Assembly (NCBI RefSeq): GCF_000526155.1
Contig: NZ_JAFN01000001.1
Coordinates: 686,501 to 750,500 of the forward strand
DNA from: Deferrisoma camini S3R1
GTDB taxonomy: Bacteria > Desulfobacterota > Deferrisomatia > Deferrisomatales > Deferrisomataceae
Direction: 5' to 3'
Length of the DNA stretch: 64,000 nucleotides
Shown here: positions 1 through 64,000 of the stretch, piece after piece
Position numbering within the stretch: the first letter of the stretch is position 1
Layout: each line of letters begins with the position of its first letter
Program-made: the position numbers and the translations under genes
Notes under the pieces: generated by a model
Seen by the model: only the letters and a program-made list of their open reading frames with translations
The model's database searches: none
Told to the model about the DNA's origin: nothing

Positions 1-1
1 G

Positions 2-1477
2 AAGCTGCCGGTGGACACGGTGGGGAGCCTGCGGACCCACGGGGTGCTGGGCGAGAAGTACGTGGAGCTGGTGCCGGGCCGGGCGAACCGGTACCTGAAG
101 GACGGGGACGAGGTGTCCCCCGGCGTGCCCCCCGGGGACCTGGACCGGCTGGTGACCAGCCTCAACTCGGTGAGCGACGACGTGAAACGGGTCACCGAAC
201 GGCTGGCCAACGTGCTGGGCACGCCGGAGGGGGAGCAGAACCTGCGGGAGATGATCGAGGGGCTGCGGGACACGGCCGTGGGGCTCCGGTCGATGATCGA
301 GGAGAACCGGGAGGACCTGCGGCAGACCCTGGCGAACCTCAGGGGGCTCACCGCCGACCTCAGGGAGCTGGTGGCAGCGAACCGGGAGGGGATCGACGAG
401 ACCGTGGCCAACACCCGCCGGCTCACCCGAACCCTGGCAGAGCGCACCCCGGCCATCGCCGACAACCTGGAGCGGCTCACGGGCCGGCTGGATGCGGTGG
501 TGGCCGAGAACCGCGACGACCTGCGGGCGAGCCTGTCGAACCTGCGCCGGGCCACGGCCCGGCTGGACGAGACCCTCGCCTCGATCCGGGACCTGGCCGA
601 GGCGGCCGGCAGCCCCGAGGGGACGCTGGGCCGGTTGATCCACGACGACTCGTTGTACCGGGAGCTGGAGGGCACCCTCGCGGACCTGCGCTCGGTGATG
701 GGGCGGATCGAGCGGGGCGAGGGCACCCTGGGCAAGCTCATGACGGACGACACGGTGTACTCGGAACTCACCGACACCCTGGGGAACCTGCGGAGCATCA
801 CGGACAAGATCGACCGGGGCCAGGGCACCATCGGCCGGCTGGTGAACGAGGACAGCGTCCACGAGAACCTCAACCAGACCCTGGAGGGGATCACCAACTT
901 CGTGGCCGGGGCGAACCGGTTCCGGTTGGAGGTGTCGTACCGGGGCGAGTACCTGGCTCAGCTCGGCGAGTCCAAGAGCTACTTCGGGCTCACCATTCAG
1001 CCCCGCCAGGACCGGTTCTACTACCTGGCCTTGGTGGACGACCCCCGCGGCGACACCCGCACCAAGATCACCGAGAGGGTGGTGACGGACGACACCGGCA
1101 CCCACACGGTTCGCGAGGAGAAGACGGTCACCGACGACCGCTTCAAGTTCTCGGCCCAGGTGGGCAAGCGGTTCTCGTTCCTGACCGTGCGCGGCGGCCT
1201 GTTCGAGTCCACCGGCGGGGTGGGGGCGGACCTGGACCTCTGGTCGGACCGGCTGCGGCTCACGCTGGAGGCGTTCGATTTCGCCCGGGAGGAGGGCCCG
1301 GTGCACCTGAAGGCCTCGGCCCGGTGGCTGTTCTGGAAGCACCTGTTCGTCACGGCCGGGGCCGACGACTTCTTGGACGACCGGGGCCGGGCCGACTACT
1401 TCGTGGGCGGCGGCATCCGGTTCGTGGACGAGGACCTGAAGTACCTGCTCTCGCCGGCCGCCAACCTGGCTCGGTAG
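2..1477 (+). CDS. MCE/MlaD-family lipid transport protein, 5' truncated
   Basis: The reading frame is open from the window edge, so the true start lies upstream. The first residues ([13 protein letters not shown]) are the end of an MCE domain, the substrate-binding module of Mla-type phospholipid transporters that act in the periplasm. A long helical region follows, rich in NLR and TLA heptads. Then come three copies of a roughly 38-residue repeat built on G-T-L/I-G-R/K-L-x-x-(D/E)-D-S/T-x-Y/H near positions 620-880. The last ~180 residues (from about 900) alternate hydrophobic and polar residues and look like a beta-barrel-like tail ending in a strand pattern at [17 protein letters not shown]. 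This architecture is common for Desulfobacterota MCE proteins. An ABC permease and ATPase would be expected upstream, outside the window. Confidence 0.85.
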
Positions 1478-1746
1478 CTTCGGGCCTTCGGCCCGCTGGG
1501 CGGCCGGGCGATAATGGCTTTCAAACGTATTGCCAGGGTACGGGGTGGAGGCCTGGGATTCAGGAGCCAGAGGTCAGAAGACAGAAGTTCGGGCAGATTC
1601 TCTCCTGTCCACTGCCCTCTGGATTCTGTCTCCTGATACGGCCGCACCCGGCGCTCCACCAGACCCCCACCCCGTACTCCCCAAGGGGAAGGGGGCACGG
1701 GCCTGACAATACTTTATCCCAGTTTTCCAGCCCAAAAGGAGGAACG
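1478..1746. repeat. Intergenic palindromic element with heptamer arms
   Basis: A hairpin with arms CGGGCC and GGCCCG lies just after the MCE stop (about 1483-1496). It is the reverse-oriented form of the GCGGGCC-GAA-GGCCC word found in many other gaps. From 1537 to 1678 lies an element with inverted ends (GTACGGGGTGG and CCACCCCGTAC). Its left arm (about 1555-1588) repeats nnnnCAG with a period of 7 and its right arm (about 1602-1640) repeats CTGnnnn with the same period. The right arm ends in CTGATACGGCCGCAC, which recurs near 21588 and, degenerate, near 50951. The AAAAGGAGG Shine-Dalgarno of purH follows at about 1735-1743. Confidence 0.75.
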
Positions 1747-2346
1747 ATGGCACCGATTCGCCGAGCGATCGTGAGCGTGTCCGACAAGACCGGGGTGGTG
1801 GAGTTCGCCCGGGGTCTGGCCGACCGGGGCGTGGAGATTCTGTCCACCGGCGGCACCGCTCGGATGCTCCGGGAGGCCGGGGTTCCCGTCACCGAGGTCA
1901 GCGCCTACACGGGGTTCCCCGAGATCCTGGACGGCCGGGTCAAGACCCTGGTGCCCAAGATCCACGGGGGCATCCTGGGGCTCCGGGACGATCCCAAGCA
2001 TCGCGAGCAGATGGCCGAGCACGGCATCGAGCCCATCGACCTGGTGGCGGTGAACCTCTACCCGTTCGAGAAGACCGTGGCCGAGCCGGGGTGCACCCTG
2101 GAGGCGGCGGTGGAGCAGATCGACATCGGGGGGCCCTGCATGATCCGGGCGGCCGCCAAGAACCACCGCTACGTGACCGTGGTGGTGGACCCGGCCGACT
2201 ACCCGCGGGTCCTGGACGAGATGGACCGCAACGCCGGCGAGGTGAGCCGGGAGCTTCGGTACGAGCTGGCGGCCAAGGCGTTCAGCCGCACCTCGGAGTA
2301 CGATGCGGCGATCGCCGGGTGGCTCAAGGGGAGGGGGATCGGATGA
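1747..2346 (+). CDS. purH: Stand-alone IMP cyclohydrolase domain of PurH
   Basis: The 199-residue protein matches only the N-terminal MGS-like IMP cyclohydrolase domain of bifunctional PurH, which closes FAICAR to IMP. Visible signatures are [35 protein letters not shown] and [14 protein letters not shown]. The AICAR formyltransferase domain (another ~300 residues in the usual ~520-residue enzyme) is absent. The frame ends cleanly at a TGA that overlaps the purD ATG (ATGA), so this is a real short gene and not a frameshifted one. Start chosen at ATG 1747 with a strong AAAAGGAGG five bases upstream; an upstream extension would run through the repeat element. The formyl transfer step must be carried out by a protein encoded elsewhere. 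Confidence 0.9.
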
Positions 2347-3623
2347 AGGTCCTGGTGGTCGGAGGAGGGGGGCGGGAACACGCCCTGGTGTGGAAGATCG
2401 CCCAGAGCCCCCGGGTCACCGCCGTGTTCGCCGCCCCGGGCAACGCGGGCACGGCCGGCCTGGCCCGGAACGTGCCGATCGCGGCGGACGACGTGGACTC
2501 GCTGCTGGCCTTTGCCGAGACCGAGGGGGTGGACCTCACGGTGGTGGGGCCGGAGGCCCCGCTGGTCCTGGGCATCGTCGACCGGTTCCGGGAGCGGGGG
2601 CTGCGGATCTTCGGGCCCACGGCCGCGGCCGCCCGGCTCGAGGGGTCCAAGGCGTTCGCCAAGGCCGCGATGGACCGTTTCGGGGTGCCCACGGCCGCAT
2701 ACCGGGAGTTCACGGATCCCGACGAGGCCCGGGCCTACATCCGGGAGCAGGGGGCGCCCATCGTGGTTAAGGCCGACGGGCTGGCCGCGGGCAAGGGGGT
2801 GACCGTGGCCCGGACCGTCGAGGAGGCGCTGGCGGCCGTGGACGCCATGATGGTGGACCGCGCCTTTGGCGAGGCGGGCGGCCGGATCGTGGTGGAGGAG
2901 TGCCTGGAGGGCGAGGAGGCGAGCTTCCTGGCGTTCTGCGACGGCAGGACCGTGCTGCCCATGGCCTCCAGCCAGGATCACAAGCCGGTGTTCGACGGCG
3001 ACCAGGGGCCCAACACCGGCGGCATGGGGGCCTACAGCCCGGCGCCGGTGGTGAGCCCCGAGCTGTTCGACCGGATCGTGGACACGGTGATCCGGCCGGT
3101 GGTGGACGGGCTCGGGCGGGAGGGTACCCCCTATGTGGGCGTGCTCTACGCGGGGCTCATGATCCGGGGCGACGAGGTCAAGGTGCTGGAGTTCAACTGC
3201 CGGTTCGGCGATCCCGAGTGCCAGCCCATCGTGATGCGGATGAAGGGCGACCTGGTGCCGGTGCTGGAGGCCTGCGTCGACGGCACCCTGGACCGGGTGG
3301 ACCTGGAGTGGGATCCGAGGCCTGCGGTCTGCGTGGTGATGGCGTCGGGCGGGTACCCGGGGGCCTACGAGAAAGGCCTGGAGATCCGGGGCCTGGAGGA
3401 CGCCGCAGCCCTGGACGACGTGGTGGTGTTCCACGCGGGCACCCGGCAGGAGGCCGGCAAGGTGGTCACGGCCGGGGGGCGGGTGCTGGGGGTGACGGCC
3501 CTGGGCTCCGACATTCCGTCCGCGATCGAGCGGGCCTACCGGGCCGTGGACCGGATCTCCTGGCCTGGGGTTCACTTCCGGCGGGACATCGGCCGGAAGG
3601 CCCTGCGGCATCTGTCCTCCTGA
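2343..3623 (+). CDS. purD: Phosphoribosylamine-glycine ligase
   Basis: A 426-residue ATP-grasp enzyme that joins glycine to phosphoribosylamine in purine synthesis, in the cytoplasm. The N-terminal motif [13 protein letters not shown], the ATP-grasp stretch [11 protein letters not shown] and the metal-binding region [12 protein letters not shown] are all present, and the length is standard. The ATG at 2343 shares four bases with the purH stop (ATGA), which implies translational coupling. purH-purD in tandem is a common bacterial arrangement. Confidence 0.97.
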
Positions 3624-3779
3624 CGGTCGTTGGCGTTGGGACGTTAGGACGTTGGGACGTTAGGAGGCTAGGAGGAGGCTACGGGGAGTCGGTGGCCGCC
3701 GCGTCACCCGTCACGCGTCACCGCAGTTGACACGACGAACGACCTGCGACGAACCGATTTTAAAGGAGCAGCTTCGATC
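3624..3779. repeat. Mosaic of octamer and heptamer arrays between purD and purE
   Basis: From 3636 to 3675 five 8-bp units follow each other (TTGGGACG, TTAGGACG, TTGGGACG, TTAGGAGG, CTAGGAGG). From about 3703 three GTCACCC-type heptamers follow, and from 3731 ACGACGA/ACGACCT-type heptamers. AAAGGAG at about 3762-3768 is the ribosome-binding site of purE. Each word family recurs in other gaps of the window. Confidence 0.8.
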
Positions 3780-4286
3780 ATGTCCGCGAAACCCAAGGTT
3801 CTCATCCTCATGGGGAGCGACTCGGACCTGCCGGTGGTGCAGGAGGCCGCGAAGTTCCTCGACCGGATGCAGGTCCCCTACGCCATGCGGGTCAGTTCGG
3901 CCCACCGCAGCCCCGAGCGGACCCGGCGGCTGGTGGCCGAGGCCGAGGCCCAGGGGGTGGAGGTGTTCGTGTGCGCCGCCGGCATGGCGGCCCACCTGGC
4001 CGGGGTGGTGGCGGCAGAGACCGTCCGCCCGGTGATCGGCATCCCGGTGGACGCCGGCGCGCTGAGGGGGATGGACGCCCTGCTGTCCACGGTGCAGATG
4101 CCGCCGGGCATCCCGGTGGCCACCGTGGCCATCGGCAAGGCGGGGGCCCGCAACGCGGCGGTGCTGGCGTGCCAGATCCTGGCCCTGGCCGACCCGGATC
4201 TGGCCCTGCGGCTCCGGAGTCTCCGGGAGGCCATGGCCCGGGAGGTGGAGGAGAAGGACGCCCGGATCGGCGGGGGCGAGGGGTAG
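3780..4286 (+). CDS. purE: N5-carboxyaminoimidazole ribonucleotide mutase
   Basis: A 168-residue class I PurE that rearranges N5-CAIR to CAIR. The signature GSDSDLPVVQEAA, the catalytic SSAHRSPER histidine and AGMAAHLAGVVA are visible. The bacterial class I enzyme works with PurK, which is not in the window. The ATG at 3780 follows AAAGGAG by about 11 bases. The gene probably ends the purine transcription unit, because a promoter-like sequence for the next gene follows. Confidence 0.95.
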   Translation: MSAKPKVLILMGSDSDLPVVQEAAKFLDRMQVPYAMRVSSAHRSPERTRRLVAEAEAQGVEVFVCAAGMAAHLAGVVAAETVRPVIGIPVDAGALRGMDALLSTVQMPPGIPVATVAIGKAGARNAAVLACQILALADPDLALRLRSLREAMAREVEEKDARIGGGEG

Positions 4287-4298
4287 TGAGCACGGTCC

Positions 4299-4328
4299 TT
4301 GACGATCGCCCCGGGGCCTGTGGTATAC
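4299..4328 (+). promoter_or_regulatory. Putative sigma-70 promoter for cytochrome c3 gene
   Basis: TTGACG at 4299-4304, an 18-base spacer, and GTATAC at 4323-4328. It lies just after the purE stop and about 70 bases upstream of the cytochrome start. Pattern match only. Confidence 0.45.
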
Positions 4329-4396
4329 AGGCGCCCGGTTTTGGTTTTGGAAGGCTCGGTTCGTGGGGCCACTTCAACCAAGGGAGGTAGTGCCAG

Positions 4397-4753
4397 ATGA
4401 AGAAGATCGTGTTGTTCGTCGTCGCCTGCGTGTTCTCGTTGGGTCTGGCCGTGGGCGCCGCCCAGGCCACCGATGCCCCGGCCGACGGCCTGAAGGTCAC
4501 CAACTACGGCAAGAAGGCCGCCGTGACCTTCGACCACTCCAAGCACAAGAACGAGGCCAGGTGCGAGCAGTGCCACCACAAGGCCTCCGAGGGCAAGTAC
4601 AAGTGCGGCGAGTGCCACAAGGCCAAGGGGGGCGATGCGCCCAGCTTCAAGAAAGCCGCCCACAACAAGGAAAAGGCCTGCTGGAGCTGCCACAACAAGA
4701 GGGGCAAGACCCCCAAGAAGATCCTGAAGTGCAACCAGTGCCACAAGAAGTAA
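4397..4753 (+). CDS. Periplasmic tetraheme cytochrome c3 (class III)
   Basis: The 118-residue precursor has a signal peptide (MKKIVLF then a hydrophobic stretch, cleavage near AQA at residues 22-24). Four CXXCH haem sites sit at residues 56-60, 70-74, 95-99 and 112-116. Four further histidines (H47, H50, H61, H89) can supply the sixth ligands, which fits bis-histidine tetraheme c3. Many lysines surround the haems. Proteins of this type shuttle electrons in the periplasm of sulfate- and metal-reducing bacteria. GGGAGGT lies 10-15 bases before the ATG. A strong terminator follows, so the gene is probably monocistronic. Confidence 0.93.
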   Translation: MKKIVLFVVACVFSLGLAVGAAQATDAPADGLKVTNYGKKAAVTFDHSKHKNEARCEQCHHKASEGKYKCGECHKAKGGDAPSFKKAAHNKEKACWSCHNKRGKTPKKILKCNQCHKK

Positions 4754-4781
4754 CGGCGCAGGGTGCTTGCTGACATCAGAA

Positions 4782-4805
4782 GGGCGGCCCTCGGGCCGCC
4801 CTTTT
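4782..4805 (+). terminator. Rho-independent terminator after cytochrome c3
   Basis: An 8-bp perfect stem (GGGCGGCC / GGCCGCCC) with loop CTCG is followed directly by TTTT at 4802-4805. It sits 28 bases after the stop codon. Confidence 0.85.
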
Positions 4806-4816
4806 CCGTGGAACCC

Positions 4817-5122
4817 ATGACGGACGACTATTTTTTCACCGATACCCCGCCCGAGCAGATCGCCCGGGAGAAGGCCAAGGCCCGGGAGCTCCGGAAGACC
4901 CAGTGGTGGAAGCGTCGGGTCGCGGCCGGGGTGTGCCACTACTGCGGCCGTCGGTTCCCGCCGGCCGAGCTCACCATGGACCACGTGGTCCCGCTGGCCC
5001 GGGGGGGCCGGTCGGTGCGTTCCAACGTGGTGCCCGCCTGCAAGGACTGCAACACCAAGAAGCGTTACCTGCTGCCCGTGGAGTGGGCCGAGCACCTCGA
5101 CCGGCTCCGCAGGGGCGGCTGA
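4817..5122 (+). CDS. Small HNH endonuclease
   Basis: 101 residues if started at ATG 4817, just beyond the terminator of the previous gene; the longer frame from 4763 would run through that terminator. The protein has C40-x2-C43 and C75-x2-C78, a structural zinc site, around the beta-beta-alpha-metal core with D55-H56 (TMDHVVPLARGG) and N70. This is the standard HNH nuclease layout (PF01844-like). The N-terminal 30 residues are charged and helical. Free-standing HNH proteins of this size are common and their targets are generally unknown. No phage or toxin partner is adjacent. Confidence 0.85.
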   Translation: MTDDYFFTDTPPEQIAREKAKARELRKTQWWKRRVAAGVCHYCGRRFPPAELTMDHVVPLARGGRSVRSNVVPACKDCNTKKRYLLPVEWAEHLDRLRRGG

Positions 5123-5157
5123 CCCCTCCTGGCTCGGCTTCCTCCCCGATTTTCGTG

Positions 5158-5163
5158 TATGCT
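5158..5163 (+). promoter_or_regulatory. Possible -10 element upstream of the S41 peptidase gene
   Basis: TATGCT preceded by TG gives an extended -10 shape, but no convincing -35 is seen. It lies about 110 bases before the TTG start. Confidence 0.25.
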
Positions 5164-5271
5164 AGCGTCTGGATCGTCCCGGCCCCGGCCGGGCCCGCCG
5201 GCCGGCCTTCGGCTTTGGCCGGGCCCGGGTCGCGGCGGGGGAGCACACCGAGCCACCTCGGAGGATGACGC

Positions 5272-8022
5272 TTGCGAAGACGTGACCGAACTGCAGCCCT
5301 GATCTCCCTGTTCGCCCTGCTGTGCCTGGCTGCGGCCGCCTTGCCCCTGCGGGCGCCCGCGGCCACCGGCTTCTTCCACCGGTTCGGCGATCCGTACCCC
5401 CGGATCGTGCAGCAGGTGTTCTACTACGTGGAGAAGAAGTACGTGGAGCCGGAGAGGGCGTCCCCGCGGGCCCTGGTGGACGGGGCGCTCGAGGCCCTGG
5501 AGAACCAGTACCCCGAGGTGCTGGTGGAGCCTGCGGGAACGGACCGGGTTCGGGTTCGGGTGGGCGGGGCGGAGAAGACCTTCGACCTGTCCCAGGCCGA
5601 CGTGTTCCGGAGGGCGGCCGACGTCCTGACCACGGTGCTGCGGTTCGTGTATCAGAACCTGGGGGAAGAGGTGGAGGAGCAAGACCTCTACTACTTCGCC
5701 CTCAACGGGGCCCTGGCCAAGCTCGATCCGCACTCCACGGCGTTCAGCCCCAAGAGCTTCAAGGAGTTCATGATCGGAACCCGGGGCACGTTCGGGGGCA
5801 TCGGGTTCGTGTTCGGCATCCGCGATGGCGAGATGACCATCATCAGCGTGATCGAAGGCACCCCGGCCGAGCGGGGGGGGCTCCGCTCGGGTGACCACAT
5901 CCTCTACATCGACGGCGAGCCCACCATCAACATGCCGGTGGACACCGCGGCGAACAAGATGCGGGGGGAGCCGGGCACCCAGGTGACCCTCACCATCGCC
6001 CGGGAGGGGTGGCCGGAGCCCCGGGCCATCACCTTCACCCGCGAGGTGATCCACGTGGACAGCGTGGAGAGCTACGTCCTCGAGGACGAGGGAAGCCCGC
6101 CGGTCCTGTACGCCCGGGTGAAGAACTTCCAGAAGGACACCACGAAGGAGCTGCGTCGGGCCATCCAAGAGGCCGAGGCGAGCTACCCGGACCTCACGGG
6201 GGTGGTGCTCGACCTGCGCAACAACCCGGGGGGGCTCCTGGACCAGGCCATCAAGCTCTCCGACGGGTTCCTGGACGAGGGCACCATCGTGAGCACCCGC
6301 GGTCCGGAGAAGGACGCCAACTCCCGGGCCCTGGCCGGGGCCGACGACCCGCCCCTGACCCGAAAGCCCGTGGTGGTGCTGGTGAACCAGGGCAGCGCCT
6401 CGGCCTCGGAGATCGTGTCCGGCGCCCTCAAGGCGTCCCGGGCCCTGCTGATCGGTCAGAAGACCTTTGGGAAGGGCTCGGTCCAGAAGCTCTATCCCCT
6501 CACCGACGGCGGGGCGCTCAAGCTGACGGTGGCCCAGTACCTCACCCCGGGGGACGTGTCGATCCAGTCCATCGGGATCGAGCCGGACATCGTGGTGTAT
6601 CCGGCCCGGATCGAGGCGGGGAGGATGCGCATCGGCCCGCCGCCCACCCACGTGGCCGAGGCCGACCTGGAGAACGCGTTCAAGAGCTGGGGGAACGCCT
6701 CGGAAAAGCCCTGGGCCGAGCTCCAGTACCTGCTGCCGCCGGACGAGGAGGAGCAGCGGCCGTTCTCCGAGCTGTCCAAGGAGGAGAAGGCTCAGCGGCT
6801 GGCCGAGGACTTCGAGGTGGGGCTGGCGCGCAAAGTGCTCGCCCGGGCCGAGGGAGCGGACCGGAAGGCCCTGTTGGCCGCGGCCGAGACCGTGCTGGCC
6901 CAGGTCCGGCGAAGCGAGGACCGAAAGATCACCGAGGCCCTGGCGGCCCTGGGCGTCGACTGGACCGACGGCCCCGGAGGCAAGGGGCTGCGGGTGGAAG
7001 GGTCTGCCGAGACCGAGCTGGTGCCCGGCGAAAAGGCCCGGATCCGGTTCGTGGTGGAGAACCGGGGAGCCGCGGCGGTGCACCGGGTGTGGGGGCGCAC
7101 CGAGTCCGACAACCCCCTGCTGCGCAACCTGGACCTGGTGTTCGGCCGCCTGGGGCCGGGGGAACGCAAGGAGGCCGAGGCCGAGGTGGAGGTGCCCAAA
7201 TCGGCCCGCCAGCGGTGGGACACGGTGACGCTGCGTCTGCACGCCCCCGGGGTCGACGAGGCGGGCGTGGGGACGGCCGCGGCCCGGATCCGGGCCGTGC
7301 CCCGGCCGGAGTTCGCCTACCGGTACCGGCTGCGCGACGAGAACCCGGCCGTGCCGGCTCGGTCTGGGGACGGCCGCATGGAGGAGGGGGAGCGGATCCA
7401 GTTGGTGCTCGAGGTGATGAACCGGGGATCGGGTGCGAGCGGAGCCGTGGAGGTGAACATCCGGGGCGAGGAGAAGGAACAGCTTTACCTGGAGAAGGCC
7501 CGGCACCGGTTCGACTCGCTGGCGCCGGGGGCCGAGGTGACGGCGCCCATGGAGTTCCGCCTGGTGAAGGCCGAGGAGGACGGCAACGTTCGGGTCGGGG
7601 TGAGCGTCACCGACCGGGACTACGGGGCCTTCTTCTCCGACGAGCTCTCGTTTCGGGTGGGTGAGCCGTTCCCCGCGCGGGAGCGGCGGGAGCCCCCTCG
7701 GTTCGGAAAGGGCGCCCCGCCTCTGCGCACGGACAAGGATCGGGTCACCTTCGAGGTGGAGATCACGGACGACTCGGCCGTGCGCGACGTGTACGCCTAC
7801 CGGGAGCGGGACAAGGTGGTATACCGCCGGAACCCGGAGCGGACCGACCGGATGAAGGTCACCTTGGAGGTGCCGCTGGAGGAGGGGTCGAACCGGATCG
7901 TGCTGGTGGCCCGCGACGACAAGAAGATCGCGGCCACCCGCACCTTCTTCGTGTACCGAACCCGGCCGGGCGAGCTCGGCACCCAGCTCACCCAGAGCGA
8001 AAAGGCGGCCGGCGAGCGCTGA
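5272..8022 (+). CDS. Secreted PDZ-S41 serine peptidase with long C-terminal adhesive region
   Basis: 916 residues starting at TTG 5272, chosen because GGAGG at 5260-5264 is seven bases upstream and a nearby ATG (5264) hits a stop after six codons. A hydrophobic signal or anchor covers residues ~8-28. A PDZ domain lies at ~170-245 (GGIGFVFGIRDG, then ERGGLRSGDHILYIDG) and the S41 protease core at ~270-420. The catalytic serine is in GSASASE (S377) and the catalytic lysine in KTFGKG (K401). Beyond ~570 there are at least two CARDB/Ig-like domains and a third C-terminal domain. This is the layout of the MXAN_5808 family, about twice the length of CtpA. It acts outside the cytoplasmic membrane; substrates are unknown. 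Confidence 0.9.
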   Translation: MRRRDRTAALISLFALLCLAAAALPLRAPAATGFFHRFGDPYPRIVQQVFYYVEKKYVEPERASPRALVDGALEALENQYPEVLVEPAGTDRVRVRVGGAEKTFDLSQADVFRRAADVLTTVLRFVYQNLGEEVEEQDLYYFALNGALAKLDPHSTAFSPKSFKEFMIGTRGTFGGIGFVFGIRDGEMTIISVIEGTPAERGGLRSGDHILYIDGEPTINMPVDTAANKMRGEPGTQVTLTIAREGWPEPRAITFTREVIHVDSVESYVLEDEGSPPVLYARVKNFQKDTTKELRRAIQEAEASYPDLTGVVLDLRNNPGGLLDQAIKLSDGFLDEGTIVSTRGPEKDANSRALAGADDPPLTRKPVVVLVNQGSASASEIVSGALKASRALLIGQKTFGKGSVQKLYPLTDGGALKLTVAQYLTPGDVSIQSIGIEPDIVVYPARIEAGRMRIGPPPTHVAEADLENAFKSWGNASEKPWAELQYLLPPDEEEQRPFSELSKEEKAQRLAEDFEVGLARKVLARAEGADRKALLAAAETVLAQVRRSEDRKITEALAALGVDWTDGPGGKGLRVEGSAETELVPGEKARIRFVVENRGAAAVHRVWGRTESDNPLLRNLDLVFGRLGPGERKEAEAEVEVPKSARQRWDTVTLRLHAPGVDEAGVGTAAARIRAVPRPEFAYRYRLRDENPAVPARSGDGRMEEGERIQLVLEVMNRGSGASGAVEVNIRGEEKEQLYLEKARHRFDSLAPGAEVTAPMEFRLVKAEEDGNVRVGVSVTDRDYGAFFSDELSFRVGEPFPARERREPPRFGKGAPPLRTDKDRVTFEVEITDDSAVRDVYAYRERDKVVYRRNPERTDRMKVTLEVPLEEGSNRIVLVARDDKKIAATRTFFVYRTRPGELGTQLTQSEKAAGER

Positions 8023-8414
8023 CGGGCAGGGCCGCGCCCCGCCCCCTGTTGTAGGAGCGACCTCCCGGTCGCGATCCGGGCCGTTGCGCCGGGGGCCTTG
8101 GCAACCGCGGGGCATGGGGCCTGCTTCCGGCCGCGCGCGAAGCCGGGCGTTGAGATTCGCCGCGCAGGCACGGGGCACCGGCGGTGGTTTCATGCCCGTT
8201 CGGTGGGGCACGAACGAACTCACGGTGCGAGCGTTGGAGGCGCTGCGCGGCGAGCCAAGGAGCCGCACGCGGCTCTCCAGCAGACCCCATGCCCCCGAGG
8301 CCTTGGAGTCGAGGCTCGGGAGCCGCCTAGCCGAATCCAGGCCCCTTGCCCCCCGGCTCCGATGTCGGGGCGAGCTTTCGACCGACGACCGAAGTCACTG
8401 GGAAGGAACCGTCG
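8023..8414. repeat. REP hairpin plus chimeric palindromic element upstream of era
   Basis: At 8057-8072 a REP-like hairpin, GCGACC-TCCC-GGTCGC, follows GTAGGA. It recurs near 21447-21462. From about 8109 to 8296 lies an element with inverted ends GGGGCATGGGG and CCCCATGCCCC. It encloses, in reverse orientation, part of the core also found at 10790-10985, 18430-18625 and 33291-33470. From 8354 the word CCGGCTCCGATGTCGGGGCG and two CGACCGA heptamers (8379-8392) lead into GAAGTCACTGGGAAGGA, which supplies the era Shine-Dalgarno. No credible coding region is seen. Confidence 0.7.
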
Positions 8415-9329
8415 ATGGAGTCACGAGAGGAGACCGGCGAGATCCGGGTCACCCGTTCCGGGTTCGTTGGAATCCTGGGTCGGCCCAACGTGGGCAAGTC
8501 CACGCTCCTGAACCGGATCCTGGGGCAGAAGGTCGTGATCACCAGCCCCAAGCCCCAGACCACCCGGAACCGGGTGGCCGGGGTGCTCACCCGAGACGGG
8601 GTGCAGATGGTGTTCTTCGACACCCCGGGCGTCCACGCCGGCCAGAAGCTCATCAATCGGTACATGGTGCGCGAGGCCCTGTCGTGCGTGCCCGACGTGG
8701 ACGTGGTTCTGTTCCTGGTGGACGCCGCCACGGGCCGCCACCCGGATGACGAGGTGCTGGCCGGGCACCTGCGCCGGTCCCAGAAGCCGGTGATCCTGGT
8801 GGTGAACAAGGCGGACCGCAACCGAACGGCCCCCACGGAGGCGTTCCAGGACCTGGTGCCGGCCGTGGCGGTGCACCGGATCTCCGCCCTGACCGGCGAG
8901 GGGGTGGAGGCCATTCTCGACGACCTGGCCTCGCGCATGCCCGAGGGGCCGGCCTACTACCCCGAGGACCAGCTCACCGACCGACCCGAGCGGTTCCTGG
9001 CCGAGGAGTTCGTGCGCGAGAAGGTGTTCGAGCTGACCGGGGAGGAGATCCCCTACAGCGTGGCGGTCACGGTGGAGGCGTGGGAGGAGCGGCCCGAGGC
9101 GGACCTGGTGGTGATCCACGCCACGATCCACGTGGAACGGCCCAGCCAGAAGGCCATCGTGATCGGAAAGGGCGGCCGGGTGATCAAGGAGGTGGGCCGG
9201 AGGGCCCGCCTGGACCTGGAGGCGCTGCTGGGGACCCGGGTGTTCCTCGATCTGCACGTGACCGTGGACCGGAACTGGACCAAGGACCCCCGGGCCCTGC
9301 GCCGGTTCGGGTACGAGGTGCGGCGATGA
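8415..9329 (+). CDS. era: GTPase Era, 16S rRNA maturation factor
   Basis: 304 residues. The GTPase domain has G1 GRPNVGKST, G3 DTPG and G4 NKAD; the C-terminal KH domain carries the RNA-binding core VIGKGGRVIKEVGRRAR. Era binds the 3' end of 16S rRNA during small-subunit assembly at the membrane. ATG 8415 is chosen because GGGAAGGA lies just before it; the frame extends upstream only through the repeat. The stop overlaps the start of der (ATGA), so the two GTPases are co-translated. Confidence 0.96.
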   Translation: MESREETGEIRVTRSGFVGILGRPNVGKSTLLNRILGQKVVITSPKPQTTRNRVAGVLTRDGVQMVFFDTPGVHAGQKLINRYMVREALSCVPDVDVVLFLVDAATGRHPDDEVLAGHLRRSQKPVILVVNKADRNRTAPTEAFQDLVPAVAVHRISALTGEGVEAILDDLASRMPEGPAYYPEDQLTDRPERFLAEEFVREKVFELTGEEIPYSVAVTVEAWEERPEADLVVIHATIHVERPSQKAIVIGKGGRVIKEVGRRARLDLEALLGTRVFLDLHVTVDRNWTKDPRALRRFGYEVRR

Positions 9330-10660
9330 GGCTGGTGGCCATCGTGGGGCGGCCCAACGTGGGCAAGTCCACCCTGTTCAACCGGCTGGTGGGCAAACGG
9401 GTGGCCATCGTGGAGGACGTCCCCGGAGTGACCCGCGACCGCCGGTACGCCGCCGTGGACTGGGGCGACCGGAGGTTCACCCTGGTGGACACGGGCGGCC
9501 TCGACCCCGACCCGGCTGGCGAGGTGGCCGCCGGCATGACCCGGCAGGCCCTCCTGGCCGTGGAGGAGGCCGACCTGATCCTGTTCGTCACGGACGTCCG
9601 GGAGGGGGTGCTGCCCGCGGACGAGGAGATCGCCCGGGGCCTGCGTCGGCGGAGCAAGGACGTGGTGCTGGTGGCCAACAAGGCCGACGGCCCCCGCTGG
9701 GAGACCGCTGCGGCCGAGTTCTACGCCCTGGGGTTCGAGCGGGTGCTGCCCGTGTCGGCCGAGCACGGCAGGGGGCTCGAAGAGCTCGAGGGGGAGGTCC
9801 GCGACCGGCTCCCCGAGGCGGATGCCGAACCGCCCGAGGCCGACGAGCAGGGGACCCGGGTGGCGGTGCTGGGCCGGCCCAACGTGGGCAAGAGCTCGCT
9901 GGTGAACCGCCTCCTCGGGGAGGAGCGGGTGGTGGTGAGCGCCGAGGCCGGCACCACCCGGGACCCCGTGGACACCCTGGTCCGCCGCGACGGCCGGCCC
10001 TACCTGCTCATCGACACCGCCGGGATTCGGCGGCGCAGCCGGGTGGAGAAGGGGGTGGAGCGGTGGAGCGTGGTGAGGGCCCTTCGCACCGTGGACCGGG
10101 CCCACGTGTGCCTGGTGCTCCTGGACGCCACCGAGGGGCTCACCGACCAGGACGCCCGCATCCTGAACCTGGTGCTCAAGGGGGGCCGCGCCTTGGGCAT
10201 CGTGCTCAACAAGTGGGACCTGGTGGAGAAGGACGAGAAGACCTTCGACCGGACCGTGGCGGAGCTGCGCCGGCGGCTGGGGCCCCACGGCCACGTGCCC
10301 GTGGTCAGCATGTCGGCGCTCACGGGCCAGCGGGTCCATCGGGTGTTCGACCTGGTGGACACCCTCTACCGGGAGTGGACCCGGCGGATCCCCACCTCCC
10401 AGGTCAACGCGTTCCTCGAGGCCACCCTGAGGGAGCTGCCGCCGCCGGTCAAGGCGGGCAAGCGCACCCGGATCTACTACATGACCCAGGTGCGCACGGC
10501 CCCCCCCACCTTTGCCGCGTTCACCAGCTTTCCCGAGGGCATCTCGGAGTCGTACCACCGGTTCCTGGTGAACCGGCTCCGGGATGCGTTCGGATTCGCC
10601 GGGGTGCCGGTGCGGTTGGAGTTCCGACGCCGGACCCGGCCCGGAGAGGAGGACCGATGA
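9326..10660 (+). CDS. der: GTPase Der (EngA), 50S ribosome assembly
   Basis: 444 residues with the tandem G domains that define Der: a first G1 at the N-terminus (VGRPNVGKSTL) and a second near residue 185 (LGRPNVGKSSL). Each has its own DTxG and NK(A/W)D motif. A KH-like C-terminal domain (~350-440) follows. It acts in late 50S subunit assembly. ATG 9326 overlaps the era TGA. Co-operonic era-der is a tight pairing of two ribosome-biogenesis GTPases. Confidence 0.97.
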   Translation: MRLVAIVGRPNVGKSTLFNRLVGKRVAIVEDVPGVTRDRRYAAVDWGDRRFTLVDTGGLDPDPAGEVAAGMTRQALLAVEEADLILFVTDVREGVLPADEEIARGLRRRSKDVVLVANKADGPRWETAAAEFYALGFERVLPVSAEHGRGLEELEGEVRDRLPEADAEPPEADEQGTRVAVLGRPNVGKSSLVNRLLGEERVVVSAEAGTTRDPVDTLVRRDGRPYLLIDTAGIRRRSRVEKGVERWSVVRALRTVDRAHVCLVLLDATEGLTDQDARILNLVLKGGRALGIVLNKWDLVEKDEKTFDRTVAELRRRLGPHGHVPVVSMSALTGQRVHRVFDLVDTLYREWTRRIPTSQVNAFLEATLRELPPPVKAGKRTRIYYMTQVRTAPPTFAAFTSFPEGISESYHRFLVNRLRDAFGFAGVPVRLEFRRRTRPGEEDR

Positions 10661-11101
10661 GCCCAGGGCAACGGATCCCCCTGGTAGCCCCTTCAGGCCC
10701 CCGGGGGGCCGTCCGGGGACCAGAGACTAGAAACTGGAGACTAGAAACTAGATGTCAACCCGGCGGATAAGCAAGCGCTACCGTTCCCTGCTCGGAGGGG
10801 CAAGGGACCTGTCGGAGAGCCGGGCGCGGCCCCTTAGCTCGCCGCGCAGCGCCTCTGACGCTCGGACCACGAAACGGTTTGGGTTCCAGCGAGTTGTCAT
10901 GAAATCAGCTCTTCGGTCCCGTGCCTGCGCGGCGAATCTCAATGCCCGGCTTCGCGCCCGGCCGGAGGCAGGTCCCTTGCCCCTCCCTCCGAGGAGGCGC
11001 GTCTATTTTGTCGCCGGGTTAATAAAATCCGGGCACCTCGGCCCCTTAGCTACCCAGCCGGCCAGGGGGGGCGAAGGCCCCAGACAGAGGACCGTAGACC
11101 G
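10661..11101. repeat. Repeat-filled gap with a MITE-like unit
   Basis: At about 10727-10752 heptamers of the ACTAGAA type occur. From about 10755 to 11026 lies a unit whose ends are inverted (AACCCGGCG at the left, CGCCGGGTT at the right). Its right end (CTATTTTGTCGCCGGGTTAATA) closely resembles the terminal repeat of the IS630 element at 33245-33268. The interior is the dispersed core (GAGCCGGGCGCGGCCCCTT, later CTGCGCGGCGAATCTCAATG). At 11090-11117 four heptamers GACCGTA, GACCGAT, GACCGGA, GACCGAA run into GTT. No gene is seen. Confidence 0.75.
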
Positions 11102-12295
11102 ATGACCGGAGACCGAAGTTACTTGGAGGAGATCAGGGCCCGGGTGGCCCGGCTCCAGGCGGGCATGAAGCGCCAGGGGCTCGGGGGCGCCTTGCTCGTG
11201 CAGAACGCGAGCCGGTACTGGGCCTCGGGCACCATGCAGGCCGGGGCGGTGGTGGTCCCAGCCGGGGGAGACCCGGTGGTGTTCGTGCGCAAGGACCTCG
11301 ACCGGGCGCGGCGGGAAAGCCCGTGCCGGGTGGAAGGGCTGGCCAGCCTGCGGGACCTGCCGGCCCGGGTTCGGGAGGTGCTCGGCGGCGTGCCCGAGCC
11401 CCTGGGGTTGGAGTGGGACGTTCTGCCCGTGAACCAGGCCCGGCGGTTCCAGGGGCTGTTCGAGGGGGTGGACCTGGCCGACGTGTCGGGCGCCTTGGCC
11501 CTGGCCCGGGCCGTCAAGACGCCGTGGGAGCACCGGGCCATCGCCGAGGCGGCCCGGGTGGTGGCCGAGGCCGTGGCCCGGGTGCCGGAGCTCCTGCGGC
11601 CGGGCATCCCCGAGATCGAGCTTGCGGCAGCGGTGGAGTACGAGCTGCGGCGCAGGGGCCACGGGGGGCTGCTGCGCATGCGCGGGTTCAACCAGGAGAT
11701 CTTCTACGGCCACGTCATGGCCGGTCCCACGGCTGCCGAGCCTTCGTTCCTGGACGCGCCCACCGGGGGGGCAGGGCTGGGCCCGGCCCTGGCCCAGGGG
11801 CCCAGCACCCGCGCGATCGGACCCGGCGAGCCGGTCACCGTGGACCTGGTGGGCAACCACCAGGGGTACCTGTGCGACCAGACTCGCATCTTCTGCCTGG
11901 GCCGGCCCCCGCGGCAGGTGGCAGAGGCGTTCGAGGCCGCCTGCGCCGTGCAGGACGCCGTGATCGAGACGGCCCGGCCCGGCGCGACGGGCGACGAGCT
12001 GTACCGGGTGGCCCGCCGGGCGGCCGAGGCCACGCCGTTCGCCGACACCTTCCTGGGCCACCGCAACCCGGTGAGCTTCGTGGGCCATGGCATCGGGTTG
12101 GAGGTGGACGAGCCCCCGTTTCTCGCCCGAGGGTTCCGGGTTCCCTTGGAGGAGGGTATGGTGTTTGCGCTGGAACCCAAGTTCGTGATTCCCGGGGTGG
12201 GCGCCGTGGGGGTCGAGGACACCTTCCGGGTCACGGCGACCGGGGTGGAGCGGATCACCCTCTCTCCGAGGGAGCTCGGGCTCGTGGAGATCTGA
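11102..12295 (+). CDS. M24-family Xaa-Pro aminopeptidase-like metallopeptidase
   Basis: About 397 residues. An N-terminal creatinase-like domain (to ~130) precedes a pita-bread C-terminal domain with all five metal ligands: D in TVDLVG, D in LCDQTR, H in GHGIGLEVDE, E in ALEPKF and E in GVEDTF. It probably cleaves X-Pro dipeptides or a related amide in the cytoplasm. The start is doubtful: ATG 11102 falls inside a heptamer array, while GTG 11144 lies 13 bases after GGAGGA and gives the N-terminus typical of the family. The true protein may be 14 residues shorter. Confidence 0.85.
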   Translation: MTGDRSYLEEIRARVARLQAGMKRQGLGGALLVQNASRYWASGTMQAGAVVVPAGGDPVVFVRKDLDRARRESPCRVEGLASLRDLPARVREVLGGVPEPLGLEWDVLPVNQARRFQGLFEGVDLADVSGALALARAVKTPWEHRAIAEAARVVAEAVARVPELLRPGIPEIELAAAVEYELRRRGHGGLLRMRGFNQEIFYGHVMAGPTAAEPSFLDAPTGGAGLGPALAQGPSTRAIGPGEPVTVDLVGNHQGYLCDQTRIFCLGRPPRQVAEAFEAACAVQDAVIETARPGATGDELYRVARRAAEATPFADTFLGHRNPVSFVGHGIGLEVDEPPFLARGFRVPLEEGMVFALEPKFVIPGVGAVGVEDTFRVTATGVERITLSPRELGLVEI

Positions 12296-12443
12296 GCCGG
12301 GCCACGCCCGGCTCTCCACCAGGCCCCATACCCCCCGAAGTTTCGCCGGCGGCCCGGGAGCCGCCCGGCCGCCTAGCCGCCTGGCAGCCCAGCCGCCCAG
12401 CGGGCCGAAGGCCCCAGACCGAGATCACCGCAAAGGGGGAGAC
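12296..12443. repeat. Octamer array and GGGCC hairpin word
   Basis: Just after the M24 stop lie remnants of the CATGGGG element (CTCTCCACCAGGCCCCATACCCC). Then come 8-bp AGCCGCCC-type units at about 12360-12405, and GCGGGCC-GAA-GGCCCC at about 12407-12421. GGGGGAG lies just before the next ATG. Confidence 0.65.
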
Positions 12444-12680
12444 ATGAAGGGAGGATGGAGTGCGGCCCACCTGCGCCAGTGGTGGTGGATCGCGTTCGTG
12501 CTCGGCGCCCTCATGATCAACTTCCCGTTCCTGCGCATCTTCGACCGGGAGGTGACGGTGGGGGGGTGGCCGCTTCTGTTCCTGTACCTGATGGGGGGGT
12601 GGGCCGTGAGCATCGCCGCCATCGCCGGCTACGCCCTGCTGCTGCGCCGGGTGGAGCCCCCCGGGGAGGAGGAGAAGTAG
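12444..12680 (+). CDS. Small two-TM membrane protein
   Basis: 78 residues with two hydrophobic segments (~12-30 and ~42-67) and a charged C-terminal tail. GGGGGAG lies a few bases upstream of ATG 12444, and the stop directly abuts the start of the next gene (TAG-ATG). Small two-TM proteins of this kind (DUF485/DUF4212-like in size) often precede SLC5 transporters, and here the next gene is an SLC5-histidine kinase fusion. An accessory role for that sensor is an inference. No family was recognised with certainty. Confidence 0.8.
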   Translation: MKGGWSAAHLRQWWWIAFVLGALMINFPFLRIFDREVTVGGWPLLFLYLMGGWAVSIAAIAGYALLLRRVEPPGEEEK

Positions 12681-15950
<3,270 letters not shown>

Positions 15951-15951
15951 G

Positions 15952-16368
15952 GTGGCGCCGCGGATCCTGGTGGTGGAAGACAACGTGGACAACCGGGAGC
16001 TCCTGGTGAAGGTCTTGGTGCGGCAGGGGTACCGGGTGACCGAGGCAGCGTCTGGCGAGGAGGCCCTCGACATGGCGGCCCGGGAGCGGCCGGACCTGGT
16101 GCTGATGGACATCAACCTGAGCGGCATGGACGGCCTGGAGGCGACCCGTCGGCTCAAGGCCGACCCCCGGATGGGCGGGGTTCCGGTGGTGGCGATCACG
16201 GCCTACGCCATGGTGGGGGATCGGGAGCGGGCCCTGGAGGCCGGATGCGACGGGTACATCCCCAAGCCGGTGGACGTGCGGGCCCTGCCGGACCACGTGG
16301 CCCGGTTCCTTCGGCAGGGACGGGACGAGGACCCCCGGCCCCCAACCTCTCGAGGGAGCCCACCGTGA
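15952..16368 (+). CDS. Single-domain response regulator (CheY/DivK type)
   Basis: 138 residues from GTG 15952, which follows GGAAAGGAAGG at 15935-15945. It has a receiver domain only: acidic pair E9-D10, phosphoacceptor D53 in LVLMDINLSG, T83 and K105. There is no output domain, so it probably shuttles phosphate or docks on another protein, as DivK does. It lies directly downstream of the hybrid sensor and its stop overlaps the next start (GTGA). An alternative start at GTG 15925 would overlap the kinase gene. Confidence 0.9.
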   Translation: MAPRILVVEDNVDNRELLVKVLVRQGYRVTEAASGEEALDMAARERPDLVLMDINLSGMDGLEATRRLKADPRMGGVPVVAITAYAMVGDRERALEAGCDGYIPKPVDVRALPDHVARFLRQGRDEDPRPPTSRGSPP

Positions 16369-17435
16369 CCACGGCGCCGAAGATCCTGGTGGTGGACGAC
16401 AACATCGACAACGTCGAACTCCTCGTGAAGCGCCTGCGGGCGGCGGGGTATCGAACCTGCGAGGCCTACGACGGCGAGGAGGCCCTGGAGAAGGTGGCCG
16501 CCGAGGACCCGGACCTGGTGATCCTCGACGTGATGATGCCCAAGCTCGACGGCTACGCCGTGTGCGAGCGGCTCAAACGGAACGAGGCCACCCGGATGAT
16601 CCCGGTGCTCATGCTCACGGCCAAGCGGGAGGTGCCCGACAAGATCCGGGGCCTGGACATCGGGGCCGACGACTACATCACCAAGCCGTTCAACCCCCAG
16701 GAGCTGATGGCCCGGGTGAAGAGCCTGCTCCAGCGCCGGTTCACCGAGGAGCGGCGGTTCACCGAGGAGCGGCTGGACGCCCTGGGGCAGATGGCCGAGG
16801 GGGTGGCCCACGAGGTGCGCAACCCCATGGTGGCCATCGGGGGGTTCGCGCGCCGCATCCGCGACAAGCTCCCCGAGGACAGCCCGCTGCGGGACTACGC
16901 GGAGCGGATCCTTCACGAGGTCCACCGGCTCGAGTCCATGGTGGAGGACATCGTCCGGTTCAAGACCCTGATGATCTCCCCCTACCAGGAGGTGGATCTT
17001 CGGAGCCTGGCCGAAGAGGTGCTGCGCGAGGCCGAGCCCGAAGCCCGGGAGGCGGGGCTGGAGCTGGTGCGCGCCTTCGAGCCGGTGCCGGCCGTGGAGG
17101 CGGATCCCCCCAACCTCCGGCTGGCCCTGGCCAACCTGATCGAGAACGCCATCGAGGCCACCGACGCGGGCGGCACCATCACGGTGGAGACCGCGGACCT
17201 GGGCGACAAGGTGCGGGTCACGGTGCGCGACACCGGCCGGGGCATTCCGAGGGACCAGGTGGCCAACGTGTTCGACCCGTTCTACACCACCAAGACCGCG
17301 GGCGCCGGCATGGGGCTCACCATGGTGCACCGGATCGTGTCCCGCCACGGGGGAACCGTGGAGATCGAGAGCCGGGTGGGCAAGGGTACCGCGGTCCACC
17401 TGTTGCTGCCCTGCCGCCATCCGGGCGGGGCCTGA
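16365..17435 (+). CDS. Receiver-histidine kinase hybrid (soluble)
   Basis: 356 residues from GTG 16365 overlapping the preceding stop. An N-terminal receiver domain has D11-D12, phosphoacceptor D55 in LVILDVMMP and K105-region TKPFN. A short linker with a duplicated RRFTEER precedes HisKA with H149 (GVAHEVRNPM) and a HATPase (NLIENAIEAT, DTGRGIP, GAGMGLTMVHRI). There is no membrane segment, so it is a cytoplasmic kinase whose activity is likely gated by its own receiver. The three signalling genes in a row suggest a phosphorelay: membrane kinase, CheY-like shuttle, receiver-gated kinase. No DNA-binding output is encoded in the operon. Confidence 0.9.
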   Translation: MTTAPKILVVDDNIDNVELLVKRLRAAGYRTCEAYDGEEALEKVAAEDPDLVILDVMMPKLDGYAVCERLKRNEATRMIPVLMLTAKREVPDKIRGLDIGADDYITKPFNPQELMARVKSLLQRRFTEERRFTEERLDALGQMAEGVAHEVRNPMVAIGGFARRIRDKLPEDSPLRDYAERILHEVHRLESMVEDIVRFKTLMISPYQEVDLRSLAEEVLREAEPEAREAGLELVRAFEPVPAVEADPPNLRLALANLIENAIEATDAGGTITVETADLGDKVRVTVRDTGRGIPRDQVANVFDPFYTTKTAGAGMGLTMVHRIVSRHGGTVEIESRVGKGTAVHLLLPCRHPGGA

Positions 17436-17449
17436 GCCGGGAGGGGGCC

Positions 17450-18361
17450 TTGGCCGATCGGACCGGCCCCACGGTGTGGCTCGACGCGTTCCTCGATCAC
17501 CTGGCGGTGGAGAAGGGGCTGAGCCCCCGCACGGTGGAGGCCTACGCCCGGGACCTGGCACGGTTCCAGACCTTTTTGGAAACCCTGGGGCAGGACCTGA
17601 CGGGGGCGACCGGCACGGACGTGGTCGGGTTTCTGCGGGCTGAGAAGCGCCGGGGTGTTTCGGGCCGCACCCTGGCCCGCAGGGTCTCGGCCCTGCGGGG
17701 GTTCTTTCGGTTCCTGTGCCGGGAGGGGGCGGTGTCCCGGGACCCCACCGCCCGCCTGGCCTCGCCCAAGGCCTGGAAGACCCTGCCCCACACCCTGTCC
17801 CCCGAAGACGCCGCAGCCCTGGTCGAAGGCCCCCGGGGGGAGGACCCGCTGGCCCTGCGCGATCGGGCCATCCTCGAGCTCCTGTACGGCTCGGGCCTGC
17901 GGGTCTCCGAACTGTGCGACCTGACCCTGGGGTTCGTGGACCTGTCCATGGGCTACGTGCGGGTGGTGGGCAAGGGCAGCAAGGAACGGGTGGTGCCGCT
18001 GGGGGAGCGGGCGGCCGAGGCCCTGCGGGCGTACCTGGACCGGGGAAGGCCGCGGCTCCTCAGGGGGCGGAAGCGGTGCGACGCCGTGTTCGTGAGCCGG
18101 CTGGGAAGACGCATGTCCCGCCAGTCGGTGTGGAACCTGGTCAAGAAGCGGTGCCTGGAGGCGGGGGTCCCCCCGAGCACCAGCCCCCACACCCTGCGCC
18201 ACTCGTTTGCCACCCACCTGCTGGAAGGGGGCGCGGATCTGCGGAGCGTGCAGATGATGCTCGGCCACGCCGACCTCGCCACCACCCAGGTGTACACCCA
18301 CGTCACCCGTCGCCGCCTGGCCGAGCTGGTGCGCCGGCATCACCCCCGGAGCCGAAGATAG
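17450..18361 (+). CDS. XerC/XerD-type tyrosine recombinase
   Basis: 303 residues from TTG 17450, with GGGAGGGGG just upstream (17439-17446); GTG 17474 is an alternative. It has an N-terminal SAM-like core-binding domain (~10-95) and a catalytic domain with R in GSGLRVSEL, K in GKGSKERVVPL, HTLRHSFATH, the LGHADLATTQ histidine and nucleophile Y in VYTHV. Its length fits chromosome-dimer resolvases XerC/D (~300) and not phage integrases. It resolves chromosome dimers at dif during division. It sits 14 bases after the kinase gene, probably in the same operon. XerC and XerD cannot be told apart here. Confidence 0.9.
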   Translation: MADRTGPTVWLDAFLDHLAVEKGLSPRTVEAYARDLARFQTFLETLGQDLTGATGTDVVGFLRAEKRRGVSGRTLARRVSALRGFFRFLCREGAVSRDPTARLASPKAWKTLPHTLSPEDAAALVEGPRGEDPLALRDRAILELLYGSGLRVSELCDLTLGFVDLSMGYVRVVGKGSKERVVPLGERAAEALRAYLDRGRPRLLRGRKRCDAVFVSRLGRRMSRQSVWNLVKKRCLEAGVPPSTSPHTLRHSFATHLLEGGADLRSVQMMLGHADLATTQVYTHVTRRRLAELVRRHHPRSRR

Positions 18362-18392
18362 AAATGCCCCCCCAGGGCTGGGGGGATTCCAG

Positions 18393-18655
18393 TACCAAGT
18401 TGCATTCAAAGCTATCGGCCCCCTGCACAGAGGGGCAAGGGAGCTGCCGGAGAGCCGGGCGCGGCCCCTTGGCTCGCCGCGCAGCGCCTCCGGCGTCTGG
18501 ACTGCGAAAGGGTGCGGATTCCAACGGATTGCCATGAAGCCAGCTCCCCCGCCCCGTGCCTGCGCGGCGAATCTCAATGCCTGGCTTCGCGCCCGGCCGG
18601 AGGCAGGTCCCTTGCCCCGCCCCCGGATGCGTATCCGATGGATGGCAACTTGGTA
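18393..18655. mobile_element. MITE-like element with TA ends, intact copy
   Basis: TA dinucleotides at 18393-18394 and 18654-18655 flank a 259-bp unit with inverted ends CCAAGTTGC and GCAACTTGG. It has no coding capacity. A second copy with nearly the same sequence was split by an insertion at 28880-28928 and 33291-33506; rejoined, that copy is 261 bp. TA flanks and short terminal repeats fit a non-autonomous IS630/Tc1-type element. The interior core also occurs at 10790-10985 and, inverted, near 8120-8280. Confidence 0.8.
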
Positions 18656-18699
18656 CTAGCTCCCCAGCCTCCCAGCCGAAGTCAGCGGAGACCGCCCGC

Positions 18700-21357
18700 G
18701 TGGACCTGATCACCACCCACATCAACTCCGACTTCGACAGCCTGGGCGCCATGGTGGCCGCCAAGAAGCTCTACCCGGAGGCGGTCGTGGCGTTTCCGGG
18801 CAGCCAGGAGCGCAGCCTGCGCCAGTTCCTGGTGGAGAGCGCCCTGTACGCGGTGGACGTGCGCCGGGCCCGGTCCGTGGACCTGGACGCGGTGGACCGG
18901 CTCGTGCTGGTGGACGTGTCCCACCCGGACCGGATCGGCCGGTTCGGTGAGCTGCTGGGCCGGCCCGGTCTCGAGGTCCACGTGTACGACCACCACCCCA
19001 TGTCGGACGAGACCGTGGAGGCCCGGGTCCGCCGCATCGAGCCGGTGGGAGCGGCCACCACGCTCCTGGTGGAGATCCTCCGGGAGCGGCGGATCCCGGT
19101 GACCCCGGAGGAGGCCACGGTCATGCTCCTGGGGATCTACGAGGACACCGGGGGGCTGGTGTTCGCCACCACGACCCCCCGGGATCTGGAGGCGGCCGCG
19201 TACCTGCTGGGGCAGGGGGGCGACCTCAATGTGGTCTCGTCGTTCCTGACCCCGGAGCTCACCCTGGAGCAGGTGCGGCTGCTGGAGGAGCTGCTGCGCA
19301 ACCAGGTGACCCACCGGATCTACGGGGTGGAGGTCACGGTGACCGAGGCGAGCGCCGACCACTACGTGGGGGATCTGGCGTTCCTGGTCCACAAGATTCG
19401 GGACATGGAGAACCTCGACGTGGTGGTGGCGGCCGTGCGCCTGGGCGACCAGGTCCAGGTGGTGGCCCGGAGCCGGATCCCGGCCCAGGTGGACGTGGGG
19501 GCCCTGGCCCGGGCCCTGGGAGGGGGCGGCCACCCCGAGGCCGCGTCCGCCTCGGTGCGGGACGAGACCCTGATCCAGGTGCGGGAGCGGATCCTGGGGC
19601 TTCTGCCCCAGGTGGTGCGGCCCCCGGTCATGGCCCGCGACATCGCCACCGCGCCGGTGAAGTTCGTGCGGCCCGGCACGCCCCTCGTCCGGGTGCAGGA
19701 GGCGCTCAACCGCTACCACCTGAACGCCATGCCGGTGGTGGGAGACGACGGCCGGGTGCTGGGCGTGGTCACCCGGATGATCGTGGAGAGAGCCCTGAGC
19801 CACGGCCTGGGAGAGGCGGTGGTGGACGACTACATGACCACCGACGTGGAGGCCGTGGGGCCGGAGGCGCCCCTCGACGAGGTGCGGCGGCTGGTGGTGC
19901 GTGAGAACCACCGGCTGGTTCCGGTGGTGGATCGGGGCGCCCTGGTGGGGGTGGTGACCCGGACGGACCTGCTCCGGGCCCTGGGACGGGAGTGGGGGCC
20001 GACCGAGGCTCCGGGCGGGCCGCCCCAGGAGCGCGACGTCTCCCGGCTGCTCCGGGAGCGGCTGCCCTCCGGCGTGGTGGAGCGGCTCCGGGAGTTCGGC
20101 GCCCTGGCCCGCCAGCAGGGCATGGAGGCCTACCTGGTGGGCGGCGGCGTGCGGGACCTGCTGCTGCGACGGTCCGTGGAGGACCTGGACCTGGTGGTCG
20201 AGGGGGACGGCATCGCCCTGGCCCAGGAGGCCGGCCGTCGGTGGGGGGCGCGGGTCCGCCCCCACCGGCCGTTCGGAACGGCGAAGATCCGGTGCCCCGA
20301 CGGCGTCCGGATCGACGTGGCCACGGCCCGCACCGAGTACTACCCCCGGCCGGGGGCCCTGCCCACGGTGGAGTGGTCGAGCCTGAAGCTCGACCTCTAC
20401 CGCCGGGACTTCACCATCAACACCTTGGCGGTGAGCTTGAGCCCGGACCGGTTCGGTCAGGTGGTGGACTTCTTCGGGGGGCTCCGGGATCTCAAGGAGG
20501 GCACGGTCCGGGTGCTCCACAACCTCTCGTTCGTCGAGGACCCCACCCGGATGCTCCGGGCCCTGCGGTTCCGGCTCCGGTTCGGCTTCCGGCTAGGCCG
20601 CCAGACCGAGAAGCTCCTGCGCACCGCGGTGCGCCAGGGGTTCATGGCCGAGGCCCGGGGGAAGCGGCTGTTCCATGAGTGGATGGCCCTGCTGCGGGAG
20701 GGGGAGGGGGCCGAGGCCGTGGCCCTGGCCGACGAGCACGGGGTGCTGTCGGCCCTGATTCCGGGGGTGCGGTACGCGGGCAGGGTGGAGGAGCTGGTGG
20801 AGCGGGTCCGGGGCGTGCTGACCTGGTTCCGGCTGCTGTACCGCGACACCGCCCTGGAGGACTGGCGGGTGTACCAGCTGGCCCTGCTGGACCCCCTCAA
20901 GGAGGACGAGGTGCGCGCCTGGGTGCGGGAGCTGGGGGTGGAGCAGGGTGTGGGCCGATGGTTGGTCGAGGCGCTCGGATCGGCGTACCGGGCCCTGGGC
21001 GAGCTTCGCCGCGCCCTGGATGCCCGGGGCGAGCGGGTGCCCGACAGCCGGGTGTACGAGATCCTGCACCCCTGCGGGGACGAGACCCGGCTGTTCATGA
21101 TGGCCAAGACCCAGGACGAGCGCAAACGCCGGCTGATCAGCCGGTACTACACCCGCCTGGCGGACGTGCGGCCGGCGCTGCGGGGCCGGGACCTCCAGCG
21201 GATGGGCATCCCGCCGGGGCCCGCCTACCGGCAGCTCCTGGAGGGGCTTCTGCGGGCCCGGCTGGACGGGGAGGTCCGCACCCGGGCCGACGAGGAGGAG
21301 TGGGTTCGCCGGCGGTGGGCCGACCGAAAGGAGCCCCCCGCCGGGGCCGGATCTTGA
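18700..21357 (+). CDS. DHH-CBS-poly(A) polymerase/tRNA nucleotidyltransferase fusion
   Basis: 885 residues from GTG 18700; the open frame extends upstream only through the MITE. A DHH phosphoesterase domain comes first (THINSDFDSLGA, then VYDHHP at ~90), with a DHHA1 motif GGGGHPEAAS near 270. Two CBS domains follow at ~310-430. The nucleotidyltransferase head has GGGVRDLLLR and the DLDLVVEGDG carboxylates near 480-505, RRDFTINTLAV near 570, and RNA-binding helices with DPTRMLRALRFRLRFGF. This fusion is typical of Desulfobacterota and Aquifex-like bacteria, where the enzyme adds A (or CCA) to tRNA ends. The DHH part may degrade small nucleotides such as oligoribonucleotides; that is inference from the family. 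Confidence 0.92.
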   Translation: MDLITTHINSDFDSLGAMVAAKKLYPEAVVAFPGSQERSLRQFLVESALYAVDVRRARSVDLDAVDRLVLVDVSHPDRIGRFGELLGRPGLEVHVYDHHPMSDETVEARVRRIEPVGAATTLLVEILRERRIPVTPEEATVMLLGIYEDTGGLVFATTTPRDLEAAAYLLGQGGDLNVVSSFLTPELTLEQVRLLEELLRNQVTHRIYGVEVTVTEASADHYVGDLAFLVHKIRDMENLDVVVAAVRLGDQVQVVARSRIPAQVDVGALARALGGGGHPEAASASVRDETLIQVRERILGLLPQVVRPPVMARDIATAPVKFVRPGTPLVRVQEALNRYHLNAMPVVGDDGRVLGVVTRMIVERALSHGLGEAVVDDYMTTDVEAVGPEAPLDEVRRLVVRENHRLVPVVDRGALVGVVTRTDLLRALGREWGPTEAPGGPPQERDVSRLLRERLPSGVVERLREFGALARQQGMEAYLVGGGVRDLLLRRSVEDLDLVVEGDGIALAQEAGRRWGARVRPHRPFGTAKIRCPDGVRIDVATARTEYYPRPGALPTVEWSSLKLDLYRRDFTINTLAVSLSPDRFGQVVDFFGGLRDLKEGTVRVLHNLSFVEDPTRMLRALRFRLRFGFRLGRQTEKLLRTAVRQGFMAEARGKRLFHEWMALLREGEGAEAVALADEHGVLSALIPGVRYAGRVEELVERVRGVLTWFRLLYRDTALEDWRVYQLALLDPLKEDEVRAWVRELGVEQGVGRWLVEALGSAYRALGELRRALDARGERVPDSRVYEILHPCGDETRLFMMAKTQDERKRRLISRYYTRLADVRPALRGRDLQRMGIPPGPAYRQLLEGLLRARLDGEVRTRADEEEWVRRRWADRKEPPAGAGS

Positions 21358-21721
21358 CGGCGGCCGATCCAATCGATAGGGTAGCTGTTATCAACCGATC
21401 GTCCGGTTGGCGCCGCGGCCACGTCCTCCGGGCCCCACGGGTAAGAGCGACCTCCTGGTCGCGATCGTGACGGGGGCGGGCCATTGCGGGCGGCGGGGCA
21501 TGGGGTTCAGGAGTCAGAATTCAGGGGACAGAGGTCAGAATGCAGAAGTGGGGGTAGAGTCTAAAAACTGAACTCTGCCCCCTGATACGGCCGCACGCGC
21601 CTCTCCACCGGACCCCATGCCCACTGAGGCCTTGATGGTGGCTCAGGAGCCGCCTAGCTGCCTAGCGGCCTAGCCGCCCAGCGGGCCGAAGGCCCGAAGC
21701 CACTGGGAAAGGAGGAGGACC
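21358..21721. repeat. REP hairpin and CAG/CTG palindromic element
   Basis: The REP-like hairpin GCGACC-TCCT-GGTCGC lies at 21447-21462. An element at 21494-21624 has inverted ends (GGGGCATGGGGTTC and GGACCCCATGCCC). Its left arm at 21506-21548 shows six or more heptamers ending in CAG or CAGAA, and its right arm at about 21566-21593 shows CTG heptamers ending in CTGATACGGCCGCAC. Octamers of the AGCCGCCC type run at 21650-21680, followed by GCGGGCC-GAA-GGCCC and GAAGCCACTGGGAAAGGAGG, which is the ribosome-binding site of the next gene. No gene is seen. Confidence 0.8.
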
Positions 21722-22165
21722 ATGCCCAAACTGAAGCAGATCTCGGTGTTCCTGGAGAACTCGCCCGGACGGCTCTACGCGGTGACCAAGGCGTTGGGGG
21801 ACGCCGGCATCAACCTGCGGGCCCTCAGCCTGGTGGACACGGCCGGGTTCGGGGTGCTCCGGCTGCTGGTGTCCGACGTGGCCAAGGCCCGCCGGGTGGT
21901 CATGGGGCTCCACCTGCCGGCCCGGATCGACGAGGTGGTCGCGGTGGAGATCCCCGACCGGCCCGGAAGCCTGGCCGCGGTGCTGGAGCCGGTGAACCAG
22001 GCCGGCATCAACGTGGAGTACATGTACGCCTTCACCGGCTTCTCCTCGGATAAAGCGGTGATGGTGTTCCGGTTCAGCGACAACGACCAGGCGATCCGGG
22101 TGCTGGGGGAGCAGGGCGTTCGGGTGTTGGACGCCCAGGCCTTCGGCATGCTCGAAAGCGCGTGA
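21722..22165 (+). CDS. Double ACT-domain protein
   Basis: 147 residues made of two ACT domains (~4-70, starting QISVFLENSPGRLYAV, and ~73-142, starting VEIPDRPGSLAAVLEP). These are the amino-acid-binding modules that regulate metabolic enzymes. There is no catalytic domain. Stand-alone double-ACT proteins of this length often sit next to phenylacetate-CoA ligase or indolepyruvate oxidoreductase genes and are thought to sense aromatic or branched-chain amino acids. Here the partner is a ketopantoate-reductase-like gene 20 bases downstream. AAAGGAGGAGG immediately precedes the ATG. Confidence 0.88.
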   Translation: MPKLKQISVFLENSPGRLYAVTKALGDAGINLRALSLVDTAGFGVLRLLVSDVAKARRVVMGLHLPARIDEVVAVEIPDRPGSLAAVLEPVNQAGINVEYMYAFTGFSSDKAVMVFRFSDNDQAIRVLGEQGVRVLDAQAFGMLESA

Positions 22166-22185
22166 GTCGCGGAAAGGAGGCAGCG

Positions 22186-23136
22186 ATGGGAGGCTCGTCG
22201 GACTTTACCCCCAGCCGGTTCGCGGTCATCGGGGCCGGCCCCGTGGGATGCGTGGTGGCGGCCCACCTGGCGTCGGCCGGCCACGAGGTGACCCTGTGCG
22301 ACATCGTGGAGGACCTGCTGCGGCCGGCCCTGGACCCGGGGATCGAGATCGAGGGGGCCGAGACCCTGTCGGCACGGGTGACCCGCACCACCACCCACGT
22401 GGACGAGCTGGGCGAGTTCTCGCCCGACGTGATCTTCGTGACCACCAAGGCCACGGCGCTGCCGCTCATTGCCTCGGCCATCCAGGGGTTCCACCGCGAG
22501 GGCATCCACGTGGTGAGCTGGCAGAACGGGATCGACACCGAGCTGGTGCTGGCCGAGGCCCTGGGCCGGCCCTGGGTGATGCGGGCCGTGGTGAACTTCG
22601 GGGTGGGCCTGGCCGGCCCCGGCCGGGTCCACATGGCCTTCCACCATCCCCCCCACTACGTGCAGGAGCTCGACCCGGCCGGCAAGCCGGCCGCCCAGGC
22701 CGTGGCCGAGGTCCTCACCGGCGCCGGCCTCGCCACCCAGCACACCGACCAGCTGGTGAACATGGTCTGGCGTAAGACCATCATGAACGCCTCCATGAAC
22801 CCGGTGTGCGCCCTGACCGGCATGACGATGGCCCAGGCCATGAAGGACCCGTTCGTGGCCGGCATCGTGGACCAGCTGGTCAAGGAGGGGGTGCAGGTGG
22901 CCCGGGCCAACGAGATCTCCCTGGGTTGGGACTACTACCGTTACTGCATGGACTACCTGGGCACGGCCGGCGACCACAAGCCCTCCATGCTGATGGACGT
23001 GGAGGCCAAGCGCCGCACCGAGATCGACTACATCAACGGCAAGATCGTGGAGTACGGGGAACGGGCCGGGGTGCCCACCCCTTACAACCGCATGGTGCAG
23101 GCCCTGGTCAAGGGACGGGAGGAGACCCTGCGCTGA
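22186..23136 (+). CDS. Ketopantoate reductase-family oxidoreductase (PanE/ApbA)
   Basis: 316 residues from ATG 22186, with GGAAAGGAGG at 22171-22180; an earlier GTG at 22162 has no such site. The N-terminal NADP-binding motif is VIGAGPVGCVVAAHL, with a DIVEDLL acidic turn. A C-terminal helical domain contains the family region MVWRKTIMNASMNPVCALTG, including the catalytic lysine. It may reduce 2-dehydropantoate in pantothenate synthesis or a related 2-oxo acid; the superfamily is broad, so panE is not assigned. A terminator follows, ending the two-gene unit with the ACT protein. Confidence 0.85.
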   Translation: MGGSSDFTPSRFAVIGAGPVGCVVAAHLASAGHEVTLCDIVEDLLRPALDPGIEIEGAETLSARVTRTTTHVDELGEFSPDVIFVTTKATALPLIASAIQGFHREGIHVVSWQNGIDTELVLAEALGRPWVMRAVVNFGVGLAGPGRVHMAFHHPPHYVQELDPAGKPAAQAVAEVLTGAGLATQHTDQLVNMVWRKTIMNASMNPVCALTGMTMAQAMKDPFVAGIVDQLVKEGVQVARANEISLGWDYYRYCMDYLGTAGDHKPSMLMDVEAKRRTEIDYINGKIVEYGERAGVPTPYNRMVQALVKGREETLR

Positions 23137-23163
23137 ACCGGCCCGCCCCCGGCGGCCGCTCGT

Positions 23164-23201
23164 CCGGCCCCGCCCCGTCGCCCCGGGGCGGGGCCGGTTT
23201 T
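23164..23201 (+). terminator. Rho-independent terminator
   Basis: A long GC stem (CCGGCCCCGCCCCG and CGGGGCGGGGCCGG) is followed by TTTT at 23198-23201, 28 bases after the reductase stop. Confidence 0.85.
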
Positions 23202-23292
23202 GTCTGGGCGCCGACGTCTTGCGCGACGGCCGGAGAATGGTCGATGATGAGGGCCCCTTGGATGTTCCGGCCCGGCAGAACCGAGGTGACCG

Positions 23293-23739
23293 ATGCCGCG
23301 ATTCGTGCTCGCCCTGTGGATGGCCCTGGTGGGAGGGCTCTCCGCCCTGCAGCCGTCGGTGAACGCCCGGCTCGCCGACCGGGTCGGCGGGTTCCTGCCC
23401 AGCGCCCTGGTGTCGTTCTCGGTGGGCACCGCAGCGCTGTTGGTGATCGTGGCGGCGTCGGGCCGGCTGCCCAGGCTGTCGGGGGTGGGTGGGGCCCCGT
23501 GGTGGGAGCTGACCGGCGGGCTGATCGGAGCGGTGTACGTGGCCAGCACGATCCTGGTGTTCCCCCGCCTGGGCACGGCCGCGGGCATGGCCTCGGTGAT
23601 CGCGGCCCAGCTGGTGGCCGGGCTGCTGCTGGACCGGGTGGGCGCGTTCGGGTTCGAGCGGATCCCCCTGGGGCCGGCCCGGGTGGCGGGCGTGGCCTTC
23701 CTGATCCTCGGGGCCGTGCTGGTGCTCCGGCGGGGGTGA
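23293..23739 (+). CDS. DMT-superfamily membrane protein (DUF606/YdcZ type)
   Basis: 148 residues with about five hydrophobic segments. The first segment carries the family motif GGLSALQPSVNARLA. The length matches the DUF606 half-size transporters, which probably work as dimers. The substrate is unknown. There is no clear Shine-Dalgarno; GAGGTGACCG before ATG 23293 is weak. The C-terminus ends in a short basic tail (VLRRG). Confidence 0.82.
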   Translation: MPRFVLALWMALVGGLSALQPSVNARLADRVGGFLPSALVSFSVGTAALLVIVAASGRLPRLSGVGGAPWWELTGGLIGAVYVASTILVFPRLGTAAGMASVIAAQLVAGLLLDRVGAFGFERIPLGPARVAGVAFLILGAVLVLRRG

Positions 23740-23894
23740 GAGGGGGGGACTGTGGCGCCGTTGAAGCAGCCCTACTTGCTTGGGTCCTGAGAGACGAGAG
23801 AGGCTTTTCGCTTTCTAGCCTCCCAGCCTTCTAGCTTTCCAGCGGGCCAAAGGCCCATAGCGGGCCGGAGGCCCGAAGTGACGGGAGGCTCATC
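23740..23894. repeat. Octamer array and tandem GGGCC hairpins
   Basis: At about 23815-23845 four octamers (TAGCCTCC, CAGCCTTC, TAGCTTTC, CAGCGGGC) lead into two successive hairpin words, GGGCC-AAA-GGCCC and GGGCC-GGA-GGCCC. Then GAAGTGACGGGAGG serves as ribosome-binding site of the next gene. Confidence 0.7.
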
Positions 23895-24116
23895 GTGGGA
23901 CATCGCGTGACCGTGTTCAAGCCGTACCCCTTGACCCCGGGGCAGAAGATCCGGATCGAAGGGGGGCCTCGGTCGGGAGACTGGGAGGTCGTGGAGGTGG
24001 GCGACCGCACGATGAGGCTCCGCTGCCCGGTGTCGGGCCGGGAGGTGGAGTGGGACCGGTTCGCCTGCTTCGTGGAGGAGCGCCCCGACGCCGAGTGGCC
24101 AAGCCGCGAGGGGTGA
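23895..24116 (+). CDS. Conserved-looking 73-aa protein of unknown function
   Basis: GTG 23895 follows GGGAGG by seven bases. The protein reads as a small beta barrel: alternating strands around PGQKIRIEGGP, DWEVVEVGDRTMRLRCP and GREVEWDRFACFV, with two cysteines. It has no signal or membrane segment. The compact, charged, strand-rich sequence and the good ribosome-binding site support a real gene, possibly an SH3-like nucleic-acid- or protein-binding fold. Function not recognised. Confidence 0.65.
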   Translation: MGHRVTVFKPYPLTPGQKIRIEGGPRSGDWEVVEVGDRTMRLRCPVSGREVEWDRFACFVEERPDAEWPSREG

Positions 24117-24488
24117 GGCTCCGGCCTTGACGCACAGGGGGTCCCCGGGTGACCCTTCGGGCTTTTTGGGCCCGAAGCCGGGCGTTGGGACGTGACATGC
24201 CGTTAGTGGTGTTGCCGCCGCGTCACCCGTCACCCGTGACCCGTCACGGAAGTACTGCCGTGAATCGTAAATCGTGAATCGTTGGGACGCTTCGCGTTTG
24301 GGGCGCGCGGCGGGCCCAAAGGCCTGCATCGGTAGGATCCTGCTCCTGCAGGCGATCCCGGGCCGGAGGCCCGGCCGGACCGGGATCGCTCCCTCGGCCC
24401 CAACGACAAACGACCCACGACCTACGACGAACGGCCCTTAAGCCTTCTAGCCCCTGTCCCCAGCGGGCGGAATCCGTGGGAGACGATC
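24117..24488. repeat. Mosaic of four heptamer families upstream of dppA
   Basis: GTCACCC heptamers occur at about 24219-24248. CGTGAAT, CGTAAAT, CGTGAAT, CGTTGGG follow at 24259-24286. The word GGGACGCTTCGCGTTTGG follows, in reverse orientation relative to 57530. TGCTCCTGCAGGCGATCCCG at about 24340 recurs at about 62502. ACGACAA, ACGACCC, ACGACCT, ACGACGA, ACGGCCC run at 24403-24437. There is no gene and no clear promoter. Confidence 0.8.
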
Positions 24489-26150
24489 GTGAAGAGGATC
24501 TGGCTCGTTGTGCTGCTCGCGGCCCTGGCGGCCTGCACCAAGGGGGGAGAGCCCGAAAAGGCCCAGGCCTCGAAGGAGACCGAAGCCCAGGTGGATCTCT
24601 CGCCCGCCTACGGCGACACCTTCGTGGACGCCTCGATCGGGGACGCGTCCACCCTGCTCCCCATCCTGGCCACGGACTCCGCGTCCCACTCGGTGGCGGG
24701 GCTGATCTACAACGGGCTCGTCAAGTACGACGGCGAGTACAACGTGGTGGGGGACCTGGCCGAGTCGTGGGAGGTCAGCGACGACAACCTGACGATCACC
24801 TTCCATCTGAGAAAGGGGGTGCGGTTCCACGACGGGGCGCCGCTCACGGCCCGGGACGTGGAGTTCACCTACCGGGTCACCATGGACCCGAACACCCTCA
24901 CCGCCTACCGGGGAGACTTCGAGCCGGTGGAGTCGGTCGAGGTGGTGGACGACTACACCCTTCGGGTACGGTACAAAGAGCCGTTCGCGCCGGCCCTGAT
25001 CTCGTGGGGCGCGGCCGTGCTCCCGCGGCACCTGCTCGAGGGCAAGGACATCAACACCTCGGAGCTGGGCCGCAAGCCCGTGGGCACCGGCCCGTTCCGG
25101 TTCGTGGAGTGGCTCACCGGCCAGCGGATCGTGCTGGAGCGAAACCCCGACTACTTCGACACCGATCCGGACACCGGCATGCAGTTGCCCTATTTCAGCC
25201 GGTACGTGTTCCGGATCATTCCGGATCTGGGGGTCCAGTTCAACGAACTGATGGCCGGCAAGATCGACATGATGGGGCTGAAGCCCCTGCAGTGGACCCG
25301 TCAGACCGACAACGAGCGGTTCCGCAGCCAGTACAACAAGTACAAGTACCTGGCCAATGCGTACACCTACTTAGGTTACAACCTCGAAAAGCCGATGTTC
25401 CAAGACGTGAGGGTGCGCCGGGCCCTGACCCACGCCATCGACAAGAACGAGATCGTGGAAGGGGTGCTCCAGGGGCTCGGGGTCCCCGCCACCGGTCCGT
25501 ACAAGCCGGGGACCTGGGTGTACAACCCCGACGTTCCCAAGTACCCCTACGACCCGGACCGGGCCCGCGAGCTCCTGGCCGAGGCGGGGTGGACCGACAC
25601 CGACGGGGACGGGGTGCTCGACAAGGACGGGAAGCCGTTCCGGTTCACGGTGCTCACCAACCAGGGCAACGACCAGCGGCTCAAGACCGCCGAGATCATC
25701 CAACAGCGCCTCAAGGCGGTGGGGATCCAGATCGAGATCCGCGTGCTCGAGTGGGCCGCGTTCATCAACGAGTTCGTGAAACCCGGTAAGTTCGATGCCG
25801 TAATCCTGGGGTGGACGATCACCCAGGACCCGGACCTGTACGACGTGTGGCACTCGTCCAAGGCGGTGCCGGGGGGGCTGAACCACACCCACTACCGGAA
25901 CCCGGAGGTGGACGACCTCCTGGTGCGGGCCCGGAAGACCTTCGACCGGGCCGAGCGCAAGCGGCTCTACGACCGGTTCCAGGAGATCCTGGCCGAGGAC
26001 CAGCCCTACACGTTCCTATACGTGCCCTACGCGCTGGTGGCCGTGTCGAACCGGGTCCACGGCATCCGGCCGGCCCCGGCCGGCATCACCTACAACTTCG
26101 AGCGCTGGTACGTGCCCAAGGCGCTCCAGCGCCATGCGGAGACACCCTGA
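24489..26150 (+). CDS. dppA: Peptide ABC transporter substrate-binding lipoprotein
   Basis: 553 residues, SBP_bac_5 family. The signal peptide ends in a lipobox LAAC (lipidated C16). Family regions include AESWEVSDDNLTITFHLRKG, FHDGAPLTARDVEFTY, and GTGPFRFVEW near residue 200. It captures di- or oligopeptides at the outer face of the inner membrane and hands them to DppBC. It is the first gene of a five-gene dpp-like transporter set. The symbol is by family; nickel, heme or other substrates cannot be excluded. It starts at ATG 24489. Confidence 0.92.
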   Translation: MKRIWLVVLLAALAACTKGGEPEKAQASKETEAQVDLSPAYGDTFVDASIGDASTLLPILATDSASHSVAGLIYNGLVKYDGEYNVVGDLAESWEVSDDNLTITFHLRKGVRFHDGAPLTARDVEFTYRVTMDPNTLTAYRGDFEPVESVEVVDDYTLRVRYKEPFAPALISWGAAVLPRHLLEGKDINTSELGRKPVGTGPFRFVEWLTGQRIVLERNPDYFDTDPDTGMQLPYFSRYVFRIIPDLGVQFNELMAGKIDMMGLKPLQWTRQTDNERFRSQYNKYKYLANAYTYLGYNLEKPMFQDVRVRRALTHAIDKNEIVEGVLQGLGVPATGPYKPGTWVYNPDVPKYPYDPDRARELLAEAGWTDTDGDGVLDKDGKPFRFTVLTNQGNDQRLKTAEIIQQRLKAVGIQIEIRVLEWAAFINEFVKPGKFDAVILGWTITQDPDLYDVWHSSKAVPGGLNHTHYRNPEVDDLLVRARKTFDRAERKRLYDRFQEILAEDQPYTFLYVPYALVAVSNRVHGIRPAPAGITYNFERWYVPKALQRHAETP

Positions 26151-26153
26151 TCC

Positions 26154-27134
26154 ATGCTGGGGTACATCGCGAAGCGGATCGCGTTCATGATCCCGATGCT
26201 TTTCGGGATCACCCTGATCTCGTTTCTGCTGATGCACATGGCGCCGGGCTCCCCCACCGAGCTCTACACTGAGCTCAACCCCAAGGTGGGCGCCGAGTTC
26301 CGGGAGCGGTTCGAGGCGTACTACGGGCTGGACAAGCCGTTGCCGGTCCAGTACGTGACCTGGCTCGGCCGGGTCGCCCGGCTGGACCTGGGGATCAGCT
26401 TCAGCCCGGACAAACGGCCGGTGTGGGACAAGATCCGGGAGCGGTTGCCGATCACCCTGCTGCTGAACCTGTTGAGCCTGGTGCTCATCCTGGCCACGGC
26501 CGTGCCCCTGGGGGTGATCTCGGCGGTGCGCAGGGGGTCGCAGTTCGACCGGACCACCACGGTGCTTGTGTTCGCGGGGTTCTCGGTGCCCAGCTTCTGG
26601 CTCGCCCTGCTGCTGATGAAGTGGCTGGGGGTGGACCTGGGGTGGTTGCCGATCTCGGGGCTCGAGTCCCTGGGCGCGGCGAATCTTCCACCCCTGGCCC
26701 GGTTCTGGGACCGGGTGCAGCACCTGATCCTGCCGGTGTTCGTGTCGGCCGTGGGGGGGCTGGCCGGCATCAGCCGGTACATGCGGGGCTCGATGCTCGA
26801 GGTGATCCGTCAGGACTACGTCACCGCGGCCCGGGCCAAGGGGTTGCCCGAGTGGCGGGTGGTCTACGTGCACGCCCTGCGCAACAGCCTGCTGCCCATC
26901 GTGACGCTGATGGGGTTCTGGATCCCGGCGCTCATCGGGGGCAGCGTGATCTTCGAGACGATCTTCGCCATCCCGGGCATGGGGCAGCTGTTTTACCAGA
27001 GCGTGATGGCCCGCGACTACCCGGTGATCCAGGGCATTCTTCTCCTGGGAAGCGGGCTCACGCTGCTGGGCAACCTGGTGGCCGACGTGGCGTACGCCCT
27101 CGTGGACCCGCGGATCCGGTTCGGGAGGACGTAG
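26154..27134 (+). CDS. dppB: Peptide ABC transporter permease, DppB type
   Basis: 326 residues, three bases after dppA. It has six membrane segments. The conserved N-terminal pattern [20 protein letters not shown] and the EAA loop [20 protein letters not shown], which contacts the ATPase, are present, as is the C-terminal [19 protein letters not shown] stretch ([17 protein letters not shown]). The downstream partner permease is separated from it by a repeat gap and an unrelated gene. Confidence 0.93.
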
Positions 27135-27347
27135 AAAGCTCCAGCAGGCCCCTGCGGGGCCCTACAACGGGAAGGGTAACTTTGGTTGGTCCGGGGGCCA
27201 TTGCTGACGGCGGGGCAGGGGGGTCAGGAACCAGATGAATTCTGGCCCCTGAAACCCATGCCCCCCGGCTCCGACGTCGGGGCGGGCTTTCGACCGACAA
27301 CCAACGACTGACGACCAACGACCGAAGTTGCTGGGAAGGGGACGACG
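27135..27347. repeat. Palindromic element and heptamer array inside the dpp operon
   Basis: GGGGCCCTACAACGGGAAGG (near 27157) recurs near 62685. A short CAG/CTG element at 27211-27266 has two heptamers per arm and ends GGGGCAGGGG and CCCATGCCCC. CCGGCTCCGACGTCGGGGCG (27264-27283) leads to CGACCGA, CAACCAA, CGACTGA, CGACCAA, CGACCGA at 27291-27325, and then AGTTGCTGGGAAGGGG, the ribosome-binding site of the next gene. Confidence 0.8.
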
Positions 27348-28025
27348 GTGCCTCGACGAAAGCGGCTGGGGGAGATCCTGATGGACGCCGGCCTCATCAC
27401 CGAGACCCAGCTCCAGGCGGCCCTGAGCAGCCAGAAGACCTGGGGGGGAAAGCTGGGGTCCACCCTGGTGCGCATGGGGTTCGCGAGGGAGGAGGACATC
27501 CTCCGGTGCCTGTCGGCCCAGCTGCGGCTGCCCGCCGTGGACTTCCGGAAGGTCCGGATCTCCCCCCGGGCCCTGGCGGCCGTGCCCCTGCGGATCGCCG
27601 AGAAGTACCACGTGATGCCGGTGGCCCTGAAGGAGGAGCTGGGCAAGAAGTCCGTGATCCTGGCCATGGCCGATCCCACCAACCTGGACGCGATCAGCGA
27701 GATCGAGTTCCAGACCGGGGTGAACGTGCGGCCGGTGGTGGCCACCGAGTCCGGCATCACCCGGGCCATCAACTACTACTACCGCAAGCAGGGCAAGGAC
27801 CCCGCAGCCCAGGCCCCCCCATCCGAGCGGGTGCCCGTGGGGCCGGCCGGCGGCTCGGAAGGGGAGGAGGAGATGGTGATCCTCCAGAAGGGCGAGGAGC
27901 GAAGGGTGGGCTCGCTCGACGGGCTGGACACCGGCGAGCTGCTGAAGGTGCTGATCCGGGTGCTGGAGGCCAAAGGAGTGCTCACCCGGGAGGAACTGGA
28001 AGCCGCCCTGCGATCCCAGCGATGA
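27348..28025 (+). CDS. MshEN/GspE N-terminal domain protein
   Basis: 225 residues from GTG 27348. Residues ~1-140 match the T2SSE-N (MshEN) domain of type II secretion and type IV pilus ATPases: LGEILMDAGLITETQLQAAL, ILRCLSAQLRLPAVDF, then VILAMADPTNLDAISEIEFQ. In some ATPases this domain binds cyclic di-GMP. The ATPase domain is missing. A Pro/Ala/Gly linker and a ~50-residue helical tail with its own LTREELEAAL follow. It lies between dppB and dppC and its stop overlaps the dppC start (ATGA), so it is translated together with the transporter. A regulatory or c-di-GMP-sensing role is inference. Confidence 0.82.
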   Translation: MPRRKRLGEILMDAGLITETQLQAALSSQKTWGGKLGSTLVRMGFAREEDILRCLSAQLRLPAVDFRKVRISPRALAAVPLRIAEKYHVMPVALKEELGKKSVILAMADPTNLDAISEIEFQTGVNVRPVVATESGITRAINYYYRKQGKDPAAQAPPSERVPVGPAGGSEGEEEMVILQKGEERRVGSLDGLDTGELLKVLIRVLEAKGVLTREELEAALRSQR

Positions 28026-28879
28026 CCCAGCCCCCCCACGTAGGCCCCTGGAAGACCCTGTGGCGCCGCCTGCGCCGGAACCGGCAGGCCGTGGCCGGGC
28101 TGGCGATCGTGCTGACCCTGGCGGCGGTGGCCGTGCTCCACCCGTGGATCGCGCCGTACGACCCGGCCCAGGTGGACGTCCGCCACATCCTGGAGCCGCC
28201 GAGCGTCCGCCACTGGTTCGGCACCGACGAGCTGGGCCGGGACGTGTTCTCCCGCCTGGTGTACGGGGCTCCCATCAGCCTTCTGGTGGGGTTCGTGGCG
28301 GTGGGGATCTCGGTGGGCATCGGCACGGTGCTGGGGTGCACGGCCGGCTACTACGGGGGCTGGTGGGACAGCCTCGTGATGCGGTTCGTGGACCTGATGC
28401 AGTCCATCCCCACGTTCTTCCTGATCCTCTCGGCCATCGCGTTCCTGAAGCCGTCGATCTGGCTGATCATGGTGATCATCGGTGCCACCGGCTGGATGGG
28501 GGTGTGCCGGCTGGTCCGGGCCGAGGTGCTCAGCCTGAAGGGGCGGGAGTTCGTGCTGGCGGCCCGGGTCCAGGGGGCGGGGGACCTGCGCATCCTGTTC
28601 TTTCACCTGCTGCCCAACGCCCTGGTGCCGGTGCTGGTGTCGGCCACCCTGGGGATCGCCGGGGCCATCCTGGTAGAGTCGAGCCTGTCGTTCCTGGGAT
28701 TGGGGGTGCAGCCGCCCCAGCCGTCGTGGGGGAACATGCTGGCCCAGGCCCGGGACAACCTGGCCAGCGGGTGGTGGGTCACCGTGTTCCCGGGCATGGC
28801 GATCTTTCTGACGGTGTTGGGTTACAATCTCCTGGGCGAGGGGCTGCGGGACGCCCTGGACCCCAAGATCAACGACTGA
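28022..28879 (+). CDS. dppC: Peptide ABC transporter permease, DppC type
   Basis: 285 residues from ATG 28022, overlapping the previous TGA. An N-terminal cytoplasmic segment and first TM (~20-45) precede the family signature HWFGTDELGRDVFSRLVYGA. Five more TMs follow, with the EAA loop (LAARVQGAGDLRILFFHLLPN) and the C-terminal SSLSFLGLGVQPPQPSWG. The stop codon is followed at once by the TA of the MITE at 28880. The ATPase genes that should follow are about 5 kb away because of the mobile-element nest. Confidence 0.94.
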   Translation: MTQPPHVGPWKTLWRRLRRNRQAVAGLAIVLTLAAVAVLHPWIAPYDPAQVDVRHILEPPSVRHWFGTDELGRDVFSRLVYGAPISLLVGFVAVGISVGIGTVLGCTAGYYGGWWDSLVMRFVDLMQSIPTFFLILSAIAFLKPSIWLIMVIIGATGWMGVCRLVRAEVLSLKGREFVLAARVQGAGDLRILFFHLLPNALVPVLVSATLGIAGAILVESSLSFLGLGVQPPQPSWGNMLAQARDNLASGWWVTVFPGMAIFLTVLGYNLLGEGLRDALDPKIND

Positions 28880-28928
28880 TACCAAGTTGCATTCAAAGCT
28901 ATCGGCCCCCTCTGCTCAGAGGGGCAAG
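28880..28928. mobile_element. MITE left half (split copy)
   Basis: TA at 28880-28881 is followed by 47 bases that match the left end of the intact MITE at 18393 (CCAAGTTGCATTCAAAG and on to GAGGGGCAAG). The sequence then jumps to IS110 sequence. The matching right half resumes at 33291. Confidence 0.85.
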
Positions 28929-28943
28929 CAACTGTGTTGCGTG

Positions 28944-29903
<960 letters not shown>

Positions 29904-29969
29904 CTACCTCCCAACCTTGTGAAATGCGGGCTTGGTGGCCTTAGCAACTGTACGGGATGCGAGAGACCT

Positions 29970-30033
29970 GGGCGTGGCGACCGCGCTTACCCACGGGCTT
30001 GGGGTCCCAAAGGGACGTCGGTCTGCCACGCCC
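29970..30033 (-). ncRNA. Candidate IS110 bridge RNA core
   Basis: In the upstream non-coding end of the IS110, plus-strand bases 29970-29983 (GGGCGTGGCGACCG) pair with 30019-30033 (CGGTCTGCCACGCCC) to give a 14-bp stem with one bulge. Inside it, GTCCC-AAA-GGGAC (about 30004-30016) makes a second hairpin. Bridge RNAs of IS110 elements lie exactly in this position and have stem-loops whose internal loops specify target and donor DNA. The fold is read by eye; the RNA ends and guide loops are not determined. The IS630 insertion at 30053 lies outside the stem. Confidence 0.6.
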
Positions 30034-30096
30034 TACCGAGATAACAAAGTTATTAACCCGGTGGCTAAATAGGCGCGATTATGGTACACTGTCGTC

Positions 30097-30610
30097 ATGG
30101 ACAAAGTCGATGCTCGCAGCATCAGCCGAGAGGCCCAGCAGACCTTACGCCGCCAGGCGATCCGCTTGCGAAAGGCCGGTCGGACCTTCGCAGAGATTGC
30201 CGAGATCGTCGGCGTTCATCCTTCCACGGTGCGCAAGTGGTGGAAGATCTATGAACGCGACGGTACCCAAGGAATCCGCCTCAAGAAACGGGGGCGGAAG
30301 CCCGGGCAAAAACGAACGTTGAGCCGCGAACTGGAACAGGAACTCCGGCGGCTCATCACCGACAAAACCCCCGAGCAGCTCAAGATGCCCTTTGCCCTGT
30401 GGACGCGTCGAAACATCCAGGAGCTGATCCGGCGCCGATGGGGTATCGAGATGCCGGTGCGCACGATCGGGGACTACCTGAAGCGCTGGGGATTCACGCC
30501 GCAAAAGCCGTTGCGGCGGTCCTATGAGCAAAACCCTCAGGCGGTCCAGAAGTGGCTGGATGAGGACTACCCCGCCATTGTCGCCCGTGCGAAGCGAGAA
30601 AACGCAGAGA
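30097..30610 (+). pseudogene. IS630 transposase, 5' part (disrupted)
   Basis: Residues 1-171 of an IS630-type transposase: a homeodomain-like HTH (LRKAGRTFAEIAEIVGVHPS, TVRKWWKIYE), a basic linker KKRGRKPGQKR, and the winged-helix part up to ARAKRENAE. The frame is broken at 30610/30611 by the IS200-type element. Joined to 32715-33241 it makes 1041 nt, a single frame of 347 codons including stop, and the junction codon is restored (GAG AAA ATT). Confidence 0.9.
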
Positions 30611-30633
30611 CTGAACGACCACCGGCTAAAGCC

Positions 30634-32103
30634 CAATACTGTTCACTTAGTGTGCCTTCGTGCTATTCTTCTCTCGTCTTCCTTACTCATGGAAAGCGAG
30701 GTGAAGGATGGCTCGAACTCCAGCAGGGCTTCCCGAAGGCACGCGGATCACGGATTACATCACGCTGGGGGTCATCGCAAAAACGTTCCCCCTGCCCAAG
30801 GTGCACGAGGTGCTGCAAGCCACAGGCAAGGCGAGCCAGCGACAGCGCGCCTTACCTGCCCATGTCGTGGTCTACTATGTGATCGCACTGGCGTTGTACA
30901 TGAGCGTGTCCACACGAGAGGTGCTCCGCTGTTTGCTCGAAGGTCTCCAGTGGCTCATGGGGCCCCGTGAACGCGTTCGCGTTGCCGGAAAATCGGCCAT
31001 CTCCCAAGCGCGGTCCCGTCTGGGGGCGGAACCGATCGAACGGCTGCACAACGAACTCGTCCGGCCGATCGCCGAAACGGCCACCCGAGGGGCGTGGTAC
31101 CGGCGCTGGCGGCTGGTCAGCCTGGACGGCAGCACCTTGGATGTGGCCGATACTCAGGAGAACGAACAAGCCTTCGGACGCCCCAAGGCCGCCCGGGGAC
31201 GGAGCGCCTATCCGCAGATCCGGTTCGTCTCCTTGGTGGAGAACGGAACCCACGTGCTGTTCGGCTCCCGCATGGGTGGATACCACACGAGCGAGGTCGC
31301 GTTGGCTCGGCACGTGGTGGAGTCCTTGCGGCCCGGGATGCTGTGTCTGGCCGATCGGTGTTTCTTCTCCTGGCCCTTGTGGACCCAGGCCTGCGCAACC
31401 GGAGCCGATCTGCTGTGGCGAGTGAAGGCAAGCGCACGCCTGCCGTGCATCCGCCGTCTGTCCGATGGTTCCTATCTGAGCAAGATCTATCCCAACGCCT
31501 ATGCTCGCCAAAAGGATCGGGGCGGTGTCATGGTCCGGGTGATCGAGTACACACTGGACGGAGTCCCAGGCGCAGAGGACGTGTACCGGTTGGTGACCAC
31601 GATCCTCGACCCTGAAGATGCCCCGGCAGAGGAGTTGGCCGCCCTGTACCAGGAACGCTGGGAGATCGAGACTGCACTCGACGAGTTGAAAACGCACCTC
31701 CGAGGGGCTCGGATTGTGCTCCGGAGCAAGACCCCGGAGCTCGTCCGACAGGAGTTCTTTGGGTTCCTGATGGCGCATTTTGCGATACGAGGACTCATGC
31801 ATGAAGCCGCCCGCAAGGGCGATGTGGATCCTGACGAACTTTCCTTCGTTCACACGGTGCGGGTGGTGCGTCGGAGACTGCCCGCTTTCGTCGCCACTCC
31901 CCCCTGAGCACAGGGCGGCGTTCCATGCGCAGGTGCTGGAGGAGATTTTGGAAGAGCGAGTGGTGTCCAGTCGTGGTCGACGCAACCCGCGAGCGGTGAA
32001 GCGGAAGATGACCCCGTATCCGACTCGGCATCGCCAAACGGTCTCGCCCATGCGACTGCAGCCCATTTGCGAACACGTTCGTATCTTAAAGTGAACAGTA
32101 TTG
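30634..32103 (+). mobile_element. IS4-family element, innermost layer
   Basis: 1470 bp with terminal inverted repeats CAATACTGTTCACTTA and TAAAGTGAACAGTATTG. It is flanked by a perfect 10-bp target duplication GGCTAAAGCC at 30624-30633 and 32104-32113, within the 10-12 bp range of IS4. The target is itself a palindrome, the right-end hairpin of the IS200-type element. Confidence 0.93.
30708..32094 (+). pseudogene. IS4-family transposase with +1 frameshift near the 3' end
   Basis: The main frame (30708-31907, 399 codons) shows an IS4 N-terminal domain (ITLGVIAKTFPLPKVHEVL-like start) and the DDE_Tnp_1 core: D in VSLDGSTLDVADT, D in LADRCFFSW and the Y-(2)-R-(3)-E motif YQERWEIETALDELK. It stops early at VATPP. 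The family tail (PEHRAAFHAQVLEEILEERV, then SSRGRRNPRAVKRKM) continues in the +1 frame to 32094. The switch falls in a run of six C at about 31899-31904. It is either a one-base insertion that removes ~60 residues or a programmed slippage site. Confidence 0.85.
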
Positions 32104-32181
32104 GGCTAAAGCCGGTGGGTTCTGTTGCGACTGAAAGTCGCTGGTTGCGGCTGAAGCCGCTGTCGTGCGGCTAAAGCCGGC

Positions 32182-32622
32182 TCAAGCCCGTGCTTCGTCG
32201 GACACCTTGAAGTCGTCCTCCGGCGGCACAGTCTGCTGCTCGATATACGCTTTGATCACCTCGTCCGTCACCGTGCCCGACGAAGCACAAAAGTAGCCCC
32301 GAGCCCAAATGTGCTGCCCCCAATACCGTTTCCGAAGAGACGGAAACTCTTGCTGCAACATCTTTGACGATCGTCCCTTCACATACTGCATGATCCGAGC
32401 CGGCGACAAGCTCGGAGGAGCTGACACAAACAGATGAACATGATCCTTACTTACATAGCCCTTCAGTATCGTGATCTCTCGCGCCATGCATATTTGCCGG
32501 ATAATATCCCGCGCGCGCTCCGCTATCTCCCCTCTCAGAATCTTGTATCGATATTTCGTCACCCATACAAAGTGATACTTGATGTCATGGACTGTGTGTG
32601 CCCCTCTTCGATACTCTGCCAT
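32182..32622 (-). CDS. tnpA: IS200/IS605 TnpA (Y1 HUH transposase), copy 1
   Basis: 146 residues from the ATG at 32620-32622, with AGGAGG upstream. HUH motif HVHLFVSAP and a C-terminal helix with the catalytic tyrosine (KAYIEQQT). The sequence is identical to the copy at 52037-52477. It is a single-strand transposase that cuts and joins hairpin ends. The IS4 insertion lies outside this gene, in the element's right end, so the protein is intact although the element is probably immobile. Confidence 0.93.
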   Translation of the reverse strand: MAEYRRGAHTVHDIKYHFVWVTKYRYKILRGEIAERARDIIRQICMAREITILKGYVSKDHVHLFVSAPPSLSPARIMQYVKGRSSKMLQQEFPSLRKRYWGQHIWARGYFCASSGTVTDEVIKAYIEQQTVPPEDDFKVSDEARA

Positions 32623-32714
32623 CGCGGACCTCCTTGCTGGTCCGCCAACCCTACAAAGAAAAACCTGCTGAAGCAATTCCGCCTAAAGGCGAAGGATTGT
32701 GACCTGGCACTTCG

Positions 32715-33241
32715 AAATTCATTGGGGCGACGAAACGGGACTTCGTTCGGACAGCCAACATGGACGCTCCTACGCGCCTCGGGGAAAAACGCCGGTGGTT
32801 CGGCTCAACGCCAAACGTGAATCCATCAGCCTGATCTCCAGCATCACCAACCAGGGCAAGGTTCGGTTCATGACCTACCGGGGCGCGATGAACAGTCGGA
32901 CGTTGATCCGGTTCCTCCGGAGACTGATCAAAGACGCGGACCGGAAGGTGTTTCTCATCTTGGACAATCTCCGAGTGCACCACAGTAAGCCGGTGAAGGC
33001 CTGGCTGGAGAAGCACCGGGAGGAGATCGAGGTGTTCTACCTGCCCTCGTACTCGCCAGAGCTGAATCCGGACGAGTATCTGAACTGCGACCTCAAGGCC
33101 GGTGTGCACTCGGGACCGCCGGCACGCACGGGAGAGCAACTCCGGGCGAAGGCGATCTCCCACTTGCGCAAGCTCCAGAAGTTGCCCGACCGCGTGCGCT
33201 CGTACTTCCGTCACCCGAAGATTCGATACGCAGCCGCCTAG
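32715..33241 (+). pseudogene. IS630 transposase, 3' part (disrupted)
   Basis: The remaining 174 residues of the IS630 transposase with the whole catalytic DDE domain: D in IHWGDETGLRSD, D in FLILDNLRVHHSK and E in SYSPELNPDEYLNCDLK. The frame is intact to the TAG at 33239-33241 but lacks its own start. A GTG at 32699 in the IS200 end could allow some translation of the catalytic half without the DNA-binding part. Confidence 0.9.
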
Positions 33242-33290
33242 TGCGCCTATTTAATCGCCGGGTTAATAACCATCGGGGCCCTTATACAAG

Positions 33291-33506
33291 GGACCTGCCG
33301 GAGAGCCGGGCGCGGCCCCTTGGCTCGCCGCGCAGCGCCTCCGGCGTCTGGACTGCGAAAGGGTGCGGATTCCAACGGGTTGCCATGAAGCCAGTTCCCC
33401 CGCCCCGTGCCTGCGCGGCGAATCTCAATGCCTGGCTTCGCGCCCGGCCGGAGGCAGGTCCCTTGCCCCGCCCCCGGATGCGTATCCGATGGATGGCAAC
33501 TTGGTA
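33291..33506. mobile_element. MITE right half (split copy)
   Basis: 214 bases matching the intact MITE from its GGGAGCTGCCGG onward, ending GCAACTTGG and TA at 33505-33506. With the 47 bases at 28882-28928 the copy totals 261 bp, against 259 in the intact copy; the two-base difference is visible in CCCTCTGCTC versus CCCTGCAC. Confidence 0.85.
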
Positions 33507-33633
33507 TGAGAAGCCCCCAGGCTCCTGTGGGGTCAGGCGACGATGGAAGTCTCTCAGGCCCCTGGGGGGCCGGGAACCGGGAAAGGGTAACTCTTCTTGA
33601 TTCGGGGCAAGCTAGAGACTAGAAACTAGAGAC
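33507..33633. repeat. Spacer word and ACTAGAA heptamer array
   Basis: A degenerate copy of the GGGCC-AAGGGTAACT spacer word (about 33565-33607) is followed by CTAGAGA, CTAGAAA, CTAGAGA heptamers at 33612-33632. The array resumes at 33866 after the element below. Confidence 0.75.
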
Positions 33634-33867
33634 TAGTGTCGTGCTTCGGAAATTTCGTGGTTTTCCCAGGCGGTGGGGCTGGGGGCCCCTCCTTCGCTGA
33701 ACGGCCTCGCAGGGGCCGCCTCGGCGCGGTCCGCTGCGGCGCGTGAGAGCACGCGCCGCAGCCGCTTCCCTGGCGCCGGGCGGCCCTAGCTGCTCGGCCG
33801 TCGCGCTTCGTCGGAGCCCCCAGCCCCACCGCACTAATCCGCATATTGTTTGCGAAACGGAACACTA
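33634..33867. mobile_element. Second MITE-like element, inserted in a heptamer array
   Basis: TA at 33634-33635 and 33866-33867, imperfect inverted ends (GTGTCGTGCTTCG and CGAAACGGAACAC), long internal arms (GGTGGGGCTGGGGGC and GCCCCCAGCCCCACC) and a central hairpin GGCGCGTGAGAGCACGCGCC. The same hairpin occurs in the 37784-38004 element. The ACTAG heptamer array flanks it on both sides, so the element landed in a pre-existing array. Confidence 0.78.
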
Positions 33868-33948
33868 GAAACTAGAGAAATCCTGGGGGGCGTCGGCCCG
33901 TGAGGCGGCCTCCCAGCCGCCCAGTGGGCCGGAGGCCCGACAAGGAGT
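33868..33948. repeat. Array remnants and GGGCC hairpin before dppD
   Basis: Remaining ACTAGAA units, AGCCGCCC-type octamers (about 33903-33922) and GGGCC-GGA-GGCCC, then AAGGAG at 33941-33946 as ribosome-binding site. No promoter was recognised for dppD. Confidence 0.65.
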
Positions 33949-34932
33949 ATGCGCTTGCCCGAACTCCTCGAGGTCGAGAATCTCCAGGTCTCGTTCCACA
34001 CGCCGGCGGGCGAGGTGCCGGCGGTGCGCGGGCTCGACCTGCGGGTGGGGGCCGGCGAGGCGGTGGGGCTGGTGGGGGAGTCGGGGTGCGGCAAGAGCGT
34101 GACCGCGCTGTCCCTGATGGGGCTCGTGCCCGAGCCGGGCCGGGTGGAGGCCGGCTCGATCCGGCTGAACGGCCGGGAGTTGGTGGGGCTTTCCTCTGAG
34201 GAGTACCGAAAGATTCGGGGTCGGGAAATCGGCATGGTGTTCCAGGAGCCCATGACCAGCCTGAACCCGGTGTTCACGGTGGGGTTCCAGGTGGGCGAGG
34301 CCCTGAGCACCCATCTCGATCTGCCGCGGGACGAGGTGCGGCGCCGGTCCGTGGACCTTCTCCGGGAGGTGGGGATCCCGGCTCCGGAGGAGCGACTTCG
34401 AGCCTACCCGGCGCAACTGTCGGGCGGGCTGCGGCAGCGGGTCATGATCGCCATCGCGGTGGCCTGCCGGCCCAAGCTGCTGGTGGCGGACGAGCCAACC
34501 ACGGCCTTGGACGTGACGATCCAGGCCCAGATCATGCGGCTCCTGGGGCGGCTCCGGAGGGACCGGGGCATGTCCCTGCTGCTGATCACCCACGACCTGG
34601 GGCTGGTGGCCCAGAACGTGGACCGGGTGGTGGTGATGTACGCGGGGTATGCCGTGGAGGAAGCGACCACCGAGATGCTGTTCGCAGAACCCCTTCATCC
34701 CTACACCCGGGGCCTGCTGGGCTCCCTTCCCGGCGCGCCGGGCCTCCGGAGGGGGGAGCGGCTGCGGGCCATCCCCGGGAACGTGCCCCACCCCACCCGG
34801 GTGCCGTCGGGCTGCCCGTTCCGGGACCGGTGTTCCGAGGCGGTGGAGGAGTGTGCGGCCGCGGTGCCGGCCCTGGAGGAGAAGCGGCCGGGCCACCGGG
34901 CCCGGTGCGTGAGGGTGGAGCGCCGTGTTTGA
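33949..34932 (+). CDS. dppD: Peptide ABC transporter ATPase, DppD type
   Basis: 327 residues. Walker [11 protein letters not shown]-loop [12 protein letters not shown], signature [14 protein letters not shown], Walker [13 protein letters not shown] and the H-loop ITHDLG are present. The C-terminal oligopeptide-transporter extension has CPFRDRC. ATG 33949 is only two or three bases after AAGGAG; TTG 33955 has better spacing and may be the real start. The gene is cut off from dppABC by the mobile-element nest, so its transcription depends on read-through or a promoter inside that region. Confidence 0.92.
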
Positions 34933-35878
34933 GGTCAGAGGGGTCCGGCGCCACTACCCGGTGCGGCAGGGGGCGTTCGCGCCGCGCCGGTGGCTGCGGG
35001 CCGTGGACGGCGTGGACCTGGTGCTGGCCCCGGGCGAGACCCTGGCCCTGGTGGGGGAGTCGGGGTGTGGGAAGAGCACCCTCGCCCGGCTCCTGTTGCG
35101 CCTGGAGCGGCCCACGGCCGGCGAGATCCGGTACCGAGGCCAGGACCTCTGGACCCTGGACCGCGACGGGGTCCGTCGGTTCCGGCGGGAGGTCCAGATG
35201 GTGTTCCAGGATCCCCAAGCCTCCCTGAACCCACGGATGCGGGTGGGTGCCATCGTGGGCGAGGGCATGGCGATCCACAATCTGGCCCGGGGCCGGGAGC
35301 GGCGCGCGAGGGTGGAGCGGTTGTTGGAGCAGGTGGGGCTGCCCCCCGAGGCGGCCGAGGCCTACCCCCACGAGTTCAGCGGGGGCCAGCGCCAGCGGAT
35401 CGGGATCGCCCGGGCCCTGGCGGTGGAGCCCCGGGTGGTCGTGGCTGACGAGCCGGTGTCGGCCCTGGACGTGTCCGTGCAGGCCCAGATCCTGAACCTG
35501 CTCCAGGACCTGAAGGAGGAGCGCGGGCTCACCTACCTGTTCATCAGCCACGACCTCAGGGTGGTGGAGCACGTGTCCGACCGGGTGGCCGTGATGTACC
35601 TGGGGCGGGTGGTGGAGGAGGCCCCGGCCGAGGCCCTGTTCTCCCGGCCGCTCCACCCCTACACCCGGGCCCTGCTCTCGGCCGTGCCGGTGCCGGACCC
35701 CACCCGGCGGACCGAGCCCACCGTGCCGGAGGGCGACGTGCCGAACCCGATCGACCCGCCCCCCGGCTGCCCGTTCCACCCCCGGTGCCCGGAGCGGTTC
35801 GGCCCCTGCGATCGGGATGTGCCCGAGGACACCCGGCCCGAGCCGGGCCGGCGCGTCCGCTGCCACCTGTTCCGCTGA
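34925..35878 (+). CDS. dppF: Peptide ABC transporter ATPase, DppF type
   Basis: 317 residues from GTG 34925, overlapping dppD by eight bases. Walker [11 protein letters not shown]-loop VFQDPQASLNPR, signature FSGGQRQRIGIARAL, Walker B VVADEPVSALD and H-loop ISHDLR are present. The C-terminal cysteine-containing extension (PPGCPFHPRCPERF) is typical of DppF/OppF. It forms the heterodimeric motor with DppD. Confidence 0.94.
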   Translation: MFEVRGVRRHYPVRQGAFAPRRWLRAVDGVDLVLAPGETLALVGESGCGKSTLARLLLRLERPTAGEIRYRGQDLWTLDRDGVRRFRREVQMVFQDPQASLNPRMRVGAIVGEGMAIHNLARGRERRARVERLLEQVGLPPEAAEAYPHEFSGGQRQRIGIARALAVEPRVVVADEPVSALDVSVQAQILNLLQDLKEERGLTYLFISHDLRVVEHVSDRVAVMYLGRVVEEAPAEALFSRPLHPYTRALLSAVPVPDPTRRTEPTVPEGDVPNPIDPPPGCPFHPRCPERFGPCDRDVPEDTRPEPGRRVRCHLFR

Positions 35879-35900
35879 CCCCGACGGGAGGCCAAGGCCC

Positions 35901-36512
35901 ATGCAGACCGTGTTGCGGCCCATGGGGGCCCGGGAACGCCGGCTGTTGACCGTATGCGTGGGGGTGAGCCTGGCCCTCCATGCCCTGCTCGTGTGGATCG
36001 CCCTGCCGGCGGGCCCCAAAGGGGGGTCCCGGGGAGCCCCGGCCGCCCTGGCGGAGCGGTTCGCATCGGCGGTGAACGCGGCCACGGACCTGGACCCGGC
36101 GGTGCGCTCCCGCCTGGAGGCGGCCGTGGCAGGGGTGCGGCGATCGTCTTGGCGCCGGCTGGCGATGGCCCAGACCCTGCAGGAGGTGGCCCGGGGGGCG
36201 GGCGTGCCGGTGTCGGACTGCAAGCTGGTGCGGGCCCTGGATCCGGAACGGGCCCGAGAGGGGCGGTGGGACATTCGGGTGTGGGTGCGGTGGGACGAGG
36301 ACGTGGCCGCCGACCCGTTCCTGATCGTGGCGTTCCTGGTGGGGGAGGGGACGCTCAAGAGCGACTTCGGCTCCCACCGGCTCTGGATCCAGGTGGAGGC
36401 CCCGGAGGGCACCGGCCGGGTGGCCCTGGAGACCATGGACTGCCGGCTGTTCCGGGCCGGCAAGCTCTCGGCCTCCGACCTGCTGCACCGGGCCCGGTGG
36501 TACGACGGGTAG
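35901..36512 (+). CDS. Single-TM anchored protein of unknown function
   Basis: 203 residues from ATG 35901, with GGGAGG at 35885-35890. One membrane segment at ~19-37 (LTVCVGVSLALHALLVWIAL) is followed by a soluble ~160-residue domain that is helical first (~45-100) and then strand-rich (WDIRVWVRWDEDVAADP, FLIVAFLVGEG). It contains two cysteines. The topology suggests a periplasmic domain anchored at the N-terminus. It is 22 bases downstream of dppF and probably in the same unit; a role with the transporter is not shown. Confidence 0.75.
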   Translation: MQTVLRPMGARERRLLTVCVGVSLALHALLVWIALPAGPKGGSRGAPAALAERFASAVNAATDLDPAVRSRLEAAVAGVRRSSWRRLAMAQTLQEVARGAGVPVSDCKLVRALDPERAREGRWDIRVWVRWDEDVAADPFLIVAFLVGEGTLKSDFGSHRLWIQVEAPEGTGRVALETMDCRLFRAGKLSASDLLHRARWYDG

Positions 36513-37044
36513 CGAGGTGTCCGCGACCGGGGTTGCCTCGTCGCGGAACGGTGATTATAGGTCGCCGGTCACGACCCACGACGAACGGCCTTCAGAAACC
36601 ATTCGCCACAGATCGACACAGATGAACACAGATATGGACCCCATATCTACCCAAGAATCCGTGCAAATCTGTGAAGATCCGTGGCTAGAATCCTTACGCT
36701 GGGACGTCGGGGCGCCAAGGCCGTCACCCGTCACGGAAGTGCTGCCGTAAATCGTGAATCGTGAATCGTGGCAAGGCGGCCGGTTCTTCCCCCGTCACCC
36801 GTCACGCGTCACTGTGTCACCGCTTCTCAGCCTTCAGAAGCCATTCGCCACAGATCGACACAGATGAACACAGATATGGATCCCATCTCCGCCCAAAATC
36901 CGTGCAAATCTGTGAAGATCTGTGGCTAGAACTCTTTCAGTGGGACGGCTCGGTGGCTGCTCGACGTCCAGCCGCACAGTGGTCACGACGTACGACCCAC
37001 GACGTACGACAAACGGCCATTAGCCTCTCAAGGAGAGACGGTCC
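36513..37044. repeat. Dense repeat region with two 10-bp-period palindromic elements
   Basis: ACGACCC/ACGACGA heptamers lie at 36571-36591. Element A at 36606-36685: three 10-bp units (CACAGATCGA, CACAGATGAA, CACAGATATG), a spacer, then the complementary units ending in CTGTG-AAGATCCGTGGC. GTCACCC heptamers lie at 36723-36735, CGTAAAT/CGTGAAT at 36746-36766 and GTCACCC again at 36794-36820. Element B at 36848-36925 is a near copy of A. ACGACGT, ACGACCC, ACGACGT, ACGACAA, ACGGCCA run at 36985-37019. GGAGAG precedes the next gene. No coding region is seen. Confidence 0.85.
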
Positions 37045-37740
37045 ATGTTCTACTTCGACCCCTTGTACTTCATCCTGATCGCTCCGGCGTTCCTGCTGTC
37101 GCTGGCGGCCCAGATGTGGGTCCAGTCGGCGTTTCGGAAGTACGGTGAAAGGATGAACCGGCGGGGCATCACCGGCGCCCGGGCCGCGGAGCTGATCCTG
37201 GCCCGGGCCGGGCTCGACGACGTGCGCATCGAGACCGCCCAGGGGTTCCTTTCGGACCACTACGACCCCCGGTCCCGGGTGCTGCGCCTGAGCCCCGACG
37301 TGTACTCCACGCCCAGCCTCGCGGCCGTGGGGGTGGCCGCCCACGAGGCGGGCCACGCCCTGCAGCACGCGGCCGGCTACGCGCCGCTCAGCCTGCGCAC
37401 GGCCCTGGTGCCGGCCGCGTCGGTGGGGTCCCAGCTGGCGTGGCCCCTGCTGGTGTTCGGGTTTCTCCTGCAGGCCACGGCCCTGGTGAAGCTGGGGGTG
37501 GTGTTCTTTGCGGCGGCGGTGGTGTTCCAGCTGGTGACCCTGCCCGTGGAGTTCAACGCGAGCCGCCGGGCCCTGGCCGCGGTAGAGAGCGTGGGCATCC
37601 TGGGGCCCGACGAGATGCCCGGCGCCCGGCAGGTGCTCACGGCCGCGGCCCTCACCTACGTGGCCGCCGCGGTCACCTCGGTGATGCAGCTCCTCTACTT
37701 CCTGCTGCGTTCCGGCATGCTGGGGGGCAGCGACGAGTAG
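37045..37740 (+). CDS. YugP-type zinc membrane metallopeptidase
   Basis: 231 residues, Zn-peptidase_2 family. An N-terminal TM (~6-24) precedes the zinc-binding motif HEAGHALQHA near residue 110 and the upstream SPDVYSTPSLAAVGVAAHE. Two to three more TMs follow, with the third-ligand region FNASRRALAAVE and the C-terminal TM ending LLRSGMLGG. The family is widespread and its substrate unknown; the active site probably faces the cytoplasm. CAAGGAGAG precedes ATG 37045. Confidence 0.92.
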   Translation: MFYFDPLYFILIAPAFLLSLAAQMWVQSAFRKYGERMNRRGITGARAAELILARAGLDDVRIETAQGFLSDHYDPRSRVLRLSPDVYSTPSLAAVGVAAHEAGHALQHAAGYAPLSLRTALVPAASVGSQLAWPLLVFGFLLQATALVKLGVVFFAAAVVFQLVTLPVEFNASRRALAAVESVGILGPDEMPGARQVLTAAALTYVAAAVTSVMQLLYFLLRSGMLGGSDE

Positions 37741-38089
37741 GCTCTGCGACGGCCGAGGCCATGCCCCCGCGACGCACGACTGATACCAAGTCGCATTCGA
37801 AGCCAGCGATTTGGGGGCCGTTGGCCCGGAGCGCTACGGCCGAGCCGTTCAAGCCGCTCGGCGCAGGGGAGCGCCCGCGGCGCGTGCTCTCACGCGCCGC
37901 AGCGGACCGAGCCGTAGCGGCTTCGGCGAGGCCGTCTTTTCCGGCGGAGGACCAACGGCCCCCAAATCGCCCCTCTATGAGCTCATCTTGATCGCAAATC
38001 GGTACGACGACCCGCGACCAACGGGCTTCAGCCTCATGGCCTCCTAGCTTTCCAGCCTTCCAGCGGGCCGAAGGCCCAAACCGACGACC
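37741..38089. repeat. MITE-like element and arrays before the next gene
   Basis: Apart from the element at 37784-38004 the gap holds ACGACGA-type heptamers at about 38004-38022, TAGC/CAGC octamers at 38044-38062, GGGCC-GAA-GGCCC, and GACCGTG, GACCGTA, GACCGAA, GACCGAC at 38086-38113. Confidence 0.75.
37784..38004. mobile_element. Third MITE-like element with TA ends
   Basis: TA at 37784-37785 and 38003-38004 and imperfect inverted ends (CCAAGTCGCATTC and GATCGCAAATCGG). An inner pair CGATTTGGGGGCCGTTGG / CCAACGGCCCCCAAATCG is perfect. The central hairpin GGCGCGTGCTCTCACGCGCC is shared with the element at 33634. It has no coding capacity. Confidence 0.78.
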
Positions 38090-38500
38090 GTGGACCGTAG
38101 ACCGAAGACCGACGTTCCCTGGAAGCGGCTGGTGGAGCAGCTCACCGACGAGGGGTACGACAGCCCCTACCTGGACCGGCTGCGCCGGCGCCTGGACGTG
38201 TACCAGGCCCAGGACGAGCTGGAGAAGGAGATCCTCCAGGAGATGGCCGCGGCCGTGGGCCGGGCCGAGGAGAAGGTGCTGGTGGCCCTGCTGGAGCTGG
38301 AGGTGCAGGGTCGCCGGATCGACCGGTGGGAGCAGGAGGGCCGGCCCGTGCCGGCCGAGGAGATCCAGGCGTTCAACGCCAAGCGCCGCGTGGCCCGGCA
38401 ACGGCTGTGGGAGCTGGTGATCCACCGGGAGGCGCTTGGGTTCCGAAACCACCGGATCCTGGAAGAGTTCTACCCGATTCCCCCGCCCCGCCGGGCCTAG
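38090..38500 (+). CDS. Hypothetical charged helical protein
   Basis: Up to 136 residues. Helical, with a high density of E, R and L (VYQAQDELEKEILQEMAAAV, then LLELEVQGRRIDRWEQEG), suggesting a coiled coil; no signal or TM. GTG 38090 lies inside a GACCGNN heptamer array, so the true start is probably GTG 38132 (122 residues), although its ribosome-binding site is weak. The 3' end overlaps the convergent transporter gene by 128 bases. Family not recognised. Confidence 0.6.
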   Translation: MDRRPKTDVPWKRLVEQLTDEGYDSPYLDRLRRRLDVYQAQDELEKEILQEMAAAVGRAEEKVLVALLELEVQGRRIDRWEQEGRPVPAEEIQAFNAKRRVARQRLWELVIHREALGFRNHRILEEFYPIPPPRRA

Positions 38501-39407
38501 CCCCACCCTGCTCGTCCTCCGCGTTCGGCTGGGGCCACAGCTCGGCCGCCAGGGTGCCGGCGACGATCAGCAGCCCGCCCATCCACGCCGTGGCCGAGAG
38601 CCGCTCCCCGGCCAGCCACACCGAGAACACGGCCGCGAACACCGGCTCCAGGGTGTAGATCAGGGCGGCCCGGGCGGGGGTGGTGTAACGCTGGTACGTG
38701 GTCATCACCCAGAAGGCGTACACCGTGGCGAAGACCGCGGTCACCACCACCGCGGTCACGAGGTCCGCGGTCCATGCCGGGGGCCAGGTCACCGGCTCGA
38801 ACGCGGCGCTTCCGGCCCAGGCCCACACGGCCATGGTGGCCACCTGCACGAAGGTCAGGGCCCTGGCGTCCGTGCCCTCGGTCAGGGCGTCGAGCCCCAG
38901 CACGTGCAGGGCCACGAACACCGAGCACACGAGCACCAGTAGGTCCCCCGGCCCCAGCCTCCAGGGGGCGCTGCCGGTCAGGAGCCACAGCCCGATCACC
39001 GCGCAGACCACGCCGATCCTGGCGCCGGTCGACGGCCGCTTGCCCAGGAGGGGGCCGGCCAGCAGCGGCACCCACACCACGTTGAGCCCCGTGAGGAACC
39101 CGGCGTTGGCCGCGCTGGTGCGCTCGAGGCCGAAGGTCTGGAACAGGTAGGCCAGGAACAGCACGGTGCCCAGCAGCACCCCCCGGGTCCAGCCCCTGCG
39201 GCCCAGCCGTGCCAGGCGCGGGCCGGCCAGTGCGGCCAGCAGCAGGGCGGCCAGGGCGAACCGCACCCACAGGAAGCACAGCACGGGCACCTGGGACACG
39301 GCGTCCTTCACCACCGGGAAGGTGCTGCCCCAGAACACGGTGACCGTGGCCAGGAGGAACTCGGCCCAGAGGCGTCGGCGTCGGGTGGCAGGCAGGGACA
39401 AGGGCAT
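38373..39407 (-). CDS. EamA/DMT-family exporter
   Basis: 344 residues from the ATG at 39405-39407, preceded on the minus strand by AAAGGA. It has ten hydrophobic segments in two EamA repeats; the first begins LLATVTVFWGSTFPVVKDAV, and the second ends VFSVWLAGERLSATAWMGG. Such proteins export amino acids or metabolites. The last ~40 residues are Gly/Pro/Ala-rich and extend antisense into the 38090-38500 gene, so the C-terminus may be poorly conserved. It is divergent from the zinc-ribbon/amino-acid ABC unit. Confidence 0.88.
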   Translation of the reverse strand: MPLSLPATRRRRLWAEFLLATVTVFWGSTFPVVKDAVSQVPVLCFLWVRFALAALLLAALAGPRLARLGRRGWTRGVLLGTVLFLAYLFQTFGLERTSAANAGFLTGLNVVWVPLLAGPLLGKRPSTGARIGVVCAVIGLWLLTGSAPWRLGPGDLLVLVCSVFVALHVLGLDALTEGTDARALTFVQVATMAVWAWAGSAAFEPVTWPPAWTADLVTAVVVTAVFATVYAFWVMTTYQRYTTPARAALIYTLEPVFAAVFSVWLAGERLSATAWMGGLLIVAGTLAAELWPQPNAEDEQGGARPGGAGESGRTLPGSGGFGTQAPPGGSPAPTAVAGPRGAWR

Positions 39408-39447
39408 TCCTTTCGGGCCGACCCGTTGCCCCTTGCCCGGGGTCGGC

Positions 39448-39476
39448 TTGCCGGGCCGAAGGGGCTGTGGTATAAG
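39448..39476 (+). promoter_or_regulatory. Putative sigma-70 promoter for the amino-acid ABC unit
   Basis: TTGCCG at 39448-39453, 17 bases, TATAAG at 39471-39476, in the divergent gap between the exporter and the zinc-ribbon gene. Confidence 0.55.
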
Positions 39477-39532
39477 CGGCTTCCCTTTTATCAAATCTGG
39501 TTTCGCGACGCCACAACGGTCGAGGTGTTGCC

Positions 39533-39688
39533 ATGGAGCGCGGGGAGAAGGAACCGGTCCAGGTCGTGTGCCCCCGGTGCCGGTTCACCCAGATCATCTA
39601 CCTCCCGGTCGAGGACCTGCCCCAGTGCCCGGAGTGCGGCACCCGGATGGTGATCGAGGAGCTCCTCGACGAAGGCAAGTCCTACTGA
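39533..39688 (+). CDS. 51-aa zinc-ribbon protein
   Basis: The ATG at 39533 starts a 51-residue frame with C13-x2-C16 and C32-x2-C35 (VVCPRCRF and QCPECGTRM), a rubredoxin-like zinc ribbon, and an acidic tail. A GAGG lies about seven bases upstream (39522-39525). It lies between a good promoter and the substrate-binding gene, with 50 bases to the latter, so it is very likely the first gene of that operon. It may be a small regulator or assembly factor; function unknown. The tight Cys spacing supports it as real. Confidence 0.75.
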   Translation: MERGEKEPVQVVCPRCRFTQIIYLPVEDLPQCPECGTRMVIEELLDEGKSY

Positions 39689-39738
39689 CCCCGCCGGAGA
39701 GCCTTCCCCACCCCTTCGTTCCGAAAAGGAGGTCTGCC

Positions 39739-40542
39739 ATGAAACGCATCTTCCGAACCCTTACCGTCCTGGTGGTCGCGGCGGTGGTCGCCGCTCCCCT
39801 GGCCTCGGCCGGCACCCTGGACGAGATCCTCGACCGGGGCAGCCTGCGGGTGGGCCTGGAGCCCGGGTACATGCCGTTCGAGATGACCAACCAGAAGGGC
39901 GAGATCATCGGGTTCGACGTGGACATCGCCAAGCGCATGGCCAAGGCCATGGGCGTGAAGCTCGAGATCGTGAGCACCGCGTGGGACGGCATCATCCCGG
40001 CCCTGCTCACCAAGAAGTTCGACATCATCATGAGCGGCATGACCTTGACCCAGGAGCGCAACCTTCGGATCAACTTCGCCGACCCGTACATCGTGGTGGG
40101 TCAGACGATCCTGCTGCGCAAGGAGCTCGCGGGCAAGGTGAAGTCCTACAAGGACCTGAACGATCCCAAGTACAAGGTGGTCTCGAAGCTGGGCACCACG
40201 GGCGAGCAGGCCGTGAAGCGAATGATCCCCAAGGCGGAGTACATCTCGTTCGAGACCGAGCAGGAGGGCGTGATGGAGGTGGTCAACGGCAAGGCCGACG
40301 CCTTCGTGTACGACTCGCCCTACTGCGCCGTGGCCAACGCCCAGAAGGGCGAGGGCAAGCTGGTGTTCCTGGACAAGCCGTTCACCTACGAGCCCCTGGC
40401 CTGGGGCGTGCGCAAGGGCGACTACGACTTCGTGAACTGGCTCAACAACTTCCTGCGCCAGATCAAGAACGACGGCACCTACGACCGGATCTACCGGAAG
40501 TGGTTCAAGAGCGACGCCTGGCTCAAAGAGCTGCAAAAGTAG
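39739..40542 (+). CDS. Polar amino-acid ABC transporter substrate-binding protein
   Basis: 267 residues from ATG 39739 with AAAAGGAGG upstream; a longer upstream frame is spurious. The signal peptide is cleaved near ASA-GT (residue ~25). SBP_bac_3 signatures: LRVGLEPGYMPFEM, IGFDVDIAKRMAKAMGVKLE, RNLRINFADPYIVVGQT, and a periplasmic-lobe GTTGEQAV. It binds a polar amino acid (GlnH/ArtJ-like). A 19-bp hairpin separates it from the permease gene. Confidence 0.93.
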   Translation: MKRIFRTLTVLVVAAVVAAPLASAGTLDEILDRGSLRVGLEPGYMPFEMTNQKGEIIGFDVDIAKRMAKAMGVKLEIVSTAWDGIIPALLTKKFDIIMSGMTLTQERNLRINFADPYIVVGQTILLRKELAGKVKSYKDLNDPKYKVVSKLGTTGEQAVKRMIPKAEYISFETEQEGVMEVVNGKADAFVYDSPYCAVANAQKGEGKLVFLDKPFTYEPLAWGVRKGDYDFVNWLNNFLRQIKNDGTYDRIYRKWFKSDAWLKELQK

Positions 40543-40582
40543 GTGTTGGAAGGGCCCCGGCACGCCGGGGCCCTTCCAACAC
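40543..40582 (+). terminator. Perfect 19-nt-arm hairpin after the binding-protein gene
   Basis: Bases 40543-40561 and 40564-40582 are exact inverted complements (arms start GTGTTGGAAGGG) with a tiny CACG-type loop. It begins at the base after the stop. There is no T run, so it may be a partial terminator or an mRNA-stabilising structure that raises binding-protein levels over the permease. Confidence 0.7.
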
Positions 40583-40900
40583 TTCGGTCGTTGGTCGTCG
40601 GTCGAGAGCTCGCCCTGACATCGGAGCCGGCAGGCATGGGGGCTGTTGGAGCGCCGCGTGCGCCCGGAAACGGCACCACGACGCGGGGGAGAGGGATTTA
40701 GGCTCCCAGCCCCGTTTCATCGGCCACAGATTCACACAGATGAACACAGATGTGGGAAAAGCGGGGGGTCCAGCACCGGTGGAATGGGGCGCCTGCATCC
40801 CAGAATCCGTGGAAATCTGTGTTCATCTGTGGCCCCCATCCTCTGAGTTTCTAGCTTCCCAGCAGGCCGAAGGCCCAACGTTCCTGCAAGGTGAGAGACG
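40583..40900. repeat. Repeat gap with a 10-bp-period palindromic element
   Basis: At 40581-40630 is the reverse complement of the CCGGCTCC...CGACCGACGACC...GAAGT unit found before era and the MshEN gene. Element C at 40734-40833 (CCACAGATTC, ACACAGATGA, ACACAGATGT arms and complementary CTGTG arms) has a middle homologous to element H at 56672-56781. TAGC/CAGC octamers and GGCC-GAA-GGCCC follow at about 40850-40877. Confidence 0.8.
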
Positions 40901-41860
40901 GTGAAGCAAAAGACCCCCACGTGGCCCTGGAACCTCCTGCTGGGGCTGATCCTCCTGACCGTGGCCGGCGGCATCTGGTGGGCCACGAAACGGGTGGACT
41001 ACACCTGGCGCTGGAACCGGGTGCCCCAGTACTTCGTGTACCGGGCCGAACTGGTGGAGCACGCCCCGGCCGACGGCCGGGTCGTGGAGGTCCGCACCGA
41101 CGGCGACGACGCCGTGGTGGTGTTCGAGAGCGACACGGGCGAGCGTACCGAGATCCGGGTGGACGTCGGCACGGTGCAGGTCTCGGAGGGGGAGGACCTG
41201 TTCGAGGGCGACCCGGTGGGCGCCCGGTTCCGGTGGCGGGTGGGCCCGCTGACGAAGGGGCTGTGGACCACCCTTTGGATCTCGTTCTTCTCGGGGGTGC
41301 TGGGGCTCGTGCTGGGCCTGGTGGCCGGGCTGGCCCGGATCTCCAAGAACCCCACCCTCAGGGGGCTGGCGGTTCTCTACGTGGAACTGATCCGGGGAAC
41401 CCCGCTGCTGGTTCAGATCTTCATCTTCTACTTCTTCATCGGAACCGTGCTGAACCTCGACCGGATCGTCGCGGGAATCCTGGCCCTTGCGATCTTTGCC
41501 GGCGCCTACACCGCCGAGATCGTGCGGGCCGGGATCCAGTCGATCCCCCGGGGCCAGATGGAGGCGGCGCGGTCGCTGGGCATGACCCTGCCCCAGGCCA
41601 TGCGCTACATCATCCTGCCCCAGGCGTTCAAGCGGATCCTGCCGCCGTTGGCGGGGCAGTTCATCAGCCTGATCAAGGACTCGTCCCTGGTGTCGGTCAT
41701 CGCCATCACCGATCTCACCAAGAGCGGCCGGGAGGTGATCACCTCCACGTTCGCTACCTTCGAGATCTGGTTCACGGTGGCGGCCCTGTACCTGCTGGTC
41801 ACCTCGCTGCTGAGCCAGGTGGTCATGTGGATGGAACGGAGGCTCGCGGTCAGTGATTGA
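40901..41860 (+). CDS. Polar amino-acid ABC transporter permease with N-terminal insert
   Basis: 319 residues from GTG 40901. After TM1 (~12-28) there is a ~80-residue strand-rich periplasmic-looking insert ([35 protein letters not shown]), which is unusual for the HisM/GlnP family. The permease core starts at ~118 ([20 protein letters not shown]), with the EAA loop [20 protein letters not shown] and [28 protein letters not shown] sequence precedes the start. The ATPase gene overlaps the stop. Confidence 0.9.
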
Positions 41861-42587
41861 GGTTCGGGATCTCGTCAAGATCTTCCACGCCCGGGGCCAC
41901 GTGGTCCGGGCCGTGGACGGGGTGAGCACCCACGTCGCCCGGGGCGAGGTGGTGGTGGTGATAGGGCCCTCGGGCTCGGGCAAGTCGACCTTTCTGCGGT
42001 GCCTGAACGGCCTGGAGACCTTCGACGAAGGCCACGTGGTGATCGACGGCATGGACCTCGCGGACAAGAAGACCGACATCAACCTGGTCCGGCGCGAGGT
42101 GGGCATGGTGTTCCAGCAGTTCAACCTGTTCCCCCACAAGACCGTGCTCGACAACATCTGCCTGGCCCAGGAGGTGGTGCGGAAGCGCTCGCGGCAGGAG
42201 GCCGAGGCCAAGGCCCGGCAGCTCCTCGCCAAGGTGGGCATCGCGGAGAAGGAGTCGGAGTACCCCTCGCGTCTGTCCGGCGGGCAGCAGCAACGGGTGG
42301 CCATCGCCCGGGCCCTGGCCATGGACCCCAAGGTGATGCTGTTCGACGAGCCCACCAGCGCCCTGGACCCGGAGATGGTGGGCGAGGTGCTTGACGTCAT
42401 GAAGCAGCTGGCCCGCGAGGGCATGACCATGGTGGTGGTCACCCACGAGATGGGCTTCGCCCGCGAGGTGGCCGACCGGGTGCTGTTCATGGACGAGGGC
42501 AAGATCGTGGAAGAGGGCCCGCCGGACAAGCTGTTCTCCTCCCCCGAGCACGACCGCACGAAACTGTTCCTGAGCCAGGTGTTGTGA
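41853..42587 (+). CDS. Polar amino-acid ABC transporter ATPase (GlnQ type)
   Basis: 244 residues from GTG 41853, overlapping the permease by eight bases. Walker [20 protein letters not shown]-loop [16 protein letters not shown], signature [15 protein letters not shown], Walker [16 protein letters not shown]-loop [11 protein letters not shown]. It completes the binding protein-permease-ATPase set; a homodimeric permease is implied by the single permease gene. Confidence 0.95.
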
Positions 42588-43003
42588 AGGCTGGAAGGCT
42601 AGAAGGCTGGAAGCCACAGATTTACACAGATTGGCACGGATTTTGGGTGGAGACGAGATCCGTACCTGTGTTCATCCGTGTAGATCCGTGGCGAATGGTT
42701 TCTAAGACTGGGCAGCTAGGCGGCTGGGCGGCGAGCCGGCACGACGAACGACCCGAGGCCTTTCCCAACGATTCACGATTTACGATTCACGACAGTACTT
42801 CGATGACGCGTGACGGCTTTGCCGCCCCGACGTCCCAGCGTAAGGATTTTAGCCACAGATTTACACAGATTTACACGGATTCTTGGGTGGAGACGAGATC
42901 CGTATCTGTGTTCATCTGTGTGGATCTGTGGCCGATTGATTCTCCTCCCTGCCAGTGATCTCCTCAGGTGCCGGATTCGCTGCTTTCCGGTAGAATCCCC
43001 TGT
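42588..43003. repeat. Repeat region with two reverse-oriented 10-bp-period elements
   Basis: AGGCTGGA/AGGCTAGA octamers follow the stop. Elements D (42614-42692) and E (42853-42933) share the spacer TTGGGTGGAGACGAGATCCG, the reverse complement of the spacer of elements A and B. ACGACGA/ACGACCC lies at 42741-42754 and CGATTCA, CGATTTA, CGATTCA at 42769-42789. TAGAAT at 42991-42996 could be a -10 for the next gene, which would then be leaderless. No gene is seen. Confidence 0.82.
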
Positions 43004-43927
43004 ATGAACCGCTGCCTCCCCACACCCTCTCTTCGAGCCGGCGACACGGTGGCCCTGGTGGCGCCGGCCGGGCCCGTGGATCCCGAGCGGATCGAGGGGG
43101 CCCGCCGGCTGCTCGAGGCCCGGGGCCTGCGGGTGCACCTGCGGCCCGACGCCGGGGCCCGGCACGGCTACCTGGCCGGCGACGACGACCGCCGGTGGGC
43201 CGAGCTTTGGGACGCCCTCTCCGATCCGGAGGTGGCCGCCGTGTGGTGCCTTCGGGGCGGGTACGGCACGGTCCGGCTCCTGGCCCGCCTGGCCCGGCGA
43301 GATCCGCCCGCCCGGGCGAAGCCGGTGGTGGGCTTCTCCGACAACACCGCCCTCCTGTGGTTCGTGCGCAGCCGGTGGGGCTGGCCGGCGGTCCACGGCC
43401 CCCACCCGGACCCGGCCGATCCGGACGGGATCGACGCGGTGCTGGGGGGCCTGGGGTTCTGGGGCGAGCCGGCCCGGCCGGCGGCGAGGGGGCTGCGGCT
43501 GTGGAATCCCGGGCCGTGGCAGCCCCGGCACGGGCCGGTGGAGGGGGGGTGCCTGGCGCTCGTGGCCGCGCTCCAGGGCACGCCGTTCGCGCCCCGGTTC
43601 GGGGGGTGCATCGCGTTCCTGGAGGACGTGGCCGAGCCGGCCTACCGGATCGACCGGCTGCTGTGGCAGCTCGGCGCGGCCGGCGCGTTCGAGGGGTGCC
43701 TGGGGGTGGTGTTCGGGCGCCCCGAGACCTTCGTGCCCCAGGCAGAGGACGCGGCTGCGCTGGAGCCCCTGCTGGAGGAGTTCGCCCGGCAGGTCCCGTT
43801 TCCGGTGCTGTCGGGCCTGCCCTCCGGCCACTGCCGGCCCAACCTTCCCCTTCCCCTGGGCGCCCGAGCCCTCCTGGACCCGGCCGAGGGCCGGCTGGCC
43901 TGGATCGACCCGGCGGTGGAGCCGTGA
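43004..43927 (+). CDS. ldcA: LD-carboxypeptidase (peptidase S66)
   Basis: 307 residues. The S66 triad is visible: S112 in VVGFSDNTALLW, E207 in IAFLEDVAEPAY and H276 in GLPSGHCRPN. It removes the terminal D-Ala from the L,D-bond of the recycled murein tetrapeptide in the cytoplasm. ATG 43004 is chosen; GTG 42968 would add 12 residues. There is no Shine-Dalgarno, and TAGAAT lies only 8 bases upstream, so the mRNA may be leaderless. The stop overlaps nagZ (GTGA). Confidence 0.92.
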   Translation: MNRCLPTPSLRAGDTVALVAPAGPVDPERIEGARRLLEARGLRVHLRPDAGARHGYLAGDDDRRWAELWDALSDPEVAAVWCLRGGYGTVRLLARLARRDPPARAKPVVGFSDNTALLWFVRSRWGWPAVHGPHPDPADPDGIDAVLGGLGFWGEPARPAARGLRLWNPGPWQPRHGPVEGGCLALVAALQGTPFAPRFGGCIAFLEDVAEPAYRIDRLLWQLGAAGAFEGCLGVVFGRPETFVPQAEDAAALEPLLEEFARQVPFPVLSGLPSGHCRPNLPLPLGARALLDPAEGRLAWIDPAVEP

Positions 43928-44904
43928 TCGAGCGGCCGGGCCGGCTCCTGGTGGTGGGGTTTCCGGGGACGACGCCCCCGCCCGAGCTGTTCTCGTTCGC
44001 CCGGAGGTGGGGCCTGGCCGGGGTGATCCTGTTCTCCCGGAACGTACCCGAGGACACGGACGTGGCCCGGCTCGTGGCGGCCGTGCGCCAGGGCCTGGCC
44101 GAGGCCGACCCCGGGTCGCCGGCCCTGGTGCTGGTGGACCAGGAGGGAGGGCGGGTGGAGCGGGTCCGCCACGGCGTTCCCCGGCTGCCCGCGGCCCGGG
44201 ATCTGGCCGCCTCGCCCCTGGCCGAGCTGACGGCCGGGGTGGAGGCCCAGGCCCGGGCCCTTGCGGCCTTCGGCATCGACGTCAACCTGGCCCCGGTGTG
44301 CGACCTGCCGGCCGAGGGCGAGAGCGGGGTGATCGGCGACCGGGCGTTCGGCAGCGATCCCCGGGCCGTGGCCGCGTGCGTGCGGGCCCACGTGCGCGCC
44401 TGCCTGCGGGGCGGGGTGGCCCCGTGCGCCAAGCACTTCCCCGGCCACGGCCGGGCCCGGGCGGACAGCCACCGGCGGCTCCCCACGGTCCGGGCCGGGT
44501 GGGACGACCTGTGGGGCCGGGACCTGGTGCCGTTTCGGGCCGCGGTCGGGGACGGCGCGCCCCTGGTCATGGCCGGCCACCTGCGGTTCCCTGCCGTGGA
44601 CCTGCGGCCGGCCACCCTGTCGCCGGTTTGGATCGAAGAGGTGCTCCGGGGGCGCATGGGGTTTGCGGGCGCCGTGATCTCCGACGACATGGAGATGGGG
44701 GCCCTGGACGGGCTGGGGCCGCCCCCAGACGTGGCGGTCCGGGCCGTGGCCGCGGGGTGCGACCTGCTGATCTACGGCCGCACCCTGCGGCCCGACCTGG
44801 CCTTGGAGCCGGTGGCCGAGGCCCTTGGCCGGCGCCTCGGGCCGGAGCGGGCCGCCCAGGCGGAGCGTCGGCTCGGCCGCCTGGGGCGGGGAGGCGCGCC
44901 GTGA
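43924..44904 (+). CDS. nagZ: Beta-N-acetylhexosaminidase (GH3)
   Basis: 326 residues from GTG 43924. GH3 signatures: VDQEGGRVERVR, NLAPVCDLP, the catalytic KHFPGHGRARADSH loop with its His-Asp dyad, and ISDDMEMGAL with the nucleophile Asp. It cleaves GlcNAc from GlcNAc-anhydroMurNAc peptides in the cytoplasm during murein recycling. Stop/start overlaps on both sides (GTGA) tie it to ldcA and amgK. Confidence 0.94.
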   Translation: MIERPGRLLVVGFPGTTPPPELFSFARRWGLAGVILFSRNVPEDTDVARLVAAVRQGLAEADPGSPALVLVDQEGGRVERVRHGVPRLPAARDLAASPLAELTAGVEAQARALAAFGIDVNLAPVCDLPAEGESGVIGDRAFGSDPRAVAACVRAHVRACLRGGVAPCAKHFPGHGRARADSHRRLPTVRAGWDDLWGRDLVPFRAAVGDGAPLVMAGHLRFPAVDLRPATLSPVWIEEVLRGRMGFAGAVISDDMEMGALDGLGPPPDVAVRAVAAGCDLLIYGRTLRPDLALEPVAEALGRRLGPERAAQAERRLGRLGRGGAP

Positions 44905-45896
44905 CCCGGCCGCCGGACCCCCGGGAGCTGGCCCGGGCGTTCCCCGACCTGGGGCGGGTCGAGTCGGTGGTGCCCCTGGCCGGGGACGGGTCGAGCCGGA
45001 GGTTCTTTCGGATCCGCATGGGGCAGGGGAGCCGCGTGCTTCTGGTGGGGCCGGACCCGCGGGAGAACGCCGCCTATGTGCGGATCGGCCGGCACCTGGG
45101 GGCGCGGAGGGTGCGGGTGCCGAAGGTGCTCGGGTTCGACCCAGGCCGGGGGTGGATCCTGGTGGAGGACCTGGGCGACCGAAACCTGTTCGGGGCGCTG
45201 CGCGAGCCGGGCGCCGACCGGCTGAGGCTGTACGGGCCCGTGCTCGACCTGCTGGTGCGGATGCAGGTGGCCGGCTCGGAGGGGTTCCGGCTCGAGATCG
45301 GGTTCGCGGCCCGGCCCTACGGCGCCCGGACCATGGTGGAGGACGAGGGACTCTACTTCGCCCGGGAGTTCCTGGAGGGGGTGCTGGGCCTTCGCCCCCC
45401 GGCCGGGTTCGGGGCGGAGCTGGAGGCCCTGGCCAGCCGGGTGCCCCGGGAGGGTGGGCGGTTCTTCCTCCACCGGGACTTCCAAAGCCGCAACATCCAC
45501 CTCGTGGCCGATGGCCCGGCCGTGATCGACTTCCAGGGCGCGAGGCCCGGGCCGTTGGCGTACGACGTGGCCGCGTTGCTCCTGGATCCTTACGCCAACA
45601 ACCCCGTGAACGTGCGGGAGGCGTTGATGGCCGGGTACCTGCGCCGCCTTCGGGACGCGGGGGCCGAGCAGGCCTGGGACCCCGAGGCCTGGGCGGCCGT
45701 GGGCACGTTCCGGCTGCTCCAGGCCCTGGGGGCGTTCGCCAAGCTGGGGTGGCGCATGAAAAAGCCGGGGTTCCGGGAGCACGTGCCCGCCGCCCTGGGG
45801 CTCCTGTCGGAGCACCTGGCCCGGGTGGACGGCGTCGCCGCCCTGCGCGAGACGGTGGAGCGGGCCCGGCAGGCTTGGGCGCTCCGTTCGCGCTGA
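44901..45896 (+). CDS. amgK: Anomeric MurNAc/GlcNAc kinase (AmgK-like)
   Basis: 331 residues, APH-fold kinase from GTG 44901, overlapping nagZ. GDGSSRRFFRIRM forms the nucleotide loop; LHRDFQSRNIHL holds the catalytic Asp and AVIDFQGARPGPLAYDVAAL the metal-binding Asp. These fit AmgK (HRDFxSRN, VIDFQDA) better than antibiotic kinases. AmgK phosphorylates MurNAc and GlcNAc at C1 so that MurU can make UDP-MurNAc. The ldcA-nagZ neighbours strongly support this recycling role. The usual partner murU is not adjacent. Confidence 0.85.
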   Translation: MTRPPDPRELARAFPDLGRVESVVPLAGDGSSRRFFRIRMGQGSRVLLVGPDPRENAAYVRIGRHLGARRVRVPKVLGFDPGRGWILVEDLGDRNLFGALREPGADRLRLYGPVLDLLVRMQVAGSEGFRLEIGFAARPYGARTMVEDEGLYFAREFLEGVLGLRPPAGFGAELEALASRVPREGGRFFLHRDFQSRNIHLVADGPAVIDFQGARPGPLAYDVAALLLDPYANNPVNVREALMAGYLRRLRDAGAEQAWDPEAWAAVGTFRLLQALGAFAKLGWRMKKPGFREHVPAALGLLSEHLARVDGVAALRETVERARQAWALRSR

Positions 45897-45903
45897 GCCC
45901 GGC

Positions 45904-47796
45904 CTACAGCCCCATCCCCCCCACCCGGTACTCCAGGGCCAGCCGCCGCTGGAGCTTCTTGGCCTGCCGCAGCGACTCCAGCAGGAACCGCCGGTCCAGG
46001 TTGTTGAGCCGGTCGGGATCGATCCGGTTGTCGGGCTCCCGGCCGGCCCGCTCCTGCTCGTACTGGTGGCGGAGCCGGAGCATCTGCACGAAGAAGTGGG
46101 CGTGGATCCACGCCTCCACGTCGGGCCGGGCGAGCCGGCGGGGGCCGGCCGCGAACCGAAGGCGCTCGGCCGTGTTGCTGGTGGGCGCGCCGTGGGCCAG
46201 GCCGAGCACCCGGGCCGCGTCCACGAACAGGGCCACCCCCTGGGTCTTCAGATCCAGGGTGCCCCGATGCGGGCCCCGGCTCTCCACCACGAAGTCGCGG
46301 AAGAACCCGATGGGCGGGGTGCGGCCCAGGGCGTTGGCGGCGAGCAGGTGGAGGAACATCTCCCGCTTGGGCGCCTCGGCAGCGAGCCAGGCCCGGAGCT
46401 CCTGGCCCAGGGCCAGGTGGCCGAACAGGGGGCGCAGGTCGAAGAAGATCGTGGCGTTGAGCAGGGCCTCGGGCGACGGGGTGTCCATCCAGCGGTGGAA
46501 CCGGTCCTTCCACTCGGCCAGGCTCAGGCACCAGGCCGGGTTCGAGGCCATGACCTGGCCCTTGCACAGGGGAAACCCGCACTCGGCCAGGGCCTCGTTG
46601 GCCCGGCGGGCCAGGGGGAGCAGGCGCTCCCGCACGGCCTCGTCGGGCTCGTCCGGGGCCGCGAACACGATCCCGTTGTCCTGATCGGTGCTCAGGGTCT
46701 GCTCCATGCGGCCCTCGCTTCCCAGGGCGATCCAGCACAGGCGCACTTTCCCCAAGTCGGCCGGAGCGAACACCAGCTCCAGCACCCGGGTGGTGATCTG
46801 GTCGTTGAGGGTGGAGATCAGCCGGGTGAGCTGCTCGGCCGCCACCCCCTGGCCCAGGAGCCGGTGGGCCAGCGCCTTCACCTCCGGAGCCAGGCGGGCC
46901 AGCTCGTCCACACCGGCCGCCCTGCGGATCCGGTTTCGCAGATCGGTCAGCCGGAGCCCCTGGCGGCGGAACAGCTCCTCCTCGGACACCAGGCCCACCA
47001 CCCTCCCGCCGTCCACCACCGGGATGTGGTGGAACCCGTTGCGGGCCATCACCAGGGCGGCCTCGAACCCGTCGGCCTCGGGCCCCAGGGTGACCGGGTC
47101 CGGGGTCATCACCTCGGACACCGGCCGCGAGACGTCGCGCTGGGGCAGGGCCACCCGCCGCAGAACGTCCCGCAGGGTGAACAGCCCCCGGGGGCCGCCG
47201 TTCGGGTCCGCCACGATCACCACGCTGGAGTCCCGACGGTCCATAGCGGTCAGGGCGTGCCGGATCGGCGCGTCGGGGGGGCAGGTGGGGGGATCGGGCC
47301 GCATCAGCTCGCCCACCGGCGAGCCGAGCCCCAGGTGCGCGTCCGGCTCCGGCACCCCCGCCTCCGATCCGGAGGCGCCGAGGAACGACTCGAGCCGGCA
47401 CCGGCAGAACGCCTCGAACTCGGGGTTGCGTTCCTTGAGGGCGGAGAACTCCTCCACCGGGATCTCCAGGCACCACACGTCGGTGCGGGCCCGCCACGCG
47501 GCGCCCGAGGGCCGGTGCCCCTCCAGGGCCTCCACCGGGAAGCACTCGCCCTCCACCAGCTCGGCCACCACCCGGCCGTCCACCTCCACGGCCACGGTGC
47601 CCTCCTGGATGAACCGGAGCCGTTGGGGCACGTCGTCCGGGCCCAGGATCAGGCTGCCCTTCCGGTAGCACACCTCGCGCAGCCGGCCGGCGATCCACTG
47701 CAGGTCCGACTCCGACAGGCCGGCGAACGGCTCCTGGCGTCGGAGCCTTGCGACGAGGGCCTCGGGCATGGGGGCGTCGGGGCGGGAAGCGCTCAC
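45904..47796 (-). CDS. cNMP-binding, CBS and DUF294 nucleotidyltransferase-like protein
   Basis: 630 residues from the GTG at 47794-47796, with GGAGGACTCCC upstream on the minus strand. A cyclic-nucleotide-binding domain (~15-140, LRFIQEGTVAVEVDGRVVAELVEG) is followed by two CBS domains (~165-290). DUF294 is a GlnD-like nucleotidyltransferase fold (IALGSEGRMEQTLSTDQDNG, with the G-S and D-x-D positions). A C-terminal DUF294_C helical domain follows. Such proteins are predicted to modify signalling proteins in response to cyclic and adenine nucleotides. It follows the S41 lipoprotein gene by 33 bases and is probably cotranscribed with it. Confidence 0.92.
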   Translation of the reverse strand: MSASRPDAPMPEALVARLRRQEPFAGLSESDLQWIAGRLREVCYRKGSLILGPDDVPQRLRFIQEGTVAVEVDGRVVAELVEGECFPVEALEGHRPSGAAWRARTDVWCLEIPVEEFSALKERNPEFEAFCRCRLESFLGASGSEAGVPEPDAHLGLGSPVGELMRPDPPTCPPDAPIRHALTAMDRRDSSVVIVADPNGGPRGLFTLRDVLRRVALPQRDVSRPVSEVMTPDPVTLGPEADGFEAALVMARNGFHHIPVVDGGRVVGLVSEEELFRRQGLRLTDLRNRIRRAAGVDELARLAPEVKALAHRLLGQGVAAEQLTRLISTLNDQITTRVLELVFAPADLGKVRLCWIALGSEGRMEQTLSTDQDNGIVFAAPDEPDEAVRERLLPLARRANEALAECGFPLCKGQVMASNPAWCLSLAEWKDRFHRWMDTPSPEALLNATIFFDLRPLFGHLALGQELRAWLAAEAPKREMFLHLLAANALGRTPPIGFFRDFVVESRGPHRGTLDLKTQGVALFVDAARVLGLAHGAPTSNTAERLRFAAGPRRLARPDVEAWIHAHFFVQMLRLRHQYEQERAGREPDNRIDPDRLNNLDRRFLLESLRQAKKLQRRLALEYRVGGMGL

Positions 47797-47829
47797 GGGA
47801 GTCCTCCGGCGTGAAAGGGGGAAGAGGCG

Positions 47830-49236
47830 TCAAAAGAGTCCGGCGGCCCTCCTCGCCGTCCTCTCCGGCGGCTCGGCCGGGGAGGTCGCGGAGCGGGCCA
47901 CGCCGGCCGAGCCGCCGCTCCGAAGAACCTGGATGGCGGCCTCAAGCTGCGGATCGTTGTCCGGGGTGACGCCTTCCGGCTCCGCGACCTCCCGGTCGGG
48001 GGTGAGCCCTTGGCCGTGCCAGGACGACCCGTCGGGCAGGAGGATGCGAAGCGACGGGACGAACAGCGCGGACCCGTCCGCCAGGACCGCGACGTCCTGG
48101 GCCACCCCCTTGCCGAAGGTGCGCTCCCCCACCAGGGTGGCCACCCCGTGGTACCGCAGCACCCCGGCCACGATCTCCGAGGCGGACGCAGAGCCCCCGT
48201 CCAGCAGCACGACCAGGGAGACGCCGGTGAGGTCATTCGCGAACCCGTCGCCGAACCGGTACCTCGTCTCCAAGCCGTACGCGTCCTCCGTGTGGAACAT
48301 CTCCACGCCGTCCAGGTCCGGTCCGGCCAGCAAGTCGGCCAGCTGCACGGCGCCCTGGAGGCTTCCGCCCCCGTCCTGCCGCAGATCCAGCACGATGCCC
48401 GAGACCGGGCCCGCGGCCTTCACGAGATCCCCGTAGTCCTCCCAGACCTGCCGGGCCGTGTCGGTGGTGAACTTCCGCACCCCCAGGTAGGCCACGTCGC
48501 CCTCGAGGATCCGGCCGATGTGGGTCTCGGCCGCGGTGGCGACCTCCACCGTGGATCCGTCGCGGTCCAGCACGAGGATCGTCTCGGCCTCCTCGGTTTG
48601 GGGCAGCAGGGCCCGCGCCTGGTCCAGGGTCATCCCGTCGAAGGGGGTCTCCACGCCGGTCTCGGGGTCCCGCACCCCGAGGATCCGATCCCCCGCCCGG
48701 AGGCCGTCCCACCACCCCCGGGTGTAGGGCAGCACCCGCTCCACGCTGGGCACCGTGTCCCCCTCGGCGATCGTCAGGACGATCCCGATGTAGGCCCGCT
48801 CGCCGGTGATGCCGGGCTCCACGGTGCCGGCGAACGCCTCGGGGGTGTAATACACGGCGAAGCGGTCCGGCGGGGTCAGGGCGGCCAGGTACCTGTCGGG
48901 GGTTTCGATGTCGGCCACGTCCGGGGGCAGGCGATCCGGCTCCAGGTACCGGTCGTGGAACTCCAGGCAGGTCTCGGCCACCAGGAACGGCACCCTTTGG
49001 TCGGCCGGGTCCTGGCAGGCGGGTTGGGCGAGGGTGCGGTCGTACACCGAGGCCAGGTATGCGCTCGACGCCCCGAAGGCTCCCTCCGGCACCTCCAGAA
49101 CGAGCTCGGTGCCGGGCCGGGTGACCGCGCCGTCCCGGACCACCAGCCCGTCGTCGGAGGAGCCGCCGCCCCCGCATCCGGCGAGAGCGGCCAGGGCCAG
49201 AAGGACGACGGCGGGGGGGAGACGGCGATGTCGCAC
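47830..49236 (-). CDS. S41-family lipoprotein peptidase
   Basis: 468 residues from the GTG at 49234-49236. The signal peptide ends in a lipobox LAGC (C21), followed by a Gly-rich linker. A CtpA-like fold: an N-terminal region to ~140, a PDZ domain (~145-230, with WWDGLRAGDRILGVRD), then S41 with GIVLDLRQDGGGSL, catalytic Ser in GGSASASEIVAGVLR and Lys in ERTFGKGVAQ. It is anchored to the inner or outer membrane and cleaves C-terminal tails of envelope proteins. It is half the size of the 5272 peptidase and not closely similar outside the core. Confidence 0.9.
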   Translation of the reverse strand: MRHRRLPPAVVLLALAALAGCGGGGSSDDGLVVRDGAVTRPGTELVLEVPEGAFGASSAYLASVYDRTLAQPACQDPADQRVPFLVAETCLEFHDRYLEPDRLPPDVADIETPDRYLAALTPPDRFAVYYTPEAFAGTVEPGITGERAYIGIVLTIAEGDTVPSVERVLPYTRGWWDGLRAGDRILGVRDPETGVETPFDGMTLDQARALLPQTEEAETILVLDRDGSTVEVATAAETHIGRILEGDVAYLGVRKFTTDTARQVWEDYGDLVKAAGPVSGIVLDLRQDGGGSLQGAVQLADLLAGPDLDGVEMFHTEDAYGLETRYRFGDGFANDLTGVSLVVLLDGGSASASEIVAGVLRYHGVATLVGERTFGKGVAQDVAVLADGSALFVPSLRILLPDGSSWHGQGLTPDREVAEPEGVTPDNDPQLEAAIQVLRSGGSAGVARSATSPAEPPERTARRAAGLF

Positions 49237-49444
49237 GGCAACCTCTCGTGTCAGGTCGGGTAGGCTAGAGACTAGAAACTAGAAGAGACTAGAGCCTAGA
49301 GAAATTCCGGATGCCTCGGCCCGTTAGGCGGGCGGCCGCGCCCCAGAATCCGTGCCAATCTGTGTCCATCTGTGGCCCCCAGCTTCCCAGCGGGCCGCAG
49401 GCCCAGATTCTGCCACAGGGCGGCCGGCTTGGCGACCGTCGAGC
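49237..49444. repeat. ACTAG array and half of a 10-bp-period element
   Basis: CTAGAGA, CTAGAAA, CTAGAAG, AGACTAGAGCC occur at about 49264-49300. The right arm only of a CACAGAT-type element follows at 49345-49376 (AATCCGTGCC, AATCTGTGTC, CATCTGTGGC), and CAGC octamers with GGGCC-GCA-GGCCC at about 49381-49406. No gene is seen. Confidence 0.72.
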
Positions 49445-49479
49445 GAAAAAACGGGGAGGCCCGTCAGGGCCTCCCCGTT
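49445..49479 (-). terminator. Rho-independent terminator of the octaheme cytochrome gene
   Basis: Read on the minus strand, a 13-bp perfect stem (AACGGGGAGGCCC / GGGCCTCCCCGTT, loop TGAC) is followed by a run of T (plus-strand A at 49446-49451). It lies 25 bases beyond the stop. Confidence 0.9.
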
Positions 49480-49503
49480 CCACTTCGCGCTGTGCCGTTG
49501 CAG

Positions 49504-50736
49504 CTAATTGTGTCGGGCCGCCTCGCGGATCATGCGCTTGGCCTCCTGTTTGATCTCCACCAGGTCCTTCTTCATCTCGGCCAGGCCGTACCAGGTGACG
49601 TAGTCGGGGTTCATGTGGAACGCCCCCTGGAACGCCCGCATCCGGTGCTCCAGGAACATCACGTACAGGGTCTGCTCGATGGGGGTCCTGGCCTCGTAGA
49701 AGGTCAGCAGGTCCGGGTAGGCTGGTTTGCCGGGCTCGGGCTCGATGATGCCCCGCTTGTAGAGGTCGGCCACGATCTCGATGGCCTCGGCCATCAGCTT
49801 GTCGGCCTCCTTGATCATGGCGTCCGCGTTCTTGAGGTTGGTCTCCGCGTAGGACCGGCTGTGGCACTTGGTGCACACGTTGAGCATCCGGTCCCGCTCG
49901 GCCTGCCACTCCTCCTTGGTCAGCCGGGCCACCTTGCCGGCCTTCACCACGTCGAGGCGGGCCGTGGGCTTGCCGTCGGGGTCGAGCACGTGGAGGCCCT
50001 TGAGGATGGTGAGCCGGTAGTTCATCCACTCCTTGTCGTCCTCGGGCAGCCGCAGAGCCAGGAAGCCCCAGGCGGTCATCACCTTGTGGTTGCCGTTCTC
50101 CATGTGGCAGGTCTGGCACTTGGGAGCCCGGCCGGTGTCACCCTCGGTCAGGTAGATCACGCCGTGCTTCGAGCTGGACCACATCTCCCACTGGGGGTGG
50201 TCGAAGCCCATGTGGCAGGTGCGGCACGCCTCGGGCCGCTGGGCCTCGGCCTTGGAGAACTTGTGGCGGGTGTGGCACGAGTCGCACGGCGACCCGTACC
50301 GGGACTCGGCGCGGACCGACTCGTCCCGCACGCCCACCTTGTGGCAGCCGCCGCAGCCCTTGAGGCCCTGGATGTAGGCGTGGGGCTGGAACCCGGTCTT
50401 GGGCATGGCCGCCATGGCGATCCAGCCGGCGGCGTGCTTTCCGGCCATGTACTCGTCGTGCTTCTCCTGGTGGCACTGGGCGCAGGTCTTCTCGGTGGGC
50501 AGCTTCACCTTGGCTACGTCGTCGGCGCTCGTGTGCTCCGACCCGTGGCAGTTGGAGCAGTCGATCCCGGCCTTGCCCATCTCGCCCGACAGGAAGTCCT
50601 TGACGATGTTGGGCGTCACCTTCCGGTGACACTCCATACAGGCGCTCTCACCGGCCCAGGACGAGCCCGCTGCGAGCACCAGCGCGGCCGCGGCCGCGAC
50701 CGCCACGGTGAGGTGAAAGCCGATTCGTTTCCCCAT
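49504..50736 (-). CDS. Octaheme c-type cytochrome, hydroxylamine oxidoreductase type
   Basis: 410 residues from the ATG at 50734-50736, with GAGGAGGAG upstream on the minus strand; a much longer frame upstream is spurious. Signal peptide, cleavage near SWA-GE. Eight CXXCH motifs: CMECH, CSNCH, CAQCH, CGGCH, CDSCH, CRTCH, CQTCH, CTKCH. The C-terminal helical region (EQTLYVMFLEHRMRAFQGAF, then NPDYVTWYGLAEMK) matches the HAO family, whose three-helix tail forms the trimer. Reductive HAO relatives turn nitrite or hydroxylamine into ammonia. Whether the cross-linking tyrosine of oxidative HAO is present cannot be decided by eye. Confidence 0.88.
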   Translation of the reverse strand: MGKRIGFHLTVAVAAAAALVLAAGSSWAGESACMECHRKVTPNIVKDFLSGEMGKAGIDCSNCHGSEHTSADDVAKVKLPTEKTCAQCHQEKHDEYMAGKHAAGWIAMAAMPKTGFQPHAYIQGLKGCGGCHKVGVRDESVRAESRYGSPCDSCHTRHKFSKAEAQRPEACRTCHMGFDHPQWEMWSSSKHGVIYLTEGDTGRAPKCQTCHMENGNHKVMTAWGFLALRLPEDDKEWMNYRLTILKGLHVLDPDGKPTARLDVVKAGKVARLTKEEWQAERDRMLNVCTKCHSRSYAETNLKNADAMIKEADKLMAEAIEIVADLYKRGIIEPEPGKPAYPDLLTFYEARTPIEQTLYVMFLEHRMRAFQGAFHMNPDYVTWYGLAEMKKDLVEIKQEAKRMIREAARHN

Positions 50737-51044
50737 GTTCCCACTCCTCCTCGCCCGGACGTGGTTTCCGGCCGGCTCCTGTGGGGCCCCGCCGGGCTTC
50801 GGGGCCCCGCCGGCCAGCCCGGTGTCAACCCGGCGCCAAAACAGGCTCGTTTCTCCGAGGGCGGGGCAGGGGACCCGCGGTTCAGGGATCAGCGGACAGA
50901 AGAGAGAGGCAAACCGCACCCCCGGGTATCCTGTTCGCTGAATTCGGTCCACTGACACGGCCCCGCCCGGCTCTCCGGCAGGTCCCCCTCGGATCATGGG
51001 AGCAACTACGCCTATTTCGTTGCCGTTTTGACAATTGATGCGGG
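50737..51044. repeat. Gap with a CAG/CTG palindromic element
   Basis: Besides the cytochrome gene's upstream region it holds an element at 50855-50992 with inverted ends (CCGAGGGCGGGGCAGGGGACC and GGTCCCCCTCGG). Its nnnnCAG heptamers at about 50880-50900 are mirrored by CTGnnnn heptamers at about 50933-50957. No gene is seen. Confidence 0.7.
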
Positions 51045-51770
51045 CTACAGGCTCCGTTCGGAAAGGATGTGTCCGTTTCGGCCGATGACCACCTCGCGGG
51101 CCGGAATCTGGGCCCCGGCCTCCTGGAGGGCCTGGGTCACCATGCCGGTGAGCCCTCCGCAGCAGGGCACCTCCATCCGCACGACGGTGACGGACTTCGG
51201 GTCGCCCTGCTCGAAGATCTGGATCAGCTTGCGAAAGTGGGCGCCGGGGTCGTCGAGCTTGGGGCAGGCCACGGCGATGGCACGGCCGGCGAGGAACCGA
51301 TCGTGGAATCCTGCGAACGCGAACGGCACGCAGTCGGCGGTGATGAGCAGCTCGGCGTCCCGGAAGAACGGGGCGGTGGGGGGAAGCAGCCCGAGCTGCA
51401 CCGGCCACTGGCCGAGCCGCGAGGGATGGTCGCCGGCCTGCGGGTCCGGAGCGGCGGCCTTGGCGGGCCGCATCTGGAGCACCCGGGCCGAGGGGCAGCC
51501 GGCGGGCTGGGGCTGGGCGGCCTTTCGTCCGAGCTGGGCCAGCCGCTTCTCCACGAGCTCCTCGTCGAACGGCTCGGCGTCCCGCTCCTCGATGATCAGG
51601 GCCCCCTCGGGGCAGTGGCCCAGGCAGGCGGCGAGCCCGTCGCACAGGGCCTCCTTCACGAGCACGGCCTTGCCGTTGCGGATCTCCAGCGCACCCTCGG
51701 CGCAGTTGGGCACGCACTCGCCGCAGCCGGTGCACTTGTCTTCGTCGATACGGATGATGGGTCGTTTCAT
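51045..51770 (-). CDS. FrdX-like double-cluster ferredoxin protein
   Basis: 241 residues from the ATG at 51768-51770. The first cluster motif is CTGCGECVPNC (residues 13-23). The second is CDGLAACLGHCPEGA, with C-x5-C-x3-C spacing, typical of this group. A ~100-residue C-terminal domain includes VACPKLDD and PCCGGLTGM cysteines. Proteins of this family occur with the hybrid cluster protein Hcp and are controlled by CRP/FNR regulators such as HcpR in nitrosative stress. It probably carries electrons to a nitrogen-oxide reductase, here perhaps the neighbouring octaheme cytochrome; that link is inference. Confidence 0.85.
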   Translation of the reverse strand: MKRPIIRIDEDKCTGCGECVPNCAEGALEIRNGKAVLVKEALCDGLAACLGHCPEGALIIEERDAEPFDEELVEKRLAQLGRKAAQPQPAGCPSARVLQMRPAKAAAPDPQAGDHPSRLGQWPVQLGLLPPTAPFFRDAELLITADCVPFAFAGFHDRFLAGRAIAVACPKLDDPGAHFRKLIQIFEQGDPKSVTVVRMEVPCCGGLTGMVTQALQEAGAQIPAREVVIGRNGHILSERSL

Positions 51771-51833
51771 GGGACTCTCCTATTGGGTCTGGTTTGCGCG
51801 GCCAAAGCATAGCGCGACCCGGGATGGACGCAA

Positions 51834-51847
51834 TTGACCCGGATCAA
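51834..51847. promoter_or_regulatory. CRP/FNR-family operator
   Basis: TTGACCCGGATCAA, a 14-bp near-palindrome of the FNR/NnrR type (TTGAY-N4-ATCAA). It lies 64 bases upstream of the FrdX-like start and faces the FAD oxidoreductase gene on the other side, 140 bp away if the IS200-type element is removed. Confidence 0.65.
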
Positions 51848-51944
51848 GAATCGAAAGGTTGTTGATCACGACGGGTTGCCCGAGGCACTTGACGGACCGG
51901 GCCCCGCGGCTAGCTTGGAGCAGGGGGATAAGTGTGTTGAATTT

Positions 51945-52568
51945 CGAAGTGCCAGGTCACAATCCTTCGCCTTTAGGCGGAATTGCTTCAGCAGGTTTTT
52001 CTTTGTAGGGTTGGCGGACCAGCAAGGAGGTCCGCGATGGCAGAGTATCGAAGAGGGGCACACACAGTCCATGACATCAAGTATCACTTTGTATGGGTGA
52101 CGAAATATCGATACAAGATTCTGAGAGGGGAGATAGCGGAGCGCGCGCGGGATATTATCCGGCAAATATGCATGGCGCGAGAGATCACGATACTGAAGGG
52201 CTATGTAAGTAAGGATCATGTTCATCTGTTTGTGTCAGCTCCTCCGAGCTTGTCGCCGGCTCGGATCATGCAGTATGTGAAGGGACGATCGTCAAAGATG
52301 TTGCAGCAAGAGTTTCCGTCTCTTCGGAAACGGTATTGGGGGCAGCACATTTGGGCTCGGGGCTACTTTTGTGCTTCGTCGGGCACGGTGACGGACGAGG
52401 TGATCAAAGCGTATATCGAGCAGCAGACTGTGCCGCCGGAGGACGACTTCAAGGTGTCCGACGAAGCACGGGCTTGAGCCGGCTTTAGCCGCACGACAGC
52501 GGCTTCAGCCGCAACCAGCGACTTTCAGTCGCAACAGAACCCACCGGCTTTAGCCGGTGGTCGTTCAG
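51945..52568 (+). mobile_element. IS200/IS605-type element, copy 2, intact
   Basis: 624 bp, starting CGAAGTGCCAGG and ending GTCGTTCAG. It has a left subterminal hairpin (CCTTCGCCTTTAGGCGG) and a right end with four consecutive small hairpins, the last CCACCGGCTTTAGCCGGTGG. There is no target duplication; the 5' flank is TTGAATTT. It encodes only tnpA. Confidence 0.92.
52037..52477 (+). CDS. tnpA: IS200/IS605 TnpA (Y1 HUH transposase), copy 2
   Basis: 146 residues from ATG 52037 with AGGAGG upstream; a longer frame from 51983 runs through the element's end. HUH motif HVHLFVSAP and tyrosine helix KAYIEQQT. The protein is identical to copy 1, and the coding GC content is visibly lower than in its neighbours, consistent with recent arrival. 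It is an intact element, presumably the active one. Confidence 0.94.
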   Translation: MAEYRRGAHTVHDIKYHFVWVTKYRYKILRGEIAERARDIIRQICMAREITILKGYVSKDHVHLFVSAPPSLSPARIMQYVKGRSSKMLQQEFPSLRKRYWGQHIWARGYFCASSGTVTDEVIKAYIEQQTVPPEDDFKVSDEARA

Positions 52569-52602
52569 ATCTCCGCGTACGGCCAGGGGCAAGGAGGAAG
52601 CC

Positions 52603-53613
52603 ATGCGCCAGTATGTCATCTTGGGCACCGGGCCGGCCGGCACGGCCGCGGCCGAGGTGGTGCGGCAGGAGGACCCGAAGGCCCGGATCACCATGGTGAG
52701 CCGGGAGTTCACCCCCTTCTACCTCAAGCCGGCCCTTGCGGTGTTCGTGGCGGGCCAGGTGGATCGGGGTCGGCTGGTCCGGTCCGACACCCCCGTGCTG
52801 GAGGACCCGAACACCGAGGTGCGGGCGGGCGCCCGGGTGTACCGGGTGTTTCCCCACGAGTCCCGCGTGCTGCTGAGCGACGGCACCAGCCTGTACTTCG
52901 ACCGCCTGCTGGTGGCCACGGGCGCCGTGTCGCGGATGGGGCGCCGGGCCACCGAGCTGCGCCACAAGGTCCACACCCTGAACTCGTTCGCCGACGCGGT
53001 GCGGATCGTGGGCACCGGGGTGGGCAAGGGCGACTGGGTCCTGGTGGAGGGCGAGGGGCACACCGGGCTCGAGGTGGTTCGCGCCTTCGCCATGCGGGGG
53101 TGTCGGGTGGTGTACCTCACCAACCACACCCGGTTCTGGCCGCCGGGCTCCCCGGTGGCCCGGGCCGACGTGCTCGAGAAGCTCCTGTCGGAGAAGGTGG
53201 AGGTCCTGTTCGACGAGACGGTGCTGGACATCCTCGACCGCAACGGCGACGGGTACCGGGTGGTCACCTCGACCCGGCGCGCCATCGACGTGGACCTGGT
53301 GTGCGAGGCCGGCGCCCTGGACCCGGCCGTGGGGTACCTGGAGGGCAGCGGGATGCTGGTGGACCGGGGGGTGGTGGTGGACCGGGAGCTGCGCACGAAC
53401 TTCGACAACATCTTCGCGGCGGGCGACGTGGCCCGGGTGTTCGACAGCGAGAACGGGTGGACCCGGGGGAACTTCGGCTGGCAGAGCGCCTGGGAGCAGG
53501 GAAGGGTGGCCGGGTACAACCTCGTCCACGGCGGGGGCCGACGGGTGGGAGCCTCGGAGGCCCACTTCCGCAGGCTCACGGGCACGGCCCTGCTGGAGCG
53601 GTGGGGAGACTAG
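52603..53613 (+). CDS. FAD/NAD(P)-dependent oxidoreductase
   Basis: 336 residues. The FAD Rossmann motif is VILGTGPAGTAAAEVV, the ATG-type loop LLVATGAVSR, the NAD(P) motif LVEGEGHTGLEVV, and the C-terminal FAD motif NIFAAGDVARV. It has no redox-active CxxC and no fused rubredoxin domain. It resembles NADH:rubredoxin/nitric-oxide-reductase reductases and NirB-type N-terminal halves. GGAGGAAGCC precedes ATG 52603. Its neighbours (FrdX-like, octaheme cytochrome, CRP/FNR site) suggest it feeds electrons in nitrogen-oxide metabolism. The IS200-type element now separates it from the operator. Confidence 0.88.
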   Translation: MRQYVILGTGPAGTAAAEVVRQEDPKARITMVSREFTPFYLKPALAVFVAGQVDRGRLVRSDTPVLEDPNTEVRAGARVYRVFPHESRVLLSDGTSLYFDRLLVATGAVSRMGRRATELRHKVHTLNSFADAVRIVGTGVGKGDWVLVEGEGHTGLEVVRAFAMRGCRVVYLTNHTRFWPPGSPVARADVLEKLLSEKVEVLFDETVLDILDRNGDGYRVVTSTRRAIDVDLVCEAGALDPAVGYLEGSGMLVDRGVVVDRELRTNFDNIFAAGDVARVFDSENGWTRGNFGWQSAWEQGRVAGYNLVHGGGRRVGASEAHFRRLTGTALLERWGD

Positions 53614-53639
53614 CGTAGGCGCCGGGGGAAGGGAGCCCC

Positions 53640-54503
53640 ATGCCCCGGGTTTCGGTGGTGATCCCCACCCGCGACCGCCTCGGCCTCGTGGACGAGGCGG
53701 TCGCGAGCGTTCTGGCCCAGACGTTCCCCGACCTGGAGCTGGTGGTGGTGGACGACGGCAGCACCGACGGCACCGCCGAGCATCTGGCGCGGCGGTTCCC
53801 GGACCCCCGCCTCCGGGTGGTGGTCCAGGAGAACCGGGGGGCCAGCGCGGCCCGGAACCGGGGCGCGGCCGAGACCTCGGGCGAGTGGCTGGCGTTCCTG
53901 GACTCGGACGACCTGTGGCGGCCCGAGAAGCTGGAGCGGCAGCTGGCGGCGTTGGACGCCCATCCGGAGGTTCCGGCCGCGTATACCGAGGAGGTCTGGT
54001 ACCGCCGGGGGCGGTGGGCCAACCCCCGGAAGATCCACGCCAAACACTCCGGCTGGATCTTCGAGCGGTGCCTGCCCCTGTGCATCATCAGCCCCTCGTC
54101 TGTGATTCTGCGGCGGGGGGTGTTCGAGGAGTTGGGCGGCTTTGACGAGAGCCTGCCGGCCTGCGAGGATTACGACCTCTGGCTCCGGCTGACCGCGAGC
54201 CACCCGGTGCTGCTGGTGCGCGAGCGGCTGATCGTCAAGCGAAACGGCCATCCGGGCCAGCTCTCCCAGGCCCACTTCGGGCTCGACCGGTTCCGGGTGC
54301 GGGCCCTGTGGAAGGTGGCCTACGACCCCGAGATGCCCGACGACCTGCGGGCCAAGGCCCTGGAGACCCTGGCGGCCAAGGCCCGGGTGGTGGCCCAGGG
54401 CGCCCGGAAGCGGGGCGCCCGGCAGCGGGCCGAGATCTTCGAACACTCCCGGAGGGAGGCGTTGGCGTGGTTGGGACGGATCGGATCGAAACCGTCGAGC
54501 TGA
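53640..54503 (+). CDS. Glycosyltransferase family 2
   Basis: 287 residues. The GT-A fold is visible: VSVVIPTRDRLGLVDEAVAS, VVDDGSTDGT, the metal-binding FLDSDDLW, and the acceptor-side CEDYDLWLRL. It transfers a sugar from a nucleotide-sugar donor, probably to a cell-surface polymer; donor and acceptor are not predictable. GGGAAGGGAG precedes ATG 53640. The downstream ParB-like gene starts inside its 3' end. Confidence 0.9.
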   Translation: MPRVSVVIPTRDRLGLVDEAVASVLAQTFPDLELVVVDDGSTDGTAEHLARRFPDPRLRVVVQENRGASAARNRGAAETSGEWLAFLDSDDLWRPEKLERQLAALDAHPEVPAAYTEEVWYRRGRWANPRKIHAKHSGWIFERCLPLCIISPSSVILRRGVFEELGGFDESLPACEDYDLWLRLTASHPVLLVRERLIVKRNGHPGQLSQAHFGLDRFRVRALWKVAYDPEMPDDLRAKALETLAAKARVVAQGARKRGARQRAEIFEHSRREALAWLGRIGSKPSS

Positions 54504-55417
54504 GCCGGCTGCGGGCCGAGCCGGACCGGTACTCGTTCTCGTGGCCGCCGGCGGACGAGCGGGCCCGGCTCGAGCACAGCCTGGCCCGGGCCGGGGTCCT
54601 GCGGCCCCTGTGGGCCCGGCCGGCAGGGGACGGGTTCATGGTCGTGGCGGGGGCCCGACGGCTGGCGGCCCTGCGGGCCCTGGGCGCGGCCGAGGCTCCG
54701 GTGCGGGTGACCGACGTCCGCGGCCCGGCGCTGTGGGACCGGCTGCTGGACGACCACGCGGACCACCGGCCGTGGAACCCGGTGGAGGTGGGCCTCTACC
54801 TCGTCCGGCGGCAGGCCGACACCGGCGAGGCCCTGGAGCGCCTGGCCGGGGAGGTGCTCCCCCGGCTCGGCCTGGCGCCGCGGGTCGGGGCCGCGGCGGG
54901 GCCTCTGTGGTTCGCGGGGCTGCCGCCCCGGCACCGGGACGCCGTGGCCGAGGGCCGGCTGCCCGCGGCGGCCGCCCGGGTGCTGGGTGACCTGCCTGCC
55001 GGCGAGGCCGTGGCGATCCTCGATTGGCTGGGCCGGTGGCGTCTGGGCGGAAACCGGTTCGCCGAGCTGGCCCGGCTGGCCCTGGAGTGCGCCTGGCGCC
55101 GGGGCCGGGACGTGGGCGCCTGGCTGCGGGACGAGGGGCTGGACCCGTGGGCCGGGGACCCCCAGGGCCTGCGGCAGGAGCTGCGGCGCCGGCGGTACCC
55201 GACCCTGACCGAGTGGGAGGGGCGGTTCGCCCGGGTGGCGGCCGAGCTCCGGCTGCCCGAGGGGGTTCGGGTGGAGGCCCCCCAGCACTTCGAGGGCGGC
55301 CGGCTGCGGTGCGTCGTGACGTTCGGCAGCCTCGCCGAGCTGAAGGGCCGGCTCGACCGGGTCTATCGTGCGGTCGAGGAGGGGGCGTGGGCGCCCCTCG
55401 CGGAGTTCCTGGGGTGA
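54467..55417 (+). CDS. ParB N-terminal-domain-like protein
   Basis: 316 residues from GTG 54467, preceded by GGAGGGAGG (54451-54459) and overlapping the glycosyltransferase gene by 37 bases. The N-terminal ~120 residues resemble a ParB/Srx nuclease-like fold (VELSRLRAEPDRYSFSWP, ERARLEHSLARAGVLRPLWA, FMVVAGARRLAALRALG). The middle shows HTH-like helices (RHRDAVAEGRLPAAAARVLG). The stop overlaps the start of an SPL-type radical SAM gene (GTGA). This pair recurs in Desulfobacterota; its job is unknown. It is far from any parA, so chromosome partition is unlikely. Confidence 0.78.
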   Translation: MVGTDRIETVELSRLRAEPDRYSFSWPPADERARLEHSLARAGVLRPLWARPAGDGFMVVAGARRLAALRALGAAEAPVRVTDVRGPALWDRLLDDHADHRPWNPVEVGLYLVRRQADTGEALERLAGEVLPRLGLAPRVGAAAGPLWFAGLPPRHRDAVAEGRLPAAAARVLGDLPAGEAVAILDWLGRWRLGGNRFAELARLALECAWRRGRDVGAWLRDEGLDPWAGDPQGLRQELRRRRYPTLTEWEGRFARVAAELRLPEGVRVEAPQHFEGGRLRCVVTFGSLAELKGRLDRVYRAVEEGAWAPLAEFLG

Positions 55418-56547
55418 GGCCCCCGTTCGCCCGGGTGGTGGTGGACCGGGAGGTGGCCGACCTCCGGTTCACGCGGGAGTTCCTGGACCGGATCGGGTCG
55501 GCCGTGCCGGTCGAGATCGCGGCGCCGGGCTCGCCGGCGCCCCAGGGCCGAACCACGGTGCACCTGACCCGGGAGCCCGGCCGGTTCCTGAAGCCGTGCC
55601 CCTGCAGCCCCGGGGTGGTGCGGTGCGGGTACTGGGTGCTCTCCCCGGCGTTCCAGTGCCCGTTCGCCTGCGCCTACTGTTTTCTGCGGTTCTACGCCCC
55701 GGACGAGCCCCTGACCCTGTACGCGAACCTGGCCGACGCCGAGGCCGAGCTCCGGGACGCGCTGTCGCGGTGGGAGGGGCCTGTGCGGCTGGGCACGGGG
55801 GAGTTCGCCGACAGCCTGGCCCTCGACCCCTGGACCCGCCACGCTCGGTGGCTCCGGGACCTGGTGGCGCCCCACCCGCGGGTGCTCCTGGAGCTCAAGA
55901 CCAAGAGCGACCGGATCGAGGGGGTGCTCGAGGACGGGCCCGCGCCGAACGTGGTGCTGGCCTGGTCGGTGAACCCGCCGGCTCGGATCCGCACGGACGA
56001 GCCGGGAACCGCGCCCCTCGGCCGGCGGCTGGCCGCGGCCGCCGACGCGGTGCGGGCCGGCTTTCGGGTCGCGTTCCATTTCGACCCGGTGATCCTCGAA
56101 GGGGAGTGGCGCGGGGAGTACGCCGGGGTGGTGGAGGCGATCTTCGACGCGGTGCCGCCGGAGCGGGTCGCCTGGATCAGCCTGGGCACCCTGCGGTTCC
56201 CCCGCCGGTTCTTGGAGCGTTGGGGGCCGGCGCTCCGGGGCCGAGCCGCGTTTTTCGGGGAGCAGGTGCCGGGGGAGGACGGGAAGCTCCGGTATTTCTG
56301 GCCCTTGCGCCGGGACGCCTACCGGTTCCTGGCCGGGGAGATCCGCCGCCGGGCCGGGCCGGACCTGCGGCTCTACCTCTGCATGGAGACCCCCGCCATG
56401 TGGCAGGCGGCGTTCGGCCAGGAGCCCGGGCTCGAAGGCGACGTGGAGCGCTGGCTCGCCGCCCCCCTCTGCACCGGCGGGGCCTCCCGCCTCCACAATC
56501 TATCGGCCACAGATTCACACGGATTCACACAGATGAACCAGAAGTAG
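55414..56547 (+). CDS. Spore photoproduct lyase-like radical SAM protein
   Basis: 377 residues from GTG 55414. The radical SAM cluster motif C-x3-C-x2-C is in FQCPFACAYCFLRF, with upstream CPCSPGVVRCGYWVL cysteines typical of the SPL family. LGTGEFADSLALD and LLELKTKSD follow. In spore formers SPL repairs spore photoproduct; in non-sporulating relatives the substrate is unknown. The last ~13 residues (ATDSHGFTQMNQ region) are encoded by a CACAGATTCA repeat that starts at 56507, so the original C-terminus has been replaced or extended. Confidence 0.88.
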   Translation: MRPPFARVVVDREVADLRFTREFLDRIGSAVPVEIAAPGSPAPQGRTTVHLTREPGRFLKPCPCSPGVVRCGYWVLSPAFQCPFACAYCFLRFYAPDEPLTLYANLADAEAELRDALSRWEGPVRLGTGEFADSLALDPWTRHARWLRDLVAPHPRVLLELKTKSDRIEGVLEDGPAPNVVLAWSVNPPARIRTDEPGTAPLGRRLAAAADAVRAGFRVAFHFDPVILEGEWRGEYAGVVEAIFDAVPPERVAWISLGTLRFPRRFLERWGPALRGRAAFFGEQVPGEDGKLRYFWPLRRDAYRFLAGEIRRRAGPDLRLYLCMETPAMWQAAFGQEPGLEGDVERWLAAPLCTGGASRLHNLSATDSHGFTQMNQK

Positions 56548-56792
56548 GGGGGCTTCGACTTCACCAGCAGTCGGTTCCTCAGGGGGCGCGCCCCAACGGA
56601 AGGGATCCACCTCCACTCCAAAATCTGTGCCAATCTGTGTCCATCTGTGGCCCCCAGCCTCGTTTCATCGGCCACAGATTCACACGGATGAACACAGATG
56701 TGGGAAGAGCGGGGAGGCGACCACCGGTGGAACGGGGTGCCCGCGCCCCAAGATCCGTGGAGATCTGTGTTCATCTGTGGCTCCCAGCCTCC
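56507..56792. repeat. Two 10-bp-period palindromic elements, one inside the SPL 3' end
   Basis: Element G has its left arm at 56507-56534 (inside the SPL-like coding region) and its right arm at about 56618-56651, with an ~80-bp unrelated middle. Element H at 56672-56781 has arms of CACAGATTCA/CACGGATGAA units and a middle matching element C at 40734. TTTCATCGGCCACAG precedes both H and C. No gene lies between the SPL stop and the Slp gene. Confidence 0.82.
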
Positions 56793-57329
56793 CTACCACC
56801 ACCACGGCCGGGTGCCCACGGCCGGGTCGTACCAGGGGGGGTACCACAGCTCCTGCCGGGCGAAGGGGGTGCGGGCCATCTCCCGCCGGGTCCAGGCCCG
56901 CACCTCCGAGGCCGTCACCGCCAGGTATCTGCGCTTCGCCTCGCCCTCGGAGCGCTCCACCACGCCCGCGATCTCCCCCACCACCGTGACCGGCCGGCCG
57001 GGGGCGAAGAGCCGGCGGTCCAGGTCGGCTCCGCAGGTCACGAGGATCCGGCCGCGACCCAGCAGATCGAGCCGGGGCCGGTCCCAGCCGTCGATCGGCT
57101 TGTGGAGGAGCACGATCTCGGTCGTCCCGTTCTTCCTGTTCAGCTCCTGGACCACCCCGCCGATCACCACGAACCGGCCCACGCGGTTGGGCGCCTCGGC
57201 CAGCAGTTGCTCGTACCTCGGGGGGACCTCGTCGTCCGTGCGCAGGTCGAGCCGACCTGCGCACCCTGCCGCGCACACGGCCACCGCCACCACCGCGGCC
57301 AGCCTGCCCATCCGGGCCCGTGCTCCCAT
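56793..57329 (-). CDS. Slp-family outer-membrane lipoprotein
   Basis: 178 residues with a lipobox AAGC (C23). The Slp-type domain follows: PPRYEQLLAEAPNRVGRFVV, IGGVVQEL, TEIVLLHKPIDGWDRP, GRILVTCGADLDRRLFAPGR and PVTVVGEIAGV. It is anchored to the outer membrane; in Enterobacteria Slp is starvation-induced. The C-terminal Trp/Pro-rich tail (WYPPWYDP, ending PWWW) is common in the family. It is transcribed away from the sugar dehydrogenase. Confidence 0.88.
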   Translation of the reverse strand: MGARARMGRLAAVVAVAVCAAGCAGRLDLRTDDEVPPRYEQLLAEAPNRVGRFVVIGGVVQELNRKNGTTEIVLLHKPIDGWDRPRLDLLGRGRILVTCGADLDRRLFAPGRPVTVVGEIAGVVERSEGEAKRRYLAVTASEVRAWTRREMARTPFARQELWYPPWYDPAVGTRPWWW

Positions 57330-57586
57330 GGGGCCTCCTCCGGAAAAGGGGTGTGTTCCTCCGTATCGGTTCGCGCGCCCGCCGAGATGAGGGCGTGCGC
57401 TTGCCCCGCACCCCCTTTTCTCCTACCATCCGGGCGTTGCGCGGGCACGACGGGGGGGGCCCGCCCGCGCCCGTACCCGGGCTTTGGCGCGGTTCGAGAG
57501 CCGCCCCGCCGCCGAGCTGCCCAGCGAACGCGAAGCGTCCCAACGATTCACGCTTCACGGCACTTCCCACCCGAAGGAGGGGTCCC
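57330..57586. other. Divergent intergenic region
   Basis: 257 bases between two divergent genes. At about 57527-57560 is the word AACGCGAAGCGTCCCAACGA followed by two CGATTCA-type heptamers, the reverse of the arrangement at 24270-24298. GAAGGAGGGG is the ribosome-binding site of the downstream gene. No promoter could be assigned with confidence. Confidence 0.5.
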
Positions 57587-59233
57587 ATGAGCATGCTCTA
57601 CTCCGTCAGCCCCGACGGCGAGCGGTTCCCGCTGCCCGACACCGAGGACTACCAGACCGAGTTCGCCCGGCTCGAGCGCCTGGCGGCCGAGCAGCGGGCC
57701 CTGGGTCGGGAGGTCGTGGTGGTGGTGGGCGTGGGGTTCGTGGGCGCGGTCATGGCCGCGGTGGTGGCCGACGCCGAGGACGCCGAGGGCAACCCCACCA
57801 AGTTCGTGATCGGCATGCAGCGCCCGAGCGTGCGCAGCTACTGGAAGATCCCGCTCCTGAACCGGGGCCTGTCGCCGGTCAAGTCCGAGGACCCCAAGGT
57901 GGACGAGCTGATCCGCCGGTGCGTCCACGACAAGAAGACCCTCACCGCCACCTTCACCTACGACGCCCTGAAGCTGGCCGATGTGGTGGTGGTGGACGTC
58001 CAGTGCGACTACCTCAAGGAAGACCTGGGCAACGTGCGAAACGGCCGGGCCGATATGGCGGCCCTGGAGCAGTCCCTGGAGATCATCGCCCAGCACATCC
58101 GGCCCGATGCCCTGGTGCTGATCGAGACCACCGTGGCCCCGGGCACCACCGAGCAGGTGGCCTACCCGATCATGCGCAAGGTGTTCCGGCGGCGGGGCAT
58201 CGAGTCCGACCCGCTGCTGGCCCACAGCTACGAGCGGGTCATGCCGGGCCGGCAGTACGTGGACTCGATCCGCAACTTCTGGCGGGTGTGCAGCGGCATC
58301 AACGACGAGGCCCGGGACCGGGTGGTGCGGTTCTTGAGCGACGTTCTCAACGTGGACGAGTACCCGCTGACCGTGCTCGACCGGCCCATCGAGTCCGAGA
58401 CCGCCAAAATCGTGGAGAACAGCTTCCGGGCCACGATCCTGGCGTTCCTCCACGAGTGGAGCCTGTTCGCCGAGCGAAACGGCGTGGACCTGATCAAGGT
58501 GATCGAGGCGATCAAGGTGCGGCCCACCCACTCGAACATCATCTTCCCGGGCCCGGGCATCGGCGGGTACTGCCTGCCCAAGGACGGAGGGCTCGGGGTG
58601 TGGGCCTACCACCACATCCACGGGTTCGAGGACGACATCTTCCGGATCACCCCGCTGGCCATCGACATCAACGACACCCGGGCCCTGCACGCCTCCCAGT
58701 TGGTGCGCGACGCGCTGCGCAACATGGGCCGGCCCGTGGCCGCGGCCGAGGTGCTGGTGCTCGGGGCCTCGTACCGCGAGGACGTGGGCGACACCCGCTA
58801 CAGCGGGTCCGAGCTCCTGGTGCGCCGGCTCGCCGAGATGGGCGCCGAGCCCCGTGTCCACGACCCCTACGTGGACCACTGGTGGGAGTTCGAGAAGCAG
58901 GACGAGTACCCCTCGCCCGAGTACAGCTGGAAGCGGTTCTTCCGCAACCAGGAAAAGCTCAAGGAGCTCCGGGTGGAGAAGGACCTGGGCCAGGCCCTGG
59001 CAGGGGCCGACGCCGTGGTGTTCGCCGTGCGCCACGCCCCTTACCTCGACCTGGACCCGGACGAGGTGGTCGCCCGAACCGGCCAGCCCGTGGCCGTGAT
59101 CGACTGCTTCGGCATCCTCGACGACGCCAAGATCCGGCGTTACTTCGAGCTGGGCTGCGAGGTCAAGGGCCTGGGCCGCGGCCACGTGAAACGGATCAAG
59201 GACGAGGTGAGGGCGGGAGGGCTAGGAGGTTAG
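57587..59233 (+). CDS. UDP-glucose/GDP-mannose dehydrogenase-family protein
   Basis: 548 residues from ATG 57587, with GAAGGAGGGG upstream. An NAD-binding motif VVVVGVGFVGAVMAAVVADA follows a ~40-residue N-terminal extension. The dimerisation helix includes SETAKIVENSFRATILAF, and the catalytic cysteine is C329 in GPGIGGYCLPKDGG. The C-terminal UDP-binding domain has LGASYREDVGDTRYSGS. It oxidises a nucleotide sugar to a uronic acid for surface polysaccharide. It is about 100 residues longer than Ugd/WecC, with inserts at the N-terminus and near WWEFEKQDEYPSPEY, so the exact sugar is open. Confidence 0.9.
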   Translation: MSMLYSVSPDGERFPLPDTEDYQTEFARLERLAAEQRALGREVVVVVGVGFVGAVMAAVVADAEDAEGNPTKFVIGMQRPSVRSYWKIPLLNRGLSPVKSEDPKVDELIRRCVHDKKTLTATFTYDALKLADVVVVDVQCDYLKEDLGNVRNGRADMAALEQSLEIIAQHIRPDALVLIETTVAPGTTEQVAYPIMRKVFRRRGIESDPLLAHSYERVMPGRQYVDSIRNFWRVCSGINDEARDRVVRFLSDVLNVDEYPLTVLDRPIESETAKIVENSFRATILAFLHEWSLFAERNGVDLIKVIEAIKVRPTHSNIIFPGPGIGGYCLPKDGGLGVWAYHHIHGFEDDIFRITPLAIDINDTRALHASQLVRDALRNMGRPVAAAEVLVLGASYREDVGDTRYSGSELLVRRLAEMGAEPRVHDPYVDHWWEFEKQDEYPSPEYSWKRFFRNQEKLKELRVEKDLGQALAGADAVVFAVRHAPYLDLDPDEVVARTGQPVAVIDCFGILDDAKIRRYFELGCEVKGLGRGHVKRIKDEVRAGGLGG

Positions 59234-59405
59234 GCGGCGGGACGCTCTTTGCCCCCTGGGCGCCAGGGCAGTGGCTCCCTCTCCCCCCCCGGGGGGGAGA
59301 GGGCCGGAGTGAGGGGGAGCAAGTCCGACCCACGACCAACGCAACGACCTGTGGCCTTTCCAACGATTCACGATTGACGATTCACGATTTACGGAAGTTT
59401 TCGAC
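59234..59405. repeat. Gap with inverted repeat and CGATTCA array
   Basis: An inverted repeat CCCTCTCCCCCCC / GGGGGGGAGAGGG lies at about 59278-59303. ACGACCA-type heptamers lie at about 59333-59350 and CGATTCA, CGATTGA, CGATTCA, CGATTTA at 59364-59391. It is convergent between the dehydrogenase and bioD, and no clear terminator is seen. Confidence 0.7.
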
Positions 59406-60101
59406 CTACGACGAACGGCAGTACTCCAGCCTCCCCATGATTTTCCTTAGCACCCGTTCCGGCAGCTCCGTGGCCCCGTGGGGGAGCACCCCCAGGAGCC
59501 GGGCCTCGGGGTAGCCCGCCAGCACGTCGGGGTTGGTCTCCTCCGCCACGGTGACGGGCGGTTGGGTGGCCGAGAGCACGGTGCCCAGCAGGGGGATGCC
59601 CCGGTCCCGGAGGTGCCGGGCCGAGAGCAGGGTGTGGTTGATCGTGCCCAGGCCCAGGCGGCCCACCAGGAGCACCGGCAGCCCCCGGGCCTCCACCCAG
59701 TCGGCGAACAGCACCCCCTCGGCCAGGGGCACCAGCAGGCCGCCGGCCCCCTCCACGATCACCCAGTCGTGGGCCGCTGCCAGCGCCTCCATGCACCGGT
59801 CCAGCACCGCCGGGTCCACGGCCCGGCCCTCCCTCCGGGCCGCCACGGCCGGGGCCAGGGGCTCGCGGAATCGGTAGGGGCAGATCCGGTCCAGGGGCTC
59901 CGCGCACCCGGAGGCCCGCACCAGGGCCAGGGCGTCACCGGGCCGGTCCGGGGCCTCGCACCCGGTCTCGGCCGGCTTGAACACCCCCACCCGCGCGCCC
60001 CGGTTCCGCAGGGCCTGGGCCAAGGCCGCGGCCACCCGGGTCTTGCCCACGCCGGTGTCCGTGCCGGCCACCACGACCACCCGGGCCCGCGAGGGGCTCA
60101 C
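59406..60101 (-). CDS. bioD: Dethiobiotin synthetase
   Basis: 231 residues from the GTG at 60099-60101, overlapping the bioF stop. P-loop VVAGTDTGVGKTRVAAALA, VFKPAETG with the catalytic lysine, and VIVEGAGGLLVPL. It closes the ureido ring of DAPA with CO2 and ATP. The C-terminal ~30 residues after LSATQPPVTVAEE are standard. It is the last gene of the minus-strand bioBFD operon. Confidence 0.95.
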   Translation of the reverse strand: MSPSRARVVVVAGTDTGVGKTRVAAALAQALRNRGARVGVFKPAETGCEAPDRPGDALALVRASGCAEPLDRICPYRFREPLAPAVAARREGRAVDPAVLDRCMEALAAAHDWVIVEGAGGLLVPLAEGVLFADWVEARGLPVLLVGRLGLGTINHTLLSARHLRDRGIPLLGTVLSATQPPVTVAEETNPDVLAGYPEARLLGVLPHGATELPERVLRKIMGRLEYCRSS

Positions 60102-61288
60102 GCCTGGGCCTCCGGGGCTTGGCGGGCGGCCGGGTCGGACCGGAGCAGGTCGGCCAGGGCCTCCGTGAGGGCGTCGATGTCGGCCGGGTCGTGCTCGGAG
60201 CTGACCGTGATCCGCAGCCGGCTGGTGCCCTCCGGCACGGTGGGCGGCCGGATCGGGTGCACCCAGAACCCCCTCTCCCACAGCCGCTCGCTCCAGGCCA
60301 GGGCCGCCCGGTTTCCGCCGAGGATCACCGGCACGATGGGGGTGGGCAGGTCGGGCACCGCGAACCCGGCCTCCTGGAGCCCCCGGCGCAGCCGCCGGGT
60401 GTTGGCCGCCAGGCGCTCGACGCGCTCGGGCTCGGTCCCCAGGACCTCCAGGGCGGCTCCGGCCGCGCCCAGCACCGGCGGCGGGATCGCGGTGGTGTAG
60501 ATGAGGCTGCGGGCCCGGTTCACCAGCAGATCCCGCACGGCCTTCGGCCCGGCCACGAACGCGCCGAACGCGCCCAGGGCTTTGCCCAGGGTGCCCATGA
60601 CCACCAGGCCCTCGGGCCGGATCCCGAAGTGGTGGGCCGTGCCCTGGCCCCCGCCCACCACGCCGGTGGCGTGGGCATCGTCCACCACCACGATGGCGCC
60701 GTGCTCCCGGGCCGCTTCCATGATCTCCGGCAGGGGGGCCAGGTCCCCATCCATGCTGAACACGCCGTCGGTCACCACCACCTTCCGGCTGGTGCCGGCG
60801 TGGGCCCGCAGGCGCCGCTCCAGGTCGGCCGGGTCGGCGTGGCGGTACACCTCCACCCGGGCCCGGGCCAGCCGGCAGCCGTCCACGATGGAGGCGTGGT
60901 TGAGCTCGTCCGAGAGGATCACCCCGCCCCGGCCCAAGGCCGTGAGCACCCCCAGGTTGGCCTGGTACCCCGAGTTGAACAGCACCGCCGCCTCGCACCC
61001 CTTGAGCCGGGCCAGGTCCTGCTCCAAGGCCGCGTGCAGGCCCAGGGTGCCGGTGATGAGCCGGCTCGCGCCCGCGCCGGCTCCCCACCGGCGGGCCGCC
61101 CGGGCCGCGCCCTCGGCCAGCCGCGAGTCGGCCGCCAGGCCCAGGTAGTCGTTGGACGAGAAGCACAGCATCTCCCGGCCGCCCACCCGGACCCGGGCCC
61201 CGCAGGGGCCCTCCAGGGGGCGCAGCGTGCGGTAGCTGTCGGAGGCCCGCAGGGCCTCCAGCTCGTCCCGCACCCAGGCCGGGATCAC
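60098..61288 (-). CDS. bioF: 8-amino-7-oxononanoate synthase
   Basis: 396 residues from the GTG at 61286-61288, overlapping the bioB stop (GTGA). PLP-dependent alpha-oxoamine synthase: CFSSNDYLGLA, SDELNHASIVDGCRLA, VDDAHATGVVG and the PLP lysine in MGTLGKALGAFGAFVAG. It condenses pimeloyl-ACP with alanine. bioA, the next step's gene, is not in the window. Confidence 0.96.
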   Translation of the reverse strand: MIPAWVRDELEALRASDSYRTLRPLEGPCGARVRVGGREMLCFSSNDYLGLAADSRLAEGAARAARRWGAGAGASRLITGTLGLHAALEQDLARLKGCEAAVLFNSGYQANLGVLTALGRGGVILSDELNHASIVDGCRLARARVEVYRHADPADLERRLRAHAGTSRKVVVTDGVFSMDGDLAPLPEIMEAAREHGAIVVVDDAHATGVVGGGQGTAHHFGIRPEGLVVMGTLGKALGAFGAFVAGPKAVRDLLVNRARSLIYTTAIPPPVLGAAGAALEVLGTEPERVERLAANTRRLRRGLQEAGFAVPDLPTPIVPVILGGNRAALAWSERLWERGFWVHPIRPPTVPEGTSRLRITVSSEHDPADIDALTEALADLLRSDPAARQAPEAQA

Positions 61289-62286
61289 AGGCCCCTCCCG
61301 CTCCCCTCGGCCACCGGCCGGAAGCCCAGGTCCCGCACCATCTTCAGGTCCTGGTCGGGGTGGCGGCCCGCCGTGGTGAGGTAGTGGCCCACCATCATGC
61401 CGTTGGCCCCGGCGTAGAAGATCCACGAGGCCAGGTCCCCCAGGTTGCGGTCGCGGCCCGCGCACACCTTGATCGTGGCCCTGGGCAGCAGGAACCGGTA
61501 CACGGCCACGATCTTGAGGCACTCCAGGGGCGGCAGCGGGGGCATGCTCTCCAGGCGGGTGCCCTGGACCGGCACCAGGAAGTTCAGGGGCACGCTGTCC
61601 ACCTCAAGCTCCCGCAGGGTCAGGGCCATCTCCACCCTCTGGGCCCGGCTCTCGCCGATGCCGAAGATCCCGCCCGAGCAGGTCATGAACCCCAGGCGCT
61701 TGGCCGTGCGCACGGTCTCCACGTCGTCGTCGTAGTCGTGGGTGGTGCAGATCTCGGGGAAAAAGCTCCGGGCGGTCTCCAGGTTGTGGTGGTAGCCCCG
61801 GAGGCCAGCCTCCCACAGCCGCCGGAGGGCCTCCTCGGACAGGATGCCCAGGCTCGCGCAGGGGCTCACCTCCCCTTCGGCCGCGATGCGCCGCACGGCC
61901 TCGCACACCCGGTCGAGCTCGGGCCCCTCGCCCACGGCCGTGCCGCTGGTCACGATGCCGAACCGGTTCGCACAGATGCCGGCCCCCTCCCGGGCCGCGG
62001 CCACGATCTCGTCGGGGTTCTTCAGGTCGTACACCGGCGCCTCGGTCCGGTGATGGGCCGACTGGGCGCAGAAGGCGCAGTCCTCGGGGCACCGGCCGCT
62101 CTTGGCGTTCACGATGCCGCACAGCTCCACGTCGTACCCCTTGAACCTCCGGGCGACCCGGTTGGCCGAGGGGAACAGGTCGTACACCTCGGGCCCCTCG
62201 AGCTCCATGAGCTCCACGGCCTCCTCGGCCGTGACCTGCCCCCCGTCGTAGATCCGCTGCTCCAGCGCCTCGATCCGCTCTCGCAT
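61285..62286 (-). CDS. bioB: Biotin synthase
   Basis: 333 residues from the ATG at 62284-62286, preceded on the minus strand by GGGAGG. The radical SAM motif CPEDCAFCAQS, later YHHNLETARSFF and the [2Fe-2S]-ligand regions TCSGGIFGIGES and KVCAGRDRNLGD are present. It inserts sulfur into dethiobiotin. It is the first gene of the operon, 50 bases downstream of a promoter overlapped by a BirA operator. Confidence 0.97.
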   Translation of the reverse strand: MRERIEALEQRIYDGGQVTAEEAVELMELEGPEVYDLFPSANRVARRFKGYDVELCGIVNAKSGRCPEDCAFCAQSAHHRTEAPVYDLKNPDEIVAAAREGAGICANRFGIVTSGTAVGEGPELDRVCEAVRRIAAEGEVSPCASLGILSEEALRRLWEAGLRGYHHNLETARSFFPEICTTHDYDDDVETVRTAKRLGFMTCSGGIFGIGESRAQRVEMALTLRELEVDSVPLNFLVPVQGTRLESMPPLPPLECLKIVAVYRFLLPRATIKVCAGRDRNLGDLASWIFYAGANGMMVGHYLTTAGRHPDQDLKMVRDLGFRPVAEGSGRGL

Positions 62287-62337
62287 CCGTGGCCTCCCAG
62301 AAAGAACCGCCGCCCCGCGGGCGGCGCGAACGCCCGT

Positions 62338-62390
62338 AGGTAGCACGGGGAAGGGCATGCCGTCAACCAAAAGAGCGGCGTTGGTTGACG
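62338..62390 (-). promoter_or_regulatory. BirA operator overlapping the bioBFD promoter
   Basis: The perfect inverted repeat GTCAACC-N14-GGTTGAC (62362-62389) matches the biotin-repressor BirA operator pattern. On the minus strand the inner half of the repeat ends in TTGACG (plus 62361-62366), a good -35. CTACCT lies 17 bases further on (62338-62343) as the -10. Holo-BirA bound here would block polymerase, so biotin should repress the operon. Confidence 0.9.
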
Positions 62391-62844
62391 GTGGTGCTTT
62401 CGGCTCCGCCGGAGTGGAACATGGCGTAACAGGGTGGGAAGAAAAGTTCTTAGGGTGGGGCAGTTGGACGTTGGGACGGCAGGACGCTAGGAAGTAGAAG
62501 CGTGCTCCTGCAGGCGATCCCGGGCAGGAGGCCCGGTCAGCGGACGCGAAGCGTCCGAACGATTCACGATTCACGATTCACGATTTACGATTTACGATTT
62601 ACGAATCCCCCGGCCCCCCTCTTGCATCCCCGACGGCCCTCGGTGTTCCGCCCGTCTTCCCTGGGAGCCCCCATCGGCCCCGGCGGGGCCCTACAACGGA
62701 GAAGGGTCACTTGCGTTGGTCCGGGGCGAGCTAGAGACTAGAAACTAGAGACTAGAGACTAGAACGTATGGGAATCCGGGAGGTTTTCAAACCTCCCAGC
62801 GTCCCAGCGTCCTAGCGTCCCAACGGAAGTTGCATGGAGCTCGA
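62391..62844. repeat. Longest heptamer tract and mixed arrays
   Basis: Octamers occur at 62463-62492 (GACGTTGG, GACGGCAG, GACGCTAG types). TGCTCCTGCAGGCGATCCCG (about 62502) matches 24340. Six CGATTYA heptamers in a row lie at 62560-62601. GGGGCCCTACAACGGAGAAGG (about 62685) matches 27157. CTAGAGA, CTAGAAA, CTAGAGA, CTAGAGA, CTAGAAC run at 62731-62765, and CCCAGCGT, CCCAGCGT, CCTAGCGT, CCCAACGG at 62795-62826. GGAAGTTGCATGGAG then precedes the next start. No gene is seen. Confidence 0.85.
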
Positions 62845-64000
62845 TTGAGACTTCTGTCGGTTCTCCTCGTGTTCGCCGCGTCGCTGGTCCTGACCGGGCC
62901 GGCCGGGGCGGGGGTGCGGCCGAGCCAGGTGCTGGTCCTGTACAACGCCGACTGGTCCGGCGACGCGCCCCTCACCGACCCGGGGCCCGACTCCCGGGAG
63001 ATCGCCGAGCTCTACGTGGCCCGGCACACCGACCCCGCCACCGGCGAGCGGCCGTACCTGCTGGGCCTGCGGTGCCGGCATCGCATGGGCCACCTGAACG
63101 GGCCCCACCTGGTGGAGGAGAGCCGGGACAACGGGGCCGGGGTGGTGCTGCGGGGCGAGGGGAGGGCGGCCGCGCCCGCGGGCGAGGTGCGGGACAGCCG
63201 GCTGGTGGAGCTGGTGCTGCCGAAGACCGAGGCGGGGTGGCGGTTCGACACGCTGCGGGTGGTGCTTTGGCCGGAGAAGGGTGACCCGGTCGTGGTGGTG
63301 GACCGGGGCCGGAGCCGGTTTCCGAAGCGGGTGTCGGTGCAGGAGGAGGGCAAGTGGAACGTGCGCCTGAACGGCCGGTCGTTCCTCACGGGCCCGCTCA
63401 CGGCCGAGGCCTCCATCGAGGACACCACGGACAAGGTGCACACCTGGACGGCCCGGTACGCCGACATCCTCGACGTGTCGTGCAGCCGCACCGGCGCCGA
63501 CGGCGTGCCCGACGACCGGAACTTCGAGGAGGACGTGGCCGAGCCGGTGCGCCGGTTCCTGGAGGACCCGGCCAACGCGCGGCCCGACGGCACCCTGCTC
63601 AAGGACCACGTGCTGTTCCTGGTGGTGTGCTACGGCCTTCCCAAGACGGCCGCGGCCACCTACGGCATCGCCCGGGGGGTCACCGCGAGCCGGGGGGACC
63701 ACGGCCCGGCCGTGTCCTTGGAGCAGCGTCTCCAGCTCCTCTACTACGACGTGGAGGGGGCCCTGGGGTTCGTGCCCCGGCCCCACCGGTTCAACGGCCG
63801 AAACCCGTTCACGGCGTACCTGTTCCGGGCCCCCCAGGCCTGGCCCCTGTACGGCAAGCGGGTCAACCCGTTCCTCCACCCCCTGGCGTACAAGAAGGAC
63901 AAGGGGAGCCTGGACGCGCTCCCAGACCCCCTGCGGTTCACCCCCCAGAACCGGGCCCGGTTCCCGGGCCGGCACCTCTACTTCGCCATGCGGGTGGACG
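62845..64000 (+). CDS. TIGR03790-type secreted protein, 3' truncated by window
   Basis: Open from TTG 62845 to the window end (385 codons). ATGGAG at 62834 hits a stop after four codons, so TTG, which follows TGGAG, is the likely start. The signal peptide is MRLLSVLLVFAASLVLTGPA-like, cleaved near AGA. The mature part begins VRPSQVLVLYNADWSGDAP, then DSREIAELYVARHTDPATGE, the start pattern of the TIGR03790 family (VLVLYN, regularly spaced Y-V-A-R). HVLFLVVCYGLPKT and GRHLYFAMRVD fit the family's Y-G-x-P and terminal strand. Function is unknown; members are extracytoplasmic. Confidence 0.78.
   Translation, partial: MRLLSVLLVFAASLVLTGPAGAGVRPSQVLVLYNADWSGDAPLTDPGPDSREIAELYVARHTDPATGERPYLLGLRCRHRMGHLNGPHLVEESRDNGAGVVLRGEGRAAAPAGEVRDSRLVELVLPKTEAGWRFDTLRVVLWPEKGDPVVVVDRGRSRFPKRVSVQEEGKWNVRLNGRSFLTGPLTAEASIEDTTDKVHTWTARYADILDVSCSRTGADGVPDDRNFEEDVAEPVRRFLEDPANARPDGTLLKDHVLFLVVCYGLPKTAAATYGIARGVTASRGDHGPAVSLEQRLQLLYYDVEGALGFVPRPHRFNGRNPFTAYLFRAPQAWPLYGKRVNPFLHPLAYKKDKGSLDALPDPLRFTPQNRARFPGRHLYFAMRVD

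Follow-up and report, generated by a model that had tools for sequence, protein, structure and literature searches.

Tandem heptamer and octamer arrays associated with MITE-like repeats in the intergenic DNA of Deferrisoma camini S3R1

Array families and features of the window

The window, that is, the whole stretch of 64,000 nucleotides of Deferrisoma camini S3R1 under analysis, carries tandem arrays of short degenerate units, hairpins and MITE-like palindromic cores between its genes. The named families are the heptamers G7 (GGTCNNN), T7 (CTAGARA) and A7 (CGTRAAT), the octamer O8 (GCTRGRAN, written G[CT]TRGRAN for 3634..3675), and D10, a hairpin-forming family with the decamer word CACAGATNNN that is separate from the 7-/8-bp arrays. 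Further heptamer words in the window are CGTCACC, ACGACNN, and TCAGNNN. The features are as follows.

3634..3675, +: O8 array (G[CT]TRGRAN), pointing away from the gene upstream
3702..3721, +: CGTCACC array
8089..8333, -: MITE-like core, family A
10713..10752, +: T7 array, separated by 4 bases from a MITE-like core; the G001 copy has two units (14 bp) fewer
10757..11023, +: MITE-like core, family A, inverted ends AACCCGGCG...CGCCGGGTT
11083..11118, -: G7 array, GGTCNNN being read on the minus strand; it overlaps the start called at 11102, and the real start may be farther downstream
12360..12406, -: O8 array that continues into hairpin GGGCCGAAGGCCC
18393..18655, +: MITE-like core, family A, ends TACCAAGTTGC...GCAACTTGGTA
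21507..21547, +: TCAGNNN array, forming one hairpin arm
21648..21699, -: O8 array and hairpin GGGCCGAAGGCCC; called start 22 bp on
23805..23860, -: O8 array; the G001 copy has two units (16 bp) fewer
24221..24247, +: CGTCACC array
24259..24282, +: A7 array; one 7-bp unit longer in G002
24402..24433, -: ACGACNN array; called start 55 bp on
27293..27323, -: G7 array; called start 57 bp on
33287..33511, +: MITE-like core, family A
33612..33636, +: T7 array that enters a family B core at the CTAG end of the core
33628..33910, +: MITE-like core, family B, with ends CTAGTGTC...GAACACTAG inside the stretch
36603..36683, unstranded: D10 hairpin, one arm CACAGATNNN, the other ATCTGTG
36746..36812, +: A7 array, then CGTCACC array
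36845..36924, unstranded: second D10 hairpin, a near copy of 36603..36683
36985..37015, -: ACGACNN array; called start 29 bp on
37780..38004, -: MITE-like core, family B, plus-strand ends TACCAAGTCGC...GCAAATCGGTA
38031..38112, -: O8 array, hairpin GGGCCGAAGGCCC and G7 array, a recurrent order
42586..42613, +: O8 array, beginning at a called stop codon
42768..42792, -: A7 array
42854..42930, unstranded: D10 hairpin, two arms
49262..49301, +: T7 array
56508-56534: decamer array at the 3' end of a called ORF
59363..59393, -: A7 array
62559..62604, -: A7 array, the top score of the window (36.9)
62731..62763, +: T7 array
62794..62825, -: O8 array; called start 43 bp on

Each family combines fixed word positions with free positions of its own, and only 1-3 positions per unit vary freely, fewer than the half or so proposed in the first-pass annotation. 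Of the 34 positions at which that annotation had placed short-unit arrays, 25 overlap an array scoring at least 9.5 (lag 7, 8 or 10), and the remaining nine (3731, 8379, 27222, 33903, 36571, 36723, 42741, 50880, and 62463) hold shorter or weaker runs that are visible by eye. A strict alternation of CTAGAGA and CTAGAAA is weak (z 1.5 for adjacent units, z -2.1 for next-but-one units). No Rfam RNA family scored above its gathering threshold within the window.

Abundance and distribution of the arrays

Maximal-scoring lag segments (match +1, mismatch -1.1, score at least 11) in the 8,926 intergenic bases of the window number 15 at lag 7, 8 at lag 8, 9 at lag 10, 9 at lag 14, and 5 at lag 16, with 0-3 at each remaining lag from 4 to 30. 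Ten dinucleotide shuffles of the same DNA yield 0.0-0.11 segments per 10 kb per lag, and segments in coding DNA fall mainly at multiples of 3. The lag-7 and lag-8 arrays of intergenic DNA are real and stand far above the shuffled and coding controls. Outside the window, 20 grid stretches of 20 kb (400 kb, 54,955 intergenic bases) contain 38, 39, 25, and 19 segments at lags 7, 8, 14, and 16, respectively, so the autocorrelation extends beyond the window at lags 7 and 8 but hardly at lag 10, for which this grid contains 5 segments only. Set against the 9 in the window, this means that decamers cluster there.

In a 1.584-Mb sample, arrays number 334 between genes (14.9 per 10 kb) vs 69 inside called genes (0.51 per 10 kb), and by linear extrapolation the whole genome holds about 900. 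The view that arrays avoid genes thus holds as rarity within called genes, the decamer array at 56508-56534 lying at the 3' end of an ORF, whereas their reported presence in almost every larger gap was too strong a statement: across 1.264 Mb, the gaps with an array number 51 of 107 at 400-1500 bp, 60 of 161 at 200-399 bp, 45 of 150 at 100-199 bp, and 18 of 221 at 20-99 bp.

Other assemblies carry arrays as well. GGTCNNN repeated four times is matched 281 times in D. camini S3R1, 210 and 101 times in two further assemblies of the genus (G001 and G002), and 3 times in G003, of the same family but a different genus. The reversed control pattern also matches some genomes strongly, with counts of 41 and 64 in G274 that are presumably due to CTGGNNN heptamers there, so a tally of 62 genomes out of 395 does not cleanly measure the GGTCNNN family.

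MITE-like cores and composites

The arrays sit in composites with MITE-like palindromic cores, in which several array kinds occur together in a recurrent order. Whole or partial cores were found at 77 places in 864 kb; longer copies measure 193-283 bp, and several of them have, by reading, inverted ends. In the 1.264-Mb sample, 156 of 284 testable array flanks (55%) recur, and 128 have no second copy in this sample, which covers 30% of the genome. Array-free 60-mers recur in 49 of 85 cases when taken from array-bearing gaps, in 73 of 343 from array-free gaps, and in 9 of 104 from genes.

For 8 of 19 gaps, a counterpart was identified in a genome of the same family but a different genus. Six of these measure 39, 36, 7, 73, 49, and 91 bp there vs 269, 156, 148, 338, 246, and 532 bp here, where they hold arrays or cores; the two without either measure 101 and 110 bp there vs 110 and 131 bp here. 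In addition, the metagenome-assembled genome JALUTY carries arrays of the G7, T7, and O8 families, and its cores are 85-87% identical to those here, one locus being ordered G7-core-T7. Its best long matches are about 65-70% identical, so its genes are much less similar than its cores, a relation resting on BLAST matches of three loci chosen for CTAGARA rather than on orthologues. Given this similar package, an origin confined to the genus is unlikely. No transposase was linked to the array and core modules, which counts against a mobile-repeat explanation. Matches to PF01797 number 12 here (at least four of which represent one IS200-like gene), 3 in G001, 2 in G002, and 2 in G003, and beside GGTCNNN counts of 281, 210, 101, and 3 they reveal no clear RAYT/REP link.

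Evolution between sister species

Indels of 5-80 bp are 18 times more frequent in arrays (36 in 3,562 columns, 10.1 per kb) than in other intergenic columns (22 in 39,519, 0.56 per kb). Exact multiples of the period account for 27 of the 36 array indels, as against 3 of 22 for multiples of 7 and 3 of 22 for multiples of 8 outside arrays. Over all 27 whole-unit indels, the gained or lost unit has a mean identity of 0.80 with its better neighbour vs 0.63 for random array units, and the neighbour beats the control in 24. Apart from such indels, orthologous arrays align base for base.

Conserved word positions diverge at 68 of 1,903 sites (3.6%), free positions at 81 of 1,144 (7.1%), and other intergenic DNA at 5.5% (p = 2.6e-5). 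From base composition, 104 changes would be expected at conserved positions and 64 at free ones, and the observed ratio was reached in none of 100 ascertainment simulations. All labelled array positions together diverge at 149 of 3,047 (4.9%), not above other intergenic DNA, and hypervariability of array bases is rejected. The conjecture of slippage plus selection agrees with these whole-unit steps, with the likeness of gained units to neighbours, and with the slower word positions. That phase is kept more than sequence is true only in part, since words are kept, free positions are fixed per family, and divergence is 4.9% vs 5.5%.

It is possible, though rather doubtful, that the arrays are neutral passengers, ordinary degenerate minisatellites in mobile repeats, whose apparent constraint reflects shared module ancestry and homogenisation of units. 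Recurrence of 55% of flanks and the prevalence of whole-unit indels fit this proposal, and unit duplication would be expected to make adjacent and next-but-one units alike. Compared with shuffles within arrays, adjacent units are indeed closer to each other at O8 positions 6, 7, and 8 and at G7 position 5 (z -2.4 to -4.8), as are next-but-one units at 4 of 10 positions tested (G7 position 7, z -5.6). Homogenisation, however, should affect all unit positions, yet adjacent units differ in 53% of cases at O8 position 4 and in 4% at position 5. Moreover, orthologous word positions evolve more slowly than other intergenic DNA after the controls for base composition and ascertainment. The constraint is modest, and homogenisation within arrays could be a partial source of it.

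Orientation relative to genes

Among labelled arrays, 207 of 253 face inward from the nearer gene, in every gene arrangement. When orientation is assigned without reference to words, the count is 225 inward vs 55 (array-free control, 484 vs 446), which is to say that the G-rich strand begins close to an ORF and points away from that ORF in 225 of 280 arrays (median 45 vs 188 bp; control, 484 of 930). Orienting arrays by purines instead of G over C weakens the bias to 183 vs 104. Of 174 gaps with labelled O8, G7, T7 or A7 arrays, 116 hold one array only; an inward-facing pair is present in 41 of the other 58, of the same family in 10. A universal G-strand rule is not upheld, as CTAGARA arrays of other phyla show no bias (55 vs 51); other words there give a weak 42 vs 25 (p = 0.05), and 20 phylum stretches give 7 vs 3, which are small counts. 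Neither inward orientation, the MITE-like cores nor the composite order figured in the first-pass annotation.

Entry of the G-rich strand from either side of a gap would fit a dedicated phase-keeping machine that writes arrays by templated or footprint-limited extension of DNA ends, inward from both edges. Periods of 7 and 8 (14 and 16) also dominate 119 loci of other genomes with CTAGARA masked (3.2, 0.74, 2.4, and 0.63 per 20 kb at lags 7, 8, 14, and 16 vs 0.09-0.22 at other lags that are not multiples of 3), although these loci had been chosen for holding a heptamer array. Such a machine is very improbable, since orthologous arrays align base for base save for unit indels and gained units resemble a neighbour. 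Neither the protein filament nor the templated extension suggested in the first-pass annotation is supported by these data.

A role in leader RNA has been considered as well, in which NNNGACC or NTYCYAGC before start codons would be bound by an RNA-binding protein (e.g., a cold-shock protein or S1) that tunes translation. Of the 148 labelled arrays on start-facing sides, 137 point inward, with the C-rich strand as sense; G7 and O8 are commoner at starts (68 vs 18 and 80 vs 37 at stops), and 104 O8 or G7 arrays, in a set limited to 80 nt, end 3-77 nt before a called start. Stop-facing sides are biased too (70 of 105), convergent gaps included, and the constraint is no stronger in leaders (conserved vs free, 4.0% vs 6.6%; elsewhere, 2.9% vs 7.9%); being present in both settings, it points to no one function. 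Leader arrays kept single-stranded are likewise not supported: in 40 leaders per family out of the 104 found, array bases are no more unpaired than shuffled ones (G7, 0.48 vs 0.48; O8, 0.36 vs 0.39, slightly more paired). We regard this role as quite unlikely; the start-side bias may simply be a product of selection against G-rich, Shine-Dalgarno-like leaders.

Relation to known arrays

Heptamers have long been known to be over-represented in bacterial genomes, and cyanobacterial STRR heptamers are intergenic, tandem, and built of fixed words. The first-pass annotation had taken STRR as the nearest precedent; their fixed words would set them apart, but degenerate, word-keeping heptamer and octamer arrays are already published for Geobacter metallireducens and Xanthomonas, and here several kinds co-occur in recurrent order.

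In G. metallireducens, the accessible text describes tandem runs of three to five degenerate units, each 7-9 nt long, in tens of copies, placed as opposite-strand pairs at variable distance, with 16-49 sequences per class and IHF/HU as the guessed reader (Aklujkar et al. 2009, PMC2700814). Arrays of three to five such units occur here too, and class 3, MTYCTGA, resembles in reverse complement the TCAG heptamers at 21507; beyond what that text covers, the present data add unit turnover between sister species and word constraint. In 1.584 Mb, tandem triplets of GTTGCTYN, TCTCCGTS, and MTYCTGA are absent, and pairs number 0, 0, and 4 (reversed-word control, 0).

The Xanthomonas report, in its accessible part, states that detailed heptamer literature was unavailable as of 2015 and describes intergenic heterogeneous heptamers (GGGANTN)n conserved at positions 1-4 and 6, with GGGGA(Y)T as the Nostoc counterpart (Rehm et al. 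2015, PMC4692102). They lie on average 28 nt from the 5' neighbouring ORF vs 160 nt from the downstream ORF, and Xcc has 70 cases of convergent site pairs (PMC4692102). This spacing may be read as the G-rich strand leaving a near gene, as in the arrays here. According to the same text, Xanthomonas has one word and a proposed G-quadruplex, whereas several words occur here and the consensus of CTAGARA, CGTRAAT, and CACAGATNNN lacks GG. Tandem GGGANTN gives no triplets and 3 pairs vs 2 for the reversed word (1.584 Mb).

The TAACTGA direct repeats of marine Beggiatoaceae are, in the accessible text, intergenic and mostly just upstream of start codons; related Cyanothece strains differ mostly by 7-nt increments, and a leader RNA-binding or translation role is proposed for Beggiatoaceae (MacGregor 2015, PMC4679880). 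TAACTGA as described there is one fixed word, while the MITE-like package is a feature of the arrays here. Tandem TAACTGA pairs number 0 in 1.584 Mb of D. camini S3R1 and 0 in 0.796 Mb of G001.

Proposed origin and meaning

The reading that we favour, at roughly even odds (about 0.5), is that of array-bearing mobile repeats that evolve by whole-unit slippage under constraint on their words, with a putative reader. The gaps of the genus would have been populated by mobile repeats that are modular and non-autonomous, consisting of MITE-like palindromic cores plus small hairpins, whose flanks carry short tandem arrays (GGTCNNN, GCTRGRAN, CTAGARA, CGTRAAT, and others), and copying of modules, in part observed, would have spread the arrays. 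Whole 7-/8-bp units would be gained and lost, in the steps seen between sister species, through slippage or unequal exchange of neighbours, and the spacer would drift while the word is retained, as the divergence statistics show. The simplest cause would be that the putative reader recognises the word at a fixed step, making an array a row of sites; it may act on gap DNA or while a module moves. An unlikely extension is that a horizontally spread mobile package lays several phase-locked word arrays that face into the gap from the edges of genes, turning each gap into paired docking tracks for sequence-specific readers with a 7-/8-nt step. If it were true, unrelated words of the same step and the strand rule of Xanthomonas would count as independent instances of a single general bacterial device.

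With several word families, hundreds of arrays, and sister species at ~95% identity between genes, the genus offers a dense natural laboratory, in which it becomes testable whether proteins read the words, what causes the 7/8 step, and why the G-rich strand points off genes.

Degenerate arrays in intergenic DNA

The window spans positions 686501-750500 in a closed genome of 4.24 Mb and has a G+C content of 69.8%. Short degenerate tandem arrays exist in its gaps between genes and keep a strict period, as became evident from a scan of local periodicity at lags 4-30 with coding DNA and dinucleotide shuffles as controls. Lags 7 and 8, as the first-pass annotation had proposed, are rich in intergenic DNA and almost nil in shuffles; their doubles, 14 and 16, are also rich, and coding DNA is periodic for the most part at multiples of 3. 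All 34 positions named in that annotation were inspected; for 25 of them there is an overlapping array with a score of 9.5 or more. The 10-bp arrays also proposed there hold within the window, where lag 10 is rich, but are not prominent outside it: 20 grid-placed stretches elsewhere gave 38 arrays at lag 7, 39 at lag 8, and at most nine at every other lag, including 10, except 14 and 16. In a sample later enlarged to 1.584 Mb, a portion of which was picked by synteny with contigs of the same-genus assembly G001, 334 intergenic arrays (14.9 per 10 kb) were found versus 69 inside called genes (0.51 per 10 kb). Individual gene ends may be wrong because genes were called with a simple codon-usage script.

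Word structure and order of parts

Profiles from 1.264 Mb define five word models, namely, G7 (fixed GGTC plus three free positions), O8 (G[CT]T[AG]G[AG][AC] plus one free position), T7 (CT[AG]GA[AG]A), A7 (CGT[AG]AAT), and D10 (CACAGAT plus three free positions), none of which is matched by 56 of the 334 intergenic arrays. By reading, most arrays have about 3-6 units, and in the gaps so inspected D10 and TCAG arrays form hairpin arms. The parts recur, wholly or partially, in the order of stop codon, hairpin GGCCCCTGCGGGGCC, T7, core, O8, hairpin GGGCCGAAGGCCC, G7, GAAGTTACT, and start codon, the cores being MITE-like palindromic repeats; with D10 excluded, 116 of 174 array-bearing gaps have a single labelled array, that is, one fitting a word model.

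Orientation relative to genes

When arrays are written as GGTCNNN, GCTRGRAN, CTAGARA, or CGTRAAT, with D10 and unlabelled arrays excluded, they run inward from the nearer gene, in 103 of 131 cases with the left gene nearest and 104 of 122 with the right, and this is seen in each of four gene arrangements. The rule is stronger on start-codon-facing sides (137/148) versus stop-codon-facing sides (70/105). Taking the G-richer strand instead of the word gives 225 inward versus 55 outward here and 108 versus 15 in G001, with 484 versus 446 for array-free intergenic 30-mers as the control. Start ends are preferred over stop ends by both G7 (68:18) and O8 (80:37), and T7 leans toward stop ends (24:12, p = 0.065). 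On start sides, part of this inward bias may stem from G-rich leaders being disfavoured ahead of start codons.

Dispersed cores and mobility

The gaps contain two dispersed palindromic core families of about 225-285 bp, and mobility of arrays and cores as packages is established in part. In the 1.264-Mb sample, 156 of 284 testable 60-bp array flanks have another copy elsewhere, a further 293 having been excluded for overlap with a gene (181) or a second array (112); array-free 60-mers from array-bearing gaps recur at an equal rate (49/85). In one same-family genome of another genus, in which 8 of 19 gaps could be matched, gaps are short where arrays or cores sit here and similar in length where these are absent here. 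The metagenome-assembled genome JALUTY (bacterium isolate 128-326) aligns with this genome at about 65-70% identity in its best long matches; it carries arrays of G7, O8, and T7, as well as cores that share 85-87% identity with their counterparts here. Cores so much more alike than the remaining JALUTY sequence point to a probable transfer of the package between lineages. The window also holds the following genes:

32182-32676 (-), IS200-type transposase gene (PF01797, E 1.5e-44)
32795-33241 (+), DDE_3 transposase ORF, 148 aa (E 1.8e-30, profile positions 33-146 of 146)
49504-50736 (-), multi-haem cytochrome c gene (PF13447, E 2.2e-26)
51983-52477 (+), IS200-type transposase gene (score equal to that of the first)

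The short DDE_3 ORF adjoins a 713-bp gap containing two MITE-like cores and may be left over from the source of a core. The IS200-type element looks recent, since there are four equal-score matches in this genome and just a partial match of the type in G001. The cytochrome would be in keeping with a metal-reducing lifestyle.

Occurrence in other genomes

CTAGARA x4 is present in 3 of 59 genomes searched (this genome, G001, and a second same-genus assembly, G002). Beyond these, it occurs in no fewer than 119 stretches from other genomes across many phyla, plus four viral contigs. Among these 123 loci, 60 arrays have an A/G mixture at position 6, with identical letters grouped together (80/349 neighbouring pairs of units differ); here, the letters are mixed about as in shuffles (66/100 versus 60). 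A phylum sample of 20 stretches from 18 other genomes, 16 chosen for a match listed elsewhere in them, yielded 16 arrays at lag 7, six of them in one genome. The decamer array CACAGATNNN x3 occurs in 17 of 395 phylum genomes, 12 times here, 10 in G002, and 0 in G001; two others, G181 and G204, have 79 and 68 copies, far above the 12 here. Two further genomes of the phylum, G141 (L282) and G317 (L283), have heptamer arrays of their own, likewise degenerate but built on other words, RTAACNN and NNTCAGC among them; one array is about 80 bp in length. CTGGNNN x4, the reversed pattern used as a control, matches G274 41 times on one strand and 64 times on the other and is probably another heptamer family.

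Arrays of such a kind are already known from Geobacter metallireducens (PMC2700814), Xanthomonas and Nostoc (PMC4692102), and Beggiatoaceae and Cyanothece (PMC4679880), although a search for the Geobacter words found no tandem triplet of them in 1.584 Mb of this genome. A 2025 survey reports a subset of 6-9-bp repeats as highly enriched in prokaryotic phyla (PMC12699852). A suggestion cited in PMC4692102 is that polymerase contact length favours heptamer slippage. The parts of the open-licence literature surveyed yielded no description of several array families that combine an inward orientation with turnover of units and constrained words.

Turnover of units and probable constraint on words

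Orthologous counterparts in the compared stretches of G001 exist for 277 of the 407 gaps that lie between called genes, and 276 were aligned. Among cleanly bordered indels 5-80 bp in length, 36 touch arrays in 3,562 array columns versus 22 elsewhere in 39,519 columns. Gain and loss of units between sisters, which the first-pass annotation had suggested checking, is borne out, with whole units accounting for 12 of 18 indels at lag 7 and 15 of 18 at lag 8; the remaining nine are of 6, 8, 9, and 15 bp (lag 7) and 7, 9, and 20 bp (lag 8). Across all 27 whole-unit indels, mean identity to neighbouring units is 0.80, compared with 0.63 for random array units; 24 lie above this control, and five are identical to a neighbouring unit. 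Next-but-one units are alike beyond shuffled order at 4 of 10 positions tested (z -2.1 to -5.6), an excess that suggests some two-unit duplications.

Substitutions relative to G001 amount to 3.6% at conserved array positions, 7.1% at free positions, and 5.5% in other intergenic DNA, free positions being slightly faster than the latter (p = 0.025); a first run on 148 gaps gave 2.9%, 5.1%, and 4.8%, respectively. In 100 simulations with uniform mutation and identical array detection, the conserved/free ratio averaged 0.94, and the observed 0.505 was reached in none. Statistically, the words are under constraint, although homogenisation between units may account for part of the signal. Given words under constraint, we infer that something reads them.
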